A DNA stretch of 64,000 bases, taken from contig NZ_WTZA01000001.1 in NCBI RefSeq assembly GCF_009827495.1, forward strand, positions 1,426,001 to 1,490,000, given 5' to 3'. The position numbers and the translations under genes were made by a program. A model generated the notes under the pieces. That model saw nothing but the letters and a program-made list of their open reading frames with translations, was not told the DNA's origin and searched no databases. The stretch is from Tsuneonella aeria. Lineage in GTDB: Bacteria; Pseudomonadota; Alphaproteobacteria; Sphingomonadales; Sphingomonadaceae. Positions 1 through 64,000 of the stretch are shown in pieces. Numbering within the stretch: position 1 is the stretch's first letter; every line of letters begins with the position of its first letter.

Positions 1-833
1 CCGATCTCGCGCCGCTGCGTAGCCCCGCCCTCCAGCATATCCTGCGGGACGCGCAATTCGGCCTCATCGCGCGCCGGATTCGCGGGGACGGCACGCAGTT
101 CGAGGCGCTTCGCGAATACGAACCGGGCATGGATCGCCGGCGCATCGACTGGAAGACCTCCGGCCGCCACCGGCGGCTGTTCGCGCGCGAGAACGAGGCG
201 GAGCGCAACAACCAGATCGTCTTCGCACTCGATAGCGGCCTCGCCATGTGCGAACCGGTCGACGGTCTCGCCCGCATCGATCGCGCCGTGTCCGCTGCGT
301 TGACGGCGGCATGGGTCGCGCTGAAGGGCGGCGACCGGGTCATGCTGTTCAGCTTCGCGCGCCGGCCCGAGATGACGAGCGGATTCGTGTCCGACACGCG
401 CGGCTTCCAGCGCCTCCAGGCGGCCGCGGCGGAAATCGATTATCGTGCTGAGGAACCGAATTTCACGCTCGCGCTCGCCACCCTGTCGCAGAACCTGAAG
501 CGCCGCAGCCTGATCGTGCTGTTTTCCGATTTCAACGATCCCGCCGGGGCGGAAATGATGATCGAGAGCCTGGGCCGGCTCGTGGAGCGGCACCTCGTGC
601 TGTTCGTCACGTTCGAGGATACCGAACTGCTCACGCTCCAGGGGGCAGAGCCGGGCTCGCTCGACACGCTGGCAACGGCCGTCGCGGCCGACACGCTCGC
701 CCGCCAGCGCGCGCTTGTGCTGGAGCGCCTGCGCCGCATGGGCATCGATGCGATCCAGGCGCCGTGGCAGTCGCTGGGTTATCGCGTGATCGACCGCTAC
801 CTCGAAAACAAGCGCGTCGGAGCCATCGGATGA
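1..833 (+). CDS. DUF58 domain protein, 5'-truncated by window edge
   Basis: The frame is open from the window edge, so the N-terminus is missing and 276 residues are visible. The DUF58 signature is clear near visible residues 33-50 (FEALREYEPGMDRRRIDWK, the LREYxPGxxxRxIDW motif), followed by a von Willebrand A-like core starting VFALDSG. DUF58 proteins usually work with a MoxR-type AAA+ ATPase and vWA membrane proteins in envelope or cofactor maturation. The MoxR gene would be expected upstream, outside the window. The stop overlaps the next start (ATGA), so the three genes at this end are probably one operon. The family call is firm; the cellular role is not known. Confidence 0.85.
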   Translation, partial: DLAPLRSPALQHILRDAQFGLIARRIRGDGTQFEALREYEPGMDRRRIDWKTSGRHRRLFARENEAERNNQIVFALDSGLAMCEPVDGLARIDRAVSAALTAAWVALKGGDRVMLFSFARRPEMTSGFVSDTRGFQRLQAAAAEIDYRAEEPNFTLALATLSQNLKRRSLIVLFSDFNDPAGAEMMIESLGRLVERHLVLFVTFEDTELLTLQGAEPGSLDTLATAVAADTLARQRALVLERLRRMGIDAIQAPWQSLGYRVIDRYLENKRVGAIG

Positions 834-1855
834 CGCAGGTGCAAGGGGCGATCGAGGCAGCCGCCCTGCGGTCCGACCGTTTCAGGCTGGCGCGCGAGGA
901 CGACTGGAAGCGGCTGGATTCCATCGTGAGCCGGCTGGAATCGGGCCGCCTGCGCAAGCTGAGCGACGACGACGTGCTGGCCCTGCCCGCGCTGTACCGC
1001 ACCGCCGCCTCCAGCCTCGCCGTCGCGCGCGAAACGTCGCTCGATGCCGCGACCATCGCCTATCTCGAAGCGCTCGTTCGGCGGGCGTGGTTCCAGGTCT
1101 ATGGCCCGCGGCAGGGCTTCGCGCGGTGGTTCGCGCAGTTCCTGGGCGGCGGGCTGAGCCGGGCGGTGCGATCGATCTGGCCCGATATCCTGATCGCCCT
1201 GGCGGTCATGGTGGCGGGCGCCATCGCCGGCTGGATGCTGGTGGCGCAGGACCAGGAATGGTACTGGTCGCTGGTCCCCAGCCAGTTCGCCGACACGCGC
1301 GTGCCGGGCGCCAGCCGGGATGTATTGCTTCAGGCGCTGGGCACCGAAGACAGCGCCGCCGGACTGTCGGGCTTTGCCGCGCACCTGTTCCAGAACAATG
1401 CAGGCGTATCCATCCTCGCCTTTGCGCTGGGTTTCGCTTTCGGCATCCCCACCCTGCTCCTTTTGCTGAAGGAAATGGCGACGCTCGGCGCGATGATGTG
1501 GCTGTTCGCGAGCCAGGGCCTGGCGTTCGAGTTTTCGGCCTGGCTGGCGGTGCACGGCACGACGGAGCTGTTCGCGATCCTGCTGGCGGGCGCGGCCGGC
1601 GTCCACGTGGGACGCGCCATGGCCTTTCCGGGAGAGCGCGCGGTCCTCTCCGCGGCGGCGGCGGCCGGTCGGCGCGCAGCGACGGTCATGGCTGGCGTCG
1701 TCCTCATGCTGATCTTCGCCGCCTTGCTGGAAGCGTTCCCGCGCCAGCTCGTATCCGGCGCGTGGGACCGGATGCTGATCGGGTCTGCCATGCTTGCGCT
1801 GTGGCTGGCCTACTTCTTCGCGTTTCGCCGAAACACGCAAGGCGCCCCGGCGTGA
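830..1855 (+). CDS. SpoIIM (stage II sporulation protein M-like) membrane protein
   Basis: 341 residues, with a soluble N-terminal ~110 residues and then several hydrophobic segments (for example IALAVMVAGAIAGWMLV near residue 125, and later glycine/alanine-rich helices). The arrangement matches the SpoIIM/DUF95 integral membrane family, which in non-spore-formers sits in MoxR-DUF58-RDD clusters, as here. The start at 830 is chosen because it makes a 4-bp ATGA overlap with the DUF58 gene; an in-frame ATG further upstream would lie deep inside that gene. The next gene starts on a GTGA overlap. It probably forms part of an envelope complex with its neighbours, which is inferred from gene order only. 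Confidence 0.8.
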   Translation: MTQVQGAIEAAALRSDRFRLAREDDWKRLDSIVSRLESGRLRKLSDDDVLALPALYRTAASSLAVARETSLDAATIAYLEALVRRAWFQVYGPRQGFARWFAQFLGGGLSRAVRSIWPDILIALAVMVAGAIAGWMLVAQDQEWYWSLVPSQFADTRVPGASRDVLLQALGTEDSAAGLSGFAAHLFQNNAGVSILAFALGFAFGIPTLLLLLKEMATLGAMMWLFASQGLAFEFSAWLAVHGTTELFAILLAGAAGVHVGRAMAFPGERAVLSAAAAAGRRAATVMAGVVLMLIFAALLEAFPRQLVSGAWDRMLIGSAMLALWLAYFFAFRRNTQGAPA

Positions 1856-2766
1856 CGAGCGCAATCCTTCCCATCGATCACAAGCGGCGGCGAACCGTCT
1901 TCACCGCGGAAGGGCTCGCCCTCACGTTCGTGCTCGCCAGCCGCGGCGCGCGGTTCGGGGCATTCGTGCTCGATTACATTTTCCTGATGGTCAGCGCGAT
2001 CGCCGTCACCCTGCTGTTCGTCTGGCTCGCCGGCGGGGTTGGCGCGCTCGATGGGCCCGGCGGCTCGGGTGCGGGCGAATTCCTGATGATCGCCTGGACC
2101 CTGTTCTGGTTCATCTCGTGGAACGGCTATTTCATGGCGTTCGAAATGTCGCCGCGCGGCGCCACGCTCGGCAAGCGGATCGTCGGCATCAGGGTCGCGG
2201 CCCGGCCTGTTTCGGGAGAAGGTGCCGCACGTCTGACGGCCGAAGCAGTGATTTCTCGAAACTTGTTGCGCGATGTAGAATTCTTTTTGCCACTCGTTTT
2301 GCTGGTCGTCGCCCCGTCCGGAGAGGCCGGGTCGGCAGGAATGGCCGGCGCGGCGTGGTTCCTGGTCTTCGCGCTGTTTCCCTTCTTCAACCGCGACGCA
2401 CTGCGCGCCGGCGATATCGTGGCAGGCACCTGGGTTGTGGAGGCGCCGAAAGTGAAGCTGGCGACCGCGCTTGCCCCGCACCCCCCCGCCGCCAGCCCCG
2501 ATCTCGCAGCAGCGACATATCGTTTCAGCGACGCGGAGCTTGCAGTCTACGGCGAACACGAACTTCAGACGCTCGAACGCGTCCTGCGCGAGAATGGGCA
2601 GGAATCGATGATCGCCGTGCACGAGGCGATCTGCCGCAAGATCGGCTGGAATCCGGGGCGCGGAGACGAGCGCGCGTTCCTTGCGGCATACTACGTGCAG
2701 CTGCGCTCCCGGCTGGAGGGCGGCTTGCGTTTCGGCCGGCGCAAGGCGGACAAGTTCAGCCCCTGA
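1852..2766 (+). CDS. RDD family membrane protein
   Basis: 304 residues starting with GTG in a GTGA overlap with the SpoIIM gene. The RDD domain occupies roughly residues 25-195. It opens with the arginine motif ASRGARFGAFVLDY, passes through two or three hydrophobic helices, and contains the conserved SPRGATLGKRIVGIRV stretch. A soluble C-terminal extension of about 100 residues follows (from ~200), with no domain I recognise. RDD proteins are polytopic membrane proteins of uncertain function, sometimes linked to ion exchange. Position makes it the third gene of the MoxR-type operon. Confidence 0.82.
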   Translation: MTSAILPIDHKRRRTVFTAEGLALTFVLASRGARFGAFVLDYIFLMVSAIAVTLLFVWLAGGVGALDGPGGSGAGEFLMIAWTLFWFISWNGYFMAFEMSPRGATLGKRIVGIRVAARPVSGEGAARLTAEAVISRNLLRDVEFFLPLVLLVVAPSGEAGSAGMAGAAWFLVFALFPFFNRDALRAGDIVAGTWVVEAPKVKLATALAPHPPAASPDLAAATYRFSDAELAVYGEHELQTLERVLRENGQESMIAVHEAICRKIGWNPGRGDERAFLAAYYVQLRSRLEGGLRFGRRKADKFSP

Positions 2767-2866
2767 CCACACTGACGGCGTCGGCGACACGATCCTGAAA
2801 CGCCACGGGTGAGGCAAGTTCGCGTACGGTCTGGCGCCTCACCGCCGGCGACGATAAGGCGCGGCG

Positions 2867-3394
2867 ATGAACCTGCGTGCCGCCTCCCCTGCCGATCGCG
2901 ATGCGCTTGTCGTGCTTGCACGGCAGGCCTTTGCCGATGCGTTCGGCCACATATACGACCCGCGCGACCTCGCGGCGTTTCTCGATACCTCGCGGTCGCC
3001 GGAACGGTGGGACGCACTTATCCACGATCCGCAGATCGCGGTGACTCTGGCCGAGGAGGCGGGCAGGTTGCTCGGCTACTCGGTGCTGTCGGCGAACGAG
3101 GGTTTTGCCGCACGCCCCGCCCCGCAGCCGCACCGACCGGCGACGCTCGGCCAACTCTATTGCGCCAGGGAAGCGACTGGCCGCGGGATCGGCGCGGCGC
3201 TGATGGAGCGGGCACTTGCGGACGCACGCGGCTACGGCGCGGATGCCGTGCAACTGTCGGTCTATGCGGAGAACTTCGGCGCGCAGCGGTTCTACCAGCG
3301 CTACGGCTTCGCGAAGGTCGCGGACATCGACTTCTGGGTGGGCAGCCACCGGGACGATGAATTCCTCTACGAGCTTCGCCTGCGCCTCCCCTAG
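2867..3394 (+). CDS. GNAT family N-acetyltransferase
   Basis: 175 residues matching the GNAT fold from end to end. The acetyl-CoA binding segment is recognisable at [20 protein letters not shown] (the Q/RxxGxG/A signature), followed by the C-terminal [18 protein letters not shown] motif typical of RimI-like and small-molecule GNATs. The acceptor substrate cannot be predicted. It stands alone, about 100 bp after the RDD gene and 52 bp before ispG. The start ATG is the only one that includes the full beta-1 strand ([10 protein letters not shown]). Confidence 0.85.
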
Positions 3395-3446
3395 CCGCAC
3401 AGCGCCTGTCATTGCCCCTTCATCCTGCGCGGACTATATCGCGCCC

Positions 3447-4592
3447 ATGTCCTCGGTACGCCCCTGGCGCGACATCGCGCGCCGCACCAGCCGCCAGATC
3501 ATGGTCGGCAATGTCCCCGTAGGCGGCGATGCGCCGATCTCGGTCCAGACGATGACGAACACGCCGACCGAAGACGTGGGCGCGACGATCGACCAGATCC
3601 GCCGATGCGAGGATGCCGGCGCCGATATCATCCGCGTTTCCTGTCCTACCCCCGAATCCACTGCGCAGTTCGAGCGGATCACGCGCGCGGCCCGTGTGCC
3701 AATCGTCGCCGACATCCACTTCCACTACAAGCGTGCGCTGGAAGCGGCCGACAAGGGCGCCGCGTGCCTGCGCATCAACCCGGGCAATATCGGTTCTTCC
3801 GAACGGGTCGCCGAAGTTGTTCGTGCGGCCAAGGCCAACGGCTGCGCCATCCGCATCGGGGTCAACGCCGGCAGTCTGGAACGTGACCTGCTCGAAAAAT
3901 ACGGGGAGCCCTGCCCGGACGCGCTGGTCGAAAGCGCACTCGATCATATCAAGCTGCTGCAGGATCACGACTTCCACGAATTCAAGGTCGCGGTGAAGGC
4001 CAGCGACGTGTTTCTTGCGGTCGCGGCCTACATGCAGCTGGCCGAAACGGTCGACTGCCCCCTCCACCTCGGCATCACCGAAGCGGGCGGCTTGATCGGC
4101 GGAACGGTCAAGTCCGCGATCGGCATGGGCAACCTGCTGTGGGCCGGGATCGGCGACACGATCCGCGTCAGCCTGTCGGCGGAACCGGAACAGGAAGTAA
4201 AGGTCGGCTTCGAAATCCTGAAGGCGCTGGGCCTGCGAACCCGGGGCGTCCGCATCGTCAGCTGCCCTTCCTGTTCGCGCCAGGGGTTCGACGTCATCCG
4301 GACGGTAGAGGCGCTGGAGAGGCGGCTGGAACACATCAAGACGCCGATGAGCCTCTCGGTGCTCGGTTGCGTGGTGAACGGACCGGGGGAGGCGCGCGAG
4401 ACCGACATTGGCCTCACGGGCGGGGGCGCGGGCAAGCACATGGTGTACCTGTCCGGCGTAACGGACCACCACGTGCAATCCGAAGATATGCTGGAACACA
4501 TCGTGTCCCTGGTCGAGGCGAAGGCCGCCGAGATCGAGGCGGGCATGAGCGATGCCGGCCGGGCCGACACCATCGCCGTGGCAGCCGAATGA
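3447..4592 (+). CDS. ispG: 4-hydroxy-3-methylbut-2-en-1-yl diphosphate synthase (flavodoxin/ferredoxin)
   Basis: IspG (GcpE) makes HMBPP from MEcPP in the penultimate step of the MEP isoprenoid pathway, using a [4Fe-4S] cluster. The 381-residue protein has the TIM-barrel N-terminal half ([33 protein letters not shown]) and the C-terminal iron-sulphur half with cysteines in [12 protein letters not shown] and [12 protein letters not shown]. The length fits the short bacterial form without the insert seen in plants. I start at [10 protein letters not shown] because earlier in-frame ATGs lie inside the GNAT gene and in sequence without family similarity. Confidence 0.97.
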
Positions 4593-4633
4593 AGTTCAGC
4601 CTGCCTTTAGAAACGCGGCATTAGACCGGTCGG

Positions 4634-5347
4634 ATGAACCGGCGCGATCTTCTCAAGGGAACGCTGGCCGCTGGCGCGGCAATCGCCGTGCCCGCGGCGG
4701 CGCAGGCACTTCCAGCAGTACCCATGTCGCTCAACCCGCGTGACCGGCGGCTGGTGGCCGTGGCGCAGGAACAGCTCGCCAGGAAAGGCGGCGGCCTGTG
4801 GGCGCGGGACGTGGTCGGTATCGCCGACTTCGGCTTGCGGTCAGATCAGCCGCGTTTTCACCTGGTCAACATGGAATCCGGACACGTCGACAGCTTTCGC
4901 TGCGCGCACGGCATGGGTTCGGACCCGGAACATGACGGGTGGCTCAAGTACTTTTCCAACGTTCACGAATCCTGGTGCACCAGCAGGGGCGCCTACATGA
5001 CATTCGGGTGGTACACCGGCAAATACGGCACCTCGATCCGGCTGGAAGGGCGCGACCCGAGCAATTCAAACGCCCTGTCGCGGGCGATCGTCATGCACCG
5101 CGCAAGCTATGCGGAGCCGTCCCACCTTAGCCGCTTCGGCAAGCTCGGCCGGTCGAACGGCTGCTTCGCGTTCAGTGACGCGGATTTCAAGCTGATGCTC
5201 CTGCGCCTCGCGGGCGGCCGCTTGCTGTTTGCCGACAAGCTGGGGATCGGGCCCTATGCGGAAACGGTCAGCGAGCCGCGGCAGGACCTTCGCCTGCTGG
5301 TTCCGCAAGGTGCCCCGCAGCCGCCGCCGGCCCCGGGGTCCTTCTAG
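4634..5347 (+). CDS. murein L,D-transpeptidase catalytic domain protein (YkuD_2 type), exported
   Basis: 237 residues. The N-terminus has a twin-arginine-like leader (MNRRDLLKGTLAAGAAIAVP), so export is likely, probably through Tat. The mature part matches the YkuD_2 group: HxxxY-poor, with a catalytic histidine region (IVMHRASYAEPSHLSRFG) and the active-site cysteine in LGRSNGCFAFSDAD. Such enzymes are predicted to cross-link peptidoglycan or attach proteins to it; activity for this subgroup is less well shown than for classical YkuD enzymes. It is convergent with another L,D-transpeptidase gene, so two different families sit back to back. Confidence 0.82.
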   Translation: MNRRDLLKGTLAAGAAIAVPAAAQALPAVPMSLNPRDRRLVAVAQEQLARKGGGLWARDVVGIADFGLRSDQPRFHLVNMESGHVDSFRCAHGMGSDPEHDGWLKYFSNVHESWCTSRGAYMTFGWYTGKYGTSIRLEGRDPSNSNALSRAIVMHRASYAEPSHLSRFGKLGRSNGCFAFSDADFKLMLLRLAGGRLLFADKLGIGPYAETVSEPRQDLRLLVPQGAPQPPPAPGSF

Positions 5348-5353
5348 CCACCC

Positions 5354-6724
5354 TCAGATCGTCTGGAGGTCGTCGACGATCTCCACGGCTTCCTCGCTCG
5401 TGCGGCGCGCACGGTTTTCCTGGCGCGGCTTGTCGAAGCTGGCGAGGACCGGCGCGTCGCGTCCGTAGATGTCGCTGAACGTGCGCAGGTTGCCTTCGAT
5501 ATCGCGGCCCATCGTGAAATAGGTGATGTAAACCGGCATCGATTTCTGGATCGGCACGCGCGTGTACTTACCGCTGGTGCTGATCGCCACGGCTTCATCC
5601 GCCGCCGCCTTGCGCGTTTCGGGCGTGTTGGCGAGATTGCCGAGGATGGCGAGCGTGATCGCGAGTTCCTGCGCCCGCTCCGTGCGGATGCATCCGTGGC
5701 TCAGCGCGCGATTTTCGGCGTTGAACAGGTTGCGGCTCGGCGTGTCGTGCAGGAAGATCGCATGCGGATTGGGCATGTCGAGCTTCATGAGACCGAGCGA
5801 ATTGTTTGCTCCGGGCTGCTGCACGACGGTGACAAAGCCAGACTTGGGATCGCGCGTCGCCTTGTACCCGGCGGCCTTCGCCCAGCCGGGGTTCCCCAGC
5901 ACCTTCGCGCCCAGCCCTTCGCCCTTCACGATGGACTGCGGCACCGTCCAGGTGGGGTTGAAGATCACGCCTTCCACCGTTTCGGCCAATTGCGGCGTCG
6001 CGGTGCGCCCCGGTTTGCCGACGATCGTCTTGTAAGTGCTGATGATCTTGTCGTTGACCGTCAGGCGCAGCTGGTATTCCGGCACGTTGGTGATCAGGTA
6101 CTGGGTACCCAGGTCCTTCGCCAGCCACCGCCAACGGTCCATGTTGGCCCGAATCAGCTTGCGCTTCGCGGCGTCCTGCGTGTTCGCGAGTTCGGCGCGG
6201 AGCGCGGCATAGTCCGGGTGTTCCGGATGGAGCGAGGCGAGCGTCTGCGCCACCGTGCGGCTGCTGAGCGCCTGTGCCATGACATCGGCCGTGCGGTATC
6301 GATCGGCATCCGGATCGACGACGAACCACTGGCGCCTGGCGTCCATCGGGGTACGCCCGTCGCGCAGGTCTTCCACCAGCCAGGCGAACGTGCGGCTGGC
6401 AACCTGGTCCAGCGCCTCGCCGTGGCCGCCTGCGATGGCCGCCTCAAGTTCGGCCGGCTTGTAATCGGCTGGATCGAGGCCTTCGGCACCGATGCCCCCG
6501 ACCACTTGCAGCAGGGCGCGCGCGTCAGCGATCGACCAGCGCTGCACATCGGGCGTGATAGGCTGGACCGTCGGCGCAGGTTGTAGCGCGGGCGGGGTAG
6601 CCGCAGCCGGCACCGATTCAGGAGGGAGCAGATTCGCGGGCGCCTTGCCTTGCGCGAAAGCAGCGCCGGGAAGCGCCATCAGCGCCGCACCGACCAACCA
6701 GACGCGCTTGTTGCCCTTGATCAC
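5354..6724 (-). CDS. L,D-transpeptidase family protein (LdtD/YcbB-like)
   Basis: 456 residues with a cleavable signal peptide (MIKGNKRVWLVGAALMALPGAAFAQ). A proline-rich linker is followed by a peptidoglycan-binding-like helical region (~70-130), a central scaffold, and the C-terminal YkuD catalytic domain. The active-site motif is present: a histidine in AIFLHDTPSRNLF, and SHGCIRTERA with the nucleophilic cysteine. This layout is that of YcbB/LdtD, which makes 3-3 cross-links in the periplasm. The 3' end is only 6 bp from the convergent YkuD_2 gene. Confidence 0.9.
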   Translation of the reverse strand: MIKGNKRVWLVGAALMALPGAAFAQGKAPANLLPPESVPAAATPPALQPAPTVQPITPDVQRWSIADARALLQVVGGIGAEGLDPADYKPAELEAAIAGGHGEALDQVASRTFAWLVEDLRDGRTPMDARRQWFVVDPDADRYRTADVMAQALSSRTVAQTLASLHPEHPDYAALRAELANTQDAAKRKLIRANMDRWRWLAKDLGTQYLITNVPEYQLRLTVNDKIISTYKTIVGKPGRTATPQLAETVEGVIFNPTWTVPQSIVKGEGLGAKVLGNPGWAKAAGYKATRDPKSGFVTVVQQPGANNSLGLMKLDMPNPHAIFLHDTPSRNLFNAENRALSHGCIRTERAQELAITLAILGNLANTPETRKAAADEAVAISTSGKYTRVPIQKSMPVYITYFTMGRDIEGNLRTFSDIYGRDAPVLASFDKPRQENRARRTSEEAVEIVDDLQTI

Positions 6725-6851
6725 CTGAATACCCCTTGTTCCATCGCCGCGGCATATTGCGGCCAGATCCTGAATCGTGCGGCATGTTAGCGCCGAAACC
6801 CCGCCCCCTTCAACGCGAACGGCTGAAGCCTAGCTGAATCCGTCTTGACCG

Positions 6852-7790
6852 GTGGCCGGATTGTCACGAACCGCGGTGCCGATGGCCGGTCACCCGCAAC
6901 ACTCCGAACACGCCCTGCTGCCGGTGCTCGCCGCGGCGGCTGCCATCGCCCTGTTGAGCTGGATGGACGCTTTCATGAAGAGCGCCGCGCTGGCTGTTGG
7001 CGCGTACAGCGCCCTGCTGCTGCGCGCGCCCATTGGCTTCGCGCTGACGGCACCCGCCTGGCGCCTGACAGGAGGGAGGTGGCCGGCTCGTGCGACGCTC
7101 CGCCTCCATGTCGTGCGGGGCATCGTGATGGCGGCAATGGCATTCCTGTTCTTCTTTTCCCTGACTGTGCTGCCACTGGCCCAGGCCATCGCAATCAGCT
7201 TTATCGCCCCGCTGATCGCCCTGTTCCTGGCCAGCGTCCTGCTGGGCGAGAGGGTGCGGCGGCGGGCGATTGCCGGCGCGGTCCTGGGCCTGGGCGGAGT
7301 CGGCGTCATCCTGGCGGGCAAGATCTGGCGCGAGAGCATGGGCGACGGCGCCGCCATGGGTATTGCCGCGGTGCTCGCATCAGCACTCCTCTACGCGTGG
7401 AACCTGGTCCTGCAACGACAGCAGGCGCTCGTGGCCCGGCCGCTGGAAGTCGCCGTGTTCCAGAACGCGGTGACATTCCTGGCGCTCGCGGCCTTCGCGC
7501 CGTTTTTCCTCACGATCCCGCAGCCTGCGCAATGGAGCGACATCGCGATCAGCGCGGTCCTTTCCGTGAGCGGCGCCATTCTCTTCACCTGGGGCTACGC
7601 GCGGGCGGAGACGCAGCGGCTCGCCCCGCTCGAATACACAGGCTTCCTCTGGGCGGCGCTGTTCGGCTGGCTCTATTTCGGAGAAGCGGTGACGGGCGCA
7701 ACCACCGCCGGCGCGGTGCTGATCGTGGCCGGATGCTGGTTGGCGACAAGCGACAAGCCTGCGCGCACGGAGCAAAGCGCGACCCTTTGA
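6852..7790 (+). CDS. EamA-type (DMT superfamily) transporter
   Basis: 312 residues with about ten hydrophobic segments forming two EamA repeats (first ~25-160, second ~170-300). The repeat-end motifs are PLAQAIAISFIAPLIALFLA and LAPLEYTGFLWAALFGWLYF. These proteins are inner-membrane exporters or permeases for small metabolites; the substrate is not predictable. The start is uncertain: GTG at 6852, GTG at 6876 and ATG at 6882 are all possible and none has a convincing ribosome binding site. The gene diverges from the L,D-transpeptidase gene across a 127-bp region. Confidence 0.85.
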   Translation: MAGLSRTAVPMAGHPQHSEHALLPVLAAAAAIALLSWMDAFMKSAALAVGAYSALLLRAPIGFALTAPAWRLTGGRWPARATLRLHVVRGIVMAAMAFLFFFSLTVLPLAQAIAISFIAPLIALFLASVLLGERVRRRAIAGAVLGLGGVGVILAGKIWRESMGDGAAMGIAAVLASALLYAWNLVLQRQQALVARPLEVAVFQNAVTFLALAAFAPFFLTIPQPAQWSDIAISAVLSVSGAILFTWGYARAETQRLAPLEYTGFLWAALFGWLYFGEAVTGATTAGAVLIVAGCWLATSDKPARTEQSATL

Positions 7791-7879
7791 AAGGTCGCTG
7801 CTGCCCTTGACCTCGGCGCCCCTGTCGCGCAGGTGCGCCTGCGAAATATCGACATCCAGACGAAGGACAGGCCCCTCCC

Positions 7880-10555
<2,676 letters not shown>

Positions 10556-10585
10556 CGCCAGCGGCCGAGACCTGGCGGCAACGAA

Positions 10586-10625
10586 AAGGGGCGGCTCCCA
10601 CGCGGGAGCCGCCCCTTCCTTTTTG
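10586..10625 (+). terminator. rho-independent terminator of acnA
   Basis: A perfect 14-bp stem (10586-10599 with 10604-10617) closes a 4-nt loop and is followed by a T-rich run to 10624. It lies just after the acnA stop and 20 bp before the 3' end of the convergent PEP-CTERM-like gene, so it may also act on that transcript. Confidence 0.9.
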
Positions 10626-10644
10626 GCGGTCCTGCTTCGAGGGC

Positions 10645-11691
10645 TCAGTCCGCCAAGTGGTCCCTCCGCCTGCGGCGCACCAGCACCGCTGCGGCGGCCG
10701 CGCCGAACAGGATCATCACGGGAGGGGCCGGAACGGGTGTCGCGCCAGACGTTCCGCCGGACGAAGAGCTGGTGCCACCGGACGTCGAGCTGGAGCTGGA
10801 CGTCGAGCTGCTGGTCGATGAGCTTGATGATGACGAGCTGCTGCTGGATGTGGAGGAGCTCGTGCTGCTTGTGACGTTGCCCGAGGTGGATGTGCTGGTC
10901 GAGACATTGCCGGAGCTCGACGAGGAGACGTCGCCCGAAGTCGAAGTCGAGGTCGACGAATAATTGCCCGAGCTGGACGTGACATTGCCCGACGAAGTCG
11001 AGGTCGAGGTGGAACTCGTCACGTTGCCGCTGCTCGAGGACACGTTCCCCGACGTCGAACTGACGTTGCCGCTGCTAGACGTCGAAGTGCTCGTGATTCC
11101 TCCCGAAGACGTGGAGGTGGATGTCGATCCTCCTGTCGTGGAATTATCGATGTCGATCACGATTCCGCTCGAGCTGCCCGAGCTCGATCCGGTCGTCGTC
11201 GTGCTGACAACCACGCTCCCCCCGCCGGATCCACCGCCGAAGAAGCCCCCGAAGAAGCCGCCGCCGAAGCCACCGAATCCGCCGCCGCCGCCGATCAAGG
11301 TCGGCGCAGCGCTAGCGCCCCCGGTCACCGGAGGCGGCGGGGGGAGCGGGGCAAGGACCGGCACCGGTACGTTGGCATACGCGTAGGCGGGCGGGCACGG
11401 GTCGTTAGCGAGCGGGGCGACCGGCGCGGCATTCGGCGCGCCGATGGGCACCGTGGCGGGAACGCACTGGACTTCCTGCCGCATGACCTGCCGGGGCTGA
11501 GGCGCGCGCCGGGGGATGCGCCGCTGAGCAACCGGACGCTTCTTCACTGCGCGCTTCGGCTGTGCCTTGATCGATTTCACCTGCTTGACGGACGTCGCCT
11601 GCGTTTCGGCGACGTGGACCGCGCCGCCGGCAAGCAGGACGGTTCCCGCGGCCGTCGCGGAGAGTTTTGCCAGGGCCATCTTTACCGACAT
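10645..11691 (-). CDS. Ser/Thr/Gly-rich exported protein with PEP-CTERM-like sorting signal
   Basis: 348 residues in four parts: a signal peptide-like N-terminus; a basic and proline-rich region (~35-120) with two cysteines; a glycine/phenylalanine-rich patch (~130-155); and about 150 residues made almost only of Ser, Thr, Gly and Asn with repeated SGNVTSS/SGNVSS units. The C-terminus ends in a proline motif, a hydrophobic helix and an arginine cluster (TPVPAPPVMILFG, then AAAAAVLVRRRRRD), the tripartite layout recognised by exosortases. Ser/Thr-rich PEP-CTERM proteins are usually glycosylated extracellular-matrix proteins. No exosortase gene is in the window. The low-complexity DNA opens long antisense frames that I take as artefacts. 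Confidence 0.8.
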   Translation of the reverse strand: MSVKMALAKLSATAAGTVLLAGGAVHVAETQATSVKQVKSIKAQPKRAVKKRPVAQRRIPRRAPQPRQVMRQEVQCVPATVPIGAPNAAPVAPLANDPCPPAYAYANVPVPVLAPLPPPPPVTGGASAAPTLIGGGGGFGGFGGGFFGGFFGGGSGGGSVVVSTTTTGSSSGSSSGIVIDIDNSTTGGSTSTSTSSGGITSTSTSSSGNVSSTSGNVSSSSGNVTSSTSTSTSSGNVTSSSGNYSSTSTSTSGDVSSSSSGNVSTSTSTSGNVTSSTSSSTSSSSSSSSSSSTSSSTSSSSSTSGGTSSSSGGTSGATPVPAPPVMILFGAAAAAVLVRRRRRDHLAD

Positions 11692-11918
11692 GCGTTCGAC
11701 TTTCGCTTTGCTGCGGGATCGAGCAAACCCAGGCTAACGCCGGGTTCACGCCGCTGATCGGGAAGGAAACGCGACCGGACCGCATCCGGCAATGGCGTTA
11801 GGCACGAAAATCGGCCCGAATCGGGCATTTCTTGCACGCGGCGGAGCCCGCGGGGCGACTCTGTCCCGATGTGGAACCACTCCGCAGGGCGTGCTTACCG
11901 GTTAACGGAGCCTGTCGG

Positions 11919-12947
11919 CTATTTTCCCGGATCGAAGAGCCCGGCCTGCGAACCGGTAGGCGGCTGCATTTCAAGGTGATTCCATCCGGCATCGTTGAGA
12001 CACCGGCCGCGCGCGGTGCGGGCGACGAGGCCGAGCTGGATGAGATAGGGCTCCACCACTTCCTCGATCGTGTCGCGTGGTTCGGCAAGGCCTGCCGCCA
12101 ATGTTTCGACGCCCACCGGTCCGCCCTTGTAGGTGCCGGCGATCATGCGGAGGTAACGCCGGTCCATCGCATCGAGGCCGAGTCGGTCGATCTCAAGCCG
12201 GGTGAGCGCGGCATCGGCGATGGCCGCGGTCACGGTGCCTTCGCCCGCAACATGCGCGAAATCCCGCACCCGGCGCAGAAGGCGGCCGGCCACGCGCGGC
12301 GTACCGCGACTCCGCCGCGCGATCTGGCGCGCCCCGCCAGGATCGAGCGCGAGGCCCAGCAGGTGCGCCCCGCGCGTCACCACGCGCTCCAACTCCTCGA
12401 CAGTATAGAAATTGAGGCGCACCAGAATGCCGAACCGGTCCCGCAATGGGGTCGTCAGCAGGCCCTGACGCGTGGTCGCGCCGATCAGGGTGAAAGGCGG
12501 CAGGTCGATCCGCACGCTGCGCGCCGAAGGTCCTTCCCCGATGATGAGGTCGAGCGCGCGATCCTCCATCGCCGGATAGAGCACTTCCTCTACCACCGGA
12601 TTGAGCCGATGGATCTCGTCGATGAACAGCACGTCATTGGCTTCGAGGTTCGTCAGCAGCGCGGCAAGGTCGCCCGCCCTCGCGATCACGGGGCCGCTGG
12701 TTGCGCGAAAGCCGACGCCAAGCTCCTTCGCAACGATCTGGGCCAATGTCGTCTTGCCGAGACCCGGCGGGCCGAAGAACAGTACGTGATCCATCGCCTC
12801 GCCGCGGGCCCTGGCGGCATCGACGAACACGCGCAGGTTCTCCCGCGCCGCCTCCTGCCCGACGAACTCTCCGAGAGACTTCGGACGCAGCGCGGCGTCA
12901 GGATCGTCGGGCTGGCGCTGTGGGGTGAGGGTCGGGCTATCGGTCAC
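11919..12947 (-). CDS. ruvB: Holliday junction branch migration helicase RuvB
   Basis: RuvB is the AAA+ motor that drives branch migration of Holliday junctions with RuvA. The 342-residue protein has Walker A ([14 protein letters not shown]), Walker B ([12 protein letters not shown]), the sensor region [18 protein letters not shown], and the C-terminal winged helix that binds DNA ([16 protein letters not shown]). The start is GTG. It lies downstream of ruvA on the same strand with a 76-bp gap, so the two probably form one transcript. No ruvC is visible. Confidence 0.97.
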
Positions 12948-13023
12948 GGCATCGGCACCTGGTCAGGAATGGATGCCGAAGAGAGCTCCAGGGCGACGGA
13001 CGCGGGCCTGGCCTGTGTTCGCA

Positions 13024-13620
13024 TCACCCCGCCGCCCTCTGCAGCGCGACCCGGATGAGATCGCTCTCGCCCGCTCCTTCGCCAAGTTCCTCGATCGCGC
13101 GCGCGACGGCGGCAGCCGCGATCGCGGGTTTGAAGCCGAGGTTCTGGAGCGCGCTCACCGCGTCGGCACTCGCACCGCCGCGGGGGAGCGACGCGGCCGC
13201 TCCAACCGCGCCCGGCAGGGGACCTGCCTTGTCCTTCAATTCGTTGACGATCCGGCTCGCAAGCTTTGGCCCCACGCCCTGTGCGCGCGCGACAGTGGCG
13301 GCGTCCTGCGCCGCGCACGCGCGCTGGAGGTCTTCGGTCGAAAGCGCCGAGAGTATCGCGAGCGCGACCTTGCTCCCCACGCCCTGCACCTGGGTGAGCA
13401 GGCGGAACCAGTCGCGCTCGCCCGCGGTGGCGAACCCCAGGAGACGCATGTCGTTCTCGCTCACCTGGAGGTCCGTGAACAGGGTGCATGCCTCGCCCCA
13501 TTCGCCCACAGCGGCCAGGGTCTTCGACGAACAATGCACGAGGTAGCCCACCCCGGCGACGTCGATCACCGCCCAGTCGGTGCCGGTTTCGTCGAGAATG
13601 CCGCGCAGCTTCGCAATCAT
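13024..13620 (-). CDS. ruvA: Holliday junction branch migration protein RuvA
   Basis: 198 residues, the normal RuvA size. It begins with the OB-fold ([20 protein letters not shown]) and contains the tandem helix-hairpin-helix motifs ([20 protein letters not shown] and [19 protein letters not shown]). The C-terminal domain III (from ~150) contacts RuvB. RuvA tetramers bind the four-way junction and recruit RuvB, encoded next on this strand. Longer in-frame starts exist upstream, but MIAKLRG is the universal family start. Confidence 0.97.
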
Positions 13621-13818
13621 GCTTTGTTCCTGCCCGCTTCGCGGCCGTTTGGCCAGCGCTGCGTCGCGATCGTCCGCAGGCAACCGTGTACCACGGTGGA
13701 GATTGATGTTCACAACCACATGGCACACGCGGCGCGCGTAGGAAAACAATCGCGGGGCCAAGAACCCCGTGTCTCGACCACGCTCGACACGAACGGCCGT
13801 TGGATTATGAACCGCATC

Positions 13819-14904
13819 ATGAGCTGGAACACTTTCGGCCGCGTGTTGCGCATGACCACCTGGGGCGAAAGCCATGGGCCGGCGCTGGGTGCCATAATCG
13901 ATGGGTGCCCCCCGGGCCTGCTCCTGACGGAAGCCGACATCCAGCCGTTCCTCGATGCGCGGCGTCCGGGGCAAAACAAGTTCACGACCCAGCGGCAGGA
14001 ACCGGACGCGGTCCGCGTGCTGTCAGGCACTTTCGAAGGACGCACGACCGGCACGCCGATCAGCCTGATGATCGAGAACGTCGACCAGCGATCGAAGGAT
14101 TATGCGGAGGTCGCCAACGCCTACCGTCCCGGACACGCCGACTACGCCTACGACGCCAAGTACGGTTTTCGCGACTATCGTGGTGGGGGGCGCAGCTCTG
14201 CGCGGGAGACCGCCGCGCGGGTGGCGGCGGGCGCGGTTGCGCGGCTTGTTATCCCAGAGGTGCGTATCCATGCGTACGTGGTCGAGATCGGCGGTGACGC
14301 CATCGATCGCGAGCACTTCGATGCCGATGCGATCGACGCGAACCCGTTCTGGTGCCCCGACCGGGCGGCGGCCGGGCGCTGGGCGGCCGCGGTCGACGCG
14401 GCGCGGCGCGACGGATCGTCGCTAGGCGCGGTGGTGGAGTGCGTCGCCTACGGGGTGCCCGCCGGATGGGGCGCGCCGATCTATGGCAAGCTCGACGCCG
14501 ATCTTGCCGCCGCGATGATGGGCATCAATGCGGTAAAGGCGGTGGAAATCGGGGACGGTTTCGCCGCGGCCCGCGTGACCGGGGAGCAGAATGCGGACCC
14601 GATGCAGCCAGGGCCGCAGGGCCCGGTATTCGGCGCCAATCATGCGGGCGGCATCGCGGGCGGCATCTCGACCGGGCAGCCGGTGGTTGTGCGTGTGGGC
14701 TTCAAGCCGACGAGTTCGATTCTCACACCGGTGGACACGATCGACCGGGAAGGAAACGCCGCCGAAATCCGCACCAGGGGGCGGCACGATCCATGCGTCG
14801 GCATTCGCGGTGCTCCCGTCGTGGCCGCGATGATGGCGCTGGTACTGGCCGATCAAAAGCTGCTGCACCGCGCGCAGTGCGGAGGGGCGGAAATAGCGCC
14901 TTGA
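13819..14904 (+). CDS. aroC: chorismate synthase
   Basis: AroC converts EPSP to chorismate with reduced FMN, the last step of the shikimate pathway. The 361-residue protein begins with the family start [19 protein letters not shown]. It contains the signature motifs [14 protein letters not shown], the [18 protein letters not shown] stretch, and the late [20 protein letters not shown]. An ATG four codons earlier (13807) is in frame, but the family normally starts at MSxNTFG. The stop overlaps a TTG start of the next gene. ruvA diverges from it across a 198-bp region. Confidence 0.97.
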
Positions 14905-15485
14905 CGGCACACGCTCGCAGGCGCCCGCTGCTGTGGCTGGTGCTCGCCCTGCCCGCCCTTTGGATCGCCTGGCGCTGGTTGGCGACACCGGACGCATACG
15001 GCTTCGGACACGCCATAGGCGACAGCGGCGACTGGGCTGCCTGGCTGCTGCTGGCGACATTGGCGGTGACGCCGGTTCGGCTCGCCTTTCGCAAGTCATC
15101 GATCGCGGTCTGGGCGATACGCCGCCGGCGCGACCTGGGGGTGGCAAGCGCGCTATACGCGGCGGGCCATACCCTGATCTACCTTGTCGACAAGGGCGCC
15201 GCCGAACTCGTGCTGACAGAAGCGGCGGGCGCGGACATGCTCACCGGTTGGCTGGCCCTTGCACTGTTCATTCCGCTCGCAGCGACCTCTAATGACGTTT
15301 CGGTCCGGGCGTTGAAGCGCGGCTGGAAGCGTCTTCACCGCTTGGTCTATCCCGCCGCCATACTGGTCTTTGCGCACTGGGCGCTTGCCGCATTTGACCC
15401 GACGGTCGCCTACATCCACATCGCGATCCTGGCCCTTATCGAAGGAGCCAGGATCGCGCTGCAGTGGCGTCAGAGCGTGACGTAA
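14901..15485 (+). CDS. ferric reductase-like heme membrane protein (MsrQ-like)
   Basis: 194 residues with five or six hydrophobic helices, matching the ferric-reductase-like transmembrane domain of MsrQ (YedZ). Likely heme-ligand histidines lie in [20 protein letters not shown] and FAHWALAAF. MsrQ passes electrons from the quinone pool or flavin reductase to the periplasmic methionine sulfoxide reductase MsrP. No msrP lies next to it, which is unusual for the classical msrPQ operon. The TTG start gives a 4-bp TTGA overlap with aroC. The 3' end overlaps the convergent HhH lipoprotein gene by 16 bp. Confidence 0.78.
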
Positions 15486-15994
15486 TTGCGGAAGCGGGCG
15501 ACTTCGGTCGCGTCGACATACTTGCCGATCTCGCGGTCGAATTCGGCCATGTCTTCATACGGTCGATATTCCAGGAATTCGCCGATCATCCGGTCGGTCA
15601 TGCCGGGGATGAGAGCGATATCCTCGCGGCTGGCCGTGTTGAGGTTGACGGGCACGAACACGCCGTTGAGCACTTGGCTCGCTTCTGCTTGCGAACCGGT
15701 TTCCAGCAGCTTCGCGTTGAGCGCGGCCGCGCCCGCGTAGGGCCGGCCGGCCACGACGGCGGCTGCGCGTTGCGGCGTCATCCCGGGCGCGGCGGCAAGC
15801 TGCTCCTCGGTCGCGGTGTTGGCATCGAGCACGGCCGCGCTTGCCGTCGCCGCCGCGGTCGCGGCGGCATCGCTGGATGCAGCGGCGGTGGCGCCCGTCG
15901 CCGCGTCGCTATGGGCGGCGGTATCGGCCTGCGAGCAGGCGGCCAGGGCGACGCTCGCCATCATGCCAGCAGTGAGCGTGACAATCTTGCGCAT
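15470..15994 (-). CDS. helix-hairpin-helix lipoprotein (ComEA-like repeats)
   Basis: 174 residues starting [10 protein letters not shown], with a lipobox ending VALAACSQ, so it should be a membrane lipoprotein. An alanine/threonine-rich linker (~25-55) is followed by two helix-hairpin-helix units: [20 protein letters not shown] and [20 protein letters not shown]. ComEA-type HhH units bind DNA in competence, but small periplasmic HhH lipoproteins are common and mostly uncharacterised. A longer in-frame start exists upstream; it would place the lipobox internally and is rejected. It diverges from ahpC across 200 bp. Confidence 0.75.
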
Positions 15995-16093
15995 TCGGTA
16001 ATCCTCATATCTATTGCGAAGAGTTTGCAGTAGCAGGCTTTCACCGGACCGGAACACATTTTCTGTTTTCCGATGCTCAACCATCGAAGAGTT

Positions 16094-16108
16094 ATCGGAA
16101 ATTCCGAT
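16094..16108. promoter_or_regulatory. LysR/OxyR-type palindrome upstream of ahpC
   Basis: A perfect 7-bp inverted repeat around one base (ATCGGAA-A-TTCCGAT) lies 86 bp before the ahpC start. It has the T-N11-A spacing of LysR-type operators. OxyR is the usual LysR regulator of ahpC and katG, so this is a good candidate site; the protein that binds it is inferred, not shown. Confidence 0.5.
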
Positions 16109-16194
16109 GCCAGCAATCGCACAAATCGGCTTTTGTGCAGCGCAGCAGCACTTATGTGGTCACTGCAAGTTTCATCCCGATAGGAGAATCATTC

Positions 16195-16761
16195 ATGGGT
16201 ATCATCGGCAGCACCATCCAACCGTTCACCGCGACGGCGTTCCAGGCCGGCAAGGACTTCTTTGATGTCAGCGATGCCGACGTGGCAGGCAAGTGGGCGG
16301 TTTTCTTCTTCTATCCGGCGGACTTCACGTTCGTATGTCCGACCGAACTTGAAGATCTGGGCGAACACTATGCCATGCTCCAGAAGCTTGGCGTGGACGT
16401 CTATGCGGTCAGCACCGACACCCATTTCAGCCACAAGGCGTGGCACGACACCAGCGACAAGATCGGCAAGCTGCAGTTTCCGTTCCTGGGTGACCAGAAC
16501 CACGTGCTGGCGCGCAACTTCGGCGTGCTTCGCGAAGGCCAGGGCCTCGCTGACCGCGGCACGTTCGTGGTCGATCCCGACGGTGTGATCCAGATCATGG
16601 AAATCACCTGCGAAGGCGTAGGCCGCAATGCGAACGAGCTGGTCCGCAAGATCCGCGCCGCGCAGTACGTCCGCAACAATCCCGGCCAGGTTTGCCCGGC
16701 CGCCTGGGAAGAAGGCAGCGACACCCTCGCGCCCAGCCTCGATCTCGTCGGCAAGCTCTGA
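16195..16761 (+). CDS. ahpC: alkyl hydroperoxide reductase subunit C (2-Cys peroxiredoxin)
   Basis: AhpC reduces hydrogen peroxide and organic peroxides in the cytoplasm and is re-reduced by AhpF. The 188-residue protein has the peroxidatic cysteine in [17 protein letters not shown] and the resolving cysteine in [17 protein letters not shown] good ribosome binding site (AGGAG) precedes the ATG. The gene is followed by a stem-loop with a T-run before ahpF, so ahpC is probably made in excess of ahpF. Peroxide regulation by an OxyR-like protein is likely. Confidence 0.97.
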
Positions 16762-16810
16762 CGACACCCCATAGACGGGCCGCGGCGCATCCGCGCAGAC
16801 AGCCTGTCAA

Positions 16811-16875
16811 AGCCCGAGCCCTCCTCGCTCGGGTCGCTGGAAGGCTCGGGGCTCCCCCTCGCCCCGGGCCTTTTT
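16811..16875 (+). terminator. partial terminator/attenuator between ahpC and ahpF
   Basis: A 10-bp GC-rich stem (16843-16852 with 16861-16870, one G-U pair, 8-nt loop) is followed by TTTTT, the form of an intrinsic terminator, 30 bp before ahpF. Just upstream, 16813-16819 pairs with 16827-16833 in a 7-bp stem. The same 5' arm (16813-16820) can instead pair with 16843-16850, the terminator's own 5' arm, so the structures are mutually exclusive. Confidence 0.6.
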
Positions 16876-16902
16876 CCTCCAACCGTTCAAAGGACTTCCG
16901 CC

Positions 16903-18492
16903 ATGCTCGAAGCCGCGATGCAGACCCAGCTCAAGACCTACCTCGCCAACCTGCGCGAGCCGATCGAGCTGATCGCCTCGGTGGGCGACGATGCGCGGAG
17001 CCAGCAGACGCGCGAGCTGCTTACCGGCATTGCCGCGCTGCATGACATGGTCAGCGCCAGCTTCGAAGGAACCGACGAACGGCGCCCGAGCTTCATCATT
17101 CGCCGCGCAAGCGATCCGGCGCGCTGGGTGCGCTTTGCCGGCTTGCCGATGGGGCACGAGTTCACCTCCCTCGTCCTGGCCCTGCTGTGGGCCGGTGGCC
17201 ATCCGCCCAAGGTGGACGCTGAACAGCTCCAGCAGATCCGCGATCTGGAAGGCGACTTCGCTTTCGAGATGTATTTCTCCCTATCGTGCCACAATTGCCC
17301 CGACGTGGTGCAGGCCCTGACGCTGATGGCGTTCGAAAATCCGCGCATCACCGCCACCCTGATCGAAGGCGGTGCCTATCAGGACGAGGTCGAGGAACGC
17401 GGGGTCATGGCCGTCCCGGCGACCTTCCTTAACGGCGAACCGTTCTGGAACGGCAAGATGGACCTTGCCGAAATCCTTGCCCGGCTGGACAGCGGCGCAG
17501 GCGACAAGGCGGCGGAGAAGCTGAACGCAGCCGAACCGTTTGAAGTGCTGGTGATCGGCGGCGGCCCGGCCGGCGTCGCGGCGTCGATCTACACCGCGCG
17601 CAAGGGCTTCCGCACGGCCATCGCGGCCGAGCGCATGGGCGGCCAGCTCAACGACACACTGGGCATCGAGAATCTGCCCGGCACCGCCTATACCGAAGGA
17701 CCGCGGCTCGCCGCCGACCTCAAGGCGCAGGTCGACAGCAACGGCATCGAGATCTTCAACCTCGCCCAGGCGGTACGCCTGGAACCAGCCGCGGAAGCCG
17801 GCGGCCTCGCCACCGTGCACTTCGCTGGTGGCGGTGCCCTCAAGGCGCGCAGCGTCATCCTCGCGACGGGCGCCCGCTGGCGCACGCTGGGCGTGCCCGG
17901 TGAAGCGGAATACCGTAACAAGGGGGTGGCCTATTGCCCGCACTGCGACGGTCCCCTGTTCAAGGGTAAGCGCGTGGCCGTGATCGGCGGCGGCAACTCC
18001 GGCGTTGAGGCAGCGATCGATCTTGCGGGCATCGTGAAGCACGTTACACTGGTCGAATACGACAACGTCTTGCGCGCCGACGCTGTCCTGCAGGACAAGC
18101 TGCGCTCCATGGCCAACGTCGAGATCGTGACCAGCGCCCAGACGACCGAGGTGCTCGGCGACAGCGACCGCGTCAACGGCATGGTCCTGCGCGACCGGGA
18201 TAGCGGCGACGAACGTCGGATCGAACTGGAAGGCGTATTCGTCCAGATCGGCCTGGTCCCGAACACCGAATGGCTGGCCGAAAGCGGGCTGGAGCTTTCG
18301 CAGCATGGCGAGATCGTCAACGATATCGCCGGGCGCACGAACCTGCCGGGCGTGTTCGCAGCGGGCGATGCTACCACGGTTCCCTACAAGCAGATCGTGG
18401 TCGCCATGGGTAGCGGATCGAAGGCCGCGCTGGCGGCGTTCGATTACATCATCCGCACCGCGCCGGCCGACCAGATCGCGCAGGCCGCCTGA
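16903..18492 (+). CDS. ahpF: alkyl hydroperoxide reductase subunit F
   Basis: AhpF is the NADH-dependent flavoprotein disulfide reductase that recycles AhpC. The 529-residue protein has an N-terminal tandem-thioredoxin domain (about 1-200) with a CxxC in [11 protein letters not shown]. The FAD domain has the GGGPAG fingerprint ([20 protein letters not shown]), and the NADH domain carries the second redox pair in [14 protein letters not shown] and the fingerprint [17 protein letters not shown] at 16918 is an alternative start. It follows ahpC by 141 bp, with an attenuator-like hairpin between. Confidence 0.96.
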
Positions 18493-18619
18493 CCTGCGGG
18501 ACAGCCTGGTGATCATCGGTCCAATCTATCAATGAAGCGCAATCAATCGATTTGACCCGCTCGCGGGCGAGGCGCATCATCCTTGTCACATGGCGCAAAA
18601 AAGCGCCGGTGCTTTGTGA

Positions 18620-20848
<2,229 letters not shown>

Positions 20849-20870
20849 CCGGGCCGATCGGATCGTACAG

Positions 20871-20904
20871 AGGCCCCTGGCACGAGATGCCGGGGCCCTT
20901 TTTG
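20871..20904 (+). terminator. rho-independent terminator of katG
   Basis: A 10-bp stem with one bulged T (20872-20882 with 20888-20897) and a 5-nt loop is followed by TTTTT. It lies 23 bp after the katG stop and before the convergent Smr-domain gene. Confidence 0.85.
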
Positions 20905-20956
20905 CGTGCAACGGGGCGGCGCAGATAGGTTGGTGCGCGGTCGATTCAGGCCGAAA

Positions 20957-21532
20957 TCAGCGGCGACGCTTCAGCACCAGGTAGAATGCACCTTCCGCGC
21001 CGTGGCGACGGTGCGCCGGACGAATGGCGGCGATATCAGACCGGTGCGGACCGGCGGCGAGCCAGTCGAGCACCTTTGCCCGGATCGCGCCGCGGCGGCT
21101 GCCACGGTCGGCGGCATCGACCGGGCGCGGCTTGCCGGCGATCACAAGCACGACCCGGGCGCCCATCGCCTTGGCCTGCGACAGCCCCGCATCGAGCCGC
21201 GCGTGGGCCTGGTCGAGCGTGTGGCCGTGCAGGTCCAGCGTGAAGTCGGGCGTGATCGCGCCTGCGCGAAAGCGGCGATCCCAGTGCGAATCGAGCCCAG
21301 GCGAGGCAGACGGCGTCCGCTCGCCCGGTGAAGCTGGCAGGCGCGGGCTTTGCGGCGGGTGACGAGGGGGGAGCGAGGGCGGCGGCGTGGCCGCTTTCCC
21401 GACGGGCGTAGCGTCTTCGGACCCGTGCGGTGCGCCCTTCACGCTTCGCACCGGGTGCAGCGCCGTCACCGTCGCCGCCACGTGCGCCCAGGCCGCAGCC
21501 TCCTCCGCGGACAGGCCGCGCGGCGCCTTCAT
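20957..21532 (-). CDS. Smr domain protein
   Basis: 191 residues. The first ~90 are proline-rich and disordered; the C-terminal ~95 form an Smr domain, seen in TLDLHGHTLDQAHARLDAGL and the following conserved core (VVLVIAGKPRP, then the arginine-rich RGAIRAKVLDWL and GAFYLVLKRR). Smr domains of stand-alone proteins are nucleases or RNA-binding modules, for example in ribosome rescue. It overlaps the mltA stop by 4 bp (ATGA), so it is the last gene of the timA-mltA-smr transcript, a block often found beside secB in sphingomonads. Confidence 0.85.
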   Translation of the reverse strand: MKAPRGLSAEEAAAWAHVAATVTALHPVRSVKGAPHGSEDATPVGKAATPPPSLPPRHPPQSPRLPASPGERTPSASPGLDSHWDRRFRAGAITPDFTLDLHGHTLDQAHARLDAGLSQAKAMGARVVLVIAGKPRPVDAADRGSRRGAIRAKVLDWLAAGPHRSDIAAIRPAHRRHGAEGAFYLVLKRRR

Positions 21533-22752
21533 CGCTGGCGCAGGCGATCGAGCGTCCCCTTGGGCAGCAGCAGGAGCGCGCTCCCCCGCGCGGACATGCC
21601 CCCGGCGATCGTGCGGGCATCGTCGCCGGCACCCCAGAAGGTGTCGAAGCGGTTAGCCCCCTTGATCGCGCCCCCGGTATCCTGGGCGATCCACAGCCCG
21701 TTTGCTTCGGGCTGGTCCATTTCCAGCCAGACCGGTGCGCCCAGGGGGACGAACGCCGGATCGACGGCGACCGAGCTTTCCCGCCGGACCGGCACGTTGA
21801 GCGCGCCCAATGGACCGTCACCGGTCAGCTCGCGGAAGAAAATCCAGCTCTTGTTCTCGTTCATCACCGCGGCGCCGCCATCGGGCTGCGCGCGCAGGAA
21901 CTGCATGATGCCCTGCATCGATGTGGCGTAGGGTGTGCCGGGACCGATCAGCCCCCGGTCGCGCAGCACTTTGCCGATGCCGAGATATTCGCGGCCGTTC
22001 TGCCCGGCGTATCCGATCCGCATGACCGAACCATCAGGCGCGACCAGGCGCCCTGATCCCTGAATCTGGAGGAAGAAGAATTCTACCGGATCGGCCACCC
22101 AGGCGATCTCCAGCCCACGATTGGCGAGCGCGCCGGAAACGATTTCCGACCTTTCGTAATAGGGCACGAACGCGCCGCTCGCATCGCGCCGCCCCAGTGG
22201 GGCACGGCCTGTACGCTCGGCCGCGGGCACGCTGTCGGGCCAGCCGCGCTCCAGTTCCGGGGGCAGGGAATAGACCGGCTGGCTGTAGCCGGGCAGAGGC
22301 AGGCGCGATCCGCGAATGTCGGGTTCGTAATATCCGGTCGCGAACGCGGTGCCGGGACCCACGCGCACGGTTTCGAAATAGCGATCGAAGAATGCGGTCG
22401 GTTCGGCCGTGCCCCAGCTCCGTGCGGCGGTGCACGCCGGTTCCCAGTGGGATCCGCTCGTCAGCCCGCTGGCATCTGCGCGCGAGAGGAGGCGCGGGCA
22501 GCTTTCCCGGAAGCTCGCGATCGCGGCTGCCGCATCGCCGCGCCCGACGGGAAGCGAGGAGATAGCCGGTCCGGCCGTCAGCCCGGCACTGATCGCGTTG
22601 GTGGGCGTGACCGGCGGAGGTATGACGACGGCTGGCGGCGGGGTCGGCGACGGCGGCAGCGGCACGGGGCCAGTCGCAGGGGGAGGTACCACTCGGCATC
22701 CGGCAAGGGCCAGCGGCACGATTGCGGCCATCGCCGCCACCTTCAAACGCAT
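21529..22752 (-). CDS. mltA: membrane-bound lytic murein transglycosylase A
   Basis: MltA cleaves peptidoglycan to 1,6-anhydromuropeptides at the outer membrane. The 407-residue protein is a lipoprotein (MRLKVAAMAAIVPLALAGC). The MltA barrel is marked by ATGYYEPDIRGSRLP, FFLQIQGSGRLV and GYAGQNGREYLGIG, and the C-terminal 3D domain carries the catalytic aspartates (VAVDPAFVPLGAPVWLEM and LWIAQDTGGAIKGANRFDTF). I choose the start at 22752, where a GGAAGGGGG ribosome binding site lies just upstream and the lipobox is correctly placed; ATG at 22770 is the alternative. Confidence 0.95.
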   Translation of the reverse strand: MRLKVAAMAAIVPLALAGCRVVPPPATGPVPLPPSPTPPPAVVIPPPVTPTNAISAGLTAGPAISSLPVGRGDAAAAIASFRESCPRLLSRADASGLTSGSHWEPACTAARSWGTAEPTAFFDRYFETVRVGPGTAFATGYYEPDIRGSRLPLPGYSQPVYSLPPELERGWPDSVPAAERTGRAPLGRRDASGAFVPYYERSEIVSGALANRGLEIAWVADPVEFFFLQIQGSGRLVAPDGSVMRIGYAGQNGREYLGIGKVLRDRGLIGPGTPYATSMQGIMQFLRAQPDGGAAVMNENKSWIFFRELTGDGPLGALNVPVRRESSVAVDPAFVPLGAPVWLEMDQPEANGLWIAQDTGGAIKGANRFDTFWGAGDDARTIAGGMSARGSALLLLPKGTLDRLRQR

Positions 22753-22791
22753 ATGCCCCCTTCCCGGCATTCGATCCCGCGGACGCGCCGC

Positions 22792-23451
22792 TCAGGCTTC
22801 GTCCGTCTCGTCGAGAAGCCAGTGTGGATCGGCAGTGCGCACGTCGCGCTTGAACGTCCAAAGATCGCGCGCCTCGACCGCGTCGGTGAGCGATCCAGCA
22901 ACGACAGCGCCATCCCGGTCGCGGGTGACGGCCGCGATGTCGGCGACAAACCGCACGGTGACGCGCGCGGTCTGGCCTGCCGCCAGTTCGGCGCTGTCGA
23001 TCACGGCGTCTTCAATCCGGACGAGCCGGTTTTCCAGTGTCTCGCCAGCGGCTTCGCGCGCGTCGATCGCTGCTTCGAAACCGGCGTAAACGTCATCGTC
23101 GCACAGTTCCTTCAGCGTCTCGCGGTCGCCACGCCAGAACGCTTCCAGGATCATGCCGTATGCCGCCTTCGCACCCTCGAGGAACCCCGATACGTCGAAC
23201 GTCTTGTCGGCGGCCGCGATCTCCCGCACGCCGCGCTCCACTGCCGGCAGCGCGCCTTCCAGGGCGGCGGGGCGGAAGGGCTGGGCGTTGCGCGGCGGCG
23301 GCAGCGCGCCCGGCTGATCAGCGCGTCCCGGCTGGTCGAACCGCGTGGGAACCGGCTCCTCCTCGTGCTCGGCACGGCGGCCCAGCACCGAATAGAGGCG
23401 CAGGCCCAGGAATGCCGCGATCATGGCGAGGATGACGATCTGAATAATCAC
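22792..23451 (-). CDS. Tim44/TimA family adaptor protein
   Basis: 219 residues starting with GTG, with a single N-terminal membrane anchor (IIQIVILAMIAAFLGLRLYS). A charged proline-rich linker and a Tim44-like domain (about 80-215) follow, marked by GAKAAYGMILEAFWRGDRET, LCDDDVYAGF, VTVRFVADI and the WTFKRDVRTADPHWLLDETD end. Alphaproteobacterial TimA proteins are inner-membrane relatives of mitochondrial Tim44; their partners are not well defined. It diverges from secB, a conserved arrangement, which hints at a link to protein export. Confidence 0.88.
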   Translation of the reverse strand: MIIQIVILAMIAAFLGLRLYSVLGRRAEHEEEPVPTRFDQPGRADQPGALPPPRNAQPFRPAALEGALPAVERGVREIAAADKTFDVSGFLEGAKAAYGMILEAFWRGDRETLKELCDDDVYAGFEAAIDAREAAGETLENRLVRIEDAVIDSAELAAGQTARVTVRFVADIAAVTRDRDGAVVAGSLTDAVEARDLWTFKRDVRTADPHWLLDETDEA

Positions 23452-23671
23452 GGTTTCGATCCGTTTTTCACATGGGGCGGCGACGTGCTCACCGGCCGCG
23501 CCCCGGTTTGAACCATGGTGCCCTAGATAGGGGCAAAACACAAACCCGCAACGCACGGGCGGGCCATTCGGGTGCGGCGTTGCGGCCGGCGGCGGGGGGT
23601 GCTAGGCGCGCGGCCATTATCCCCGCGCCAAGCCGCAGCTTCGCGCACAGCCTGCAGGAAACCCCGATACC

Positions 23672-24214
23672 ATGGCCGACGAAGGCGACGTACTGACCAA
23701 CCTCGATCTCGACAACACCGCCGCCGGCAACGGCGCCGACAACCAGCCGGTTGCCGGGATCATCAACCAATACGTCAAGGACCTGTCGGTCGAGAACCCG
23801 AACGCGCCGGCATGCTTCCAGTGGCAGAGCCAGCCGAACATCGATCTGCAGTTCAACATCGGCTCGCAGCGGGTGAACGAGGAACTGCACGAGGTTGAGC
23901 TGAAGGTGAAGGTCACAGCGACGTCCACCGAAGGGGAACTCTACCTTGTCGAGCTGGCCTATTGCGGCCTCATCGGCATGCGCAACATTCCCGAGGAACA
24001 GGGCCATGCGTTCCTGTTCGCCGAAGCGCCGCGCATCCTGTTCCCGTTCGCCCGCCGGGTGATCTCCGATGCCACCCGCGACCTCGGATTCCAGCCGCTG
24101 ATGATCGATCCGATCGATTTCAACGGCCTGTACCTGCAGCAGATGCAGCGCCGCGCCGACGAGGAGGCCGCCGCCGCCGCCAACGGCGTCCCGCCGCCGG
24201 CCGGCCAGGCCTGA
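23672..24214 (+). CDS. secB: protein-export chaperone SecB
   Basis: SecB is the tetrameric cytoplasmic chaperone that keeps precursors unfolded and hands them to SecA. The 180-residue protein carries the whole family core: VKDLSVENPNAP, VELKVKVTATSTEGELYLVE, YCGLIGMRN, and the C-terminal LFPFARRVISDATRDLGF. The N-terminal ~25 residues and an alanine-rich tail are extra. It diverges from the Tim44-like gene across 220 bp and is followed by murJ after 31 bp. Confidence 0.97.
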   Translation: MADEGDVLTNLDLDNTAAGNGADNQPVAGIINQYVKDLSVENPNAPACFQWQSQPNIDLQFNIGSQRVNEELHEVELKVKVTATSTEGELYLVELAYCGLIGMRNIPEEQGHAFLFAEAPRILFPFARRVISDATRDLGFQPLMIDPIDFNGLYLQQMQRRADEEAAAAANGVPPPAGQA

Positions 24215-24245
24215 GAAGTCACGCTCTGTCCCGGGCAATGCGCGG

Positions 24246-25844
24246 GTGAGCAATCTCGTCCGCAGCGTCGGGACGATCGGCGCGCTGACCGCGGTCAGCC
24301 GCGTGTTCGGCTTCATGCGCGACATGCTGCTCAGCCGCGTGCTCGGCGCCGGGCTGGCGGCCGACGCGTGGCAACTCGCCTTCACGCTGCCCAACACCTT
24401 CCGCCGGTTGTTCGCCGAAGGGGCCTTCAGCGTCGCCTTCGTGCCGATGTATTCGCGCAAGCTGCACGCGGAGGACGGGGGAGAGGCGGCGGCGGACGCC
24501 TTTGCCGGCGACGTGCTGTCGGTGTTCGTCTGGGTGCTGCTCGGATTCTCCGCGCTGTGCATGATCGCGATGCCCGGCATCGTCTGGCTGCTCGCGCGCG
24601 AATACCAGGACGTGCCGGGCAAGTTCGAATTGTCAATCTGGCTCAGCCGGATGACATTTCCTTATCTCGGCCTCGTCAGCCTGGTGGCGATGCTGTCCGG
24701 CGTGCTCAATGCGCGGAGCCGCTTCGCCCCCGGCGCCTTCGCCCCGGTGTTCCTCAACATCGTGATGATCGGCGGGATCGTGGCGGGTTGGTATTTGCGC
24801 GGTGACGACGGCAGCGATGCGGTGGTCGCCTGGGCGCTCGCCATTTCGCTGTGCCTCGCCGGGATCGTGCAGCTCGGCTACATGAGCTGGGCCGCCCGGC
24901 GCGCCGGGGTGCGGCTGAAGGTCACGCGGCCGCGGTTTTCGCCCGAGGTCAAGCGACTCGGCATACTGATCCTGCCGGCCACGTTCGGCGCGGGGATCTA
25001 CCAGATCAGCCAGTTGGTCGACACGTTCTTCGCCACCAGCCTGCCGCAGGGATCGCTCACCCTGCTGAAGCTTGCCGACCGGCTGAACCAGATGCCGCTG
25101 GGCATCTTCGGCATCGCGCTCGGCACGGCCATCCTGCCGATGCTGGCGCGCCACATCCAGAGCGGCGACGCGGCCGAAGCGCAGCGCCTGCAGGGCAACG
25201 CGGTAGAAGTCGGCACGCTGCTGACCCTGCCGGCCGCCGCGGCGCTGGCGATCTGCGCGCCGGCCTTCGTCACCGCGTTCTTCGTCGGCGGCAAGATGAC
25301 CATGGCGGATGGGGCGATCATGGCCGACATAGTGGTTGCGCTCGTCTGCGGCCTGCCTGCCTATGTCCTGGTCAAGGTGTTCCAGCCGGCGTTCTTCAGC
25401 CGCGAGGACACCCGCACCCCGGTGTGGATCGCGGCGGCCGCGCTTTCCATCAACATCGCGCTAAATTTCTGGGTCGTGCCGCGATACGGCATCGTCGGCC
25501 TCGCCGCCGCGACGGCGTTCACCGCCACGCTCAACGTGTGCCTGCTGTACATCATGCTGCAGCGCCGCGGCTGGTTCCGCATGACCGCGCGGCTCGCCAG
25601 CCGGATCGCCCGGCAGGTTCTCGCGACCGCGGTGATGGGCGCTTTCCTGTGGTGGCTGATGCCGCGGATGGCGGAATGGTACGCGGGGAACGTCATCGAA
25701 CGCGTTGCCTCGCTCGCGGCGCTGACGCTGGGCGGCCTGGCGATTTTCTTTGGCGCGGCTTTCGTGCTCGGCGCCCTCGACAAGGACCTCATCGGCCAGC
25801 TACGGCGCCGTCGTCCGGGCCGACCGGTCGATCTGGCGGAATAG
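24246..25844 (+). CDS. murJ: lipid II flippase MurJ
   Basis: MurJ moves lipid II across the inner membrane for peptidoglycan synthesis. The 532-residue protein starts with GTG and has about 14 hydrophobic helices. Family hallmarks are TAVSRVFGFMRDMLLSRVLG in the first helix, and PNTFRRLFAEGAFSVAFVPM with the arginines that line the central cavity. Gene order secB-murJ-trpS is tight: trpS starts 2 bp after this stop, so the last two are co-transcribed. Confidence 0.95.
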   Translation: MSNLVRSVGTIGALTAVSRVFGFMRDMLLSRVLGAGLAADAWQLAFTLPNTFRRLFAEGAFSVAFVPMYSRKLHAEDGGEAAADAFAGDVLSVFVWVLLGFSALCMIAMPGIVWLLAREYQDVPGKFELSIWLSRMTFPYLGLVSLVAMLSGVLNARSRFAPGAFAPVFLNIVMIGGIVAGWYLRGDDGSDAVVAWALAISLCLAGIVQLGYMSWAARRAGVRLKVTRPRFSPEVKRLGILILPATFGAGIYQISQLVDTFFATSLPQGSLTLLKLADRLNQMPLGIFGIALGTAILPMLARHIQSGDAAEAQRLQGNAVEVGTLLTLPAAAALAICAPAFVTAFFVGGKMTMADGAIMADIVVALVCGLPAYVLVKVFQPAFFSREDTRTPVWIAAAALSINIALNFWVVPRYGIVGLAAATAFTATLNVCLLYIMLQRRGWFRMTARLASRIARQVLATAVMGAFLWWLMPRMAEWYAGNVIERVASLAALTLGGLAIFFGAAFVLGALDKDLIGQLRRRRPGRPVDLAE

Positions 25845-25846
25845 AA

Positions 25847-26860
25847 ATGCGCGTCGTCTCCGGCATCCAGCCCACTGGCAACCTTCATCTCGGCAACTAC
25901 CTGGGCGCGATCCGCAACTGGGTGCGGATGCAGGACGAACTGGGCGACGATGGCCAGTGCCTGTTCTTCCTGGCCGACCTTCACGCCATCAGCCAGCCGC
26001 ACGAGCCCGCACAGCTGCGCCGCGCCACGCTGGAAATGGCCGCGGCCCTGGTGGCCTGCGGGATCGATCCTGCCCGCTCCGTCCTGTTCAACCAGGCGCA
26101 AGTCCCCGCCCATGCGGAGCTGCAATGGCTGCTCAACGGCACCGCCCGCATGGGCTGGCTCAATCGCATGACGCAGTGGAAGGACAAGGCGGGCAAGAAC
26201 CGCGAAGGCCAGTCGGTGGCGCTGTTCACCTATCCGGTGCTGCAGGCGGCCGACGTGCTGCTTTACCAGGCGACTCACGTCCCGGTGGGCGAGGACCAGA
26301 AGCAGCATCTCGAATTCGCGCGCGACGTCGCGCAGAAGTTCAACAACGACTTCGCGAGCGAAGGTGCTCCGGTCTTCACTTTGCCCGATCCGATCACCCC
26401 GCCCGATGCGGCGCGGATCATGTCCTTGCGCGACGGCGCCGCGAAGATGAGCAAGTCCGATCCCAGCGACATGAGCCGGATCAACCTGGTCGACGATCCC
26501 GATCTCGTCATGACGAAGGTCAAAAAGGCCCGGACCGACCCGGAACCGCTGCCGTCCGAAGCGGCGGGCCTAGCCGGCAGGCCGGAAGCTGCGAACCTCG
26601 TCGCGATCTATGCCGTCCTCACCGGAGAACCGGTAGATTCCGTGCTGGCGCAGATGGGCGGCAAGGGCTTCGGCGCGTTCAAGCCGCTGCTGGGCGAAGT
26701 GCTGGTGGAAACGCTGCGCCCCATATCCGCGCGCTTCCGCGCCTTGCTGGCCGACCGCGAGGAACTGGATGCGATTCTCGCCCGCGGCAGCGCCCGCGCG
26801 CGCGAAATCGCCCAGCCAACGCTCGACAGGACATACGCGGCGCTCGGCCTGGTGCGCTAA
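25847..26860 (+). CDS. trpS: tryptophanyl-tRNA synthetase
   Basis: TrpRS charges tRNA-Trp. The 337-residue class I synthetase has the HIGH-like motif in GNLHLGNYLGAIRNW, the tryptophan-specific VGEDQKQHLEFARDVAQKFN stretch, and the KMSKS loop (GAAKMSKSDPSDMSRI). The length is standard for bacterial TrpS. It starts 2 bp after murJ, so translation is probably coupled. No T-box or attenuator is visible in that small gap. Confidence 0.97.
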   Translation: MRVVSGIQPTGNLHLGNYLGAIRNWVRMQDELGDDGQCLFFLADLHAISQPHEPAQLRRATLEMAAALVACGIDPARSVLFNQAQVPAHAELQWLLNGTARMGWLNRMTQWKDKAGKNREGQSVALFTYPVLQAADVLLYQATHVPVGEDQKQHLEFARDVAQKFNNDFASEGAPVFTLPDPITPPDAARIMSLRDGAAKMSKSDPSDMSRINLVDDPDLVMTKVKKARTDPEPLPSEAAGLAGRPEAANLVAIYAVLTGEPVDSVLAQMGGKGFGAFKPLLGEVLVETLRPISARFRALLADREELDAILARGSARAREIAQPTLDRTYAALGLVR

Positions 26861-26989
26861 CTTTTCTGAAGTACACCATTCAAACTCGGTTCACCGCACC
26901 TACTTTACACCCTGCCGCACAGATGACAGCCTGAGCCGGTCCGATACCGGGCCGACCGCGCTCGTCGCTTTCGATCAAGGGGTTCGCCA

Positions 26990-27697
26990 ATGTCATTTCT
27001 GACCGATTGGGGTCGCAAGTTGAAGATGGTCGCAGTGCCGCTGGCACTGGGCGCCCTCGCAGCCTGCGCCACCCCGTTCAACGCCAATGTCCAGCGCTAT
27101 CAGGCGCAGCTTCCCGCGCCGCAGGGCCAGACGTTCGCCGTGGTGGCCGAAGATCCCTCGCTCGCCGGCGGGCTGGAGTTTTCGCAGTACGCGGACTTCG
27201 TCGAAGCCAACATGACCCGGCTGGGTTACACCCAGGCCGCATCGCCGCAGTCAGCCGACCTGCTCGTCCGCTTCGATTACGGCGTCGACCGGGGGCGCGA
27301 ACGCGTCCGCCGCACCGGCTTCCGCGATCCGTTCTATAGCCCGTGGTATGGCTACAGCCGTTTCGGCTACAGCCGCGGCTATTGGGGTCCGTCGTGGGGC
27401 GGCCGCGGTTACTGGGGCCGGCCGTGGAGCTACGGCTTCTATGATCCGTGGTTCGACAACGGCGTCGACGTTTACACCGTTTACAACAGCGAGATCGACC
27501 TGAAGATCGATTCGCGCGCCACCGGCCAGCGCCTCTTCGAAGGCAAGGCCCAGGCAGTGTCCACGTCCAACCGGTTGCAGTACCTCGTGCCCAACCTGGT
27601 CGAGGCGATGTTCACCGACTTCCCCGGCCGCAGTGGTGAGACGGTGCGCATCTCGATTGCGCCGGAAAACCAGCCGGTCCAGCGCAACCGGCGCTGA
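26990..27697 (+). CDS. DUF4136 domain lipoprotein
   Basis: 235 residues with a lipobox (LALGALAACATP), so it should sit in the membrane as a lipoprotein. The DUF4136 pattern is present: an early FAVVAEDPSLAGGLEFSQYA, a middle LLVRFDYGVDRG, and a late DLKIDSRATGQRLFEGKAQA. A Tyr/Trp/Gly/Arg-rich patch of about 50 residues (~110-155) interrupts the domain and is unusual in composition. Function is unknown. The gene ends in a bidirectional stem-loop shared with the convergent GNAT gene. Confidence 0.83.
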   Translation: MSFLTDWGRKLKMVAVPLALGALAACATPFNANVQRYQAQLPAPQGQTFAVVAEDPSLAGGLEFSQYADFVEANMTRLGYTQAASPQSADLLVRFDYGVDRGRERVRRTGFRDPFYSPWYGYSRFGYSRGYWGPSWGGRGYWGRPWSYGFYDPWFDNGVDVYTVYNSEIDLKIDSRATGQRLFEGKAQAVSTSNRLQYLVPNLVEAMFTDFPGRSGETVRISIAPENQPVQRNRR

Positions 27698-27727
27698 TCG
27701 CGAAACCTTTGGGGGCAACCTCGAGCG

Positions 27728-27758
27728 GGGCGGGTCGCAGAGATGCGGCCCGCCCTTT
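27728..27758. terminator. bidirectional terminator between convergent genes
   Basis: An 11-bp stem (27728-27738 with 27745-27755, one G-U pair) and a 6-nt loop lie between the DUF4136 gene and the convergent GNAT gene. A short T-rich tail follows on the + strand; the other side lacks a clear T-run. Confidence 0.65.
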
Positions 27759-27761
27759 CGC

Positions 27762-28301
27762 TTATGCCAGCGCTCCGCCGGTGAAATCGTCCCGCGTGAT
27801 TTCGTAAACGACATGTCGCACCGGGCGGCCCTGGTAAGCGCCGTCTTCCACCCAGCCTTCGACCAGCCGGCCGCCGACCCTTTCGATCGCCTTGCGCGAA
27901 CGGAGATTGCCTTCCCCGATGCGGAACAGGACGCGGGGAAAACGGGCAAGCGCATGGCCGATCATCAGCCGCTTGATCTCGCGATTCATCCCGGTTCCCC
28001 AGTGCGTGCGGGCAAGGAATGTCCAGCCGATCTCGATCTCGCGCGGGTCGAGCGGGCAGGGACGGAATTGCGAGCTCCCCGCGATGGCGCCGCTCGGGCG
28101 ATGGACCGCCACCAGCGCACCGCCGGCCGCCAGCGCGTCTTCGAAGAACGTGCGGAATACGTCTTCCCGCCAGCGGTCGTGCACGGGGTGCTGTTCCCAC
28201 AACAGCGGGTCGCGCGCGACCGCGTAGAGCGCGTCCCAGTCGTCCGCCTGCAGTGGCCGCAAATGGACGGCGCCGCCCTGGAGAATAGGCTGGCGGTTCA
28301 C
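27762..28301 (-). CDS. GNAT family N-acetyltransferase (RimJ/RimL-like)
   Basis: 179 residues of the RimJ/RimL subgroup. It has the typical start (LQGGAVHLRPLQADDWDALY), a substrate-side IEIGWTFLARTHWGTGMN, and the acetyl-CoA end (RIGEGNLRSRKAIERVGGRL). Such enzymes acetylate N-termini of ribosomal proteins or small molecules; the target here is unknown. It sits 10 bp downstream of the aminotransferase gene on the same strand, so it is probably co-transcribed with it. Confidence 0.85.
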   Translation of the reverse strand: MNRQPILQGGAVHLRPLQADDWDALYAVARDPLLWEQHPVHDRWREDVFRTFFEDALAAGGALVAVHRPSGAIAGSSQFRPCPLDPREIEIGWTFLARTHWGTGMNREIKRLMIGHALARFPRVLFRIGEGNLRSRKAIERVGGRLVEGWVEDGAYQGRPVRHVVYEITRDDFTGGALA

Positions 28302-28311
28302 GCCCGCCCCG

Positions 28312-29496
28312 TCAGCGGGCGACGTCGGTCAGGGCGGCGATGAATCGCTCGATATTGTCGGCGGTGAGGCCGGCCACGTTGATGCGGCCCGACCCGGCCA
28401 TGTAGATGGCATGATCGTCACGCAGCATCGCGATCTGCTCACGCGAGAGGGGCAGCATGGAGAACAGGCCGTTCTGCGCCGCGAGCGGGGTAAGGTCGAT
28501 CGTTCCGGCGAGCCCCTGCTCGGCCAGCCGGTCCCGCACCTGGCGCATCCGCGCGCGCATCACGCCAAGTTCGTCCTGCCACTGGGCAGCGAGTTCGGCA
28601 TCGTCCAGCACCAGCCGCACCGCCGCGGCGCCGTGGTCGGGCGGCATGGACCAGTTCGCCCGCGCCAGCGCGGCCGCGTTCGACAGGATCGCCGGCAGTT
28701 GGCCGCCGTCCCGCGCCATGACGTAGAACGCGCCGACCCGGTCGCGATAGAGGCCGAAGTTCTTGTCGCAACTGTACGCCACCAGCGCTTCCGGGACGGC
28801 CGCCAGCACGGTGCGCAGGCCGACCGCGTCTGCCTCCATGCCGTGACCCAGGCCCTGGTATGCGACGTCGATGATCGGCAGCACCGCGCCGTCCGCCAGC
28901 GCAGCGGCGATCGCGTCCCACTGTTCGGGCGTGTAGTCGATGCCGGTGGGGTTGTGGCAGCAGCCATGGAGCAGCACGGCCTCGCCCGGCCCGGCGCCGC
29001 GGATCGCCTGGAGCACGGCGTCCACGTTCGCGGTGCCATCGGCGCGCGCGTGTTCGAACGGGACGGGCTCCACCTCGAGGTCCGCCAGGATCTGCGCGTG
29101 GTTCGGCCAGCTCGGCGTGCCCATGTGCACGCGGGTGACGCCCGCCGCCTTGGCGAGCGCCGCAGCCAGGCGCACGGCACCCGTGCCGCCGGGCGTCTGC
29201 ATGCCTTCGATCCGCCCGCCCATGGTGGGGTCCGTGCCGAAGATGTGCGGCATCAGGGCGTGGACGAACCCCATGTCGCCTTCGGGCCCGAGGTAGGATT
29301 TGGAAACCTGCGTCTCCACCAATCGCCGCTCGGCCGCCTTGATCGCGGCAAACACGGGCGTGTCGCCCTGCGCGGTGCGATAGACGCCCACGCCAAGATC
29401 GATCTTGTCGCTACGCGGATCGGCGGCGTGAAGCTTTATCAGCGCGAGCAGCGCATCGGGGGCGGCAGGGTCCAGGTTCTCGAGCATGAGGGCCAC
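28312..29496 (-). CDS. aromatic/aspartate aminotransferase (class I, PLP)
   Basis: 394 residues of the AspC/TyrB fold. Conserved parts are DLGVGVYRTAQGDTPVF, the GPEGDMGF loop, LLHGCCHNPTGID (the Asn contacting PLP), DVAYQGLGHGME, and the catalytic lysine in YSCDKNFGLYRDRVG. The likely reaction is transamination of aromatic amino acids or aspartate with 2-oxoglutarate. Amino acid preference cannot be settled from sequence. The GNAT gene follows closely; eipA lies upstream with its own start region. Confidence 0.92.
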   Translation of the reverse strand: MALMLENLDPAAPDALLALIKLHAADPRSDKIDLGVGVYRTAQGDTPVFAAIKAAERRLVETQVSKSYLGPEGDMGFVHALMPHIFGTDPTMGGRIEGMQTPGGTGAVRLAAALAKAAGVTRVHMGTPSWPNHAQILADLEVEPVPFEHARADGTANVDAVLQAIRGAGPGEAVLLHGCCHNPTGIDYTPEQWDAIAAALADGAVLPIIDVAYQGLGHGMEADAVGLRTVLAAVPEALVAYSCDKNFGLYRDRVGAFYVMARDGGQLPAILSNAAALARANWSMPPDHGAAAVRLVLDDAELAAQWQDELGVMRARMRQVRDRLAEQGLAGTIDLTPLAAQNGLFSMLPLSREQIAMLRDDHAIYMAGSGRINVAGLTADNIERFIAALTDVAR

Positions 29497-29572
29497 TTAC
29501 CGCACGCACCAAGGGCCGCAACAGGATTTCCCGTCGCGGCCCCGGCAGGATTTCGGAACGAGCGGGGCGCCG

Positions 29573-30346
29573 TCAGAAAGGCAGCCAGCGCTGCTCCTTG
29601 GAAAACTTCATGTAACCGGCGTTGATCCCCAGCCGGAGGCCGGCCCCCACGCGGATCGGGATCAGCACGACATCGCCCTTGCGCATGTACGACGCGTTGA
29701 GGCCGCCGATGGCGTAGGCCGCGCCTTCGCCCGAAGGATAGCGCTCGAACAGCTCTTCGGTGTCGTAGAGATTGTAAACCAGCACGAACGTGTTGCCCGC
29801 GTTGGCGCCGGCGTCGAAGCCGATCGACGGCCCGGTCCAGTAGACCGGCTTCTGGCCTTCGACCTTGTGATAGAGCGTGCCCGATCCGTAACGCGCGCCC
29901 ACGATGAACGCGCCGCTCGCCTCGCGCCCCACGATATAGCCGTTGGGTTCGCCCTGCTTCGCCAGCAGATCCTCGATCATGCGTGCAAGCCCTTCGGCAC
30001 CCTTGCCGAAGACGCCCTCGGCTGCGCCGATCAGGTCGTCCTTCTTGTAGGTGTCGCCCTGCGCCGCTGCCACCGCGGGATCTCCCGCAGCCTGCGTCGC
30101 CGCGACCGATGGTTCCGGGCTCGTCACCACCGGATCGGCCCATTCGGCAGCCACTTCACCGGTCGCCGCGGTCGGCGCAGGTGCGGCATTGTATGCCGGC
30201 TGCTGCGCGGGTTGCGCCAGGTCGGCGTCGATACCCGCGTTGGGATCGACCGTTTCGATCTGCGCGAGAGCCGGTGAAGCCGCCAGCGCGGCGGCCCCGA
30301 GCGCAGCAATCCATCCGCGACGCACGAGGCGGTTGAGCATGACCAT
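29573..30346 (-). CDS. EipA family (DUF1134) periplasmic protein
   Basis: 257 residues with a signal peptide (LVRRGWIAALGAAALAASPALAQ), an alanine/proline-rich disordered stretch, and the DUF1134 domain (~95-257). The domain is marked by GAEGLARMIEDLLAKQGEPN, YIVGREASGAFIVGARYGSG, WTGPSIGFDAGANAGNTFVL and RVGAGLRLGINAGYMKF. EipA proteins are small periplasmic barrels needed for envelope integrity in Brucella and related bacteria. A GGAGGG ribosome binding site supports the start at 30346 over longer alternatives. It is the last chromosomal gene before the tRNA-Ser integration site. Confidence 0.88.
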   Translation of the reverse strand: MVMLNRLVRRGWIAALGAAALAASPALAQIETVDPNAGIDADLAQPAQQPAYNAAPAPTAATGEVAAEWADPVVTSPEPSVAATQAAGDPAVAAAQGDTYKKDDLIGAAEGVFGKGAEGLARMIEDLLAKQGEPNGYIVGREASGAFIVGARYGSGTLYHKVEGQKPVYWTGPSIGFDAGANAGNTFVLVYNLYDTEELFERYPSGEGAAYAIGGLNASYMRKGDVVLIPIRVGAGLRLGINAGYMKFSKEQRWLPF

Positions 30347-30530
30347 TGTTCCCTCCATCCCCAACGCCGGGAATTCCACCACCCAAGAGACGCCCGCCGC
30401 GCTGAAGCGGCAATGAATGCGCGCCGAATGGAATCCTGTTTGCGGTGAACCGAGTCTTTTCACGGCCGCCGTCGACCCCCTTGCCGCCCCCACACCCCGC
30501 CGCTATAGGCCCCGCTCGCCGCTGCGATCC

Positions 30531-30623
30531 GGAGACGTGGGTGAGTGGCTGAAACCAACGGTTTGCTAAACCGTCGTACTGGTAAATCCGGTACCGAGGG
30601 TTCGAATCCCTCCGTCTCCGCCA
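30531..30623 (+). tRNA. tRNA-Ser (GCT)
   Basis: A complete class II tRNA of 93 nt including the encoded CCA. The acceptor pairs GGAGACG with CGTCTCC, discriminator G. The anticodon stem-loop puts GCT at 30565-30567, a long variable arm follows, and the T-arm carries GGTTCGAATCC. Its 3' end is the crossover target of an integrative element: the last bases are repeated at 45162-45177 and, in a longer form, at 54474-54495. Confidence 0.97.
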
Positions 30624-30625
30624 CT
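30610..30625 (+). other. attL core of the tRNA-Ser element
   Basis: CTCCGTCTCCGCCACT at the tRNA-Ser 3' end is repeated exactly at 45162-45177, where the integrase gene lies close by. The integration leaves the tRNA intact, as usual for P4-type integrases. Confidence 0.85.
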
Positions 30626-30665
30626 TTCCTCTGAAACAATTGTGTTTTTACGAATAAGGACGCGT

Positions 30666-30690
30666 CGTTCCCATAACCGCTCCCCGATAA
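30666..30690 (+). repeat. left-end integrase arm-type repeat
   Basis: This 25-bp stretch matches 45009-45033 with one mismatch. It contains GTTCCCA at 30667 and a degenerate second copy 12 bp later. It lies about 40 bp inside attL, where arm-type sites of tyrosine integrases are expected. Confidence 0.6.
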
Positions 30691-30760
30691 GCCGCTCGCT
30701 TTGTTGTGTTTGGATTGAGGCTGGCGCATTCTTGCCAGCAACGCGCGGAAGGGGGCTTCG

Positions 30761-31201
30761 ATGTCATTTTTGAAACGGTTGTTTGGCGTGAAGCCGGACA
30801 GACGCAGCGCCAAACAAACTGGATTTTTCTGGCAGCGTGCCGAGCTACCGGCGCTGGCGGCCGGACGGGGTTTCAACCAGGACGTTGTTGGCGAGTCGTT
30901 CCACAAGGCGATATTGAAGCGCATTACAGGCGGCTCAACCCGTTTCGGTGTGACAGTTGATAAGACGGCTGAATTAGTGATCGGGGCTTTCGAAGGATCG
31001 CCTGCCCTTTTCGTTTTCATCGAGGGCCAGCGCGTCGGTTCTATTTCGCGGCTGGAATCTGGCGAGTTAATGGCCGAATTGTTAGCGGTTGCGCCGAACG
31101 GACATGCCACATCGAAAGCGAACGTGGGCGCAGGATATGAAGGCGCGGACTATTGCGTTCGCCTGAGCCTTGCTCGGCCACTCAGGGTTCGTAGCGCCTA
31201 A
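30761..31201 (+). CDS. HIRAN-like domain protein
   Basis: 146 residues. After a basic N-terminus, the stretch from about residue 40 to 110 resembles a HIRAN domain: QDVVGESFHKAILKRITGG at the start, a middle strand TAELVIGAFEGSPALFVF, and the end EGQRVGSISRLESGELMAEL. HIRAN domains bind 3' ends of single-stranded DNA at damaged or stalled forks, and bacterial ones are often stand-alone. A GAAGGGGG ribosome binding site precedes the ATG. It is the first gene inside attL, next to the SRAP gene, so a DNA-damage role is plausible. The family match is by eye only. Confidence 0.5.
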   Translation: MSFLKRLFGVKPDRRSAKQTGFFWQRAELPALAAGRGFNQDVVGESFHKAILKRITGGSTRFGVTVDKTAELVIGAFEGSPALFVFIEGQRVGSISRLESGELMAELLAVAPNGHATSKANVGAGYEGADYCVRLSLARPLRVRSA

Positions 31202-31265
31202 CGAATCCTGCTCATTTCATTCCCTTGGCGCAGCGCACCGCCGCCACCGCGATGCGCGCCGGTCC

Positions 31266-31868
31266 CTAGCGCGCGCTCCATTTCTGCGTCGTCCGGTCTA
31301 ACATAACGGCCCCTTCAAACGGCACACATAGAGCCTTGGCGTCCGCGACTGTCCCGCGCAGCCACGCCTCATAATCACGCTCTGCCAGCAAAACTGGCAT
31401 CCGGTCATGGCATTCCGCCGCAGCTCCGCAGCTGTCAGTCATTACCATCGAATAGACTTCGCCCCATTCTTCGCTCGCGCGCCAGATACCAGCAGCGGCA
31501 AACACTTCGCGGTCGGGCAATCGCAACCAGGTTCGCGTCATTGCGCCTTTCGGCCCCTCCGCTTCCGCCCAGCCGGTCATGGGGATGAGACAGCGCCGCT
31601 CCTCAAAACTATAGCGCCACATGTAGCTGCCAAGCTTGTCGCTGCGCGCATTGTTTACCGGGCGAGGTTTCAGCAACTGCCCTTTCGCTCCCTTCATCGC
31701 CAGCGGGAAACCCCAAGTCATCCGCCGCAGGTCGCCTTGCGCCACAACCGCGCCCGGATAGCCGGGATAAACCTCTTCCCCCAAGTTCGCGCCTGTCATT
31801 GCATTCTGCACGCCGAACAGCCGCGCGACCTCCGCCGTGGCCTTGGTCATGCGATAGAGATTGCACAT
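31266..31868 (-). CDS. SOS response-associated peptidase (SRAP, YedK/HMCES family)
   Basis: 200 residues. The catalytic Cys2 that forms a thiazolidine bond with abasic sites is present (MCNLYRMT). The conserved RPVNNARSD motif binds DNA, the active-site Glu lies in TGWAEAEGPKG, and the C-terminal histidine is in AECHDRMPVLL. SRAP proteins shield abasic sites in single-stranded DNA. A perfect alphaproteobacterial LexA box lies 30 bp upstream of the start, so SOS control is likely. Neighbours are a HIRAN-like gene and a divergent zinc-ribbon gene. Confidence 0.93.
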   Translation of the reverse strand: MCNLYRMTKATAEVARLFGVQNAMTGANLGEEVYPGYPGAVVAQGDLRRMTWGFPLAMKGAKGQLLKPRPVNNARSDKLGSYMWRYSFEERRCLIPMTGWAEAEGPKGAMTRTWLRLPDREVFAAAGIWRASEEWGEVYSMVMTDSCGAAAECHDRMPVLLAERDYEAWLRGTVADAKALCVPFEGAVMLDRTTQKWSAR

Positions 31869-31897
31869 TGTTGCCTACTCTCTTCTCCGACTCGTTT

Positions 31898-31912
31898 GTT
31901 CTCGCCATGTTC
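31898..31912. promoter_or_regulatory. LexA (SOS) box, GTTC-N7-GTTC
   Basis: GTTCTCGCCATGTTC matches the alphaproteobacterial LexA consensus GTTCN7GTTC exactly. It lies 30 bp upstream of the SRAP start on one side and just before the divergent zinc-ribbon gene on the other, so both may be derepressed by DNA damage. Confidence 0.8.
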
Positions 31913-31918
31913 CAGCGA

Positions 31919-32158
31919 ATGGCCGATTACACCAGCCCCAAGCCCATCGATCCAATCTGGTATCAGCCGCATGCCTTTCTGCGAGTCCAATGCGGTTGCG
32001 GGCGAAACGAAACGTATGAGCTTAGCGAGTTTGCGGATTATCACCGCGTGGACCGGCGCACAAAGCTCTATCGGCTGATCGCCCGGCTGCGGTGCGAGAC
32101 GTGCGGGGCGCGCCCAGAAGCGGAGGTTACACGCTGGCGAAACGGAAACCGGCGTTAA
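31919..32158 (+). CDS. small zinc-ribbon-like protein
   Basis: 79 residues from MADYTSPKP; a start at 31907 would add four residues but overlaps the LexA box. Cysteines sit as CGCG (about residue 23) and CETCG (about residue 61), spaced to bind one zinc ion. Between them is a basic, tyrosine-rich helix (YHRVDRRTKLYRLIARLR). I do not recognise the family. The divergent SRAP gene shares the SOS-box region. Short cysteine-paired proteins of this kind are common in mobile elements. Confidence 0.55.
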   Translation: MADYTSPKPIDPIWYQPHAFLRVQCGCGRNETYELSEFADYHRVDRRTKLYRLIARLRCETCGARPEAEVTRWRNGNRR

Positions 32159-32197
32159 TCCTCGTTCTTGGAAGCTGCATGGGTCTGGCTGCGCGCC

Positions 32198-32467
32198 TTA
32201 ATTCAGCTCATGTCGCACCAGCCGCGCAATCTCTCTTAGGTATCGCGCCGCCGCCATGGTTTCGGCGGATCGCCCGCCATGCTTCCAGGCGTTGCGATTG
32301 CCTTTAGGTGCGCCGGGGTTCGTCCCGCCGTGCATTCGGCACCGCTTCCGCCCTTTCACCGCCGGGGATTGGCATTCCGCTCCCGAACGGGTCCGCGCCA
32401 AGCAACGCGGGGCCGATCCTAGGCGCGCCGTTTGTGGTTGCTTGGGATTGATCGTCGGCTTTTCCAT
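32198..32467 (-). CDS. HGG-motif small protein (phage/plasmid type)
   Basis: 89 residues from MEKPTINP. It has the pattern RCLARTRSGAECQSPAVKGR, then CRMHGGTNPGAPKGNRNAWK followed by HG. This Cys/His-rich motif with a GAPxGNxNAxKHG tail recurs in proteins of prophages and integrative elements, some placed next to terminase small-subunit genes. The function is not established. Its first 164 bp overlap the 3' end of the next gene upstream in a different frame, and both frames show real protein character. Confidence 0.7.
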   Translation of the reverse strand: MEKPTINPKQPQTARLGSAPRCLARTRSGAECQSPAVKGRKRCRMHGGTNPGAPKGNRNAWKHGGRSAETMAAARYLREIARLVRHELN

Positions 32468-33185
32468 TTTGCTTCCCCCCGTTATGGACATTCTCGGCAA
32501 TGACGGCCTGCCCGCCCCGATTATCGACGTGGATATGCTTCACGATCTGTTCCCCGCCCCGGCGCATCCGGGCCAGCGTTTCCATTTGCCGCTGAGAGGT
32601 TCCCAGCAGTTTCGTCGCCAGGTTCCCGAAAGTCTGAGCGTGCGGCACCCATTCCGCCGATCCTAGTTGGCTCAGCGCGCGGATCGCCGCGTCATGGGTG
32701 CAATACATCTGCACCAGCAACAAAGCCTCCGCCTGATCCTGAGGCTTCATGTTCTCGATGAATGAAAGCGCCGCGTTATAGCGGCCCTCATTGTCAGCGC
32801 CGACTGAGCCGAGATAGCGCAGCAGTTCTTGGGCGCGCGCGTTTATCGGATCGATCGAGCTGGCAGCGAAGGTGTCATGCAGCTTGAGGCTGGCCAGTAG
32901 TTCGCTCTTGCCGTGCGGGGCGATGCTCCAGCCTCCGTCCGGTTTGCGCGTCATCTTAACCTTTGCAGGGTCTCCACGCTTGCGAAAGGCGCGGACGAGG
33001 CGAGTTAGTTCCTCTTGCTCAGTTTCGCTCAGATCATCCCAGCCGGGCACGTTGCGCGCCAGAGAGCGCATGGCTTTGTCCGGATCGTCCGTGCCCGGAT
33101 CGGGAAGGTCGATCGTTTTGCTAGGCGTGTTTGCCTTGGATTTTGCAACCGGTTGCTTCCGTTTCGCCTTGTTCGTCGCGCCCAT
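32304..33185 (-). CDS. hypothetical element protein with basic N-terminus
   Basis: 293 residues. The start at 33185 (MGATNKAKRKQPVAKSK) is supported by a GGAGG ribosome binding site 9 bp upstream. The protein has a lysine-rich N-terminus, then a mostly helical body with RYNAALSFIENMKPQDQAEA and ALLLVQMYCTHDAAIRALSQ. The C-terminal part (~210-240) contains VKHIHVDNRGGQAVIAENV, a segment I associate with phage-like genes neighbouring HGG proteins. No enzymatic motif is visible. The 3' end overlaps the HGG gene by 164 bp. Confidence 0.7.
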   Translation of the reverse strand: MGATNKAKRKQPVAKSKANTPSKTIDLPDPGTDDPDKAMRSLARNVPGWDDLSETEQEELTRLVRAFRKRGDPAKVKMTRKPDGGWSIAPHGKSELLASLKLHDTFAASSIDPINARAQELLRYLGSVGADNEGRYNAALSFIENMKPQDQAEALLLVQMYCTHDAAIRALSQLGSAEWVPHAQTFGNLATKLLGTSQRQMETLARMRRGGEQIVKHIHVDNRGGQAVIAENVHNGGKQNGKADDQSQATTNGAPRIGPALLGADPFGSGMPIPGGERAEAVPNARRDEPRRT

Positions 33186-33230
33186 TTTCCCGCACCTCCA
33201 AAATCGATCCTCAGTCGCCTTCACCCGCAC

Positions 33231-33271
33231 CACACCACCACCTCACCCCTATAAATAGGGGTGGTGGTGTG
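33231..33271. other. 17-bp imperfect hairpin with TATAAATA centre
   Basis: A 12-bp plus 5-bp stem (33231-33242 and 33248-33252 with 33255-33271, 5-nt bulge on the left arm) sits alone in the 96-bp gap between the RepA-like and hypothetical genes. It could end the RepA transcript, act as an operator, or be part of a replication origin. The sequence does not decide between these. Confidence 0.5.
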
Positions 33272-33281
33272 GGCAGGTTCT

Positions 33282-34559
33282 TCACGGATCAGCGCCCGCA
33301 CCTTCCGCACTTTCCGCACCACACGTTGCAAGGTGCGGACGGCTGCCAATCTCGCTGGGGTCAACCGGCTTGCCGACGATCACAAAAGGCACGTCCCTGC
33401 CGTTGAGCGTCCGGTGCTCGACCGCGAGCGCGCCGTTCTTTCGCCACGTGCGCAGGATCGCCTTGATGCGCCCTCGATCGGTATCGGCGGACAGGCCCGC
33501 CACTCTGGCGACAAGATGGCCGACCCAGTCCTTGGCCTGCACGCTTTCGCGCCAGTCGCCCGTCGGCAGCCCCTGCTGGACCATGTAGAGGTGCCATGTA
33601 GTCAAGCCGTGGAACACGTCCGGCTTTTCCCAGAGCGTCGCCACGCCGACAAAATCGGACGGCTCCAGCCCATCACCATTGTCGAGGCTCTGGCTTTCGA
33701 GCTTGATCCACGTGGCAGCATCGGGCGGTGCGCGGTTGGCTTTGCCGGTGTCGATCCGCACCAGCGAGCGCCGTTCCTGAGGATTGACTATGCCCAGTTC
33801 CTCGGCTTCCTTGTCGCCCATGGGATTGATCGGAAGCACGACGCGGGCGGCATCGCGCAAGGCAACCGCGCCGCGCCCGTCCTCAGCCGTCACCTCGCGC
33901 CCGCCGAGCTTGCGCGTGTGGTGCACCAGGACGATCGCAGAGCCGGTTTCCTGAGCCAGCCGCTTCCACCGCTTCGTGATGGCGTCGATCGCCTCGTTCG
34001 AGCTTTCCCGCACCGCATGGCTCGACACGAACGGATCGACGATCACGGTTGCGATGCCGCGTTCGCGGATCGTCGCGGCGAGCTGGGCGAAGACTTCCTC
34101 CGCCAGCGTGAAGCCGTCCCGATCCTCGCTTGCCGTGCAGAGCGGCTGAACTAGGCCGCTGTCGAGGTGCAGCCGGTCCCCGCAATCGGCTGGCCCGATG
34201 CCATGATAGGCGCAGGCGGCGGACAGTTGACGGTTCAGTTCGTCGGGGCCGTCCTCAAGGTTGAAGATCCAAACCGCTTGCGGCCCGCGATGGATCGGCT
34301 TGCCCAAGAGAGGCTGCCCGCTGGCGAGACTTAGCGCGATCGTGTTGCCGATCGTGCTCTTGCCGGTGCCCCCCGGCGCGATGATCGCCGTCACCTCTCC
34401 TCGCAAGAGCCAGTGCCCCATGAGCCATTGCCGCCGTGGTAGCGAGGCAGGGTCCGGGAAGCGGAACGGAGTGGCGCGCAGGGCAGAGTGCCCGGCGATA
34501 CGTGCCGCCGCTTCATCCGGCTGGAGTGCGGCAAGATCGAGGGGTTCGGGGTTCAACAT
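33282..34559 (-). CDS. RepA-like hexameric ATPase/helicase (AAA_25)
   Basis: 425 residues of the RecA/DnaB-like fold used by plasmid and island RepA helicases. Walker A is IIAPGGTGKSTIGNTIALS, a Walker B-like strand is in GIATVIVDPFVSS, and the sensor region is AIVLVHHTRKLGG. The C-terminal third looks like a winged-helix tail (RGRIKAILRTWRKNGALAVE). It overlaps the Toprim gene by 7 bp. Together they form a primase-helicase unit able to drive replication of the excised element; the host range is unknown. Confidence 0.82.
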   Translation of the reverse strand: MLNPEPLDLAALQPDEAAARIAGHSALRATPFRFPDPASLPRRQWLMGHWLLRGEVTAIIAPGGTGKSTIGNTIALSLASGQPLLGKPIHRGPQAVWIFNLEDGPDELNRQLSAACAYHGIGPADCGDRLHLDSGLVQPLCTASEDRDGFTLAEEVFAQLAATIRERGIATVIVDPFVSSHAVRESSNEAIDAITKRWKRLAQETGSAIVLVHHTRKLGGREVTAEDGRGAVALRDAARVVLPINPMGDKEAEELGIVNPQERRSLVRIDTGKANRAPPDAATWIKLESQSLDNGDGLEPSDFVGVATLWEKPDVFHGLTTWHLYMVQQGLPTGDWRESVQAKDWVGHLVARVAGLSADTDRGRIKAILRTWRKNGALAVEHRTLNGRDVPFVIVGKPVDPSEIGSRPHLATCGAESAEGAGADP

Positions 34560-35485
34560 TTCTCAACACCCCGCGCCGCTTCGACGCGCGCTGCCACGTG
34601 CTCGCGCGGAATGTCCGCAAAATCGGCTCCTGAGTCCCCTGAGCGGCCTTCGGCCCTTGTGGGCACCGCCACATAGCCGCCAACCGCCTGAGCGGCCTTC
34701 CTAGCCGCCTCCAGCCCCAAGTTGGTGGGCAGGTGGCAATCGTCGTCCGCTGCGATCACAATCTCGCGCGTCGGGAAGAGCTTCCGCATGGACCGCGCGA
34801 CCGGCTCTAAATTGCGGGCCGACATCGCGGCGGCAACGCCGTAGCCGGTTGCGGAATGGATCGCCGCCACGGTGGCGAAGCCTTCCCCGATCACCAGCGG
34901 CCCTGCCGATGGCCTGCCGTCGCTCAGGTGGACGCCATGGGGCCAGAACAGCCCAGCCGTGCGAGCATCCTTGCCGAATAGCTTGAATCCATCGGGCCGG
35001 ATGCGCTGAACGTTCCACAGGCGAAAGCCGGGATCGACCATCGGCACCAGCAACTCGCGCCCGGCCTGCCGCACTCCGAACGGCTCCAGTGCCTTGGCGA
35101 CAAGATAGGGGTGCGCGGGATCGGCCCGGCTGGCGTTGCGCCATAGGTCCGCCGCTACGCGCGCCGCCGTTTCCTCGGCTGCCAGCCGCGCGCGCTTGCG
35201 GGCCAACTCAGATTGCCGGATCGATCGTCGCTCCGCCGCTGTCAGCTCGCGCGCGCCCGCGCGAGATTGTCCGAGAAACCCGTCCGCGCGCAGCATGGCC
35301 TTGACCGCCAGCGCATCGGCCTGTGTGCCGTTGTAGCAGGCGACAAGGCAACCATCCGGCGCAAGCGCGCTGGCCTTGATCGCAGTCCCCCGATCACGGC
35401 TGGAATGCCCCGGCGTCGGGATCAACGCGTTGCCCTTGCACACCTTGCCGCCGTAGTGCCGCGCTATCGCGTCAACGTCGATCAC
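34553..35485 (-). CDS. Toprim domain primase-like protein
   Basis: 310 residues. The N-terminal ~60 residues (MIDVDAIARHYGGKVCKGNA) resemble the DNA-binding head of mobile-element primases. A helical linker and a Toprim domain (~180-290) follow, with the conserved glutamate in GPLVIGEGFATVAAIHSATG and the acidic pair in EIVIAADDDCHLP. Such proteins make primers for the element's own replication. It overlaps RepA at its 3' end and the winged-helix gene at its 5' end, so three genes are translationally coupled. Confidence 0.82.
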   Translation of the reverse strand: MIDVDAIARHYGGKVCKGNALIPTPGHSSRDRGTAIKASALAPDGCLVACYNGTQADALAVKAMLRADGFLGQSRAGARELTAAERRSIRQSELARKRARLAAEETAARVAADLWRNASRADPAHPYLVAKALEPFGVRQAGRELLVPMVDPGFRLWNVQRIRPDGFKLFGKDARTAGLFWPHGVHLSDGRPSAGPLVIGEGFATVAAIHSATGYGVAAAMSARNLEPVARSMRKLFPTREIVIAADDDCHLPTNLGLEAARKAAQAVGGYVAVPTRAEGRSGDSGADFADIPREHVAARVEAARGVEKC

Positions 35486-35793
35486 AGGGCGGCCCTCCCC
35501 TTGTCGGTCAGCCTGAGCACGGACGCGCTCTTGCCGCTGGGATTGCGCCGCCGCGCGCCGGTCGGTTCGACCAGGCCCATGGCCCGCAACTCGGAAAAGC
35601 GCGGCTGGAGCGATTCACGGGTCACACCGGAAGCCGCGACAGCCTCTAGCGGCGTGGCCTCCCCCAGCCGGGCAAGCGTCCGCATGGCGAGGCGGCGAAG
35701 GCGCGAGACACTGGGAGCGATCGAGCCGGCAGCAGCTTGGCTTGTGCCGTCCGCGCCCTTCGCGCCGGGTTCATCGGGAGAGCAGTCAGACAT
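35482..35793 (-). CDS. small winged-helix DNA-binding protein
   Basis: 103 residues from MSDCSPDEPG. After a disordered ~35 residues, a winged helix is readable: RLAMRTLARLGEATPLEAVA, the recognition helix TRESLQPRFSELRAMGLVEP, and a wing ending SVLRLTDKG. It is probably a regulator of the replication module, in which it sits between the 61-residue gene and the primase. The start overlaps the stop of the upstream small gene. Confidence 0.72.
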   Translation of the reverse strand: MSDCSPDEPGAKGADGTSQAAAGSIAPSVSRLRRLAMRTLARLGEATPLEAVAASGVTRESLQPRFSELRAMGLVEPTGARRRNPSGKSASVLRLTDKGRAAL

Positions 35794-35971
35794 TGCCCAC
35801 GCCTCCCTCTGCCAGCCGCGCCAGAAACCGCTCGCCAAGATGGAGCGCGATCAGCTCGGGGATTGCTTGCGGGGGTGAAGCGGGAGGGGTAAGGGGATCA
35901 CGGAACCAGCCGCCACAGCTATTCCGCGATGCCCGCGCCTCACCCGCGCGGGTTTCGCTTATCTGGGGCAC
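35786..35971 (-). CDS. small hypothetical protein of the replication module
   Basis: 61 residues, GTG start. It lies in a tight chain: 3 bp after the excisionase stop, and its own stop overlaps the next start by 8 bp. The tail (IPELIALHLGERFLARLAEG) looks helical. No family is recognised. The tight spacing is the main support for it being real. Confidence 0.45.
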   Translation of the reverse strand: MPQISETRAGEARASRNSCGGWFRDPLTPPASPPQAIPELIALHLGERFLARLAEGGVGNV

Positions 35972-35974
35972 GGC

Positions 35975-36163
35975 TCATGCCTCCCCGGCGATCAACGCAT
36001 GCAGGCTATCCGCCGGAATGACGGTGCGCCCGCCAATGCGGACGGCCCTCAGGCGATTTGCGGCTATGTGCGCGTAGAGCGTCGTCCGCCCCAGACTGGA
36101 CGCCTTGCAGGCTTCCTTGATGGAATAGGCGATCTTGGGAGGATCGTTGGTGTCGGTCTGCAT
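35975..36163 (-). CDS. AlpA/excisionase-type helix-turn-helix protein
   Basis: 62 residues from MQTDTNDPPK with a GAGGAA ribosome binding site. The MerR/excisionase-like helix-turn-helix is clear: YSIKEACKASSLGRTTLYAH followed by LRAVRIGGRTVIP, the typical wing. AlpA/Xis proteins control integrase expression or direct excision. It is the first gene of the leftward operon leading into the primase and helicase genes, so it is probably the element's switch protein. Confidence 0.82.
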   Translation of the reverse strand: MQTDTNDPPKIAYSIKEACKASSLGRTTLYAHIAANRLRAVRIGGRTVIPADSLHALIAGEA

Positions 36164-36255
36164 CGGTTTTCCTCGTTCGTGAGTGAACGAGGCCAACAAG
36201 CGTCAGCAGAATACCCGCAGCAAATTACCCATGTGCGGCAATGGATGCGCCTTTT

Positions 36256-37629
36256 TCATGCGCCTTTTTTAGGTCGCCCCCCCGGCTTCCAACGTCCCTT
36301 AATCAGTTCGCGCACGGCGGTGGTCGCCACGTTCTGAAAACCCGGTTCCAGCCGCATTTCCTTAGCGATCGTCCGCCCATCCATCCCGCGAGACTTCATT
36401 TCATCAGCCTTCGCCAAAATCTCATCGTCGCTCGGCGGACGCCCGGCCTTGACCGATGGCGCTCTAGTGCGGGCGGTGCTCTCGGGCGACTCCGAAGGCA
36501 TGATGGCGTGAACGCCTTTCGCGCGGTGTGAAGGCGGCTCGGGGCAGTTAGTCACGCTGACCAGCGGTTCGCCGATACGCGCCGCCAGCGTGCTCCGTTT
36601 GAACCTGTCCCAATCTCCTTTCAAAATCCAAAGGGCAGTGCCTGCGAGTGGTTCGCGCCCGTTCGTAGGTTCGTAGATGCCGTTTTTTAGTGTCCTGAAA
36701 TTCAGCTCGCGCAACGCATGGCGATCGATCGGATGGGCGCCATTGACGAGCATCGTGTAGAGTAGGAGCTTACCAGATTGCACCGCCTCTCGAACGTAGA
36801 ACATGGCGACTTCCCGCGTCTGCCACTCGCGCAGTAGATCGCTGTCGGAGCTGTAAAACTTAAATTCGATGGCGGTTTCTGAATCACTCAGGTCCGGCCC
36901 GTTGCTTATGCCGTTAGCCAGATCAGCCACCGCATCGTTTAGGCGGATCGAGTTGGGAACAGCGATGCCATCGAGCCGCCTGAGCTGTCCTGCTCCGCCA
37001 TGATATGGCGGTGCAACCAGTTGCAAATTCGGCGCAAACTTTGGCTCCCTAGTGCCGGGACTCTTAGCCACACCCGGCAGTCTTTCGGCGTCCACCTCGG
37101 TAGCGAAGCTCACCCAATCATCGCACTTCACGAACAGCGGGCGCTCCCATAGCCAAGGCCGATCGGCGTCCGCCTTGTACTCCTCCGACTGCGGGCAGAA
37201 CACGCCTCCAGCGATAGATCGCTTGTCTATGGTCGCCAACGCCCCGACTGCCACCAGCCTTTCCGGCTCCCCATGCGGCGCAACCCAAATTGGCAAGTCT
37301 CCTGAGCGAATGGCGTAGGAGATGCGGCGGTCCATGTCCTCCAGATTGGCCTGCCGTCGCAACCAATCTGATCGCTGATCCTCCGGTATGGCTTGCGCTA
37401 GATCCACCATGCGAGGGGGCAATTCAGACGGGAAAGGCCACCGCTCCGAACGGTCGGCCAAATCGATCCAGCAGCGGGACAGCTCATAGGCATCGGAAAC
37501 CGCTGGCCCGCGATGCTTGTCCCCGTAACGCTTGCCAGCAAGCGCGGCATCGCTGCCTTGGAGCGGCGCGGGCACCACAACGCCCCGTTCGTCATATTGC
37601 GTCAAATCCGCCTCCCAAGCGGCTCCCAT
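36256..37629 (-). CDS. hypothetical element protein with C-terminal HTH-like segment
   Basis: 457 residues from MGAAWEADLTQYDERG. The frame continues upstream to 37779, but that part runs into a dispersed repeat (copy A), so the longer start is unlikely. The body has no motif I recognise; a stretch with EFKFYSSDSDLLREWQTREV and many charged residues suggests a soluble protein. The end (SDDEILAKADEMKSRGMDGR, then TIAKEMRLEPGF and a basic tail) looks like a helix-turn-helix. No ribosome binding site marks a start. Codon use is less GC-rich than the core genes. Confidence 0.6.
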   Translation of the reverse strand: MGAAWEADLTQYDERGVVVPAPLQGSDAALAGKRYGDKHRGPAVSDAYELSRCWIDLADRSERWPFPSELPPRMVDLAQAIPEDQRSDWLRRQANLEDMDRRISYAIRSGDLPIWVAPHGEPERLVAVGALATIDKRSIAGGVFCPQSEEYKADADRPWLWERPLFVKCDDWVSFATEVDAERLPGVAKSPGTREPKFAPNLQLVAPPYHGGAGQLRRLDGIAVPNSIRLNDAVADLANGISNGPDLSDSETAIEFKFYSSDSDLLREWQTREVAMFYVREAVQSGKLLLYTMLVNGAHPIDRHALRELNFRTLKNGIYEPTNGREPLAGTALWILKGDWDRFKRSTLAARIGEPLVSVTNCPEPPSHRAKGVHAIMPSESPESTARTRAPSVKAGRPPSDDEILAKADEMKSRGMDGRTIAKEMRLEPGFQNVATTAVRELIKGRWKPGGRPKKGA

Positions 37630-37730
37630 GGTGAAGCGGGGAAGCGCGTGGGATGCGCGCTTGTCGGCAGGCCTGCCTATCCCCACCGCAGCTTCTAAGG
37701 CCTCAGGTTGCGGCCTGCCAGCCGCGCTCA

Positions 37731-37799
37731 GAAACCATCCGCATATTCGCCAGGATCGCCAAAAGCTGCCAGTCCGCAAACGACCCCTTTGCGGACATT
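37731..37799 (+). repeat. dispersed repeat, copy A (3' half)
   Basis: Matches the 3' half of copy C, ending in the inverted pair GTCCGC...GCGGAC. It lies between the 457-residue gene and the PIG-L gene. Confidence 0.65.
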
Positions 37800-37838
37800 A
37801 TCTGAAGGTTATAGCATCGCACGTGTAGGAGCCACGCC

Positions 37839-38765
37839 ATGTCTCTCATTGCCGCTCTGCTTTTGACTGCTGCCTCGGCTGCACCAGCGAACGAGTTTGC
37901 TTGGCCAGGGCCGGTTTCGGACCAACGCATTTTGTTTGCCGGAGCGCACCCCGACGACGAGTGGGGCGTGGCGCCGCTTCTCGCCGAAGCGTGCGTCGAT
38001 GGAGGCGCCAAGTGCCATTTTGTAGTCGCGTCCGAAGCTCGCAGCTATGGATGCGTGCCCAGCATTGGTTTGCGCGACCCGGAAGAGTGCACCCGTATCC
38101 GTCGCGAGGAGATGCGCAAATCTGCAGACCTGTTCGGTGCGACGCTAGACTTCTTCGGCTGGGAGGACTTCTTCTACGGCTTCAATCAGTCGGGATTGAG
38201 CAGGACCATTGCAGATTGGAGTAGCGCGGTAGGTGGCCGTAGTTCCTTGGTGGCTCGCTGGGCGAAGGTGCTTCGTGAGAAGCGACCGACCGTAGTGTTC
38301 ACGCTCGACCCTCGGCACGGTTCGACTTGTCATCCTGGGCACAGAGCTGCGGCAACGCTCTTGCTGGAGGCAGTGGAGCGCCTGCCACCTAAAGCACGTC
38401 CGCAGGTATGGCTCGAACAGACTGACAATATCGACAGCCGCAGCCCGGCTGTTGAAGCTGCCAACAAAGAGGTGGGTTACGTCGCTTGGCCAGATGCCGG
38501 TCACGTGGCCTGGTTTGATGCTGATCGTAAGCTCAAGAATGGTTCAACAGCATACGACTACGCTCTCGCTGTCAGACGGACCCACGCCAGCCAATTTCCA
38601 GAAGAGGCCTCAGGCAAGCTAAGACCGAGTGCAGAACCGACTTTGAGGCGCGTGCCGTTGCTTCGGTATACCGGCCCAATGACGGATGATTTCTGCACTT
38701 CCTTAGGCATCGATCTGCCAACCTTCGACATTCCCGGCAATAAGACGCGGCTGGGACTGGAATAG
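37839..38765 (+). CDS. exported PIG-L/LmbE-family deacetylase
   Basis: 308 residues with a signal peptide (MSLIAALLLTAASAAPANE). The zinc-binding PIG-L motifs are present: GAHPDDEWG near residue 35 and the later histidines in GSTCHPGHRAAATLLLEAVE. PIG-L enzymes remove N-acetyl groups from sugars, for example in cell-wall glycolipids or mycothiol-type thiols. Export to the periplasm suggests an envelope or polysaccharide substrate, which is inference. It starts the rightward cargo group of the element and is flanked by copies A and B of the dispersed repeat. Confidence 0.85.
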   Translation: MSLIAALLLTAASAAPANEFAWPGPVSDQRILFAGAHPDDEWGVAPLLAEACVDGGAKCHFVVASEARSYGCVPSIGLRDPEECTRIRREEMRKSADLFGATLDFFGWEDFFYGFNQSGLSRTIADWSSAVGGRSSLVARWAKVLREKRPTVVFTLDPRHGSTCHPGHRAAATLLLEAVERLPPKARPQVWLEQTDNIDSRSPAVEAANKEVGYVAWPDAGHVAWFDADRKLKNGSTAYDYALAVRRTHASQFPEEASGKLRPSAEPTLRRVPLLRYTGPMTDDFCTSLGIDLPTFDIPGNKTRLGLE

Positions 38766-38800
38766 CGCTTTCGTCGTCGCTGACCTGCGCCTTCGGGCTA

Positions 38801-38925
38801 ATGTCGGTTTCCCACCCAGTATCCGACGTTGACGACCGGCTTTGTCGAGCCTGAGAGCCGACTGTCGGCTTCGGAATCCTCCTGGTCAAAAACCTGCCTG
38901 TCGGCATACGACCCATTGCTGTCAT
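38801..38925 (+). repeat. dispersed repeat, copy B
   Basis: About 125 bp between the PIG-L and YoaK genes. It is the most diverged copy; it keeps the TGTCGG-TTTCCCACCCA start and the CTGTCGGCATACGACCCATT end. Confidence 0.65.
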
Positions 38926-39011
38926 CGTTTCTCGCGCTAGCTTAGCGCTATGCCTTGGCCGTTCGTGATAGACGTAAACAAGTTCTCGTCGGTCCCTCTC
39001 AAGGGGCAGTG

Positions 39012-39671
39012 ATGCTGCGTTACGAGAGAGACAAGCGTGTACTGGCGATGGGCTACGCTGCCCTGGCCGGTGCGGTCGACGCCATCGGTTTTCTGAAGTC
39101 AGGCGGTTTGTTCGTATCTTTTATGACCGGCAACTCCACCCGGCTTGCGGTCGGGCTGGCCGAAACCGCACCCGTGGGCGCAGCGGCGGCCGCACTTATC
39201 GCTCTGTTCGTCACGGGCGTTATACTAAGTGTGGTCATCAGCGAGAGCGTGATCGCCCGTTACCGTAAGGTCACCGCCACACTTGTCGTTGCTACCGTCC
39301 TGATTGCCGCCGCAGCGGCCGACAGCTTCGGCTCTGACAGGTTGGCCATTGCCTGCCTGTGCATCGCGATGGGTGCTGCCAACGCCATATTCAGGCGCGA
39401 CGGGGAAGTCAGCATTGGGGTCACCTACATGACCGGCACGCTTGTTAAGCTGGGGCATCGATTGGCTGATGCGTTGCGAGGTTCGCACGAAGCTTCGTGG
39501 TTGCCATACCTTCTGCTCTGGCTTTCCCTTGTGGCTGGAGGGATTACCGGCGCCCTCGGGTTCGTGTTGGCGGCTAATGCCAGTCTGTGGGGCACCGCAA
39601 TCGCGTCCATGTCCCTTGTCATCGCCACTTGGTGGGTCACTAGAGAACGAGAGCCGCCTGGCATCAGTTGA
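39012..39671 (+). CDS. YoaK family (DUF1275) membrane protein
   Basis: 219 residues with six predicted membrane helices. DUF1275 features are AALAGAVDAIGFLKSGGLFV followed by SFMTGNSTRLA, and the mirrored late motif GVTYMTGTLVKLGHRLADAL. The family is poorly characterised; the two TGN/TGT motifs suggest an internal repeat as in small transporters. An AAGGGGC ribosome binding site supports the start at 39012 rather than 38955. Second gene of the cargo group; repeats B and C flank it. Confidence 0.85.
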   Translation: MLRYERDKRVLAMGYAALAGAVDAIGFLKSGGLFVSFMTGNSTRLAVGLAETAPVGAAAAALIALFVTGVILSVVISESVIARYRKVTATLVVATVLIAAAAADSFGSDRLAIACLCIAMGAANAIFRRDGEVSIGVTYMTGTLVKLGHRLADALRGSHEASWLPYLLLWLSLVAGGITGALGFVLAANASLWGTAIASMSLVIATWWVTREREPPGIS

Positions 39672-39693
39672 GCAGCGTTGCTTTAGGAAGCTG

Positions 39694-39819
39694 TGTCCGC
39701 TTCCCACCCAATATCGGACGTTAGCTACTGGCTCCGCATCGCCTGAAACCAGACTGTCCGCTTTCCGCGCTTCGCTGTCGAAAAGCTGCCCGTCCGCTAA
39801 CGACCCCGTTGCGGACATT
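39694..39819 (+). repeat. dispersed repeat, copy C (reference copy)
   Basis: 126 bp, the best-preserved copy. It begins TGTCCGCTTCCCACCCA and ends with a stem GTCCGC...GCGGAC. Copies A, B and D align to it; all are in the same orientation. Confidence 0.7.
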
Positions 39820-39916
39820 CAGCCGACTCCAGATCATTGGCGAATTACGCCCGTCATCTGGCAGTCGGGTGATACCGCACCTGTGGGCTAACCCTGAACC
39901 AGAGGGCGGTGGCTAA

Positions 39917-40492
39917 TTGAACCCCTCTGGAACCTCTCACTGGTCCACCCCTTTTGAGAGCATGTTATTCGACGGTTTCCATTCACTACTCCGGATAACC
40001 CTTGGGGCGATCACCGCTTACGCAGCATTGATCATCTTCCTGCGCATCTCTGGAAAGCGCTCGCTCGCAAAACTTAACGCCTTTGACTTCGTTATCACTG
40101 TCGCCTTGGGCTCCACCCTTGCAAGCTTCATACTCAGCAAGGATGTTTCATTTGCGGACGGGTTGTTGGCGTTAGCCATCTTGCTTGGGCTGCAATATGC
40201 CATCAGCCGTGCGTCCATCGCTTCTGATAAGTTTGGAAGACTTGTGCGCTCACAGCCCCGGCTCCTGTTGAAAGACGGGCTGTTCGACGAGGGCGCTTTG
40301 CAGGAGGAGCGCGTCACGCTCGCGGAGGGCATGGCGGCCATCCGCAAGCACGGGATCGGCAACCCCACAGACGTTGCGGCCGTGATACTAGAGACGGATG
40401 GCAGCCTGAGCGTAATTGCAGCTGTGCAATCTGATCAGCTGACCTCGTTGGAGGATGTAAAAGGCTTTGAACCGAGCGGAGGACGTCGGTGA
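39917..40492 (+). CDS. DUF421 (YetF-like) membrane protein
   Basis: 191 residues from a TTG start; ATG at 39962 (MLFDGFHSLL) is equally possible. Three N-terminal helices carry the family motif SGKRSLAKLNAFDFVITVAL. A soluble C-terminal domain follows with the conserved LLKDGLFDEGALQEERVTLA. DUF421/YetF proteins are inner-membrane proteins of unknown function, often in stress-related loci. Third cargo gene, upstream of DUF2254. Confidence 0.82.
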   Translation: MNPSGTSHWSTPFESMLFDGFHSLLRITLGAITAYAALIIFLRISGKRSLAKLNAFDFVITVALGSTLASFILSKDVSFADGLLALAILLGLQYAISRASIASDKFGRLVRSQPRLLLKDGLFDEGALQEERVTLAEGMAAIRKHGIGNPTDVAAVILETDGSLSVIAAVQSDQLTSLEDVKGFEPSGGRR

Positions 40493-40559
40493 CTAGATAT
40501 GGTGCTTGTCTATTATTCCACGCCCTGACCTTCGGGCGGCCCCAAGAACGGCATGCTTC

Positions 40560-41888
40560 ATGAACGGCCGGCTGAGAGCCAGTATCTACATGTTGCGCTC
40601 AAGCTATTGGTTCATCCCATCCATGATGGCCATTATCGCCATCGGGCTCGGCGTGGTGATGATATGGGTCGATGCGCGGTTCAGTCACGGGTGGATCGAG
40701 GGACTTAGTTGGTATCAGCAGGTGCGGCCTGAAGGCGCACGCGAAATCCTGTCGACGATCGCCGGGTCGATGATAACCGTGGCTGGTGTGGTTTTCTCAA
40801 TCACTATCGTCGCGCTGTCCTACGCTTCCAGCCAATACGGCCCGCGTGTTCTCACGAACTTCATGAGCGATCGAGGTAACACAATTACGCTGGGCACGTT
40901 TATCGCGACGTTTCTCTATTGTCTTGTAGTGCTCCGGACGATCCGGGGCGGCGACGATGCCTTCGTCCCTCAGTATGCCGTTTTCGTGGCCATGCTTCTC
41001 GCAGGCTGCTCGATTGGGGTGCTGATTTATTTCATCCATCATGTCCCTCAAAGCATCCACATCAACCACGTCGTAGCTCGCATCGGAGAGCAGCTCATCG
41101 CCGATACCTCGGAGCGGTTCCCCGCACGAATTGGTTTAAAGCCCGACGGCTCCCACGTGGGTCACGCGGTGCCGGCCACCCACACCGTGCAGGTTTTCAG
41201 CAACGAGGCGGGTTACATTCAAAGCATAGACGAGGACGGCATTCTTGGCCTCGCCACCCAAGCCGACGCACTCATCAAACTAGAGCTTGGCCCCGGAGAC
41301 TTCACCTCGGCGGGACGCACGCTCGCCGAGGTGACCTATTGGAAGCGCTGGGACCAAGAGCGGTCTGATCAGTTACGCGCGTGTTTGACGGTCGGGAAAA
41401 AGCGCACGCCTGAGAACGATTTGCTGTTTCTGGTGAGCGAGCTTGTTGAGATTGCAGCTCGCGCATTGTCACCAGGAGTGAATGACCCGATGACCGCTGT
41501 GACCTGCCTCGACTGGCTCGGCGCAGGGGGCGCAGAACTTGCTGGTCGCGAAATGCCCGATGCTGTGCGGGTGGATGAGGCGGGGCGCCCTCGTGTAATC
41601 GTGCAGCCCAACAGCTTTTCAGAATTTCTGGCAGAGAGCTTTAGCAGGTTGCGAAGCTACGTAGCCGGTGACGTTATTGCGAGCCTGCATTTTCTGGACG
41701 TGATCGGCATCCTGTCGAAAGCTTGCCTGTGCCGTGAACAGATAGACGAGCTCAATGCAGAGTTGACGCTGCTGATTGAACAGGCCCAGGACCGCCTAAA
41801 TGGCCCAGGGCTGCGCGCCGTCCAGGAGCGCGGGAAGTTGGTCGAAGCAACCCTTAAGCATCGTGCACAATCTGTCACTTTCGCTTAG
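40560..41888 (+). CDS. DUF2254 predicted membrane protein
   Basis: 442 residues. Four membrane helices in the first half (SMMAIIAIGLGVVMIWV; TIAGSMITVAGVVFSITIVA; an NTITLGTFIATFLYCLVVL helix; VFVAMLLAGCSIGVLIYFIH) and a soluble second half fit DUF2254. The IVALSYASSQYGPRVLTNFM motif is conserved in the family. Function is unknown. The ATG at 40560 (MNGRLRASIYMLRSSYW) is preferred over 40506 because the extra residues do not look conserved. It forms a rightward membrane-gene run with the DUF421 and BON-MscS genes. Confidence 0.82.
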   Translation: MNGRLRASIYMLRSSYWFIPSMMAIIAIGLGVVMIWVDARFSHGWIEGLSWYQQVRPEGAREILSTIAGSMITVAGVVFSITIVALSYASSQYGPRVLTNFMSDRGNTITLGTFIATFLYCLVVLRTIRGGDDAFVPQYAVFVAMLLAGCSIGVLIYFIHHVPQSIHINHVVARIGEQLIADTSERFPARIGLKPDGSHVGHAVPATHTVQVFSNEAGYIQSIDEDGILGLATQADALIKLELGPGDFTSAGRTLAEVTYWKRWDQERSDQLRACLTVGKKRTPENDLLFLVSELVEIAARALSPGVNDPMTAVTCLDWLGAGGAELAGREMPDAVRVDEAGRPRVIVQPNSFSEFLAESFSRLRSYVAGDVIASLHFLDVIGILSKACLCREQIDELNAELTLLIEQAQDRLNGPGLRAVQERGKLVEATLKHRAQSVTFA

Positions 41889-42113
41889 ACATCGAAGTTG
41901 TCTAGCAATCGGCCGGGTGGCCTCAGTTGAGGCACGCCAAGATTTCCCACGAGACGAGCTTCGGAACGGACCAGCGATAGCGGGCTGCGCTGATCCCTTC
42001 AGCTTTCGCAGCTTGTGGGTGAGACTGGCTTGGAGCTTACTTCAATGCGGGTTTGCTCAACGACACGCTTCCGGGATACCGACACACGATCCTTCATGGG
42101 ATAAAGTCTGTCT

Positions 42114-43493
42114 ATGAAGTCCGCCCTGATCTTAGCTGCATTTGTCTTCAGCCTCGTCAGTTATCCCTGTGGCGCGCAAAGCGGGCCTGTGGCGGGAGTG
42201 GACCCGTCCCCCATTGCGTCTTCCCCCGACGGCACGGCTACGATTTCGTCAACTGAGGCCGCAAACCAGGACAGCGACATCGCCTCGCGACTGCAGGGCA
42301 TATACCGCGAGCTGGATGGTCTGGAGCCGATCCAAGTGGCGGTCGACTCAGGCGTTGTCGTGTTGTCCGGCTCGCTTGTTCAGTCGGGAGACATCGACCG
42401 AGCTCGGCAGATCGCGCTACGAGTCGACGGCGTCGTCGCGGTGCAGAACAATCTCAAGAAATCTGGAGACGTGTCGGAGACACTGTCTCCGGTTATGGCG
42501 CGGCTCAAGGAGCGCCTCGATCAGATAGTCAAATTTCTGCCCCTTTTAGCGATCGCGCTGATCATCATGGTGCTGTTCTGGCTCTTGGGAAGCGCGCTTG
42601 CACGCGCGCGGTCTTTCTGGAACCGGATATCACCCAACAGCTTCCTTGCCGACCTTTTGGCGACGACCGCGCGACTGCTGGTGATCGTGACGGGCCTTGT
42701 CATCGCACTGGACCTTCTGGGTGCGACGACCTTACTTGGCGCGATATTGGGGTCGGCAGGTGTCGTCGGTTTGGCCATCGGTTTCGCCGTAAAGGATACG
42801 GTCGACAACTACGTCAGCTCTATCATGCTATCGATCCGGCAGCCTTTCCGTGCCCATGATCATGTCGTGATCGGAGACCGGGAGGGGCTTGTGATCCGTC
42901 TAACCAGCCGGGCTACGATCCTGATGACGCTAGAGGGCAACCACCTCCGCATTCCCAACAGCACCGTCTTTATGTCCGAGATACTGAACTACACCCGCAA
43001 TTCGGAAAGGCGGTTTGAATTCACGCTCGGGATTGATGCCGAAGATGATCCTGGTGAGGCTATGAGGGTAGGCATCGATCGCTTGAGTGAGTTACCATTC
43101 TTGCTGCGTGATCCTGCGCCGAGTGCGCGGCTGGATGAGGTTGGCGATAGCAATATAATACTAAAATTCCTCGGCTGGATCGATCAGACCGAAACTGATT
43201 GGTTCAAGGCCCGAAGTGCGGCAATCCGCGCGGTGAAGATGGCCCTGGAAGCGCAAGGCTTTGGGCTCCCCGAACCAACTTATCGTCTCCGCTTTGATCA
43301 CGGCCACCCGCTAGAGATCGCACGAAGCGGCGCACCTGCTCTCCGTAAGAAATTCAAGGGCGAGGACAAAGCGACGATGGCCGTGGATCATCAAGACGTA
43401 GCTGCCGAAACTAATATCGAAAAGAAGGTCACTGAAGAGCGCGAAAGAAGCGTGGAGGAAGATATGCTAGATCGCAGGAGACCTATCGAATAA
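42114..43493 (+). CDS. BON domain - MscS mechanosensitive channel fusion
   Basis: 459 residues with a signal peptide (MKSALILAAFVFSLVSYPCGA). A periplasmic BON domain (~65-120, IQVAVDSGVVVLSGSLVQSG and ALRVDGVVAVQNNL) comes first. Membrane helices at about 140-230 follow, including the pore-lining GAILGSAGVVGLAIGFAVKD, and then the MscS beta domain (LEGNHLRIPNSTVF). MscS channels open on hypo-osmotic shock; BON domains bind phospholipid. The C-terminal ~60 residues are highly charged. It completes the membrane cargo and ends 205 bp before the integrase stop. Confidence 0.9.
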   Translation: MKSALILAAFVFSLVSYPCGAQSGPVAGVDPSPIASSPDGTATISSTEAANQDSDIASRLQGIYRELDGLEPIQVAVDSGVVVLSGSLVQSGDIDRARQIALRVDGVVAVQNNLKKSGDVSETLSPVMARLKERLDQIVKFLPLLAIALIIMVLFWLLGSALARARSFWNRISPNSFLADLLATTARLLVIVTGLVIALDLLGATTLLGAILGSAGVVGLAIGFAVKDTVDNYVSSIMLSIRQPFRAHDHVVIGDREGLVIRLTSRATILMTLEGNHLRIPNSTVFMSEILNYTRNSERRFEFTLGIDAEDDPGEAMRVGIDRLSELPFLLRDPAPSARLDEVGDSNIILKFLGWIDQTETDWFKARSAAIRAVKMALEAQGFGLPEPTYRLRFDHGHPLEIARSGAPALRKKFKGEDKATMAVDHQDVAAETNIEKKVTEERERSVEEDMLDRRRPIE

Positions 43494-43671
43494 CGCGAGG
43501 TCGAAAACAATGCTGTCATGTATCACCTCTGGAGAGGTTAACTCTCCGAATGCTCTTCGCGATTGCATTGTGCGCACGGCTCAATGGAATGGCCTCCGAG
43601 GTGAACAATTCGCCCTACTTGGGCTAGCGGTTTGTGGCACAACTCCGGGCGTTCAAAAAGGCTCGGACGAT

Positions 43672-43717
43672 TGTCCGCTTTCCACCCAATTGCAGACGCT
43701 AGGCAACGTCCGCTTTC
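43672..43717 (+). repeat. dispersed repeat, copy D (5' half)
   Basis: Matches the first half of copy C (TGTCCGCTTTCCACCCAATT...). It runs into the last codons of the integrase gene, so the repeat may have supplied or altered that gene's end. Confidence 0.6.
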
Positions 43718-44946
43718 CTGATCGGCGTCACCTTTGCACCAGCCGCGCCATCGCTCGCGCAGTAGGCCGCCCAATCATCCATCAGCCGCCGTCGTTTGTC
43801 GAACAGGTCGCCGCGCCGATAAGCCCGCTCCACCTTGTTCTCGATCGTGTGAGCGAGCGCCATTTCCGCCACTTCATGGGCATACCCGGTGCATTCGGCT
43901 GCCCAATCGCGGAAGCCCGAACGGAAGCCGTGCACGGTCGCGCCAACCTTCATTCGGCGCATGAGCATTCCCATTGCCATGCCGGACAACTGGCCGCCCT
44001 TCGCGCCGGGAAACAGATAGTCGCTGCCGAGCGGCTGGAGGCGTTCGAGGATAGCAACAGCGCGCGGGGACAGCGGGACGCGATGCTCTTTCGCGGCCTT
44101 CATGCGGTCGGCTGGGATCGCCCAGATTGCCTTGTCCAAATCGACCTCTGCCCAAGTCGCGCCGATCACCTCGCCAGAGCGGGCAGCGGTGAGGATCGTA
44201 AATTCCAGCGCCAGCGCCGCCACGGCGTCTCGCTTGTGCAGCGCGCGCACGAATGCGGGTATTTCCTCATAGGGGAGCGCCTTGTGGTGCCCTCGCGACA
44301 GGCGGGTGCGAGCGGGCAGAATTTGCGCAAGGTGGCCGCGCCAGCGCGCCGGGTTCTCCCCATGGCGATAGCCGCGCGCCTTGGCGCTATCGAGCACGGT
44401 TTCAATCCGCCCGCGAATCCGGCTGGCAGTCTCGGCTTTCCCCTTCCAGATTGGCTCCAGGATCTTGAGCACGTGCGCCGTCTCGACCTCGGCAACCGGC
44501 AAATTACCGATCACGGGATAAACATAGGTGTCGAGCGTGTTGCGCCATTGCTGGCGATGCTTGGGATTGCGCCAGCTTTCCTCGTTCGCCGCGATGTAGG
44601 CCGCTGCCACGTCCCTGAACGTGGTTCCGGCCACCTTGGCAGCCTGAGCCGCCGCAAGCGCCTCAGCGGCCTCCCGATCGCGTTCCTCCAGCGGATCGAC
44701 GCCTGCCTTAACCTTCAAGCGCAGCGCCGCCGCTTCGTCCCGAGCATCGGCAAGTGACATTCCGCCCTGCCCAGCCGCACCAAGGCCAACGTCGCGCGAT
44801 TTGCCGTTGAGCATGAAGCGATAGACCCATGAGCGTGCCCCACTCGGTTTGACCAGCAAATGCAGCCCGGCCCCGTCCGCATGCCGTCCCGGCTTGGCGT
44901 TCTTCACCGCAAGAGGGGTTAGCGCGTTACTCAGCTTCCTTGGCAT
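43699..44946 (-). CDS. P4-type tyrosine recombinase (integrase)
   Basis: 415 residues. The N-terminal DUF4102-type arm-binding domain is recognisable (LTPLAVKNAKPGRHADGAGL, then WVYRFMLNGKSRDVGLG). A core-binding domain and the catalytic domain follow, with Arg in ILTAARSGEVIGATW, His-x-x-Arg in VHGFRSGFRDWAAE, His in MALAHTIENK and the nucleophile Tyr in VERAYRRGD. It should integrate the element into the tRNA-Ser 3' end and sits 215 bp inside the right att site. The family is well matched and complete. Confidence 0.95.
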   Translation of the reverse strand: MPRKLSNALTPLAVKNAKPGRHADGAGLHLLVKPSGARSWVYRFMLNGKSRDVGLGAAGQGGMSLADARDEAAALRLKVKAGVDPLEERDREAAEALAAAQAAKVAGTTFRDVAAAYIAANEESWRNPKHRQQWRNTLDTYVYPVIGNLPVAEVETAHVLKILEPIWKGKAETASRIRGRIETVLDSAKARGYRHGENPARWRGHLAQILPARTRLSRGHHKALPYEEIPAFVRALHKRDAVAALALEFTILTAARSGEVIGATWAEVDLDKAIWAIPADRMKAAKEHRVPLSPRAVAILERLQPLGSDYLFPGAKGGQLSGMAMGMLMRRMKVGATVHGFRSGFRDWAAECTGYAHEVAEMALAHTIENKVERAYRRGDLFDKRRRLMDDWAAYCASDGAAGAKVTPIRKADVA

Positions 44947-45008
44947 TTCGGCTCCCTGTCAGGGAATCGAACCTGCCAGCGCCCTGCCACATTGGCGGAA
45001 TTAGCAGC

Positions 45009-45053
45009 CGTTCCCATAACCGTTCCCCGATAATAGCGGGGTTTTATGGGAAC
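45009..45053. repeat. right-end integrase arm-type sites
   Basis: GTTCCCA at 45010 and GTTCCCC at 45022 are in tandem with a 12-bp period, and an inverted copy (TGGGAAC) lies at 45047-45053. The first 25 bp match the left end at 30666-30690 with one mismatch. The set lies between the integrase gene and attR. Confidence 0.6.
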
Positions 45054-45161
45054 GCAACGGAACACATGCGGACGGTCAAAACGCCGAAATGGCGTAAAAT
45101 CCTACGTGCTGCAGGGGTTTCTAGGACAAATCCGAATACATCCGGCAGGTAGTAAGGCGGA

Positions 45162-45177
45162 CTCCGTCTCCGCCACT
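45162..45177 (+). other. attR core of the tRNA-Ser element
   Basis: Exact copy of the 16-bp tRNA-Ser 3' end (30610-30625). It is followed by sequence unlike that at attL, so the crossover lies within these 16 bp. Confidence 0.85.
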
Positions 45178-46162
45178 CGCCCCAGGGTAAACTCCTCAAG
45201 TTGTGAAATAATTCAGTAATTACCCTGCTGGGGTTCCCACCGCCGTTCCCACTGCACGATGTGGTTGTCGGCGATCAATGGTGAACGGGACAGGACAAGA
45301 GGGGCGGCGGAGGCAATGCAGAGATGCGCTCTTCCGCCTGATTAGGTCCGCACCCTAATGGATTAGGTCGGCCTAATCGCCTGCGGGCGACGTCGCGAGA
45401 GGCGGAACCGGGCAACTCCGCGGAATCTGGCATTTTGCCATGCCTTTGGCTGACCCAATCCAACCTAATTACCCTCCTCTCTCGCTCGCTCTTTCCGCAG
45501 GAGAAAAGCAAAGAAAGCGCCCGCGACTCTGCGCCAGAACGCACTGCCAAAACTGACAATTCATTCTGCGCTGTAGATGGCGTTCTAGCGCGGACCGGTC
45601 AGCCAAATCGGTATCACTCTTTTCCTAGCCGAGTGAGTGCAGATCACCGGCTTCATGGCCGAGCCGGTCTGCTCGTGGGAACTGCCGTGGGAACCAGCTT
45701 GGGCCGTGAGTTCGCGACCCAGAGAAAACTGCCATGAATCACGCCACGGAGGCGGATCGAACCTCAGCCGAACCATTTCTGTGAGAGCTCCTGAGAAGCA
45801 AGGGTGCTGAGAGCCAGGTCCCTCTCGGTGGATCTGCCCTTCTACACCCCCCCCACGGGGTACACGTGGCGCAGGGAGGGGGGGCGTCTTCCCTGAACGG
45901 TTCCATGCAGGTGATCTAAGGCTAGATATCCCAGGATGAGAGCACCCGACGACCCACCGCTCTGCCCAAACCAAAGCTGCACTTCCGCTTTGCGCCTTCA
46001 TTCCGGACGTTAAGCGTCGCCGCAGAACAGCCCGGAAGCTGCCTTCTGCGTGAGCCGGTCAGCGACAAATTTCACCCTTAGTGGGTGCCCCGATGCTTAG
46101 CGCAGACGAGTGGTCACTTGGCCGCTCACGGGGCATCCTTAAATGGGAGCAGTCGTATTAAC
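45178..46162. other. 985-bp region without a convincing gene
   Basis: Short reading frames occur on both strands, but none has a domain, composition or ribosome binding site that supports it. The region holds two pairs of GTTCCCA/TGGGAAC tandem sites (45233-45251; 45676-45694) and a cluster of GATTAGG/CCTAATC motifs (45340-45378). It is probably debris and recombination sites between two insertions. Confidence 0.55.
45340..45378. repeat. GATTAGG / CCTAATC motif cluster
   Basis: GATTAGG occurs at 45340 and 45361, CCTAAT at 45354 and CCTAATC at 45372, giving direct and inverted copies within 39 bp. The last two form a 7-bp stem with a 4-nt loop. A related CCTAATT lies near 45462. Role unknown. 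Confidence 0.5.
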
Positions 46163-47197
46163 TCAATGATGCAGCCCTAGGCTCGCTATGACATCCGCCC
46201 AAGACACCAGCTTGAAGTTTTGCGCCGCTGGTGCGTTGACCCCGTCCTGCACTACCAGCAGCCCCGTTGGATAGTCCGGTCCGAAATCCCCGAGCACGAG
46301 GGCGATGCCATCGGTTTCCTCGGTGCTGCCGACCACGCCGCGGCCGACGCGGAAGCGGCCCGCCGGACGCAACGACGGCAATTCGTACAACACGTAAGCA
46401 TTGTCACCCTGGCTGGAGGCGACCAGCCACCCGCCGTCGGCGCCGCTTTCCGCCAGTGCCAACCCTTCGACATCCGCGACCAGATGCCGGCCGTCGGCGG
46501 GCGCGACGAGCGTGGCCGTCTCGCTGCCACCCGGCCCGACCTCGAAGCGCCAGATGCCGACGTCTTCTTCGCCCACGTAAAGCAGCCCGCTGCGCTGATC
46601 GACCACGCAACCCTCCGGCTGGGTGGCGAGCTTGAGCGAGCGCACTGTCGTGCCGCTCACCGCGCCGCCGCTCACCTCCAGGCGAACCTGTTCGATCCGC
46701 CCGGTCTTGAGCACCGAAAAGGCGAACAACTCGTCGCCGAGCTGGGCGAGACACACCCCATAGGCTTCGCCGGCCCCGCCGCTCACCTCGCCCAGCGCCA
46801 CCAGCTGCCCGCCAGTTGTGTCGAGGCGGTAGAGACGCAACCTGGCGCCGGCGAGGTCATTTCGGTCGCTGGCAGCGACCAGCACGGTGCCATCAGCCAA
46901 GGTCGTCAGGTCAACGTTGTTCAACCGGCCGGCAGGCTCAAACGAACGCACCTTTCCGTCGAGGCCATAGACGTACAAGCCGGCCTTCTTGTCGGTCGCG
47001 ACAATCAGGCTGGCGGCGGGGTCGGCGGCGTTGCGCCAGATCGCGGGATCGTCCGCCGCATCGGCGGCGACCGTGCCGACCGGCGTGGTTTCCCCGCGGG
47101 CGGTAACGGTGACGGCCGGCAGCGAGTTCGGCACCGGCGCGGTGGTGGTGCAGCCCGCGGTCGCCGCGAGCAGCGCGAGAGTAAAAACCCGGCGCAT
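46163..47197 (-). CDS. beta-propeller phytase, lipoprotein
   Basis: 344 residues with a lipobox (TLALLAATAGCTT). The beta-propeller phytase fold is marked by ADAADDPAIWRNAADPAASL near residue 50, TDKKAGLYVYGLDG, QPEGCVVDQRSGLLYVGEED, and VASSQGDNAYVLYELP. These motifs supply calcium and phosphate ligands. The enzyme releases phosphate from phytate at the cell surface. The first base of its start codon is the last of the TonB receptor gene, so they are co-transcribed from a promoter with a PHO box. Confidence 0.92.
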   Translation of the reverse strand: MRRVFTLALLAATAGCTTTAPVPNSLPAVTVTARGETTPVGTVAADAADDPAIWRNAADPAASLIVATDKKAGLYVYGLDGKVRSFEPAGRLNNVDLTTLADGTVLVAASDRNDLAGARLRLYRLDTTGGQLVALGEVSGGAGEAYGVCLAQLGDELFAFSVLKTGRIEQVRLEVSGGAVSGTTVRSLKLATQPEGCVVDQRSGLLYVGEEDVGIWRFEVGPGGSETATLVAPADGRHLVADVEGLALAESGADGGWLVASSQGDNAYVLYELPSLRPAGRFRVGRGVVGSTEETDGIALVLGDFGPDYPTGLLVVQDGVNAPAAQNFKLVSWADVIASLGLHH

Positions 47198-49533
47198 CAG
47201 AAGGCGTACCTTGCGACGACCTGGAACACCGGTCCGGCGCGCTCACTCTCGAGCTCGTACTCGTCGAAGTCGCGGTCGATCTGGTCTGCGATGGTGGTGA
47301 ACTTGTTGAACGTTTCAGCCTTCGCGCTGTCCAGTAGGTTCGATCCCACCGCGCGGATGGTGAAGCTGTCACCGATGCGCTTTTCGACGAACACCTCCAG
47401 GTCCGCGCCGTACGTGGTGCGCACTTCCTCGCCTACCAGACGGTCAACCGCCGCCCCCTGCTTGCGGTAGGTGGCGCCGAACGCCGCAGCCAGCGTACGC
47501 AGGTTCTGGATGAAGCCGAAGTTGTAGACGTATTTCGACTGGCCGTTGAACCGCCGCTCACCGAACTGGTCGGTGATGTTGCTATCCAGAAGCGACAGGT
47601 TGCCGAACACACCAGTGTCGCGCAGGCCGATGAAGCCAAGGTCGGACGACAGGTCGAATTCGATGCCGTACACCTCGCCGTTGCCCGCATTGCGCGGCTG
47701 GAGGACGAAGGTGCCAGCGCCTTCCGAGCCTTCCGCTCCGGTGTTGGCGATCTCGACCAGATCTTTCACGTCGCGGTAGAACAGGTTGACGCCAATTACA
47801 CCAGTGCGGCCAATGCGGTGCTCGTACCCCAGGTCCGCGCCCCACGCAGTCTCGGGCCTGAGCAGCGGGTTGCCGAGCAGGTCGTTGTCGCCAAGCTCCG
47901 CCTCTAGCAGCGCGGGCGAGATATAGTCGAACCGTGGGCGGCGCATGGTCCGCGCGACCGAGCCGGTCACCCGGCCAGCGCCGACCTGGTACTTGAACGA
48001 GGCGGAGGGCAGCAGCGCATCGTAATCGGTGCGCGAACTGCCGAGCCCGGCGCCGACCGTCTGGTCGTCGATACGAACCTCGGTGTTTTCCCACCGCACG
48101 CCCGCTTCGAAGCGGAGCGGCCCGCTGTCGCCTTCGACCAGCGCGTAAACGTCGCGGCGATCTTCGTCGATCGTGTTGAGGCCGCCGGCGGCGGGCTGGA
48201 GCGCGGGGAAGTTGTCCGGCGCGAATTCGCCCGGATCGCGGCTGAACTGGTCGTAGCCGCTACGGTCCGCGGCGGTGAGGTTGAAGCGGCTGCGGATCGT
48301 CTGAATATTGGTCGCCCGATCCTTATTCTGCGCAAAGGCGCCGATCGCGAAGTCGACTCCGCTGCCGAGTCCGAACACGTGCTCCAGCTTGGCGAACACT
48401 TCGTCGTCGCGGGTCGTGCGGGTGGTCAGGTCGCCGGTGAAGCGCGGAGCGGAGCGGTCGAAATCGACCTCGTATTCGAATTCGTCCTGCGCATCGTCGA
48501 ACCGGGCGAAGCCGACCCGCAGCTTGGTCTCGCCCAGCGCCCAGCGGTGGTCGAGCTCAGCGCCCAGAGACCAGCTTTCCTGGTCAATCGAATTGACGTT
48601 GGCGTTGTCGGTCAACAGATTGCCCGGGGTGCTGGTGCGCACCGGACCGGTGATCGCGGTCGGATCGTCATACTCGAAGGACCGTTCGCTCTCGGTACGG
48701 TCGGTCCGGACGTACGAGCCGGAAATCTCGAAATCGGTCGTTGCCCCCTCGATGCCCCAGGCGACGTTGCCCGAGTAATCGGTGCCGTTGCGGATGTCGG
48801 TCTGGTCTTCGCGGTTGTCGAATTCGTTCGTCGCAAAGTCGGGATCGTTCTCGGGCGAGTCGCCGAACCGCAGGCTGCTCTTCTTCTTGGGGTTATAGCG
48901 GCCTTGCACGTTGGCGCCGAGCAGCACTCGTCCAGGCCCCAGCGCGCCGCCATAATAGAAGCCGCTGCTCGGCTTGACCTTGCCGTCGTCGAACAACAGC
49001 GCGCCGCCCCGGACGTAGCCGCCATCGAGGGTGTAGCCATCACGCAGCACGATGTTGAGCGTGCCCGCGACCGCATCGCCCGAACGGCGAGCGGAGGACG
49101 ACCTGACAATCTCCACCTGCTTGATCAGTTCGGCTGGAATGCGGTCGAGGAAGAACGAGCGATCCGCCTGGCCGCCGGGGACCTTCTCACCATTGATCAG
49201 GATCTGCGTGTATCCGGGATCCAGCCCGCGTAACCGCGCGCCGTCGCTTTCGATCACGTCCGACAGGAAAGTGACCGATGGCACGCGCTTCAGGGCATCG
49301 CCCGCGGTCAGCGGTTCGAACCGCTGGAAGTATTCCTCGTCATACACCAGCACCGGCTCGGCCGCCTCGCTGCGATTGCGGAAGCCGATATCAGCCTGGA
49401 CGACGATCTCCTGGCTGGTCTTGATATCGCGGTCGGGCCTTTCGGCTACGCTGTCGGGGTTGTCGGCGGTCTGGGCGAAAGCGGGCGTGACGGCGAGCGC
49501 AAGCATGCTTGCGCCGCAAAACAAACGAATCAT
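47197..49533 (-). CDS. TonB-dependent outer-membrane receptor (phytase-linked)
   Basis: 778 residues with a signal peptide (CGASMLALAVTPAFAQ). The plug domain (~60-170) carries ALKRVPSVTFLSDVIESDGA, RLRGLDPGYTQILINGEKVP and the DRIPAELIKQVEIVRSSSAR segment. The ~22-strand barrel ends in an aromatic residue (FQVVARYAF), as expected for BAM insertion. Immediate linkage to a phytase and a PHO box 75 bp upstream suggests that it imports phytate or inositol phosphates under phosphate starvation; substrate is inferred. Confidence 0.9.
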   Translation of the reverse strand: MIRLFCGASMLALAVTPAFAQTADNPDSVAERPDRDIKTSQEIVVQADIGFRNRSEAAEPVLVYDEEYFQRFEPLTAGDALKRVPSVTFLSDVIESDGARLRGLDPGYTQILINGEKVPGGQADRSFFLDRIPAELIKQVEIVRSSSARRSGDAVAGTLNIVLRDGYTLDGGYVRGGALLFDDGKVKPSSGFYYGGALGPGRVLLGANVQGRYNPKKKSSLRFGDSPENDPDFATNEFDNREDQTDIRNGTDYSGNVAWGIEGATTDFEISGSYVRTDRTESERSFEYDDPTAITGPVRTSTPGNLLTDNANVNSIDQESWSLGAELDHRWALGETKLRVGFARFDDAQDEFEYEVDFDRSAPRFTGDLTTRTTRDDEVFAKLEHVFGLGSGVDFAIGAFAQNKDRATNIQTIRSRFNLTAADRSGYDQFSRDPGEFAPDNFPALQPAAGGLNTIDEDRRDVYALVEGDSGPLRFEAGVRWENTEVRIDDQTVGAGLGSSRTDYDALLPSASFKYQVGAGRVTGSVARTMRRPRFDYISPALLEAELGDNDLLGNPLLRPETAWGADLGYEHRIGRTGVIGVNLFYRDVKDLVEIANTGAEGSEGAGTFVLQPRNAGNGEVYGIEFDLSSDLGFIGLRDTGVFGNLSLLDSNITDQFGERRFNGQSKYVYNFGFIQNLRTLAAAFGATYRKQGAAVDRLVGEEVRTTYGADLEVFVEKRIGDSFTIRAVGSNLLDSAKAETFNKFTTIADQIDRDFDEYELESERAGPVFQVVARYAF

Positions 49534-49607
49534 AAATTCTCGAGCCCCTCGGTCGGTGAACTGAGCCGGCCGCTAGGGTTGCAATGTTACGGGATCGCGG
49601 ACTCTGC

Positions 49608-49625
49608 ATGACAGACGCGTGACAG
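49608..49625 (-). promoter_or_regulatory. PHO box upstream of the TonB receptor-phytase operon
   Basis: On the minus strand it reads CTGTCAC-GCGT-CTGTCAT: two 7-bp CTGTCA[T/C] units with the 4-nt spacer (11-bp period) of the PhoB site. It lies 75 bp before the receptor start. This points to PhoB-PhoR control. Confidence 0.8.
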
Positions 49626-49650
49626 GCGCTTTCCGCCGGCTTCCACGCGG

Positions 49651-51168
49651 TCAGGCGCCCAGCGCGCCTTCCGGCGTTTCGCTGACCGCGACGACCGGTT
49701 TCAGGCCGATCCATTCGGCCAGCTGCTTCAGGTCGCCCTTGACTTGCTCCGACAACAGTTGCGCGCGCGACGGGTGAAGCCACAGGCGCAGCACGCGATC
49801 GCTGCGGATCAGCCGGCTGGTGATCAGCGACACCCGCGAGCCCGATCCCAGGCGCTTGCACAGGCGGAAGGCCATGCCCCAGGTGACCGCTTCGCGCAGC
49901 GCCCCGGCGTCAGCGAGCCGCGCCAACTCGGGCCGGTCGATCGGTTGCTTGCCACCAGCGGCGAGCAGCGTGGCGGCGATCCGCGCGCGGCCAGCCGCGT
50001 CAAGGCCGACCCAGCGCTTTTCCATCGCCCAGTCGTAAGCCTGCCGCGCCCGCAGGTTGGGCTCGATGTGACCCATCGCCAGCGCCAGCAGGATCGCGGC
50101 GAAGCGCAACCGCTCCGCGGCGGGGTCGTTGCCCGGCACCGCGTCGGCGGTCCACGCTGCAATGATCGCGGCCAGCGCCGGCGCGCCGCCGCGCGTCTCG
50201 GTGAAATGCGCCACCGCGGCGATCAGCGGGTCCTGCCGGCGTAGTTCGTGGTCGAGCCGCTGGAACAGCAACCCCTCGCGCAGGCCCCAAGAAGAAAATA
50301 CCAGGCTGTCGCGCTGCAATTCTCCCAGCATCAGCCGCAGCAAGGCCGCCGCATCCGGCAGCGCGCCGGCGCGGGTGGCTGATATGCCCGGCAGCGCGGC
50401 CAGCCGCTCAGGGTCCATCCGCTCGACCCGGCCGGCGAGCGCTTCGGCCTCGGCGCGCGTCAGAACGAAACCATGCGGATCGCTTAGCGGGTATTTGCCA
50501 TCGCGCATCGCCAGCACTGCCAGCGCGCGCCACGTACCGCCGACCATGTACATGGGTCCTGGATCGGCAGCCTCCCAGCCGACCCTACCGATCGCGGCGC
50601 TCACCTCCTTGTCGAACGATCGCGCTCCCCTGGCCCGCAAGGCGGGCAGCCGCAGCGTGCCGAACGGCAGGCTGACGCCATCGTGGCAGTCGCCATCGCC
50701 GATCGTCACCAGTTCCAAGCTGCCCCCGCCCAGGTCGGCCACGGTTCCGCGGGCACCGGGAAATGCGCCGATCACCCCGAAGGCGGAGGCGCGCGCTTCC
50801 TCGTCGCCCGCCAGGAGCCGGGGCGCCAAGCCGAGAGCGCGCACCTGAGCGAGGAACTCCTCGCCGTTGCTTGAATCGCGCACGGCGGCGGTCGCCACCG
50901 TCTGCACGTCAGCGATCGCGAAATCCTCGATGATGGTGGCATAGCGGGCGAGCGCGCGGAGCGCGCTGTCCATCGCCTTGTCGGCCATCTTGCCGGTGAG
51001 TGCCAGGTCCCGCCCTAGCTTGGCGCTGTCTCGTTCGTTGAACCACACCCGCGGAGCGCGCGTAGGGCCGGCGTAGATCACCAGCCGGACGGTGTTCGAC
51101 CCGATGTCGATGACCGCGCGATCAGGTCCCGCGCCTTGCTCGAAACTCGCCGGCCGCCCGCGCGTCAC
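49651..51168 (-). CDS. ppx: exopolyphosphatase (Ppx/GppA family)
   Basis: 505 residues of the ASKHA phosphatase fold: AVIDIGSNTVRLVIYAG at the start and TVADLGGGSLELVTIGDGD for the second phosphate loop. A C-terminal HD-type helical region (AVAHFTETRGGAPALAAIIA) follows. It releases phosphate from the ends of polyphosphate, and some family members also hydrolyse pppGpp. The start overlaps the ppk stop by 4 bp, so the two are coupled. Confidence 0.92.
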   Translation of the reverse strand: MTRGRPASFEQGAGPDRAVIDIGSNTVRLVIYAGPTRAPRVWFNERDSAKLGRDLALTGKMADKAMDSALRALARYATIIEDFAIADVQTVATAAVRDSSNGEEFLAQVRALGLAPRLLAGDEEARASAFGVIGAFPGARGTVADLGGGSLELVTIGDGDCHDGVSLPFGTLRLPALRARGARSFDKEVSAAIGRVGWEAADPGPMYMVGGTWRALAVLAMRDGKYPLSDPHGFVLTRAEAEALAGRVERMDPERLAALPGISATRAGALPDAAALLRLMLGELQRDSLVFSSWGLREGLLFQRLDHELRRQDPLIAAVAHFTETRGGAPALAAIIAAWTADAVPGNDPAAERLRFAAILLALAMGHIEPNLRARQAYDWAMEKRWVGLDAAGRARIAATLLAAGGKQPIDRPELARLADAGALREAVTWGMAFRLCKRLGSGSRVSLITSRLIRSDRVLRLWLHPSRAQLLSEQVKGDLKQLAEWIGLKPVVAVSETPEGALGA

Positions 51169-53315
51169 ACGGCGCCCCGGCGGAGCTTCAGCTTGGGCAC
51201 GCGGCTATCAGCCAGCGCGCCGCCCCGGCCGGACAGCGAAGGGTTGGTCATGAAGTACTCATGTAAGTTGAAGCCATCGCCGCTTGCTTCCACCCGCTCA
51301 TACGTGCCGTCGCTGCCGTCGAGCAGCCAGCTTTGCTCGGTATCGATCAGGTTGGCCAGCAACACTTGTTCCAGCACCTGGCTGTGCACGGTCGGGTTAA
51401 GGATCGGCACCAGCACCTCTACGCGGCGTTTGAGGTTCCGGCTCATCGCATCGGCGCTTGAAATGAACACTTGAGCATGCTCGCTGGGCAGCGTGTGGCC
51501 ATTGCCGAACGCCCAGATTCGGCTGTGCTCCAAAAAGCGGCCGATGATCGATTTCACCGCAATGTTATCCGACAGGCCGTCCACCGACGGGCGCAGGCAG
51601 CAGATGCCGCGCACGACCAGCACCACCTTCACGCCAGCCTGCCCGGCGGCGTACAGTCGGTCGATGATCCCTCTTTCGGTCAGCGCATTGAGCTTTGCCC
51701 AGATCGCCGCCGGGCGCCCGGCGGCCGCATGCTCCGCCTCGCGATCGATCAGGCCGTAGAGCCGATCGCGCAAGGTCAGCGGGGAGATCGCCAGCAGCTC
51801 GGTTTCCTGCGGCTCGACATACCCGGTGACGAAGTTGAACACTTTGGCGGCGTCGCGACCGAGTGAAGGATCGGCAGTGAAGAAGCTGAGGTCGGTGTAC
51901 ACCCGCGCGGTCTGCGGATGGTAGTTGCCGGTACCGAAATGGCAGTATGTTCGGTACGCATTGTCTTCCCGCCGGACAACCATCGAGATCTTGGCGTGGG
52001 TCTTCCATTCGACGAAGCCGTAGATAACCTGAACGCCCGCTCGCTCCAGTTCGCTCGCCCACTTGAGGTTCTGCTCCTCGTCGAAGCGCGCCTTCAGCTC
52101 GACCACGGCGGTGACCGACTTTCCGGCTTCCGCGGCCGAGATCAGCGCGGCGACCACCGGCGACTGGTTCCCAGCGCGGTACAACGTCTGCTTGATCGAT
52201 ACGACGTGCGGATCGGCGGCCGCCTGCAAGAGGAAATCGACCACCACTTCGAAGCTTTCGTAGGGATGGTGGATGACGATGTCCTTTTCTCGGATTGCCG
52301 CGAAGCAATCACCGTCGTGCTCCAGGATCCGCTCGGGATATCGCGGCGCATAGGGCGCGAACTTGAGGTCGGGGCGGTCTTCGGCGACCACCTCGAGTAG
52401 CCCGTTGATGCCGATCAATCCGGCATTGCGGTTGATCGTTGGCTGGTCGACTGCGAGTTGGTCGATCAGCAGCTGCTCGGCGACAGGGTCGAAGCCCTGG
52501 TCGATTTCCAGCAGGACAACCCGCCCGCGACGTCGGCGCTGGATCGCGGAGCGGAAATATCGAACCAGGTCTTCGGCCTCTTCCTCAAGCTCGATATCGC
52601 TATCGCGCAACACGCGAAATGTGCCGTGTCCGTCTATCCGAAATCCTGGAAACAGCAGCGATGCATAGCGCGAGATCACCTGCTCGACCGCGATGTAGCT
52701 CGGACGCTCTCCTGGCACGCGCACGAGCCGCGGGATGGCGTTCGGGATCAACACCATCTCCACCAAGGTGCTGCCGTCGTCGATCCTGGTCAGCGTGAAC
52801 AGGGTGCCGATGCCCTGGTTGGCGACGAACGGGAACGGGTGCGCCGGGTCGATCGCCTGCGGGGTGATAACCGGCACGAGATGATCGAGGAAGTACTGCC
52901 GCAGCCAGTCCTCGGCGGCCGGGTCGATGGCGTCCGCCATCGCCAGGTGGATGCCGCAGTCCGCCAGCAGCGGAACTAGATCCTGCAGGATCGCCTGCTG
53001 GCTCTGTTCCAGTTCGCGCACTTTGGCGTGTATCGCGGTCAGCTGCTGGCTGGGGGTCAAGCCGTCGATCGACAGCTTGGGCACTTGGCCGCGGACTTGC
53101 GCCGCCAAGCCCGCCACCCGGATCATCATGAACTCATCGAGATTGCTGCCGGAAATCGACAGGAAGCGGAGTCGCTCGAGCGGCGGATAGGCCGCGTTGC
53201 TGGCTTCCGCCAAAACACGTTCGTTGAATGACAGCCAGCTGATTTCGCGGTTGAAGTATCGCGTCCGCGCCTCACCGATGGAGGTGGGCTGGCTACCCGT
53301 GCTGTTCAAATTCAT
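51165..53315 (-). CDS. ppk1: polyphosphate kinase 1
   Basis: PPK1 reversibly makes polyphosphate from ATP. The 716-residue protein has the N-terminal domain (RYFNREISWLSFNERVLAEA), the head domain, and the two C-terminal phospholipase D-like domains. These carry the phosphorylated histidine in EWKTHAKISMVVRREDNAYR and the next histidine in YCHFGTGNYHPQTARVYTDL. A frame up to 53405 exists, but I start at MNLNSTGSQPTS because the extra 30 residues are not conserved and a PHO-like site lies there. It is followed by ppx. Confidence 0.95.
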   Translation of the reverse strand: MNLNSTGSQPTSIGEARTRYFNREISWLSFNERVLAEASNAAYPPLERLRFLSISGSNLDEFMMIRVAGLAAQVRGQVPKLSIDGLTPSQQLTAIHAKVRELEQSQQAILQDLVPLLADCGIHLAMADAIDPAAEDWLRQYFLDHLVPVITPQAIDPAHPFPFVANQGIGTLFTLTRIDDGSTLVEMVLIPNAIPRLVRVPGERPSYIAVEQVISRYASLLFPGFRIDGHGTFRVLRDSDIELEEEAEDLVRYFRSAIQRRRRGRVVLLEIDQGFDPVAEQLLIDQLAVDQPTINRNAGLIGINGLLEVVAEDRPDLKFAPYAPRYPERILEHDGDCFAAIREKDIVIHHPYESFEVVVDFLLQAAADPHVVSIKQTLYRAGNQSPVVAALISAAEAGKSVTAVVELKARFDEEQNLKWASELERAGVQVIYGFVEWKTHAKISMVVRREDNAYRTYCHFGTGNYHPQTARVYTDLSFFTADPSLGRDAAKVFNFVTGYVEPQETELLAISPLTLRDRLYGLIDREAEHAAAGRPAAIWAKLNALTERGIIDRLYAAGQAGVKVVLVVRGICCLRPSVDGLSDNIAVKSIIGRFLEHSRIWAFGNGHTLPSEHAQVFISSADAMSRNLKRRVEVLVPILNPTVHSQVLEQVLLANLIDTEQSWLLDGSDGTYERVEASGDGFNLHEYFMTNPSLSGRGGALADSRVPKLKLRRGAV

Positions 53316-53365
53316 GACGCCCCAATGGCCCGGCCGGCTTACCGGAAGACGCGTGCGGGAATCAG

Positions 53366-53383
53366 ATGTCAGTTTCGCGACAA
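53366..53383 (-). promoter_or_regulatory. degenerate PHO box upstream of ppk
   Basis: The minus strand reads TTGTCGC-GAAA-CTGACAT, matching the two CTGTCA[T/C] units at 5 and 6 of 7 positions with the correct 4-nt spacer, 51 bp before the ppk start. It would be weak alone; the strong PHO box on the neighbouring operon makes it more credible. Confidence 0.4.
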
Positions 53384-53401
53384 CGAGGTGGAAATCGCCG
53401 C

Positions 53402-53662
53402 TCAATGCGTCCCGGCGGGAGGCGCCGGCGGGTCCATCATCTTGGTCGCCTTGCGCCCGATCTGCCCCAGCGACCCTTTCCCCTCCAGCGTCTTTTCACC
53501 GAGATAAGCCGCCAGCGATGTGGCAGCGGACAACGCGAGGGTTCGCGCCTCGGGGTGCTCGAGCAAGCCGATTAACTTTCGCAAGTCCTTGCGTGTCCCC
53601 TTGGACAACTTGAACCCGAAAATCCGCTTGGGAATTGTCACCTTCTTGTCGGGCTTTGCCAT
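53402..53662 (-). CDS. small basic hypothetical protein
   Basis: 86 residues from MAKPDKKVTIPKRIFGF. It is lysine-rich with a helical centre (SKGTRKDLRKLIGLLEHPEA and LALSAATSLAAYLGEKTLEG) and a proline-rich tail. No family is recognised. It lies directly downstream of the restriction-gene remnant and shares its frame for a stretch, so the remnant's end was probably replaced by this gene. It reads toward ppk, 86 bp away. Confidence 0.6.
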   Translation of the reverse strand: MAKPDKKVTIPKRIFGFKLSKGTRKDLRKLIGLLEHPEARTLALSAATSLAAYLGEKTLEGKGSLGQIGRKATKMMDPPAPPAGTH

Positions 53663-54187
53663 GCTTGCACAAGGCGCCGCCAGCGTCGGCTTCGATGCCG
53701 CGTTCGCGCATAGCCCAATGGACGATGGCCTTGCTCGGATAGCGCGTTCCGTCGTGGACCAGCCAGTATCGGTTAGGCAGACGCGAACCTCGAGCGTACT
53801 CACGAAGTCTTGCGGCGAGCTGGCGGCATCGCAGGCTGCGATCGCTGCGAGAATGGCTTGGCGGTCGAGGCCGGACAAGCGGCCGCTCGGGCTGGCCTCG
53901 GCTTCGCAGAAGCGACGGTAGGTGGTCAGGGCCGATCGATAGGATGCCAGATTGTTGTAGAGATGCCCATCGATGGCGAGCGCTGTAAGGTTTGGCCGCC
54001 CCGCCGCTTCATCGGCGGTTGAATAAGCGAAGGTTTCGAGCAGCGACGCCATCCGGTTTTGCCGAAAGTGTTCGTCGAGGTCACCGTGGGCCTGATCGAC
54101 TCGTCTGGCGTCCGACATCTTGGTGCCGATGCTACTCGGCGCGAGCTCCTGTGTCTCAAGCCACGTCCTGTATTCCTGATCTCTCAC
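53663..54187 (-). pseudogene. frameshifted, truncated ScoMcrA-like restriction endonuclease remnant
   Basis: The frame begins MRDQEYRTWLETQELAPSSI and runs through YRSALTTYRRFCEAEASPSG, then loses sense near 53810. In another frame the protein continues as RLPNRYWLVHDGTRYPSKAI followed by VHWAM, which resembles the head domain that precedes HNH/SRA modules of ScoMcrA-type methylation-dependent endonucleases. After about 60 residues it is cut off by the MAKPDKK gene. So one frameshift and a missing catalytic C-terminus are visible. The family assignment is by motif memory. Confidence 0.55.
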
Positions 54188-54473
54188 CCGCGCTGCTCCA
54201 GTATCCTCTGAGGCTTGCCATCGAACGTCATCGCGACAGATTCGGACGCAGGCAAAAGTTCAGTTCGTTGGTCAACGAGCTTGGCAGATCGGAGCTACAA
54301 CTCATAGAGGCGGTCTTGGTCGGCGGGCGGGGAAAGGTCGCGGAACTAGGTTTCCGCCAGTCACGCTCCCACCGCCCAATATTCGATCAAAATAAACCTG
54401 GGGTATATTATGGGGTAAAATACAGGGTCGATTCAAGGTTCAACTCTTAAGTTCAATTGGTTAGCGCCTGAGG
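54188..54473. other. gene-free interval between remnant and distal att copy
   Basis: No convincing gene on either strand. The last ~90 bp are AT-rich (54385-54455), unlike the flanking DNA, with TATATTATGGGGTAAAATAC. This would fit the promoter or recombination end of a lost element. Confidence 0.4.
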
Positions 54474-54495
54474 TCGAATCCCTCCGTCTCCGCCA
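54474..54495 (+). other. distal copy of the tRNA-Ser 3' end (attR of an older insertion)
   Basis: 22 bp identical to 30602-30623 of tRNA-Ser(GCT), from the T-loop through CCA, with no tRNA body in front. It is the usual scar of integration into this tRNA. Confidence 0.75.
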
Positions 54496-54720
54496 GGACT
54501 GCTTTCGCAAGCATCCATATAGCGGCCAGCGACACCGTTACAGCCAATTCCGAGGTGTGGACGGCAAAGCCGAGACAGCCGCCGCGTTTGCCAACGGATC
54601 TGCGCTGAGCTCGATTGCGCGCGCCGTTGGCGACCGACCGATGCCCCGGCGCTTGCTTCTGGCCAGCTCTCAGGAGTCCTGTACGGAGTATTCGAAATCC
54701 GCAGTCCGCCAGCCTGACAA

Positions 54721-54797
54721 TGGCGCGCCCGGCAGGACTCGAACCTGCTGCCTCAAGATTAGAAGTCTCGCGCTCTATCCAGATGAGCTACGGGCGC
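54721..54797 (-). tRNA. tRNA-Arg (TCT)
   Basis: 77 nt including encoded CCA. The acceptor pairs GCGCCCG with CGGGCGC, the T-arm is GCAGG-TTCGAGT-CCTGC, and the anticodon TCT lies at 54761-54763. It reads toward the island, with 225 bp of gene-free sequence between it and the distal att copy. Confidence 0.95.
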
Positions 54798-54856
54798 GCG
54801 CCGGGGCTGCGCATAGCGTGCTTTTCCCATCCGACAAATCGGGATAACCGGCACCG

Positions 54857-55597
54857 ATGGCTGAAACGGTAACACGCATCGAAGGCGATGCCGCCGCGCC
54901 CCGGCAGTTCCGCTATTACGATCTTGTCATGGCGGCATTCGTCGCCATCCTGCTGCTATCGAACGTGATCGGCGCCGCCAAGCCAAGTTATGTCACCCTG
55001 CCCGGCGGCATGGAATGGTCGTTCGGCGCCGGGGTATTGTTCTTCCCCATCAGCTACATCATCGGCGATGTTCTGACCGAAGTGTATGGATATGCCCGCG
55101 CGCGCCGGGTGATCTGGACCGGGTTTGCCGCGCTCGCATTCATGGCCTTCATGGCCTGGGTTGTGGTCGCGCTGCCCCCGGCAGACGGGTGGCCCGGCCA
55201 GCCGGCTTACGAGTTCGTGTTCGGCAATTCATGGCGCATCGTCGCCGCGTCCATGGTGGCGTTCTGGGCGGGGGAGTTCGCCAACAGCTTCGTACTCGCC
55301 CGCATGAAGGTCCGCACCGGGGGCAAGCACTTGTGGGCGCGCACGATCGGATCGACCGTGGTCGGCCAGGGCCTCGACAGCCTGATATTCTATCCTCTGG
55401 CGTTCTACGGCATCGCCGGCTGGCCGCCCGAACAGCTGATGCAGGTCGTGCTGTCGCAATGGGCGATCAAGACCGCTTGGGAAGCGGCACTGACGCCGCT
55501 CACTTATCTGGTGATCGGCGCGCTCAAGCGGCGCGAAGGGGTGGAGGTGTTCGATACCGGCACCGATTTTTCGCCCTTCGGCCGGCGGGGCGCCTGA
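54857..55597 (+). CDS. VUT family queuosine precursor transporter
   Basis: 246 residues with six or seven hydrophobic helices. The VUT/YhhQ signature is plain: AILLLSNVIGAAKPSYVTLP, FPISYIIGDVLTEVYGYARA, the GTGGKHLW-like RTGGKHLWARTIGSTVVGQG, and a final QWAIKTAWEAALTPLTYLVI. These proteins import the queuosine precursors preQ0/preQ1 across the inner membrane. No queuosine synthesis gene is nearby. A GC-rich 8-bp stem (55607-55632) follows the stop, before the convergent receptor gene. Confidence 0.9.
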   Translation: MAETVTRIEGDAAAPRQFRYYDLVMAAFVAILLLSNVIGAAKPSYVTLPGGMEWSFGAGVLFFPISYIIGDVLTEVYGYARARRVIWTGFAALAFMAFMAWVVVALPPADGWPGQPAYEFVFGNSWRIVAASMVAFWAGEFANSFVLARMKVRTGGKHLWARTIGSTVVGQGLDSLIFYPLAFYGIAGWPPEQLMQVVLSQWAIKTAWEAALTPLTYLVIGALKRREGVEVFDTGTDFSPFGRRGA

Positions 55598-55658
55598 CGC
55601 AAACGAAGGGCCGGACGTCGCCGCCCGGCCCTCCCGCTTCACGCCCGTCCGCAGCTTT

Positions 55659-58271
55659 TCAGAATTTCGTGCGCACGGTCACGCCGTAGGTGCGCGGTTC
55701 TTCCAGGAAAGCGATCCGCGAACGCTGGCCCGCACCGCCGCGCAGCGGGGTGTTCGCGGTGATGCCGCGGGTAATCTCGTTCGACAGGTTCACGCCCCAC
55801 ACCTCGAACGAGAACCGTTCATCCGAGGTGCTGATGCCCAGCCGCGCGTTCACCTTGAAATAATCCTCCTGGTAATCGAACGGCAGCAGCGCAAAGGGCG
55901 GCGCGGATTCGCTGGGCGTGGTGCTCGTCCGCCGCTTGCCGGAATAGGCCGCGTTGACGTTCGCCAGCAGCCCCCAGCCCGATGCGTTCGAGGGCCCGTG
56001 ATACGTGATCCCGGCCACGCCGCTCCACTTCGGCGCGTTGGTCAGTGGCTGCCCGCACAGGGTTCGCACGGTTGCCAGCGCGCCGCCGGTGATCCCTTCA
56101 TCGCAATCGCCCGGATAACGTGCGTCGACATAAGTAACCGATGCGTTGATGGTCATGTGCGGGTCGAACCGGGCGGCTAACTCCAGTTCCGCCCCGGTCG
56201 ACTTGGCCGAAGCGACGTTGAACGTCTGGAACTGCACGCCGGTGAATTCCAGCACCTGGAAATCGGTCATGTCCATGTGGAACACGGCCAGGTTGGCGGT
56301 CGCTCGGTTGTTGAGCAGCGACGTCTTGATGCCGATTTCATAGGCATCAACCTTTTCGGAATCGAACCGCGGGTCGAGCCCGCCCGCCGCAGCCGCGGGA
56401 TCGAGGTTGAACCCGCCTGACTTGAAGCCGTGCGCGAAGCTGGCGTAGGCGAGGAAGCCCGCGTTGTTGTTGTAGGCGAGCTGCGCCGTGTAGGTCAGCT
56501 CGTTGTCCTTGAACCGAAGGTCGAATTCGCGCGGCAGCGGCAGGAATGTCGACGCCGGAAGGTTGGCCTGGGTCGCGAAGGGGAAACAGCTCAACCCCAG
56601 CGCGCCTCCGGCAAGCGCCTGCGCCGTTGCCGCGGGCAGCCCCACGATCCCGGTGAGGTTCGTGATGATATTGCTGAACCCGCCCGCGATCGTTGCGCAC
56701 GCCGGCGAACTGGCGGAAAGCTGGTCGAAGGCGCCATCCTTCGTCTCGTCGACATAGCGCGCGCCCAGCGTCACGCTGATGTTTTCCGTCACATCGAACA
56801 CGTTGTGCGTGAACACCGAAAAGCTCTTGGCATCCTGCGTGAAGCGATTGACCGCAAAGCTGCCCGATGAATTCACGCCAACCACGTTCGGCAGCGCGAA
56901 GTTGGGCACCGGCCCCACGCCGGGAATCACGGTGACGCCGGTCGCCTGGGCCAGACGGGTCAGGGCGAACAGGGGATTGGGGCCGAACGGCCTGAACCCG
57001 TTGCCGAGCGCGTTGAACAGCTGGGTCGAGGCATAGGCCTGGTAATCCGGCCCCAGCGTCATCGACTGGATCTCGTCGATCTTCTCGTCGGAGTAATAGG
57101 CCCCGATCAGCCAGTCGAACCGGTCGTTGAATGCCGCGCCCTGCAGGCGCAGTTCGTGCGTCATCACCTTGTTGGTGCCGCCACTGTAAGGCGCATCGGG
57201 CGAAAAGCTGCTCGGCCCCACCTGGTACACGTCGAGACCCACGAAGTCGTCCTGCCCGGACTGCGCTTTGAACCGGCGGTAGGAACCGATGTAGGTGAGG
57301 TCCGCCGCGCCCAGTCCCAATTTCACCTCGCCCGAAACGCCCCATTGCTTCGTCGCGTTGTAGAACCCGTCGTCGCTGGAGATGCGGTCCTGCACCGAGC
57401 CGGGACCGAAATCGATGACGCCGCCATTCGGGGGCAGGCCGTAGGCGGCAAAGGCTCCGGCGTTGCGCAGCTCGGTTTCGCGAATGATCACCGCCGAACA
57501 GCAGTTTTCGTCCGATTCCGCGTAGTCGCCAATCAGCCGCACGCTGAGATCGGCGGTGGGTTCCCACAATGCCTGGCCGCGCAGAATGAACCGGTCGCGG
57601 TTGCCGCTTTCCGCCCCGCTGATCGAGCTGTTGATGATGCCGTCGCGCTTGCGATAGGCGCCCGACAGGCGAAGTCCGAGCTGCCCCTCGATAACCGGCG
57701 CACTGACACCCGCCTGCGCGCCGATGTAGTCGAGGTTGCCGTAACTGGCGTTGGCGAAGCCTTCGAATTCGTTGAGGTTGGGCCGCCGGGTCGTGATGTT
57801 GAGCGCGCCCGCCGATGTGTTGCGGCCGAACAGCGTGCCTTGCGGGCCGCGCAGGATCTCCAGCCGCTCCAGATCGAGCAGATCGCCCAGCGCGATGCCG
57901 GGGCGCGACTGATACACGCCGTCGATGAACACGCCGACCGAGCTTTCGAGGCCGGTGTTATTGCCCGTGGTGCCGACGCCGCGGATGCGGATGGAGGTTC
58001 CTTGCGTTTCAGTCTGGGAGGACTGGATGTTGAAACTGGGGGAGATCGATGACAGCGTCCTGATATCCATCACCCCCTGCCGCTCGAGTTCGGCGGGCTG
58101 GACAGCGGTGACCGCGATCGGAATATCCTGGACGTCTGCGGCACGCAGCGTGGCGGTGACGATGATCACGTCCCGTTCGTTGGCCTGGCCGGCAGTCGTG
58201 TCTTGAGCGTGAGCACAAGCTGGCACGATTGCGCACGCGCTCGCGAACAGGGCAGCCTTCCCCCTCATCAA
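55659..58271 (-). CDS. TonB-dependent receptor, substrate unknown
   Basis: 870 residues with a signal peptide (LFASACAIVPACAHAQ). The TonB box region is VIIVTATLRAADVQDIP. The plug (about 45-165) has SIRIRGVGTTGNNTGLESSV, VYQSRPGIALGDLLDLERLE and the ILRGPQGTLFGRNTSAGALN hallmark. The barrel ends in an aromatic (TYGVTVRTKF). This subgroup is abundant in sphingomonads and often takes plant or aromatic compounds; no substrate gene sits beside it. It diverges from the cobalamin operon. Confidence 0.9.
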   Translation of the reverse strand: MMRGKAALFASACAIVPACAHAQDTTAGQANERDVIIVTATLRAADVQDIPIAVTAVQPAELERQGVMDIRTLSSISPSFNIQSSQTETQGTSIRIRGVGTTGNNTGLESSVGVFIDGVYQSRPGIALGDLLDLERLEILRGPQGTLFGRNTSAGALNITTRRPNLNEFEGFANASYGNLDYIGAQAGVSAPVIEGQLGLRLSGAYRKRDGIINSSISGAESGNRDRFILRGQALWEPTADLSVRLIGDYAESDENCCSAVIIRETELRNAGAFAAYGLPPNGGVIDFGPGSVQDRISSDDGFYNATKQWGVSGEVKLGLGAADLTYIGSYRRFKAQSGQDDFVGLDVYQVGPSSFSPDAPYSGGTNKVMTHELRLQGAAFNDRFDWLIGAYYSDEKIDEIQSMTLGPDYQAYASTQLFNALGNGFRPFGPNPLFALTRLAQATGVTVIPGVGPVPNFALPNVVGVNSSGSFAVNRFTQDAKSFSVFTHNVFDVTENISVTLGARYVDETKDGAFDQLSASSPACATIAGGFSNIITNLTGIVGLPAATAQALAGGALGLSCFPFATQANLPASTFLPLPREFDLRFKDNELTYTAQLAYNNNAGFLAYASFAHGFKSGGFNLDPAAAAGGLDPRFDSEKVDAYEIGIKTSLLNNRATANLAVFHMDMTDFQVLEFTGVQFQTFNVASAKSTGAELELAARFDPHMTINASVTYVDARYPGDCDEGITGGALATVRTLCGQPLTNAPKWSGVAGITYHGPSNASGWGLLANVNAAYSGKRRTSTTPSESAPPFALLPFDYQEDYFKVNARLGISTSDERFSFEVWGVNLSNEITRGITANTPLRGGAGQRSRIAFLEEPRTYGVTVRTKF

Positions 58272-58508
58272 TCCTCTCCTCGATGAGCCGTCTAGAGCGC
58301 GGCTTCAATCCCGCTGAAGCTAATCCTATTTCTCGTCCGCTGGCAATAACGCCATACTTGCAGCGCGGATCGCCGATTTACGCAACAAAAATGCGCGAAG
58401 GAGATTTGTCCGCGGACTGCAACCGGCGCGCTCGCGCGGCCGCGGGGAATGCTCACTCCTCCCATCCCCATTGACATGGCAAATGGCCGCGGACATTGGG
58501 CGGGCAGA
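58272..58508. other. intergenic region between divergent receptor and riboswitch
   Basis: 237 bp without a gene. It should contain the promoters of the 870-residue receptor and of the cobalamin riboswitch transcript. No clear -35/-10 pair or operator stands out by eye. Confidence 0.5.
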
Positions 58509-58680
58509 CGGTGCCGGGGCGTTCGCGCTTCGGCTAAGAGGGAAGCCGGTCAGATGCCGGCGCTGTGCCCGCAACTGTAGGCCGGGAGCCCCGAACCACT
58601 CAATGTCACTGGCCAGGCAGCAGCCTTGCCGGGAAGACGGTTCGACGGCAGTGATCGGCAAGCCAGGAAACCTGCCGTCG
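58509..58680 (+). ncRNA. cobalamin (adenosylcobalamin) riboswitch
   Basis: Conserved blocks occur in order. GGAAGCCGGT...GATGCCGG comes first, then the CCCGCAACTGTA B12-box strand, a GTCACTG element, GGGAAGACGG, and the closing GCCAGGAAACCTGCCG. It lies about 170 bp before btuB on the same strand and controls uptake genes, turning them off when cobalamin is plentiful. Confidence 0.9.
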
Positions 58681-58851
58681 CGTCGTTCGTCCGGGGCCGG
58701 GATCAGCCTATCGGGACAGGAAACGCGCGTTTCCGTCAGTAACGACAGCGTGCCGGTTTCCGGGGCAGCGGTGAACACCGCGGCCGGCCATTCTGTCGTC
58801 TGACCGCGCGGGCACCGGGCCCCTGTGCGGGATACCTGACTGGACGCCCTG

Positions 58852-60759
58852 ATGCCCGCATTCCGTTACCTGCTCGCCGCCGCTCCGCTGCTTTCGTTCC
58901 CCTCGCTCGCCGTTGCCGAGACCGGACCGGTGGACGCCGGCACCATCATCGTGACAGCCACCCGAACGGAGCGCCCCGTGGAGAGCGTGGGCCAGTCGGT
59001 CACGATCGTCGACGAGGAAGAGATCGCCGCGCGCCAGGCAGTCTCTGCGATCGACATCCTGCGCACCGTGCCGGGGGTTCGCTTCAATCGCAACGGAGGG
59101 CTCGGCGCCGCGGCCGGACTGTCTATCCGCGGTGCCGAGAGCGACCATACCGTAGTCTTGATCGACGGGGTGAAGCTCAACGATCCCGCGGCGCCCGGCG
59201 CCGGGTTCGACTTTGGCCCCCTTCTGATGGGCAACATTGCCCGGGTGGAAGTCGTGCGGGGCGCGCAGTCGGTTCTTTACGGCAGCCAAGCGATCGGCGG
59301 CGTCGTCAACCTGATCACCCGCACGGCGACCGATCCATTCGCACTGGATGCACGCGCCGAGTACGGCAGCCGCGACACTGCGCACCTGGTGGGCAACGTG
59401 AGCGGTCGCGCCGGGGCGGCGAGCGGCAGCCTGGGCATCACATATCTTCGCACGGACGGCATATCGGCGTTCTCGAGCGAACGGGGCGGTGCGGAACGCG
59501 ACGGGTTCGAAAGCATCGGGGGCAACGGGCGCTTGACGGTGGACGTCAGCGATACGGTCTCGCTGGATCTGCGCGGGTTCTACGCCGATGCGTCGATCGA
59601 CCTCGACGGGTTTCCCCCGCCCCTCTACGCGTTTTCGGACACGGCCGACCGCTCGTTTCGAAAGGACCTCGTGGGATACGCAGGCGTCAATGCCGCGCTG
59701 CTCCAGGGGCGCTTCCGCAATCGCCTCGGCATTGCCTACACACGCGTCGACCGTCGCAACGTGGATCGATCGCTGGACACGGCCGTGGAAACGTTCGCAT
59801 CGGAAGGGACCAACCGTCGCTTCGAATACCAGGGAGTGCTGGACCTGTCCCGCGCCACCCAGCTCGTCATGGGTGCGGAGCACGAGGAATCCCGCTACGC
59901 CAGTTCGAATTACGGCGGCCCGGACGACCGCGAGAGCGTGACCGTCCAGTCGCTTTACGGCCAACTCAGCCTGGCACCATTGCCGGGCCTGTCGCTGATC
60001 GGCGGCGTTCGACATGACGATCACCGGACCTTCGGCGGCGAGACCACCGTGGCCGGAAACGCCGCCTGGTCACCCAACGGCGGGGCGACGGTAATCCGGG
60101 CAAGCTATGGCGAAGGGTTCAAGGCGCCGTCGCTGTTCCAGTTGTTCAGCGATTACGGCAACACGGCGCTGCAGCCCGAACGTGCGCGCACCCGCGATGT
60201 GGGCATCACGCACGCGTTTCTGGATCGGCGGGCGCAAGTCGGCGTGACCTGGTTCAACCGCACCGCGACCAATCTCATCGCCTATGTCTCGTGCTTTGGC
60301 AGCACCGATGCGCTCTGCGCGGAGCGCCCGTTCGGCACGTACGACAACATCGCCCGCGCCAAGGCCGACGGCTGGGAATTCACTCTCGGCCTGGAGCCGG
60401 TGGACGGGTTCGACCTTGCACTCCAATATTCGGTGGTCGACGCCTTCGACCGTGTATCGGGCCGGCGCCTTGCACGCCGCGCGCGGGAGAGCGCCAGCCT
60501 GGTGGCCGACTGGCGCGCACCCAGCGGCCTGTCCCTGGGTATGACCGTCCTGATGACGGGCGACAGCTTCGAAGATGCGGCCAACACCGCGCCGCTCGAC
60601 GGATACGTGGAGACGGACCTGCGCGCCGGCTTCGCGCTGACCCCCCAGATCGAGGTGTTCGGCCGGATCGATAACCTGTTCGACGCCCGGTACGAGACCG
60701 CCCTGCTCTACGGCCAGCCGGGTCGATCGGTCACCGCCGGGTTGCGGTACAGCATGTGA
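58852..60759 (+). CDS. btuB: TonB-dependent vitamin B12 receptor BtuB
   Basis: 635 residues, the short receptor length typical of BtuB. It has a signal peptide (YLLAAAPLLSFPSLAVAE), a TonB box (TIIVTATRTERPVES), and a plug with LSIRGAESDHTVVLIDGVKL and VEVVRGAQSVLYGSQAIGGV. The 22-strand barrel ends SVTAGLRYSM. It takes up cobalamin across the outer membrane. Placement behind a cobalamin riboswitch and before btuFCD confirms the assignment. btuF starts on the stop overlap. Confidence 0.95.
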   Translation: MPAFRYLLAAAPLLSFPSLAVAETGPVDAGTIIVTATRTERPVESVGQSVTIVDEEEIAARQAVSAIDILRTVPGVRFNRNGGLGAAAGLSIRGAESDHTVVLIDGVKLNDPAAPGAGFDFGPLLMGNIARVEVVRGAQSVLYGSQAIGGVVNLITRTATDPFALDARAEYGSRDTAHLVGNVSGRAGAASGSLGITYLRTDGISAFSSERGGAERDGFESIGGNGRLTVDVSDTVSLDLRGFYADASIDLDGFPPPLYAFSDTADRSFRKDLVGYAGVNAALLQGRFRNRLGIAYTRVDRRNVDRSLDTAVETFASEGTNRRFEYQGVLDLSRATQLVMGAEHEESRYASSNYGGPDDRESVTVQSLYGQLSLAPLPGLSLIGGVRHDDHRTFGGETTVAGNAAWSPNGGATVIRASYGEGFKAPSLFQLFSDYGNTALQPERARTRDVGITHAFLDRRAQVGVTWFNRTATNLIAYVSCFGSTDALCAERPFGTYDNIARAKADGWEFTLGLEPVDGFDLALQYSVVDAFDRVSGRRLARRARESASLVADWRAPSGLSLGMTVLMTGDSFEDAANTAPLDGYVETDLRAGFALTPQIEVFGRIDNLFDARYETALLYGQPGRSVTAGLRYSM

Positions 60760-61607
60760 TGGCGCGCGGGGGCAGTCTGGCAGCACTGGCCGCAGTCCTT
60801 GGGCTGGCCGGTTGCGTCCCGGCGGCCGCCCCCACGCGCGCGGCGCCGCTGCGGATCGTCAGCCTGGATTACTGCGCGGACCAGTTCGTGCTCCGTTTCG
60901 CGCCGCGCGCCCATATCGCGGGGCTGTCGCCCGACGCGGGCAAGCCATTTTCCTATATGCGGGCGGCGGCGCAGGGGGTCCCGACGATCCGCCCCCGCAC
61001 GGACGACGTGCTTGCGCTGCGACCCGACGTGGTCGTGCGTTCCTACGGAGGCGGGCCCGGAATAGAGCGCGCGCTCGGGCAGGCCAGAGTGCGGGTGATC
61101 CAGCTGGGGTTTCCCGAAACCCTCGCCGATGTGCGGAGCGAGGTGGTCCGCGTCGGCGCGGCGCTCGGCGACCCGAAGGAAGCGGAGGTCGTGGCGAAGG
61201 CGATGGACCGCCGCCTCGCCTCCATTCCGCAACCATCGGGCGGGCGGCCGCGCGCGCTCTACATGACAGCGGGCGGGGTCACCGCCGGTCCCGGCACGCT
61301 CGTGCACGAACTGTTCGAAGCGGCGGGACTCGACAATTTCCAGGATCGGCCCGGATGGAACCCGATCCCGCTGGAACGCCTGGCCTACTCACGGCCCGAT
61401 CTGATCGCGGCGGCCTCGTTCGCCGGCGCCGGTGGCAACATCGACAGCTGGAGCGCCGCCCGCCATCCCTTGGCGCTGGCCCCCCTGCGCGCAGGGCCGC
61501 AGGTCGGAATCGAAGGCGCGTGGACTTCGTGCGGCGGCTGGTTCCTGGTCGATGCGGTGGAAGCCCTCGCCCGTCACCGGGCCGCCATGGAGAGCACGGG
61601 CCGATGA
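60759..61607 (+). CDS. btuF: cobalamin periplasmic binding protein BtuF
   Basis: 282 residues with a lipobox-like signal (LAAVLGLAGCVPA). The two-lobed cobalamin/iron binding fold is marked by APLRIVSLDYCADQFVLRFA, LALRPDVVVRSYGGG and the C-terminal WSAARHPLALAPLRAG. Tryptophans for the corrin are plausible in RPGWNPIPLERLAY and AWTSCGGWFLVDAVEALARH. The ATG is placed at 60759, overlapping the btuB stop; GTG at 60756 is also possible. It passes B12 to BtuC. Confidence 0.87.
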   Translation: MARGGSLAALAAVLGLAGCVPAAAPTRAAPLRIVSLDYCADQFVLRFAPRAHIAGLSPDAGKPFSYMRAAAQGVPTIRPRTDDVLALRPDVVVRSYGGGPGIERALGQARVRVIQLGFPETLADVRSEVVRVGAALGDPKEAEVVAKAMDRRLASIPQPSGGRPRALYMTAGGVTAGPGTLVHELFEAAGLDNFQDRPGWNPIPLERLAYSRPDLIAAASFAGAGGNIDSWSAARHPLALAPLRAGPQVGIEGAWTSCGGWFLVDAVEALARHRAAMESTGR

Positions 61608-62581
61608 CGCGGATTTCCGTCATTCTGTCCGCGGTGCTGCTGCTCGCGATCGCAGGCTCCGTGGCTATTGGATCGGTGCCGCTACCCCTCGAACGCATGA
61701 TGGCTGCGCTGGTGTTCTCGGGCCCTGTCGGGGACCAGCTTGTGGTGTGGCAGATCCGGCTGCCGCGCGCCCTGGCCGCCGCAGTCGTCGGCGGATCGCT
61801 CGGCATGTGCGGGGCGGCACTGCAGGGCCTGTTGCGCAATCCCCTGGCTGAGCCGGGAATCCTCGGCGTCTCGGCATCCTCTGCCCTGGCCGCGAGCGGC
61901 GTACTGGCGTTCGGCATCACGGCGGCGGGACCGCTGACCCTGCCCATCGCGGCCATCGCCGGTGCGCTGGCGGCGACATTCATCCTCACGATCCTGACCC
62001 GGCAGAACGGTTCGGCATTGACCCTGATCCTGGTCGGAGTGGGCATTTCGAGCTTCGCGGGGGCGCTGATGGCACTGGTCATGAACCTGGCGCCCAACCC
62101 GTTCACGCTTGCCGACATGGTCAACTGGATGCTGGGGTCGGTTGCGAACCGCAGCCTGACCGACCTTGCCTTCGCCGCGCCTTTCATCGCCGCCGGATGC
62201 GCTATGCTGTTGGCCGGCGGGCGTGGCCTTTCGGCGCTTGCCCTGGGGGAAGAGGCGGCGGCGGGCATGGGTCTCGACCTTGCGCGGCAACGCCTCGTGA
62301 TAACGCTCGGCGCCGGGCTGGCGACTGGGGGCGCGGTGGCACTGGCGGGGAGCATCGGCTTCGTCGGGATCGTGGCGCCGCATCTTGTCCGCCCCCACGT
62401 ACGCCACGATCCTGCGCGGGTGATGATCCCGGCCGCCCTCCTCGGCGCGCTGATGCTGGTGGCGGCCGACGTCGCGGTCCGCCTGATCCCGACCGATGCG
62501 GAGCTCAAACTGGGCGTGGTCGCCGCGCTGATTGGCGCGCCGGTCTTCGTGTGGATCGCATCGCGGCGGAGGTTGGCGTGA
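61604..62581 (+). CDS. btuC: cobalamin ABC transporter permease BtuC
   Basis: 325 residues with about ten helices of the FecCD type. Family motifs are QIRLPRALAAAVVGGSLGMC, the GALQGLLRNPLAEPGILGVS-like AALQGLLRNPLAEPGILGVS, and the cytoplasmic SIGFVGIVAPHLVRPHVRHD loop that contacts BtuD. It starts on an ATGA overlap with btuF and ends on a GTGA overlap with btuD. The operon is compact and complete. Confidence 0.93.
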   Translation: MTRISVILSAVLLLAIAGSVAIGSVPLPLERMMAALVFSGPVGDQLVVWQIRLPRALAAAVVGGSLGMCGAALQGLLRNPLAEPGILGVSASSALAASGVLAFGITAAGPLTLPIAAIAGALAATFILTILTRQNGSALTLILVGVGISSFAGALMALVMNLAPNPFTLADMVNWMLGSVANRSLTDLAFAAPFIAAGCAMLLAGGRGLSALALGEEAAAGMGLDLARQRLVITLGAGLATGGAVALAGSIGFVGIVAPHLVRPHVRHDPARVMIPAALLGALMLVAADVAVRLIPTDAELKLGVVAALIGAPVFVWIASRRRLA

Positions 62582-63354
62582 CAGTGCTGGCGATGACCGA
62601 TGTGGACTATTCCCGCCGCGGCACTCCGCTGGTGAAGGACGCCTGTCTGACGCTGCGACCGGGCGAGCTGACGGTGCTCGTGGGCCCGAATGGCGCCGGC
62701 AAGTCCACGCTGCTGCGCCTCGCGCTCGGCCTGCTAGCTCCCGACCGGGGAACCGTGACGATGCATGGCAGGCCGGTGGGGACGCTGCGCCCTGCCGAGC
62801 GCGCCCGACTGGTCGCCTACCTGCCGCAGACCCGCGACCTTGCATGGGCCCAGCCGGTGCGCGACGTGGTGGCGTTGGGTCGCTTCGCTTATGGCGCGGC
62901 GCCGGGCCTGCTGAGCCAGGCCGACGCTGCTGCGCTGGCGGAGGCCCTGGCGCAATGCGATCTCGATCATCTGGCGGATCGCCCAACCGATACCCTGTCG
63001 GGCGGCGAGCTGGGCCGGGTCCACCTTGCACGCGCCCTGGCTGCCCGGACGCCTCTCATCCTCGCGGACGAGCCTGTGACCGCGCTCGATCCGCGTTACC
63101 AGCATGCGGCCATGCGGATATTCCGGGCGGCAGCAGACGCCGGGCGCGGCGTGCTGGCGGTGGTGCACGACCTGTCGCTCGCCGCGCGTTATGCGAATCG
63201 TATCGTGTGGATGAAAGGCGGCGCGATCGTCGCGGACGGAGCCCCCGCGGAAACCGTCGACGCCGGACGCCTGCGCGCGGTCTTCGGGATCGAGGCGGAG
63301 GTCACCGCGTCCCGCGGTGGATGGCCGCTGGTGGAAGTGCTCGGGCCGGTGTGA
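62578..63354 (+). CDS. btuD: cobalamin ABC transporter ATPase BtuD
   Basis: 258 residues with Walker A (LVGPNGAGKSTLLRLALGLL), Q-loop in AYLPQTRDLAWA, ABC signature TLSGGELGRVHLARAL, Walker B (TPLILADEPVTALDPRY) and a switch histidine in LAVVHDLSLAARYANR. The start is GTG at 62578 on the btuC overlap; ATG at 62593 would be a shorter choice. BtuD powers BtuC. It ends 13 bp before the convergent glutaredoxin gene. Confidence 0.93.
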   Translation: MTVLAMTDVDYSRRGTPLVKDACLTLRPGELTVLVGPNGAGKSTLLRLALGLLAPDRGTVTMHGRPVGTLRPAERARLVAYLPQTRDLAWAQPVRDVVALGRFAYGAAPGLLSQADAAALAEALAQCDLDHLADRPTDTLSGGELGRVHLARALAARTPLILADEPVTALDPRYQHAAMRIFRAAADAGRGVLAVVHDLSLAARYANRIVWMKGGAIVADGAPAETVDAGRLRAVFGIEAEVTASRGGWPLVEVLGPV

Positions 63355-63367
63355 GCCGGCGAGCGGC

Positions 63368-63613
63368 TCAGCTCTTCAGGAAAGCCGCCAGTTCCTCGCT
63401 CCCGCCGACCGCCTCGTCGTCGATGAGCACCAGCGGCGTTGTCGCGACGCCATGCTCGCTCTTGAACGCTTCCACTTCCTCGCGGCTGGAGAGGATGCGG
63501 TCGTCGACCGTGTAGCCGGCATCTTCCAGCATTTCCCGGGCGCGCACGCCGAAAGGGCACGTGTGATCCGGCAGGATCATGCGATAGAGGATGGCGGTCT
63601 TTTCGTCGGGCAT
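63368..63613 (-). CDS. glutaredoxin-like protein, single-cysteine CPFG
   Basis: 81 residues of glutaredoxin fold. The active site reads PDHTCPFGVRAREML, so the second cysteine of CPxC is replaced by glycine. The GSH-site elements VATTPLVLIDDEAVGGSEEL are conserved. A single-cysteine motif suggests a monothiol redox or iron-sulphur carrier role, unlike classical GrxC. It is convergent with btuD and has a longer frame upstream that is not supported. Confidence 0.8.
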   Translation of the reverse strand: MPDEKTAILYRMILPDHTCPFGVRAREMLEDAGYTVDDRILSSREEVEAFKSEHGVATTPLVLIDDEAVGGSEELAAFLKS

Positions 63614-63684
63614 GGATCTGCGCTCCGGCCAAGGGTTCTCTTCCCAAGCGCCGGAGCAGCCAGCCAGTTCCACGAGCGAGCCGC

Positions 63685-64000
63685 TCAGTCGCGGAATGAA
63701 GGATCGATCCGGTCGAGCTTCCGCAGGAGAGCAGGCCACGCGAGCATTTGCGCCAGCGCGCCCATGCCCCTCGGGTTGCTCTGCTCCTTGACTTTCTCCG
63801 GCGTTCCCTGCGGCGGGGTGTTGAGGTTCTCGCGCCCGGCCGCCAGCATGTGGACCTGCGCCTCGCACGCGCGTTCGAGGAAATAGAGGCGCAGGAAGCA
63901 CGCCGCCACATTCTCCCCCACCGTCAGCGTGCCATGGTTGCGCAGGATCATCGCGTTGCGCGTGCCGAGATCGGCGACGAGCCGCTCGCGCTCCTCGAGA
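63685..64000 (-). CDS. class II aldolase/adducin family protein (3' part; start outside window)
   Basis: The C-terminal ~105 residues are present, and the frame runs off the right edge. The zinc histidine region is in NAMILRNHGTLTVGENVAAC, followed by FLRLYFLERACEAQVHMLAA, the class II aldolase end signature. Such enzymes cleave or isomerise sugar phosphates or act as uncharacterised metalloproteins. The stop is 71 bp upstream of the glutaredoxin start on the same strand. Confidence 0.85.
   Translation of the reverse strand, partial: LEERERLVADLGTRNAMILRNHGTLTVGENVAACFLRLYFLERACEAQVHMLAAGRENLNTPPQGTPEKVKEQSNPRGMGALAQMLAWPALLRKLDRIDPSFRD

Follow-up and report, generated by a model that had tools for sequence, protein, structure and literature searches.

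Organization of the locus

The window (the whole 64,000-nt stretch of DNA analysed) carries, next to a tRNA-Ser(GCT) gene, an island with a P4-type integrase gene (hereafter referred to as element 1) and an adjoining stretch, 45178–54495, containing phosphate genes (hereafter referred to as segment 2). The following features were recognized.

30531–30623, plus strand: tRNA-Ser(GCT) gene (ARAGORN), the integration target, with an encoded CCA
30610–30625, plus strand: attL core of element 1, 16 bp (CTCCGTCTCCGCCACT)
30624–45177: element 1, a P4-integrase island of ~14.55 kb
30667–30685, plus strand: left arm-type site pair of element 1, two mismatches to GTTCCCA-N5-GTTCCCA
43699–44946, minus strand: P4-type tyrosine integrase gene of element 1 (arm-binding, central and catalytic domains)
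45010–45053: right arm-type sites of element 1, a one-mismatch pair and an inverted single site
45162–45177, plus strand: copy of CTCCGTCTCCGCCACT, attR of element 1 and displaced left junction of segment 2
45176–45960: older-island left end, aligning colinearly with that of the tRNA-Ser(GGA) island of the same genome
45233–45251, plus strand: perfect GTTCCCA-N5-GTTCCCA pair, left end of segment 2
45676–45694, minus strand: second perfect pair, inverted, left end of segment 2
46163–47197, minus strand: phytase gene (PF02333; Pfam)
47197–49533, minus strand: TonB-dependent receptor gene (Pfam), overlapping the phytase gene by one base
49608–49625, minus strand: Pho-box-like site, one mismatch to the consensus, ~75 bp upstream of the receptor gene
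49651–51168, minus strand: exopolyphosphatase gene, ppx
51165–53405, minus strand: polyphosphate kinase 1 gene, ppk, likely start at 53315
53402–53662, minus strand: 86-aa ORF, family unknown, upstream of ppk
53663–54187, minus strand: broken remnant of a foreign gene, with a truncation and a frameshift (by inspection), matching a 306-aa protein at 73% across 135 aa
54474–54495, plus strand: outer attR, a 22-bp repeat of the tRNA-Ser 3′ end (distal copy)
54496–54720: rearranged junction, 225 bp with no match upstream of tRNA-Arg in relatives

The ppk product matched the NCBIfam PPK1 equivalog model over its full length (1103.9 bits, cut-off 908). It was the only PPK1 match in the genome, in which no PPK2 match was found. 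The receptor and phytase genes form a separate pair behind the Pho-box-like site. In five relatives, such a site was present at −100 with two and three mismatches in two cases, and with four mismatches or not at all in the remaining three; the chance frequency per 411 bp was 2/400 for two mismatches, 8/400 for up to three and 56/400 for up to four. The locus resembles the resident ppk-ppx locus of the family in its gene order, overlapping gene ends and full-length PPK1, but differs from it in its location within an island remnant, in the phytase and TonB receptor genes alongside, and in a sequence that groups with other genera.

Copies of the tRNA-Ser(GCT) 3′ end

The initial annotation placed an exact repeat of the last 16 bp of tRNA-Ser(GCT) at 45162–45177, beside a P4-type integrase, and a longer, 22-bp copy at 54474–54495. 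Both the 16-bp repeat and the adjoining integrase were located: CTCCGTCTCCGCCACT has two exact positions (30610–30625 and 45162–45177), and comprises 14 tRNA bases followed by two bases (CT) lying outside the tRNA. The 22-bp sequence TCGAATCCCTCCGTCTCCGCCA, occupying 30602–30623 in the tRNA, is matched exactly at 54474–54495. The 22-bp identity is shared by the tRNA and the distal copy, the middle copy being cut down to 14 tRNA bases and preceded by the right-end sequence of element 1. The tRNA 3′ end is rebuilt by the insertion of element 1.

The 14-mer common to all the repeats occurs without mismatch at exactly three places in the window, and at six sites with no more than two mismatches (1.16 expected; shuffle maximum of 4, n = 100). 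The tRNA-end repeats are thus genuine, and far above chance. We considered whether the outer repeat belongs to a tRNA pseudogene, given the D-arm-like TCAATTGGTTAG upstream, but no tRNA match was found there, and a 12-mer match of this kind before the 54474 copy is within chance expectation.

Element 1 and the arm-type sites

Element 1 looks like a complete P4-integrase island, with a P4-type integrase gene lying just inside the 45162 copy of the tRNA-end att repeat. It shares with P4/CP4-type tRNA islands the three integrase domains, the tRNA 3′-end target and the position of the integrase gene near an att copy, but its integrase scored below the cut-off of the nearest NCBIfam integrase model (147.7 bits, cut-off 434). 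The solved-structure relatives of this integrase include a CP4-like integrase, and relatives at the same tRNA are 92% (G005) and 87% (G004) identical to it. The cargo identified with Pfam consists of SRAP, an AAA_25 protein and a Toprim protein, PIG-L, DUF1275, YetF, DUF2254 and MscS. No relaxase or conjugation Pfam families were found in the 13 ORFs scanned (small ORFs fell outside the scan).

The GTTCCCA motif occurs 14 times in the window (5.79 expected), a number reached in none of 100 shuffles, and seven of these sites lie at the claimed element ends (30667; 45010 and 45047; 45233 and 45245; 45676 and 45688). Pairs of sites with up to three mismatches were not enriched in a control (8 in the window versus 2–9 in ten shuffles), so only perfect and one-mismatch pairs, and their positions, carry weight. 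Tandem sites of this type had been noted inside the left end of segment 2, at a distance described as close to that in element 1. The sites are present, but the agreement in distance is loose: the first arm pair of element 1 starts 44 bp past the CCA of the tRNA, and the corresponding distance from the CCA copy in segment 2 is 58 bp, which is nearer to the value in a sister island of the same genome (56 bp).

Segment 2 as a decayed older island

Segment 2 is a decayed island. Its leftmost ~780 bp (45176–45960) align to the left end of the tRNA-Ser(GGA) island, arm-site layout included, with a local alignment score of 73 (shuffled mean 21.8, sd 2.2, maximum 30, n = 200). This independently recognizable island end bears out the designation of 45178–54495 as older-element DNA. 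Within a set of 298 family genomes, the segment 2 left end is confined to this one; the older element is thus represented by a single copy, together with the related end on contig C2. No integrase or transfer genes were found in the seven segment 2 ORFs scanned with Pfam (other small ORFs lay outside the scan), in agreement with the suggestion that the older segment lacks an integrase. Scans for terminators and promoters yielded no signal beyond that of shuffled sequence. Like a CIME, segment 2 has an att copy of one shared target at either end (45162–45177 and 54474–54495). Its recombination sites are kept at the left end; no arm-site pair was found near 54474, and the right end differs from those of P4-type islands.

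The broken gene at this right end (53663–54187) gave no match with NCBIfam or PADLOC, and only a sub-threshold match with Pfam (DUF3945, E = 0.089). PF26345 is listed for its relatives in a protein database, but the Pfam scan did not detect this family in three of those relatives, and no function was therefore given to the gene.

The right end of segment 2, with its 22-bp core, lack of arm sites and broken foreign gene, is unlike that of the donor of the left end, so 45178–54495, previously read as one older element with a left end that is indeed recognizable, may be a fusion. It is an even question whether two older elements were fused here by internal deletion, one providing the left end, of GTTCCCA (P4-like) type, and the other, of a different class, a right end with a 22–27-bp core and foreign-gene debris; this would imply at least three integrations in all. 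P4-type right ends at these loci have a core of ~14 bp after GGCGGA- or CGGA-like bases (element 1, G009, G005 with mismatches, and tRNA-Ser(GGA) on C2), whereas those of segment 2 and G010 have 22 and 27 bp of tRNA, with no arm pair, and the broken foreign gene lies inside the right end. Conversely, a complete copy of neither parent was found, and core length may vary inside one integrase family. A fusion would refine the explanation preferred below rather than compete with it.

Comparison with congeners

An integrase-type gene was present in the stretch read beside tRNA-Ser(GCT) in five of 10 congeners, four of which (G004, G005, G007 and G009) matched the element 1 integrase, the fifth (G002) being a sub-cut-off Pfam match. 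G010 has an att-like copy of 27 bp, and the 93 bp of the tRNA are identical in five of the 10. This tRNA is an integration hotspot. Comparison with genomes lacking one or both segments had been proposed, and was informative for a relative of element 1 only: filled G005 and empty G001 differ by the same kind of insertion at tRNA-Ser(GCT) (flank 92.7% over 1782 bp), and the clean empty site is demonstrated for this pair alone. Neither a clean joining of tRNA-Ser to 54496 nor an empty site of element 1 itself was seen in any of the 10 congeners. The right flank is a rearranged junction, and a clean empty site is therefore not demonstrable for either element.

The tRNA-Ser/tRNA-Arg neighbourhood is also rearranged. 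The distance from tRNA-Ser to tRNA-Arg-yhhQ is 50–174 kb, in the same order and on one strand, in G003, G009, G006, G002 and G008, versus 24 kb here. The block preceding tRNA-Arg in relatives, traced by its leuC-like gene (the other candidate marker matched at 54% only), is on contig C2 in this genome, and cysD is on C1, 157 kb away.

Relatives all carrying 46163–53405 in place had been named as a sign of residence; this pattern was not observed. No match to these genes (E up to 1e-8) was found in the 10 congeners, either ~17 kb downstream of tRNA-Ser (617 bp only in G010) or ~17–19 kb upstream of tRNA-Arg.

Distribution and phylogeny of ppk and ppx

The ppk gene was found in 379 of 397 family genomes and in four of the 10 congeners (five of 11 in the genus, counting this genome); it was absent from the search matches in the other six. 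PPK2 was found in three of the 11 genus genomes, this genome and the six without ppk not being among them. In trees based on the 30 best-scoring loci of the 379, the congeners and ten others, a single clade of this genome and its congeners was rejected by the AU test for both ppx (p = 0.000256) and ppk (p = 0.0291), and the ppx gene paired with that of G285, from another genus (support 100/99). Both genes thus conflict with the genus, the pattern of horizontal acquisition. The rejection is much the weaker of the two for ppk, whose tree also splits genus labels g105 and g9, so that this genome is not alone in its discordance.

The genus grouping was recovered with rpoB (100/100), and the rpoB protein tree placed this genome in a clade of eight (100/99), six of which lack ppk. 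Its exact sister was weakly supported, the rpoB protein and DNA trees differing (80/86 and 81/98), and resolution was poor in a three-protein tree of the genus. The ppk gene was probably re-acquired in a lineage in which most close relatives lack it. G008, a member of the same rpoB clade, retains a ppk of the congener type, and a loss preceding the gain need not be assumed. In the four ppk-bearing congeners, ppk lies away from yhhQ, on another contig or at more than 270 kb; inspection of G004 and G008 placed it between an ApaG gene and that of a LysR-type regulator. The phosphate genes look acquired rather than resident, and their description as accessory cargo agrees with this distribution and grouping.

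Proposed order of events

We consider it probable that the locus arose by accretion, in a series of site-specific integrations at a single tRNA-Ser(GCT), with ppk and ppx gained horizontally as island cargo. One or two older integrative elements would have entered the tRNA 3′ end, generating the outer 22-bp repeat, and would have brought, or afterwards taken up, the phytase, TonB receptor, ppx and ppk genes. The integrase and right-end arm sites would then have been lost, leaving a cis-mobilizable-type remnant. Element 1, with its own P4-type integrase, would have entered the rebuilt tRNA end later, displacing the older segment by ~14.55 kb. This order, already advanced in the initial annotation, fits the 22-bp identity of the distal copy to the tRNA and the shortened middle copy. 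The donor of ppk and ppx would have been a different genus within the family, and the lineage's own copies had probably been lost by then.

The outer repeat might instead have been copied from the tRNA end by the recombination uniting tRNA-Ser and tRNA-Arg, and the altered spacing, the leuC-like block now on C2 and the distant cysD all indicate that rearrangement occurred. It accounts for the right flank, but not for the island left end at 45176, and leaves the foreign phosphate genes unexplained; we regard it as an unlikely origin of the repeat. Still less credible is a resident chromosomal origin of the phosphate genes, with the 54474 copy a stray tRNA fragment and element 1 the sole island. 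In several other genera, ppk-ppx adjoins a yhhQ-like gene (six verified: G012, G016, G025, G047, G051 and G057), and here ppk is 1.5 kb from such a gene, though on the opposite side. However, the ppx gene is only 48–50% identical to the yhhQ-linked copies versus 67% to that of G285, for which no yhhQ match was found in the stretch examined, and the ppk-bearing congeners have ppk away from yhhQ; residence beside yhhQ as in other genera was rejected on these grounds of identity and context. An exact 22-bp copy and a recognizable island left end also speak against a stray fragment.

Serial accretion resembles a known process, CIME formation and the tandem accretion of integrative elements, described in a review (PMC5704250). 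As far as the account in that review goes, the likeness lies in the decayed segment 2 with att-like ends kept and integration genes lost, in the use of the same target end by a neighbour with an integrase, and in the tandem order with a truncated internal att copy. The differences are the unrecognizable right-end recombination sites of segment 2 and the absence of conjugation genes from the scanned ORFs of both parts. Stacking itself being known, the point of interest is the regaining of a core function by such means. The unusual feature is the cargo: ppk is present almost throughout the family but patchy in the genus, and its sole copy here lies between island repeats. A literature search (titles and abstract openings) found no account of such a case, which does not prove its absence from print.

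Under horizontal acquisition of ppk and ppx, the sole gene for polyphosphate synthesis identified in the genome would be island cargo. The genus would then provide a natural test of the role of polyphosphate, with resident, absent and re-acquired states, and a stacked decayed island would be a lasting source of a core function. More tentatively, a clade that had lost every known polyphosphate kinase (PPK1 and PPK2) may have regained the pathway in one lineage as tRNA-Ser island cargo and, through fusion with a Pho-controlled pair for phytate capture, formed a “capture phosphate, store phosphate” cassette that is perhaps still mobile, since segment 2 keeps att-like ends and could move together with, or by means of, element 1. 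Polyphosphate storage, a core pathway, would in that case be a mobile trait here, subject to gain and loss.

Probable tandem islands at tRNA-Ser(GCT)

The initial annotation had proposed two tandem islands stacked on a single tRNA-Ser gene, in which case the phosphate genes would be accessory cargo. The features concerned are as follows.

30531-30623, tRNA-Ser(GCT), the integration target
30624-45177, element 1, an island with a P4-type integrase
37622-37687, minus strand, int-alpA RNA (RF02996), inside element 1
45162-45177, 16-bp copy of the tRNA-Ser(GCT) end
45178-54495, segment 2, putative older, decayed island
54474-54495, 22-bp copy of the tRNA-Ser(GCT) end

Both copies of the tRNA end proved to be exact, with 14 of the 16 bp of the first belonging to the tRNA, and the window contains only three perfect 14-bp cores. 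The P4-type integrase was confirmed at the right end of element 1, the arm-site pairs at the ends of which have 2 and 1 mismatches. The window contains 14 GTTCCCA arm-like sites (5.79 expected; 14 reached in 0/100 shuffles), half of which are located at the claimed element ends, with no excess of loose pairs (≤3 mismatches; 8 vs 2-9 in ten shuffles). Element 1 also encodes an AAA_25 protein, a Toprim protein and cargo consisting chiefly of membrane proteins; the int-alpA RNA match (36.8 bits) lies barely above the gathering score of 35.8.

The 2.75 Mb genome, in two contigs (C1, containing the window at 1426001-1490000, and C2), was compared with those of ten congeners. Relatives of the element 1 integrase were found at the same tRNA in congeners G005 (92% identity) and G004 (87%). 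G005 carries an island of ~15 kb at this site, which is empty in its near relative G001 (flank match of 92.7% over 1782 bp, starting at the tRNA end). Integrase-type genes lie downstream of tRNA-Ser(GCT) in five of the ten congeners (G004, G005, G007, G009 and G002, the last a phage integrase with an E value of 8.8e-5, under the Pfam cut-off), within a stretch of about 17 kb per congener (617 bp in G010). G010 has an element-like left end at this tRNA and a 27-bp copy on a different contig. This tRNA gene is, thus, an insertion hotspot. The island in G002 (stretch L090) is ~10 kb long; a weakly recognisable integrase marks its left end, and its genes include one for a C-5 cytosine DNA methylase.

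Boundaries of segment 2

The first ~780 bp of segment 2 align with the sequence following tRNA-Ser(GGA) on C2 (score 73; shuffled mean 21.8, sd 2.2, largest 30 of 200). In both, the tRNA end is followed at 56-58 bp by a perfect GTTCCCA-N5-GTTCCCA pair and, ~440 bp later, by a second perfect pair in inverted orientation. Position 45176 is, thus, the left end of an island. Among 298 family genomes searched, including at least six congeners, this left end was found only in T. aeria itself; that of G010 displays a weaker likeness (one-mismatch pair, score 31 vs a shuffled maximum of 30). The C2 remnant island (L291:142-4665, ~4.5 kb) carries an FMN reductase gene; at its end are a P4-type integrase truncated to the arm and central domains and a 14-bp core. 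Another P4-type integrase on C2 (L101:9966-11351), with all three domains and 47% identity to that of element 1, directly adjoins a third tRNA-Ser gene, tRNA-Ser(CGA).

P4-type right ends in the genomes compared consist of a ~14-bp core preceded by GGCGGA- or CGGA-like bases. The right ends of segment 2 and G010 contain 22 and 27 bp of tRNA, respectively, and no arm pair was found near either. A broken gene adjoins the segment 2 repeat; a stretch of 135 aa is 73% identical to a 306-aa protein, after which the reading frame is lost and the gene is truncated. Given this gene and the difference from P4-type right ends, there is about an even chance that segment 2 consists of two older elements fused by deletion.

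Beyond segment 2, homology to relatives starts at tRNA-Arg (54719-54721) in all ten congeners and in 18/20 stretches overall, and the preceding 225 bp have no match in these stretches. tRNA-Ser and tRNA-Arg-yhhQ are 50-174 kb apart, on one strand and in the same order, in G003, G009, G006, G002 and G008, ~418 kb apart in reversed order in G001, on opposite strands in G004, and on separate contigs in G005, G007 and G010. (The labels yhhQ, leuC and cysD are ours; the Pfam assignments are Vut_1 for yhhQ and the aconitase family for leuC.) The leuC-side block, which in G006 matches up to 58 bp from tRNA-Arg, adjoins a tRNA-Gly on C2 in T. aeria; cysD is directly adjacent to tRNA-Ser in G003 but lies 157 kb upstream in T. 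aeria. The right junction of segment 2 has, thus, been rearranged. The clean empty site sought in relatives was seen in none of the ten congeners. A tRNA-Gly gene is present at each edge of the rearrangement (L293 and L297): the one on C1, recognised by inspection, precedes cysD, and the one on C2, identified with ARAGORN, follows the leuC-like block. Both are possibly recombination sites.

Origin of the phosphate genes

Segment 2 carries, in order on one strand, ppk, ppx, a TonB receptor gene and a phytase gene. The single ppk of this genome scores above the NCBIfam cut-off; ppk is present in 4/10 congeners, versus 379/397 family genomes. PPK2 matches were obtained in three of the 11 genus genomes (G001, G005 and G008), but not in T. 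aeria or the six ppk-less congeners. G002, G003, G006, G007, G009 and G010 have neither PPK1 nor PPK2 matches, and G001 has PPK1 plus three PPK2 matches. Among the matches listed, the T. aeria ppk is 78% identical to those of G285, G150 and G127, which belong to other genera, and 69-73% identical to those of congeners; for ppx, the values are 67% (G285) and 54-55%.

Trees were inferred from 44 ppk and 29 ppx sequences (best hits, congeners and selected others from the 379). The T. aeria ppk grouped with 17 sequences from other genera (support 100/98) and its ppx with G285 (100/99), whereas the congeners formed their own group in both trees (ppk 100/100, ppx 100/99). Constraining T. aeria and the congeners to cluster together was rejected (ppx, P = 0.000256; ppk, P = 0.0291); counting against this reading are the long T. 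aeria branch (0.38) and the splitting of some other genera. As other genera are also split, ppk transfer may be common across the family. In the rpoB tree, the genus stayed together (100/100), with T. aeria in a clade of eight genomes (100/99), six of which lack ppk and one of which (G008) has a congener-type ppk; G004 and G008 share the order ApaG-ppx-ppk-LysR regulator. The simplest, though not a forced, account is ppk loss followed by regain in the T. aeria lineage.

The TonB receptor and phytase genes constitute a pair separate from ppk-ppx. A related receptor (57-78% identity) abuts phytase in five of 20 fetched phytase stretches (G008, G117, G245, G382 and G431), and one of 39% identity lies close to phytase in G031. 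The best Pho-box-like site in the window (one mismatch) is upstream of the T. aeria receptor gene; sites with ≤4 mismatches are not in excess in the window (25 vs 15-29 in ten shuffles). At the G117 and G245 receptor genes, sites with 2 and 3 mismatches are located at -100, and the other three have 4-mismatch sites or none. Such sites were found upstream of ppk in 0/9 regions and, with 4 mismatches, upstream of phytase in 1/5. The proximity of phytase to ppk-ppx in at least five fetched genomes of genus g95 and in G264 hints at a functional link between them.

In accretion as described for integrative elements in a review (PMC5704250), the att site of a decayed resident serves as the entry point for a newcomer. 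Element 1 would have arrived at tRNA-Ser in this manner, using the att site of the decayed resident segment 2. Stacked islands with acquired phosphate cargo are, in our judgment, a likely interpretation of this locus; the mechanism is already known, and the novelty lies in the cargo.
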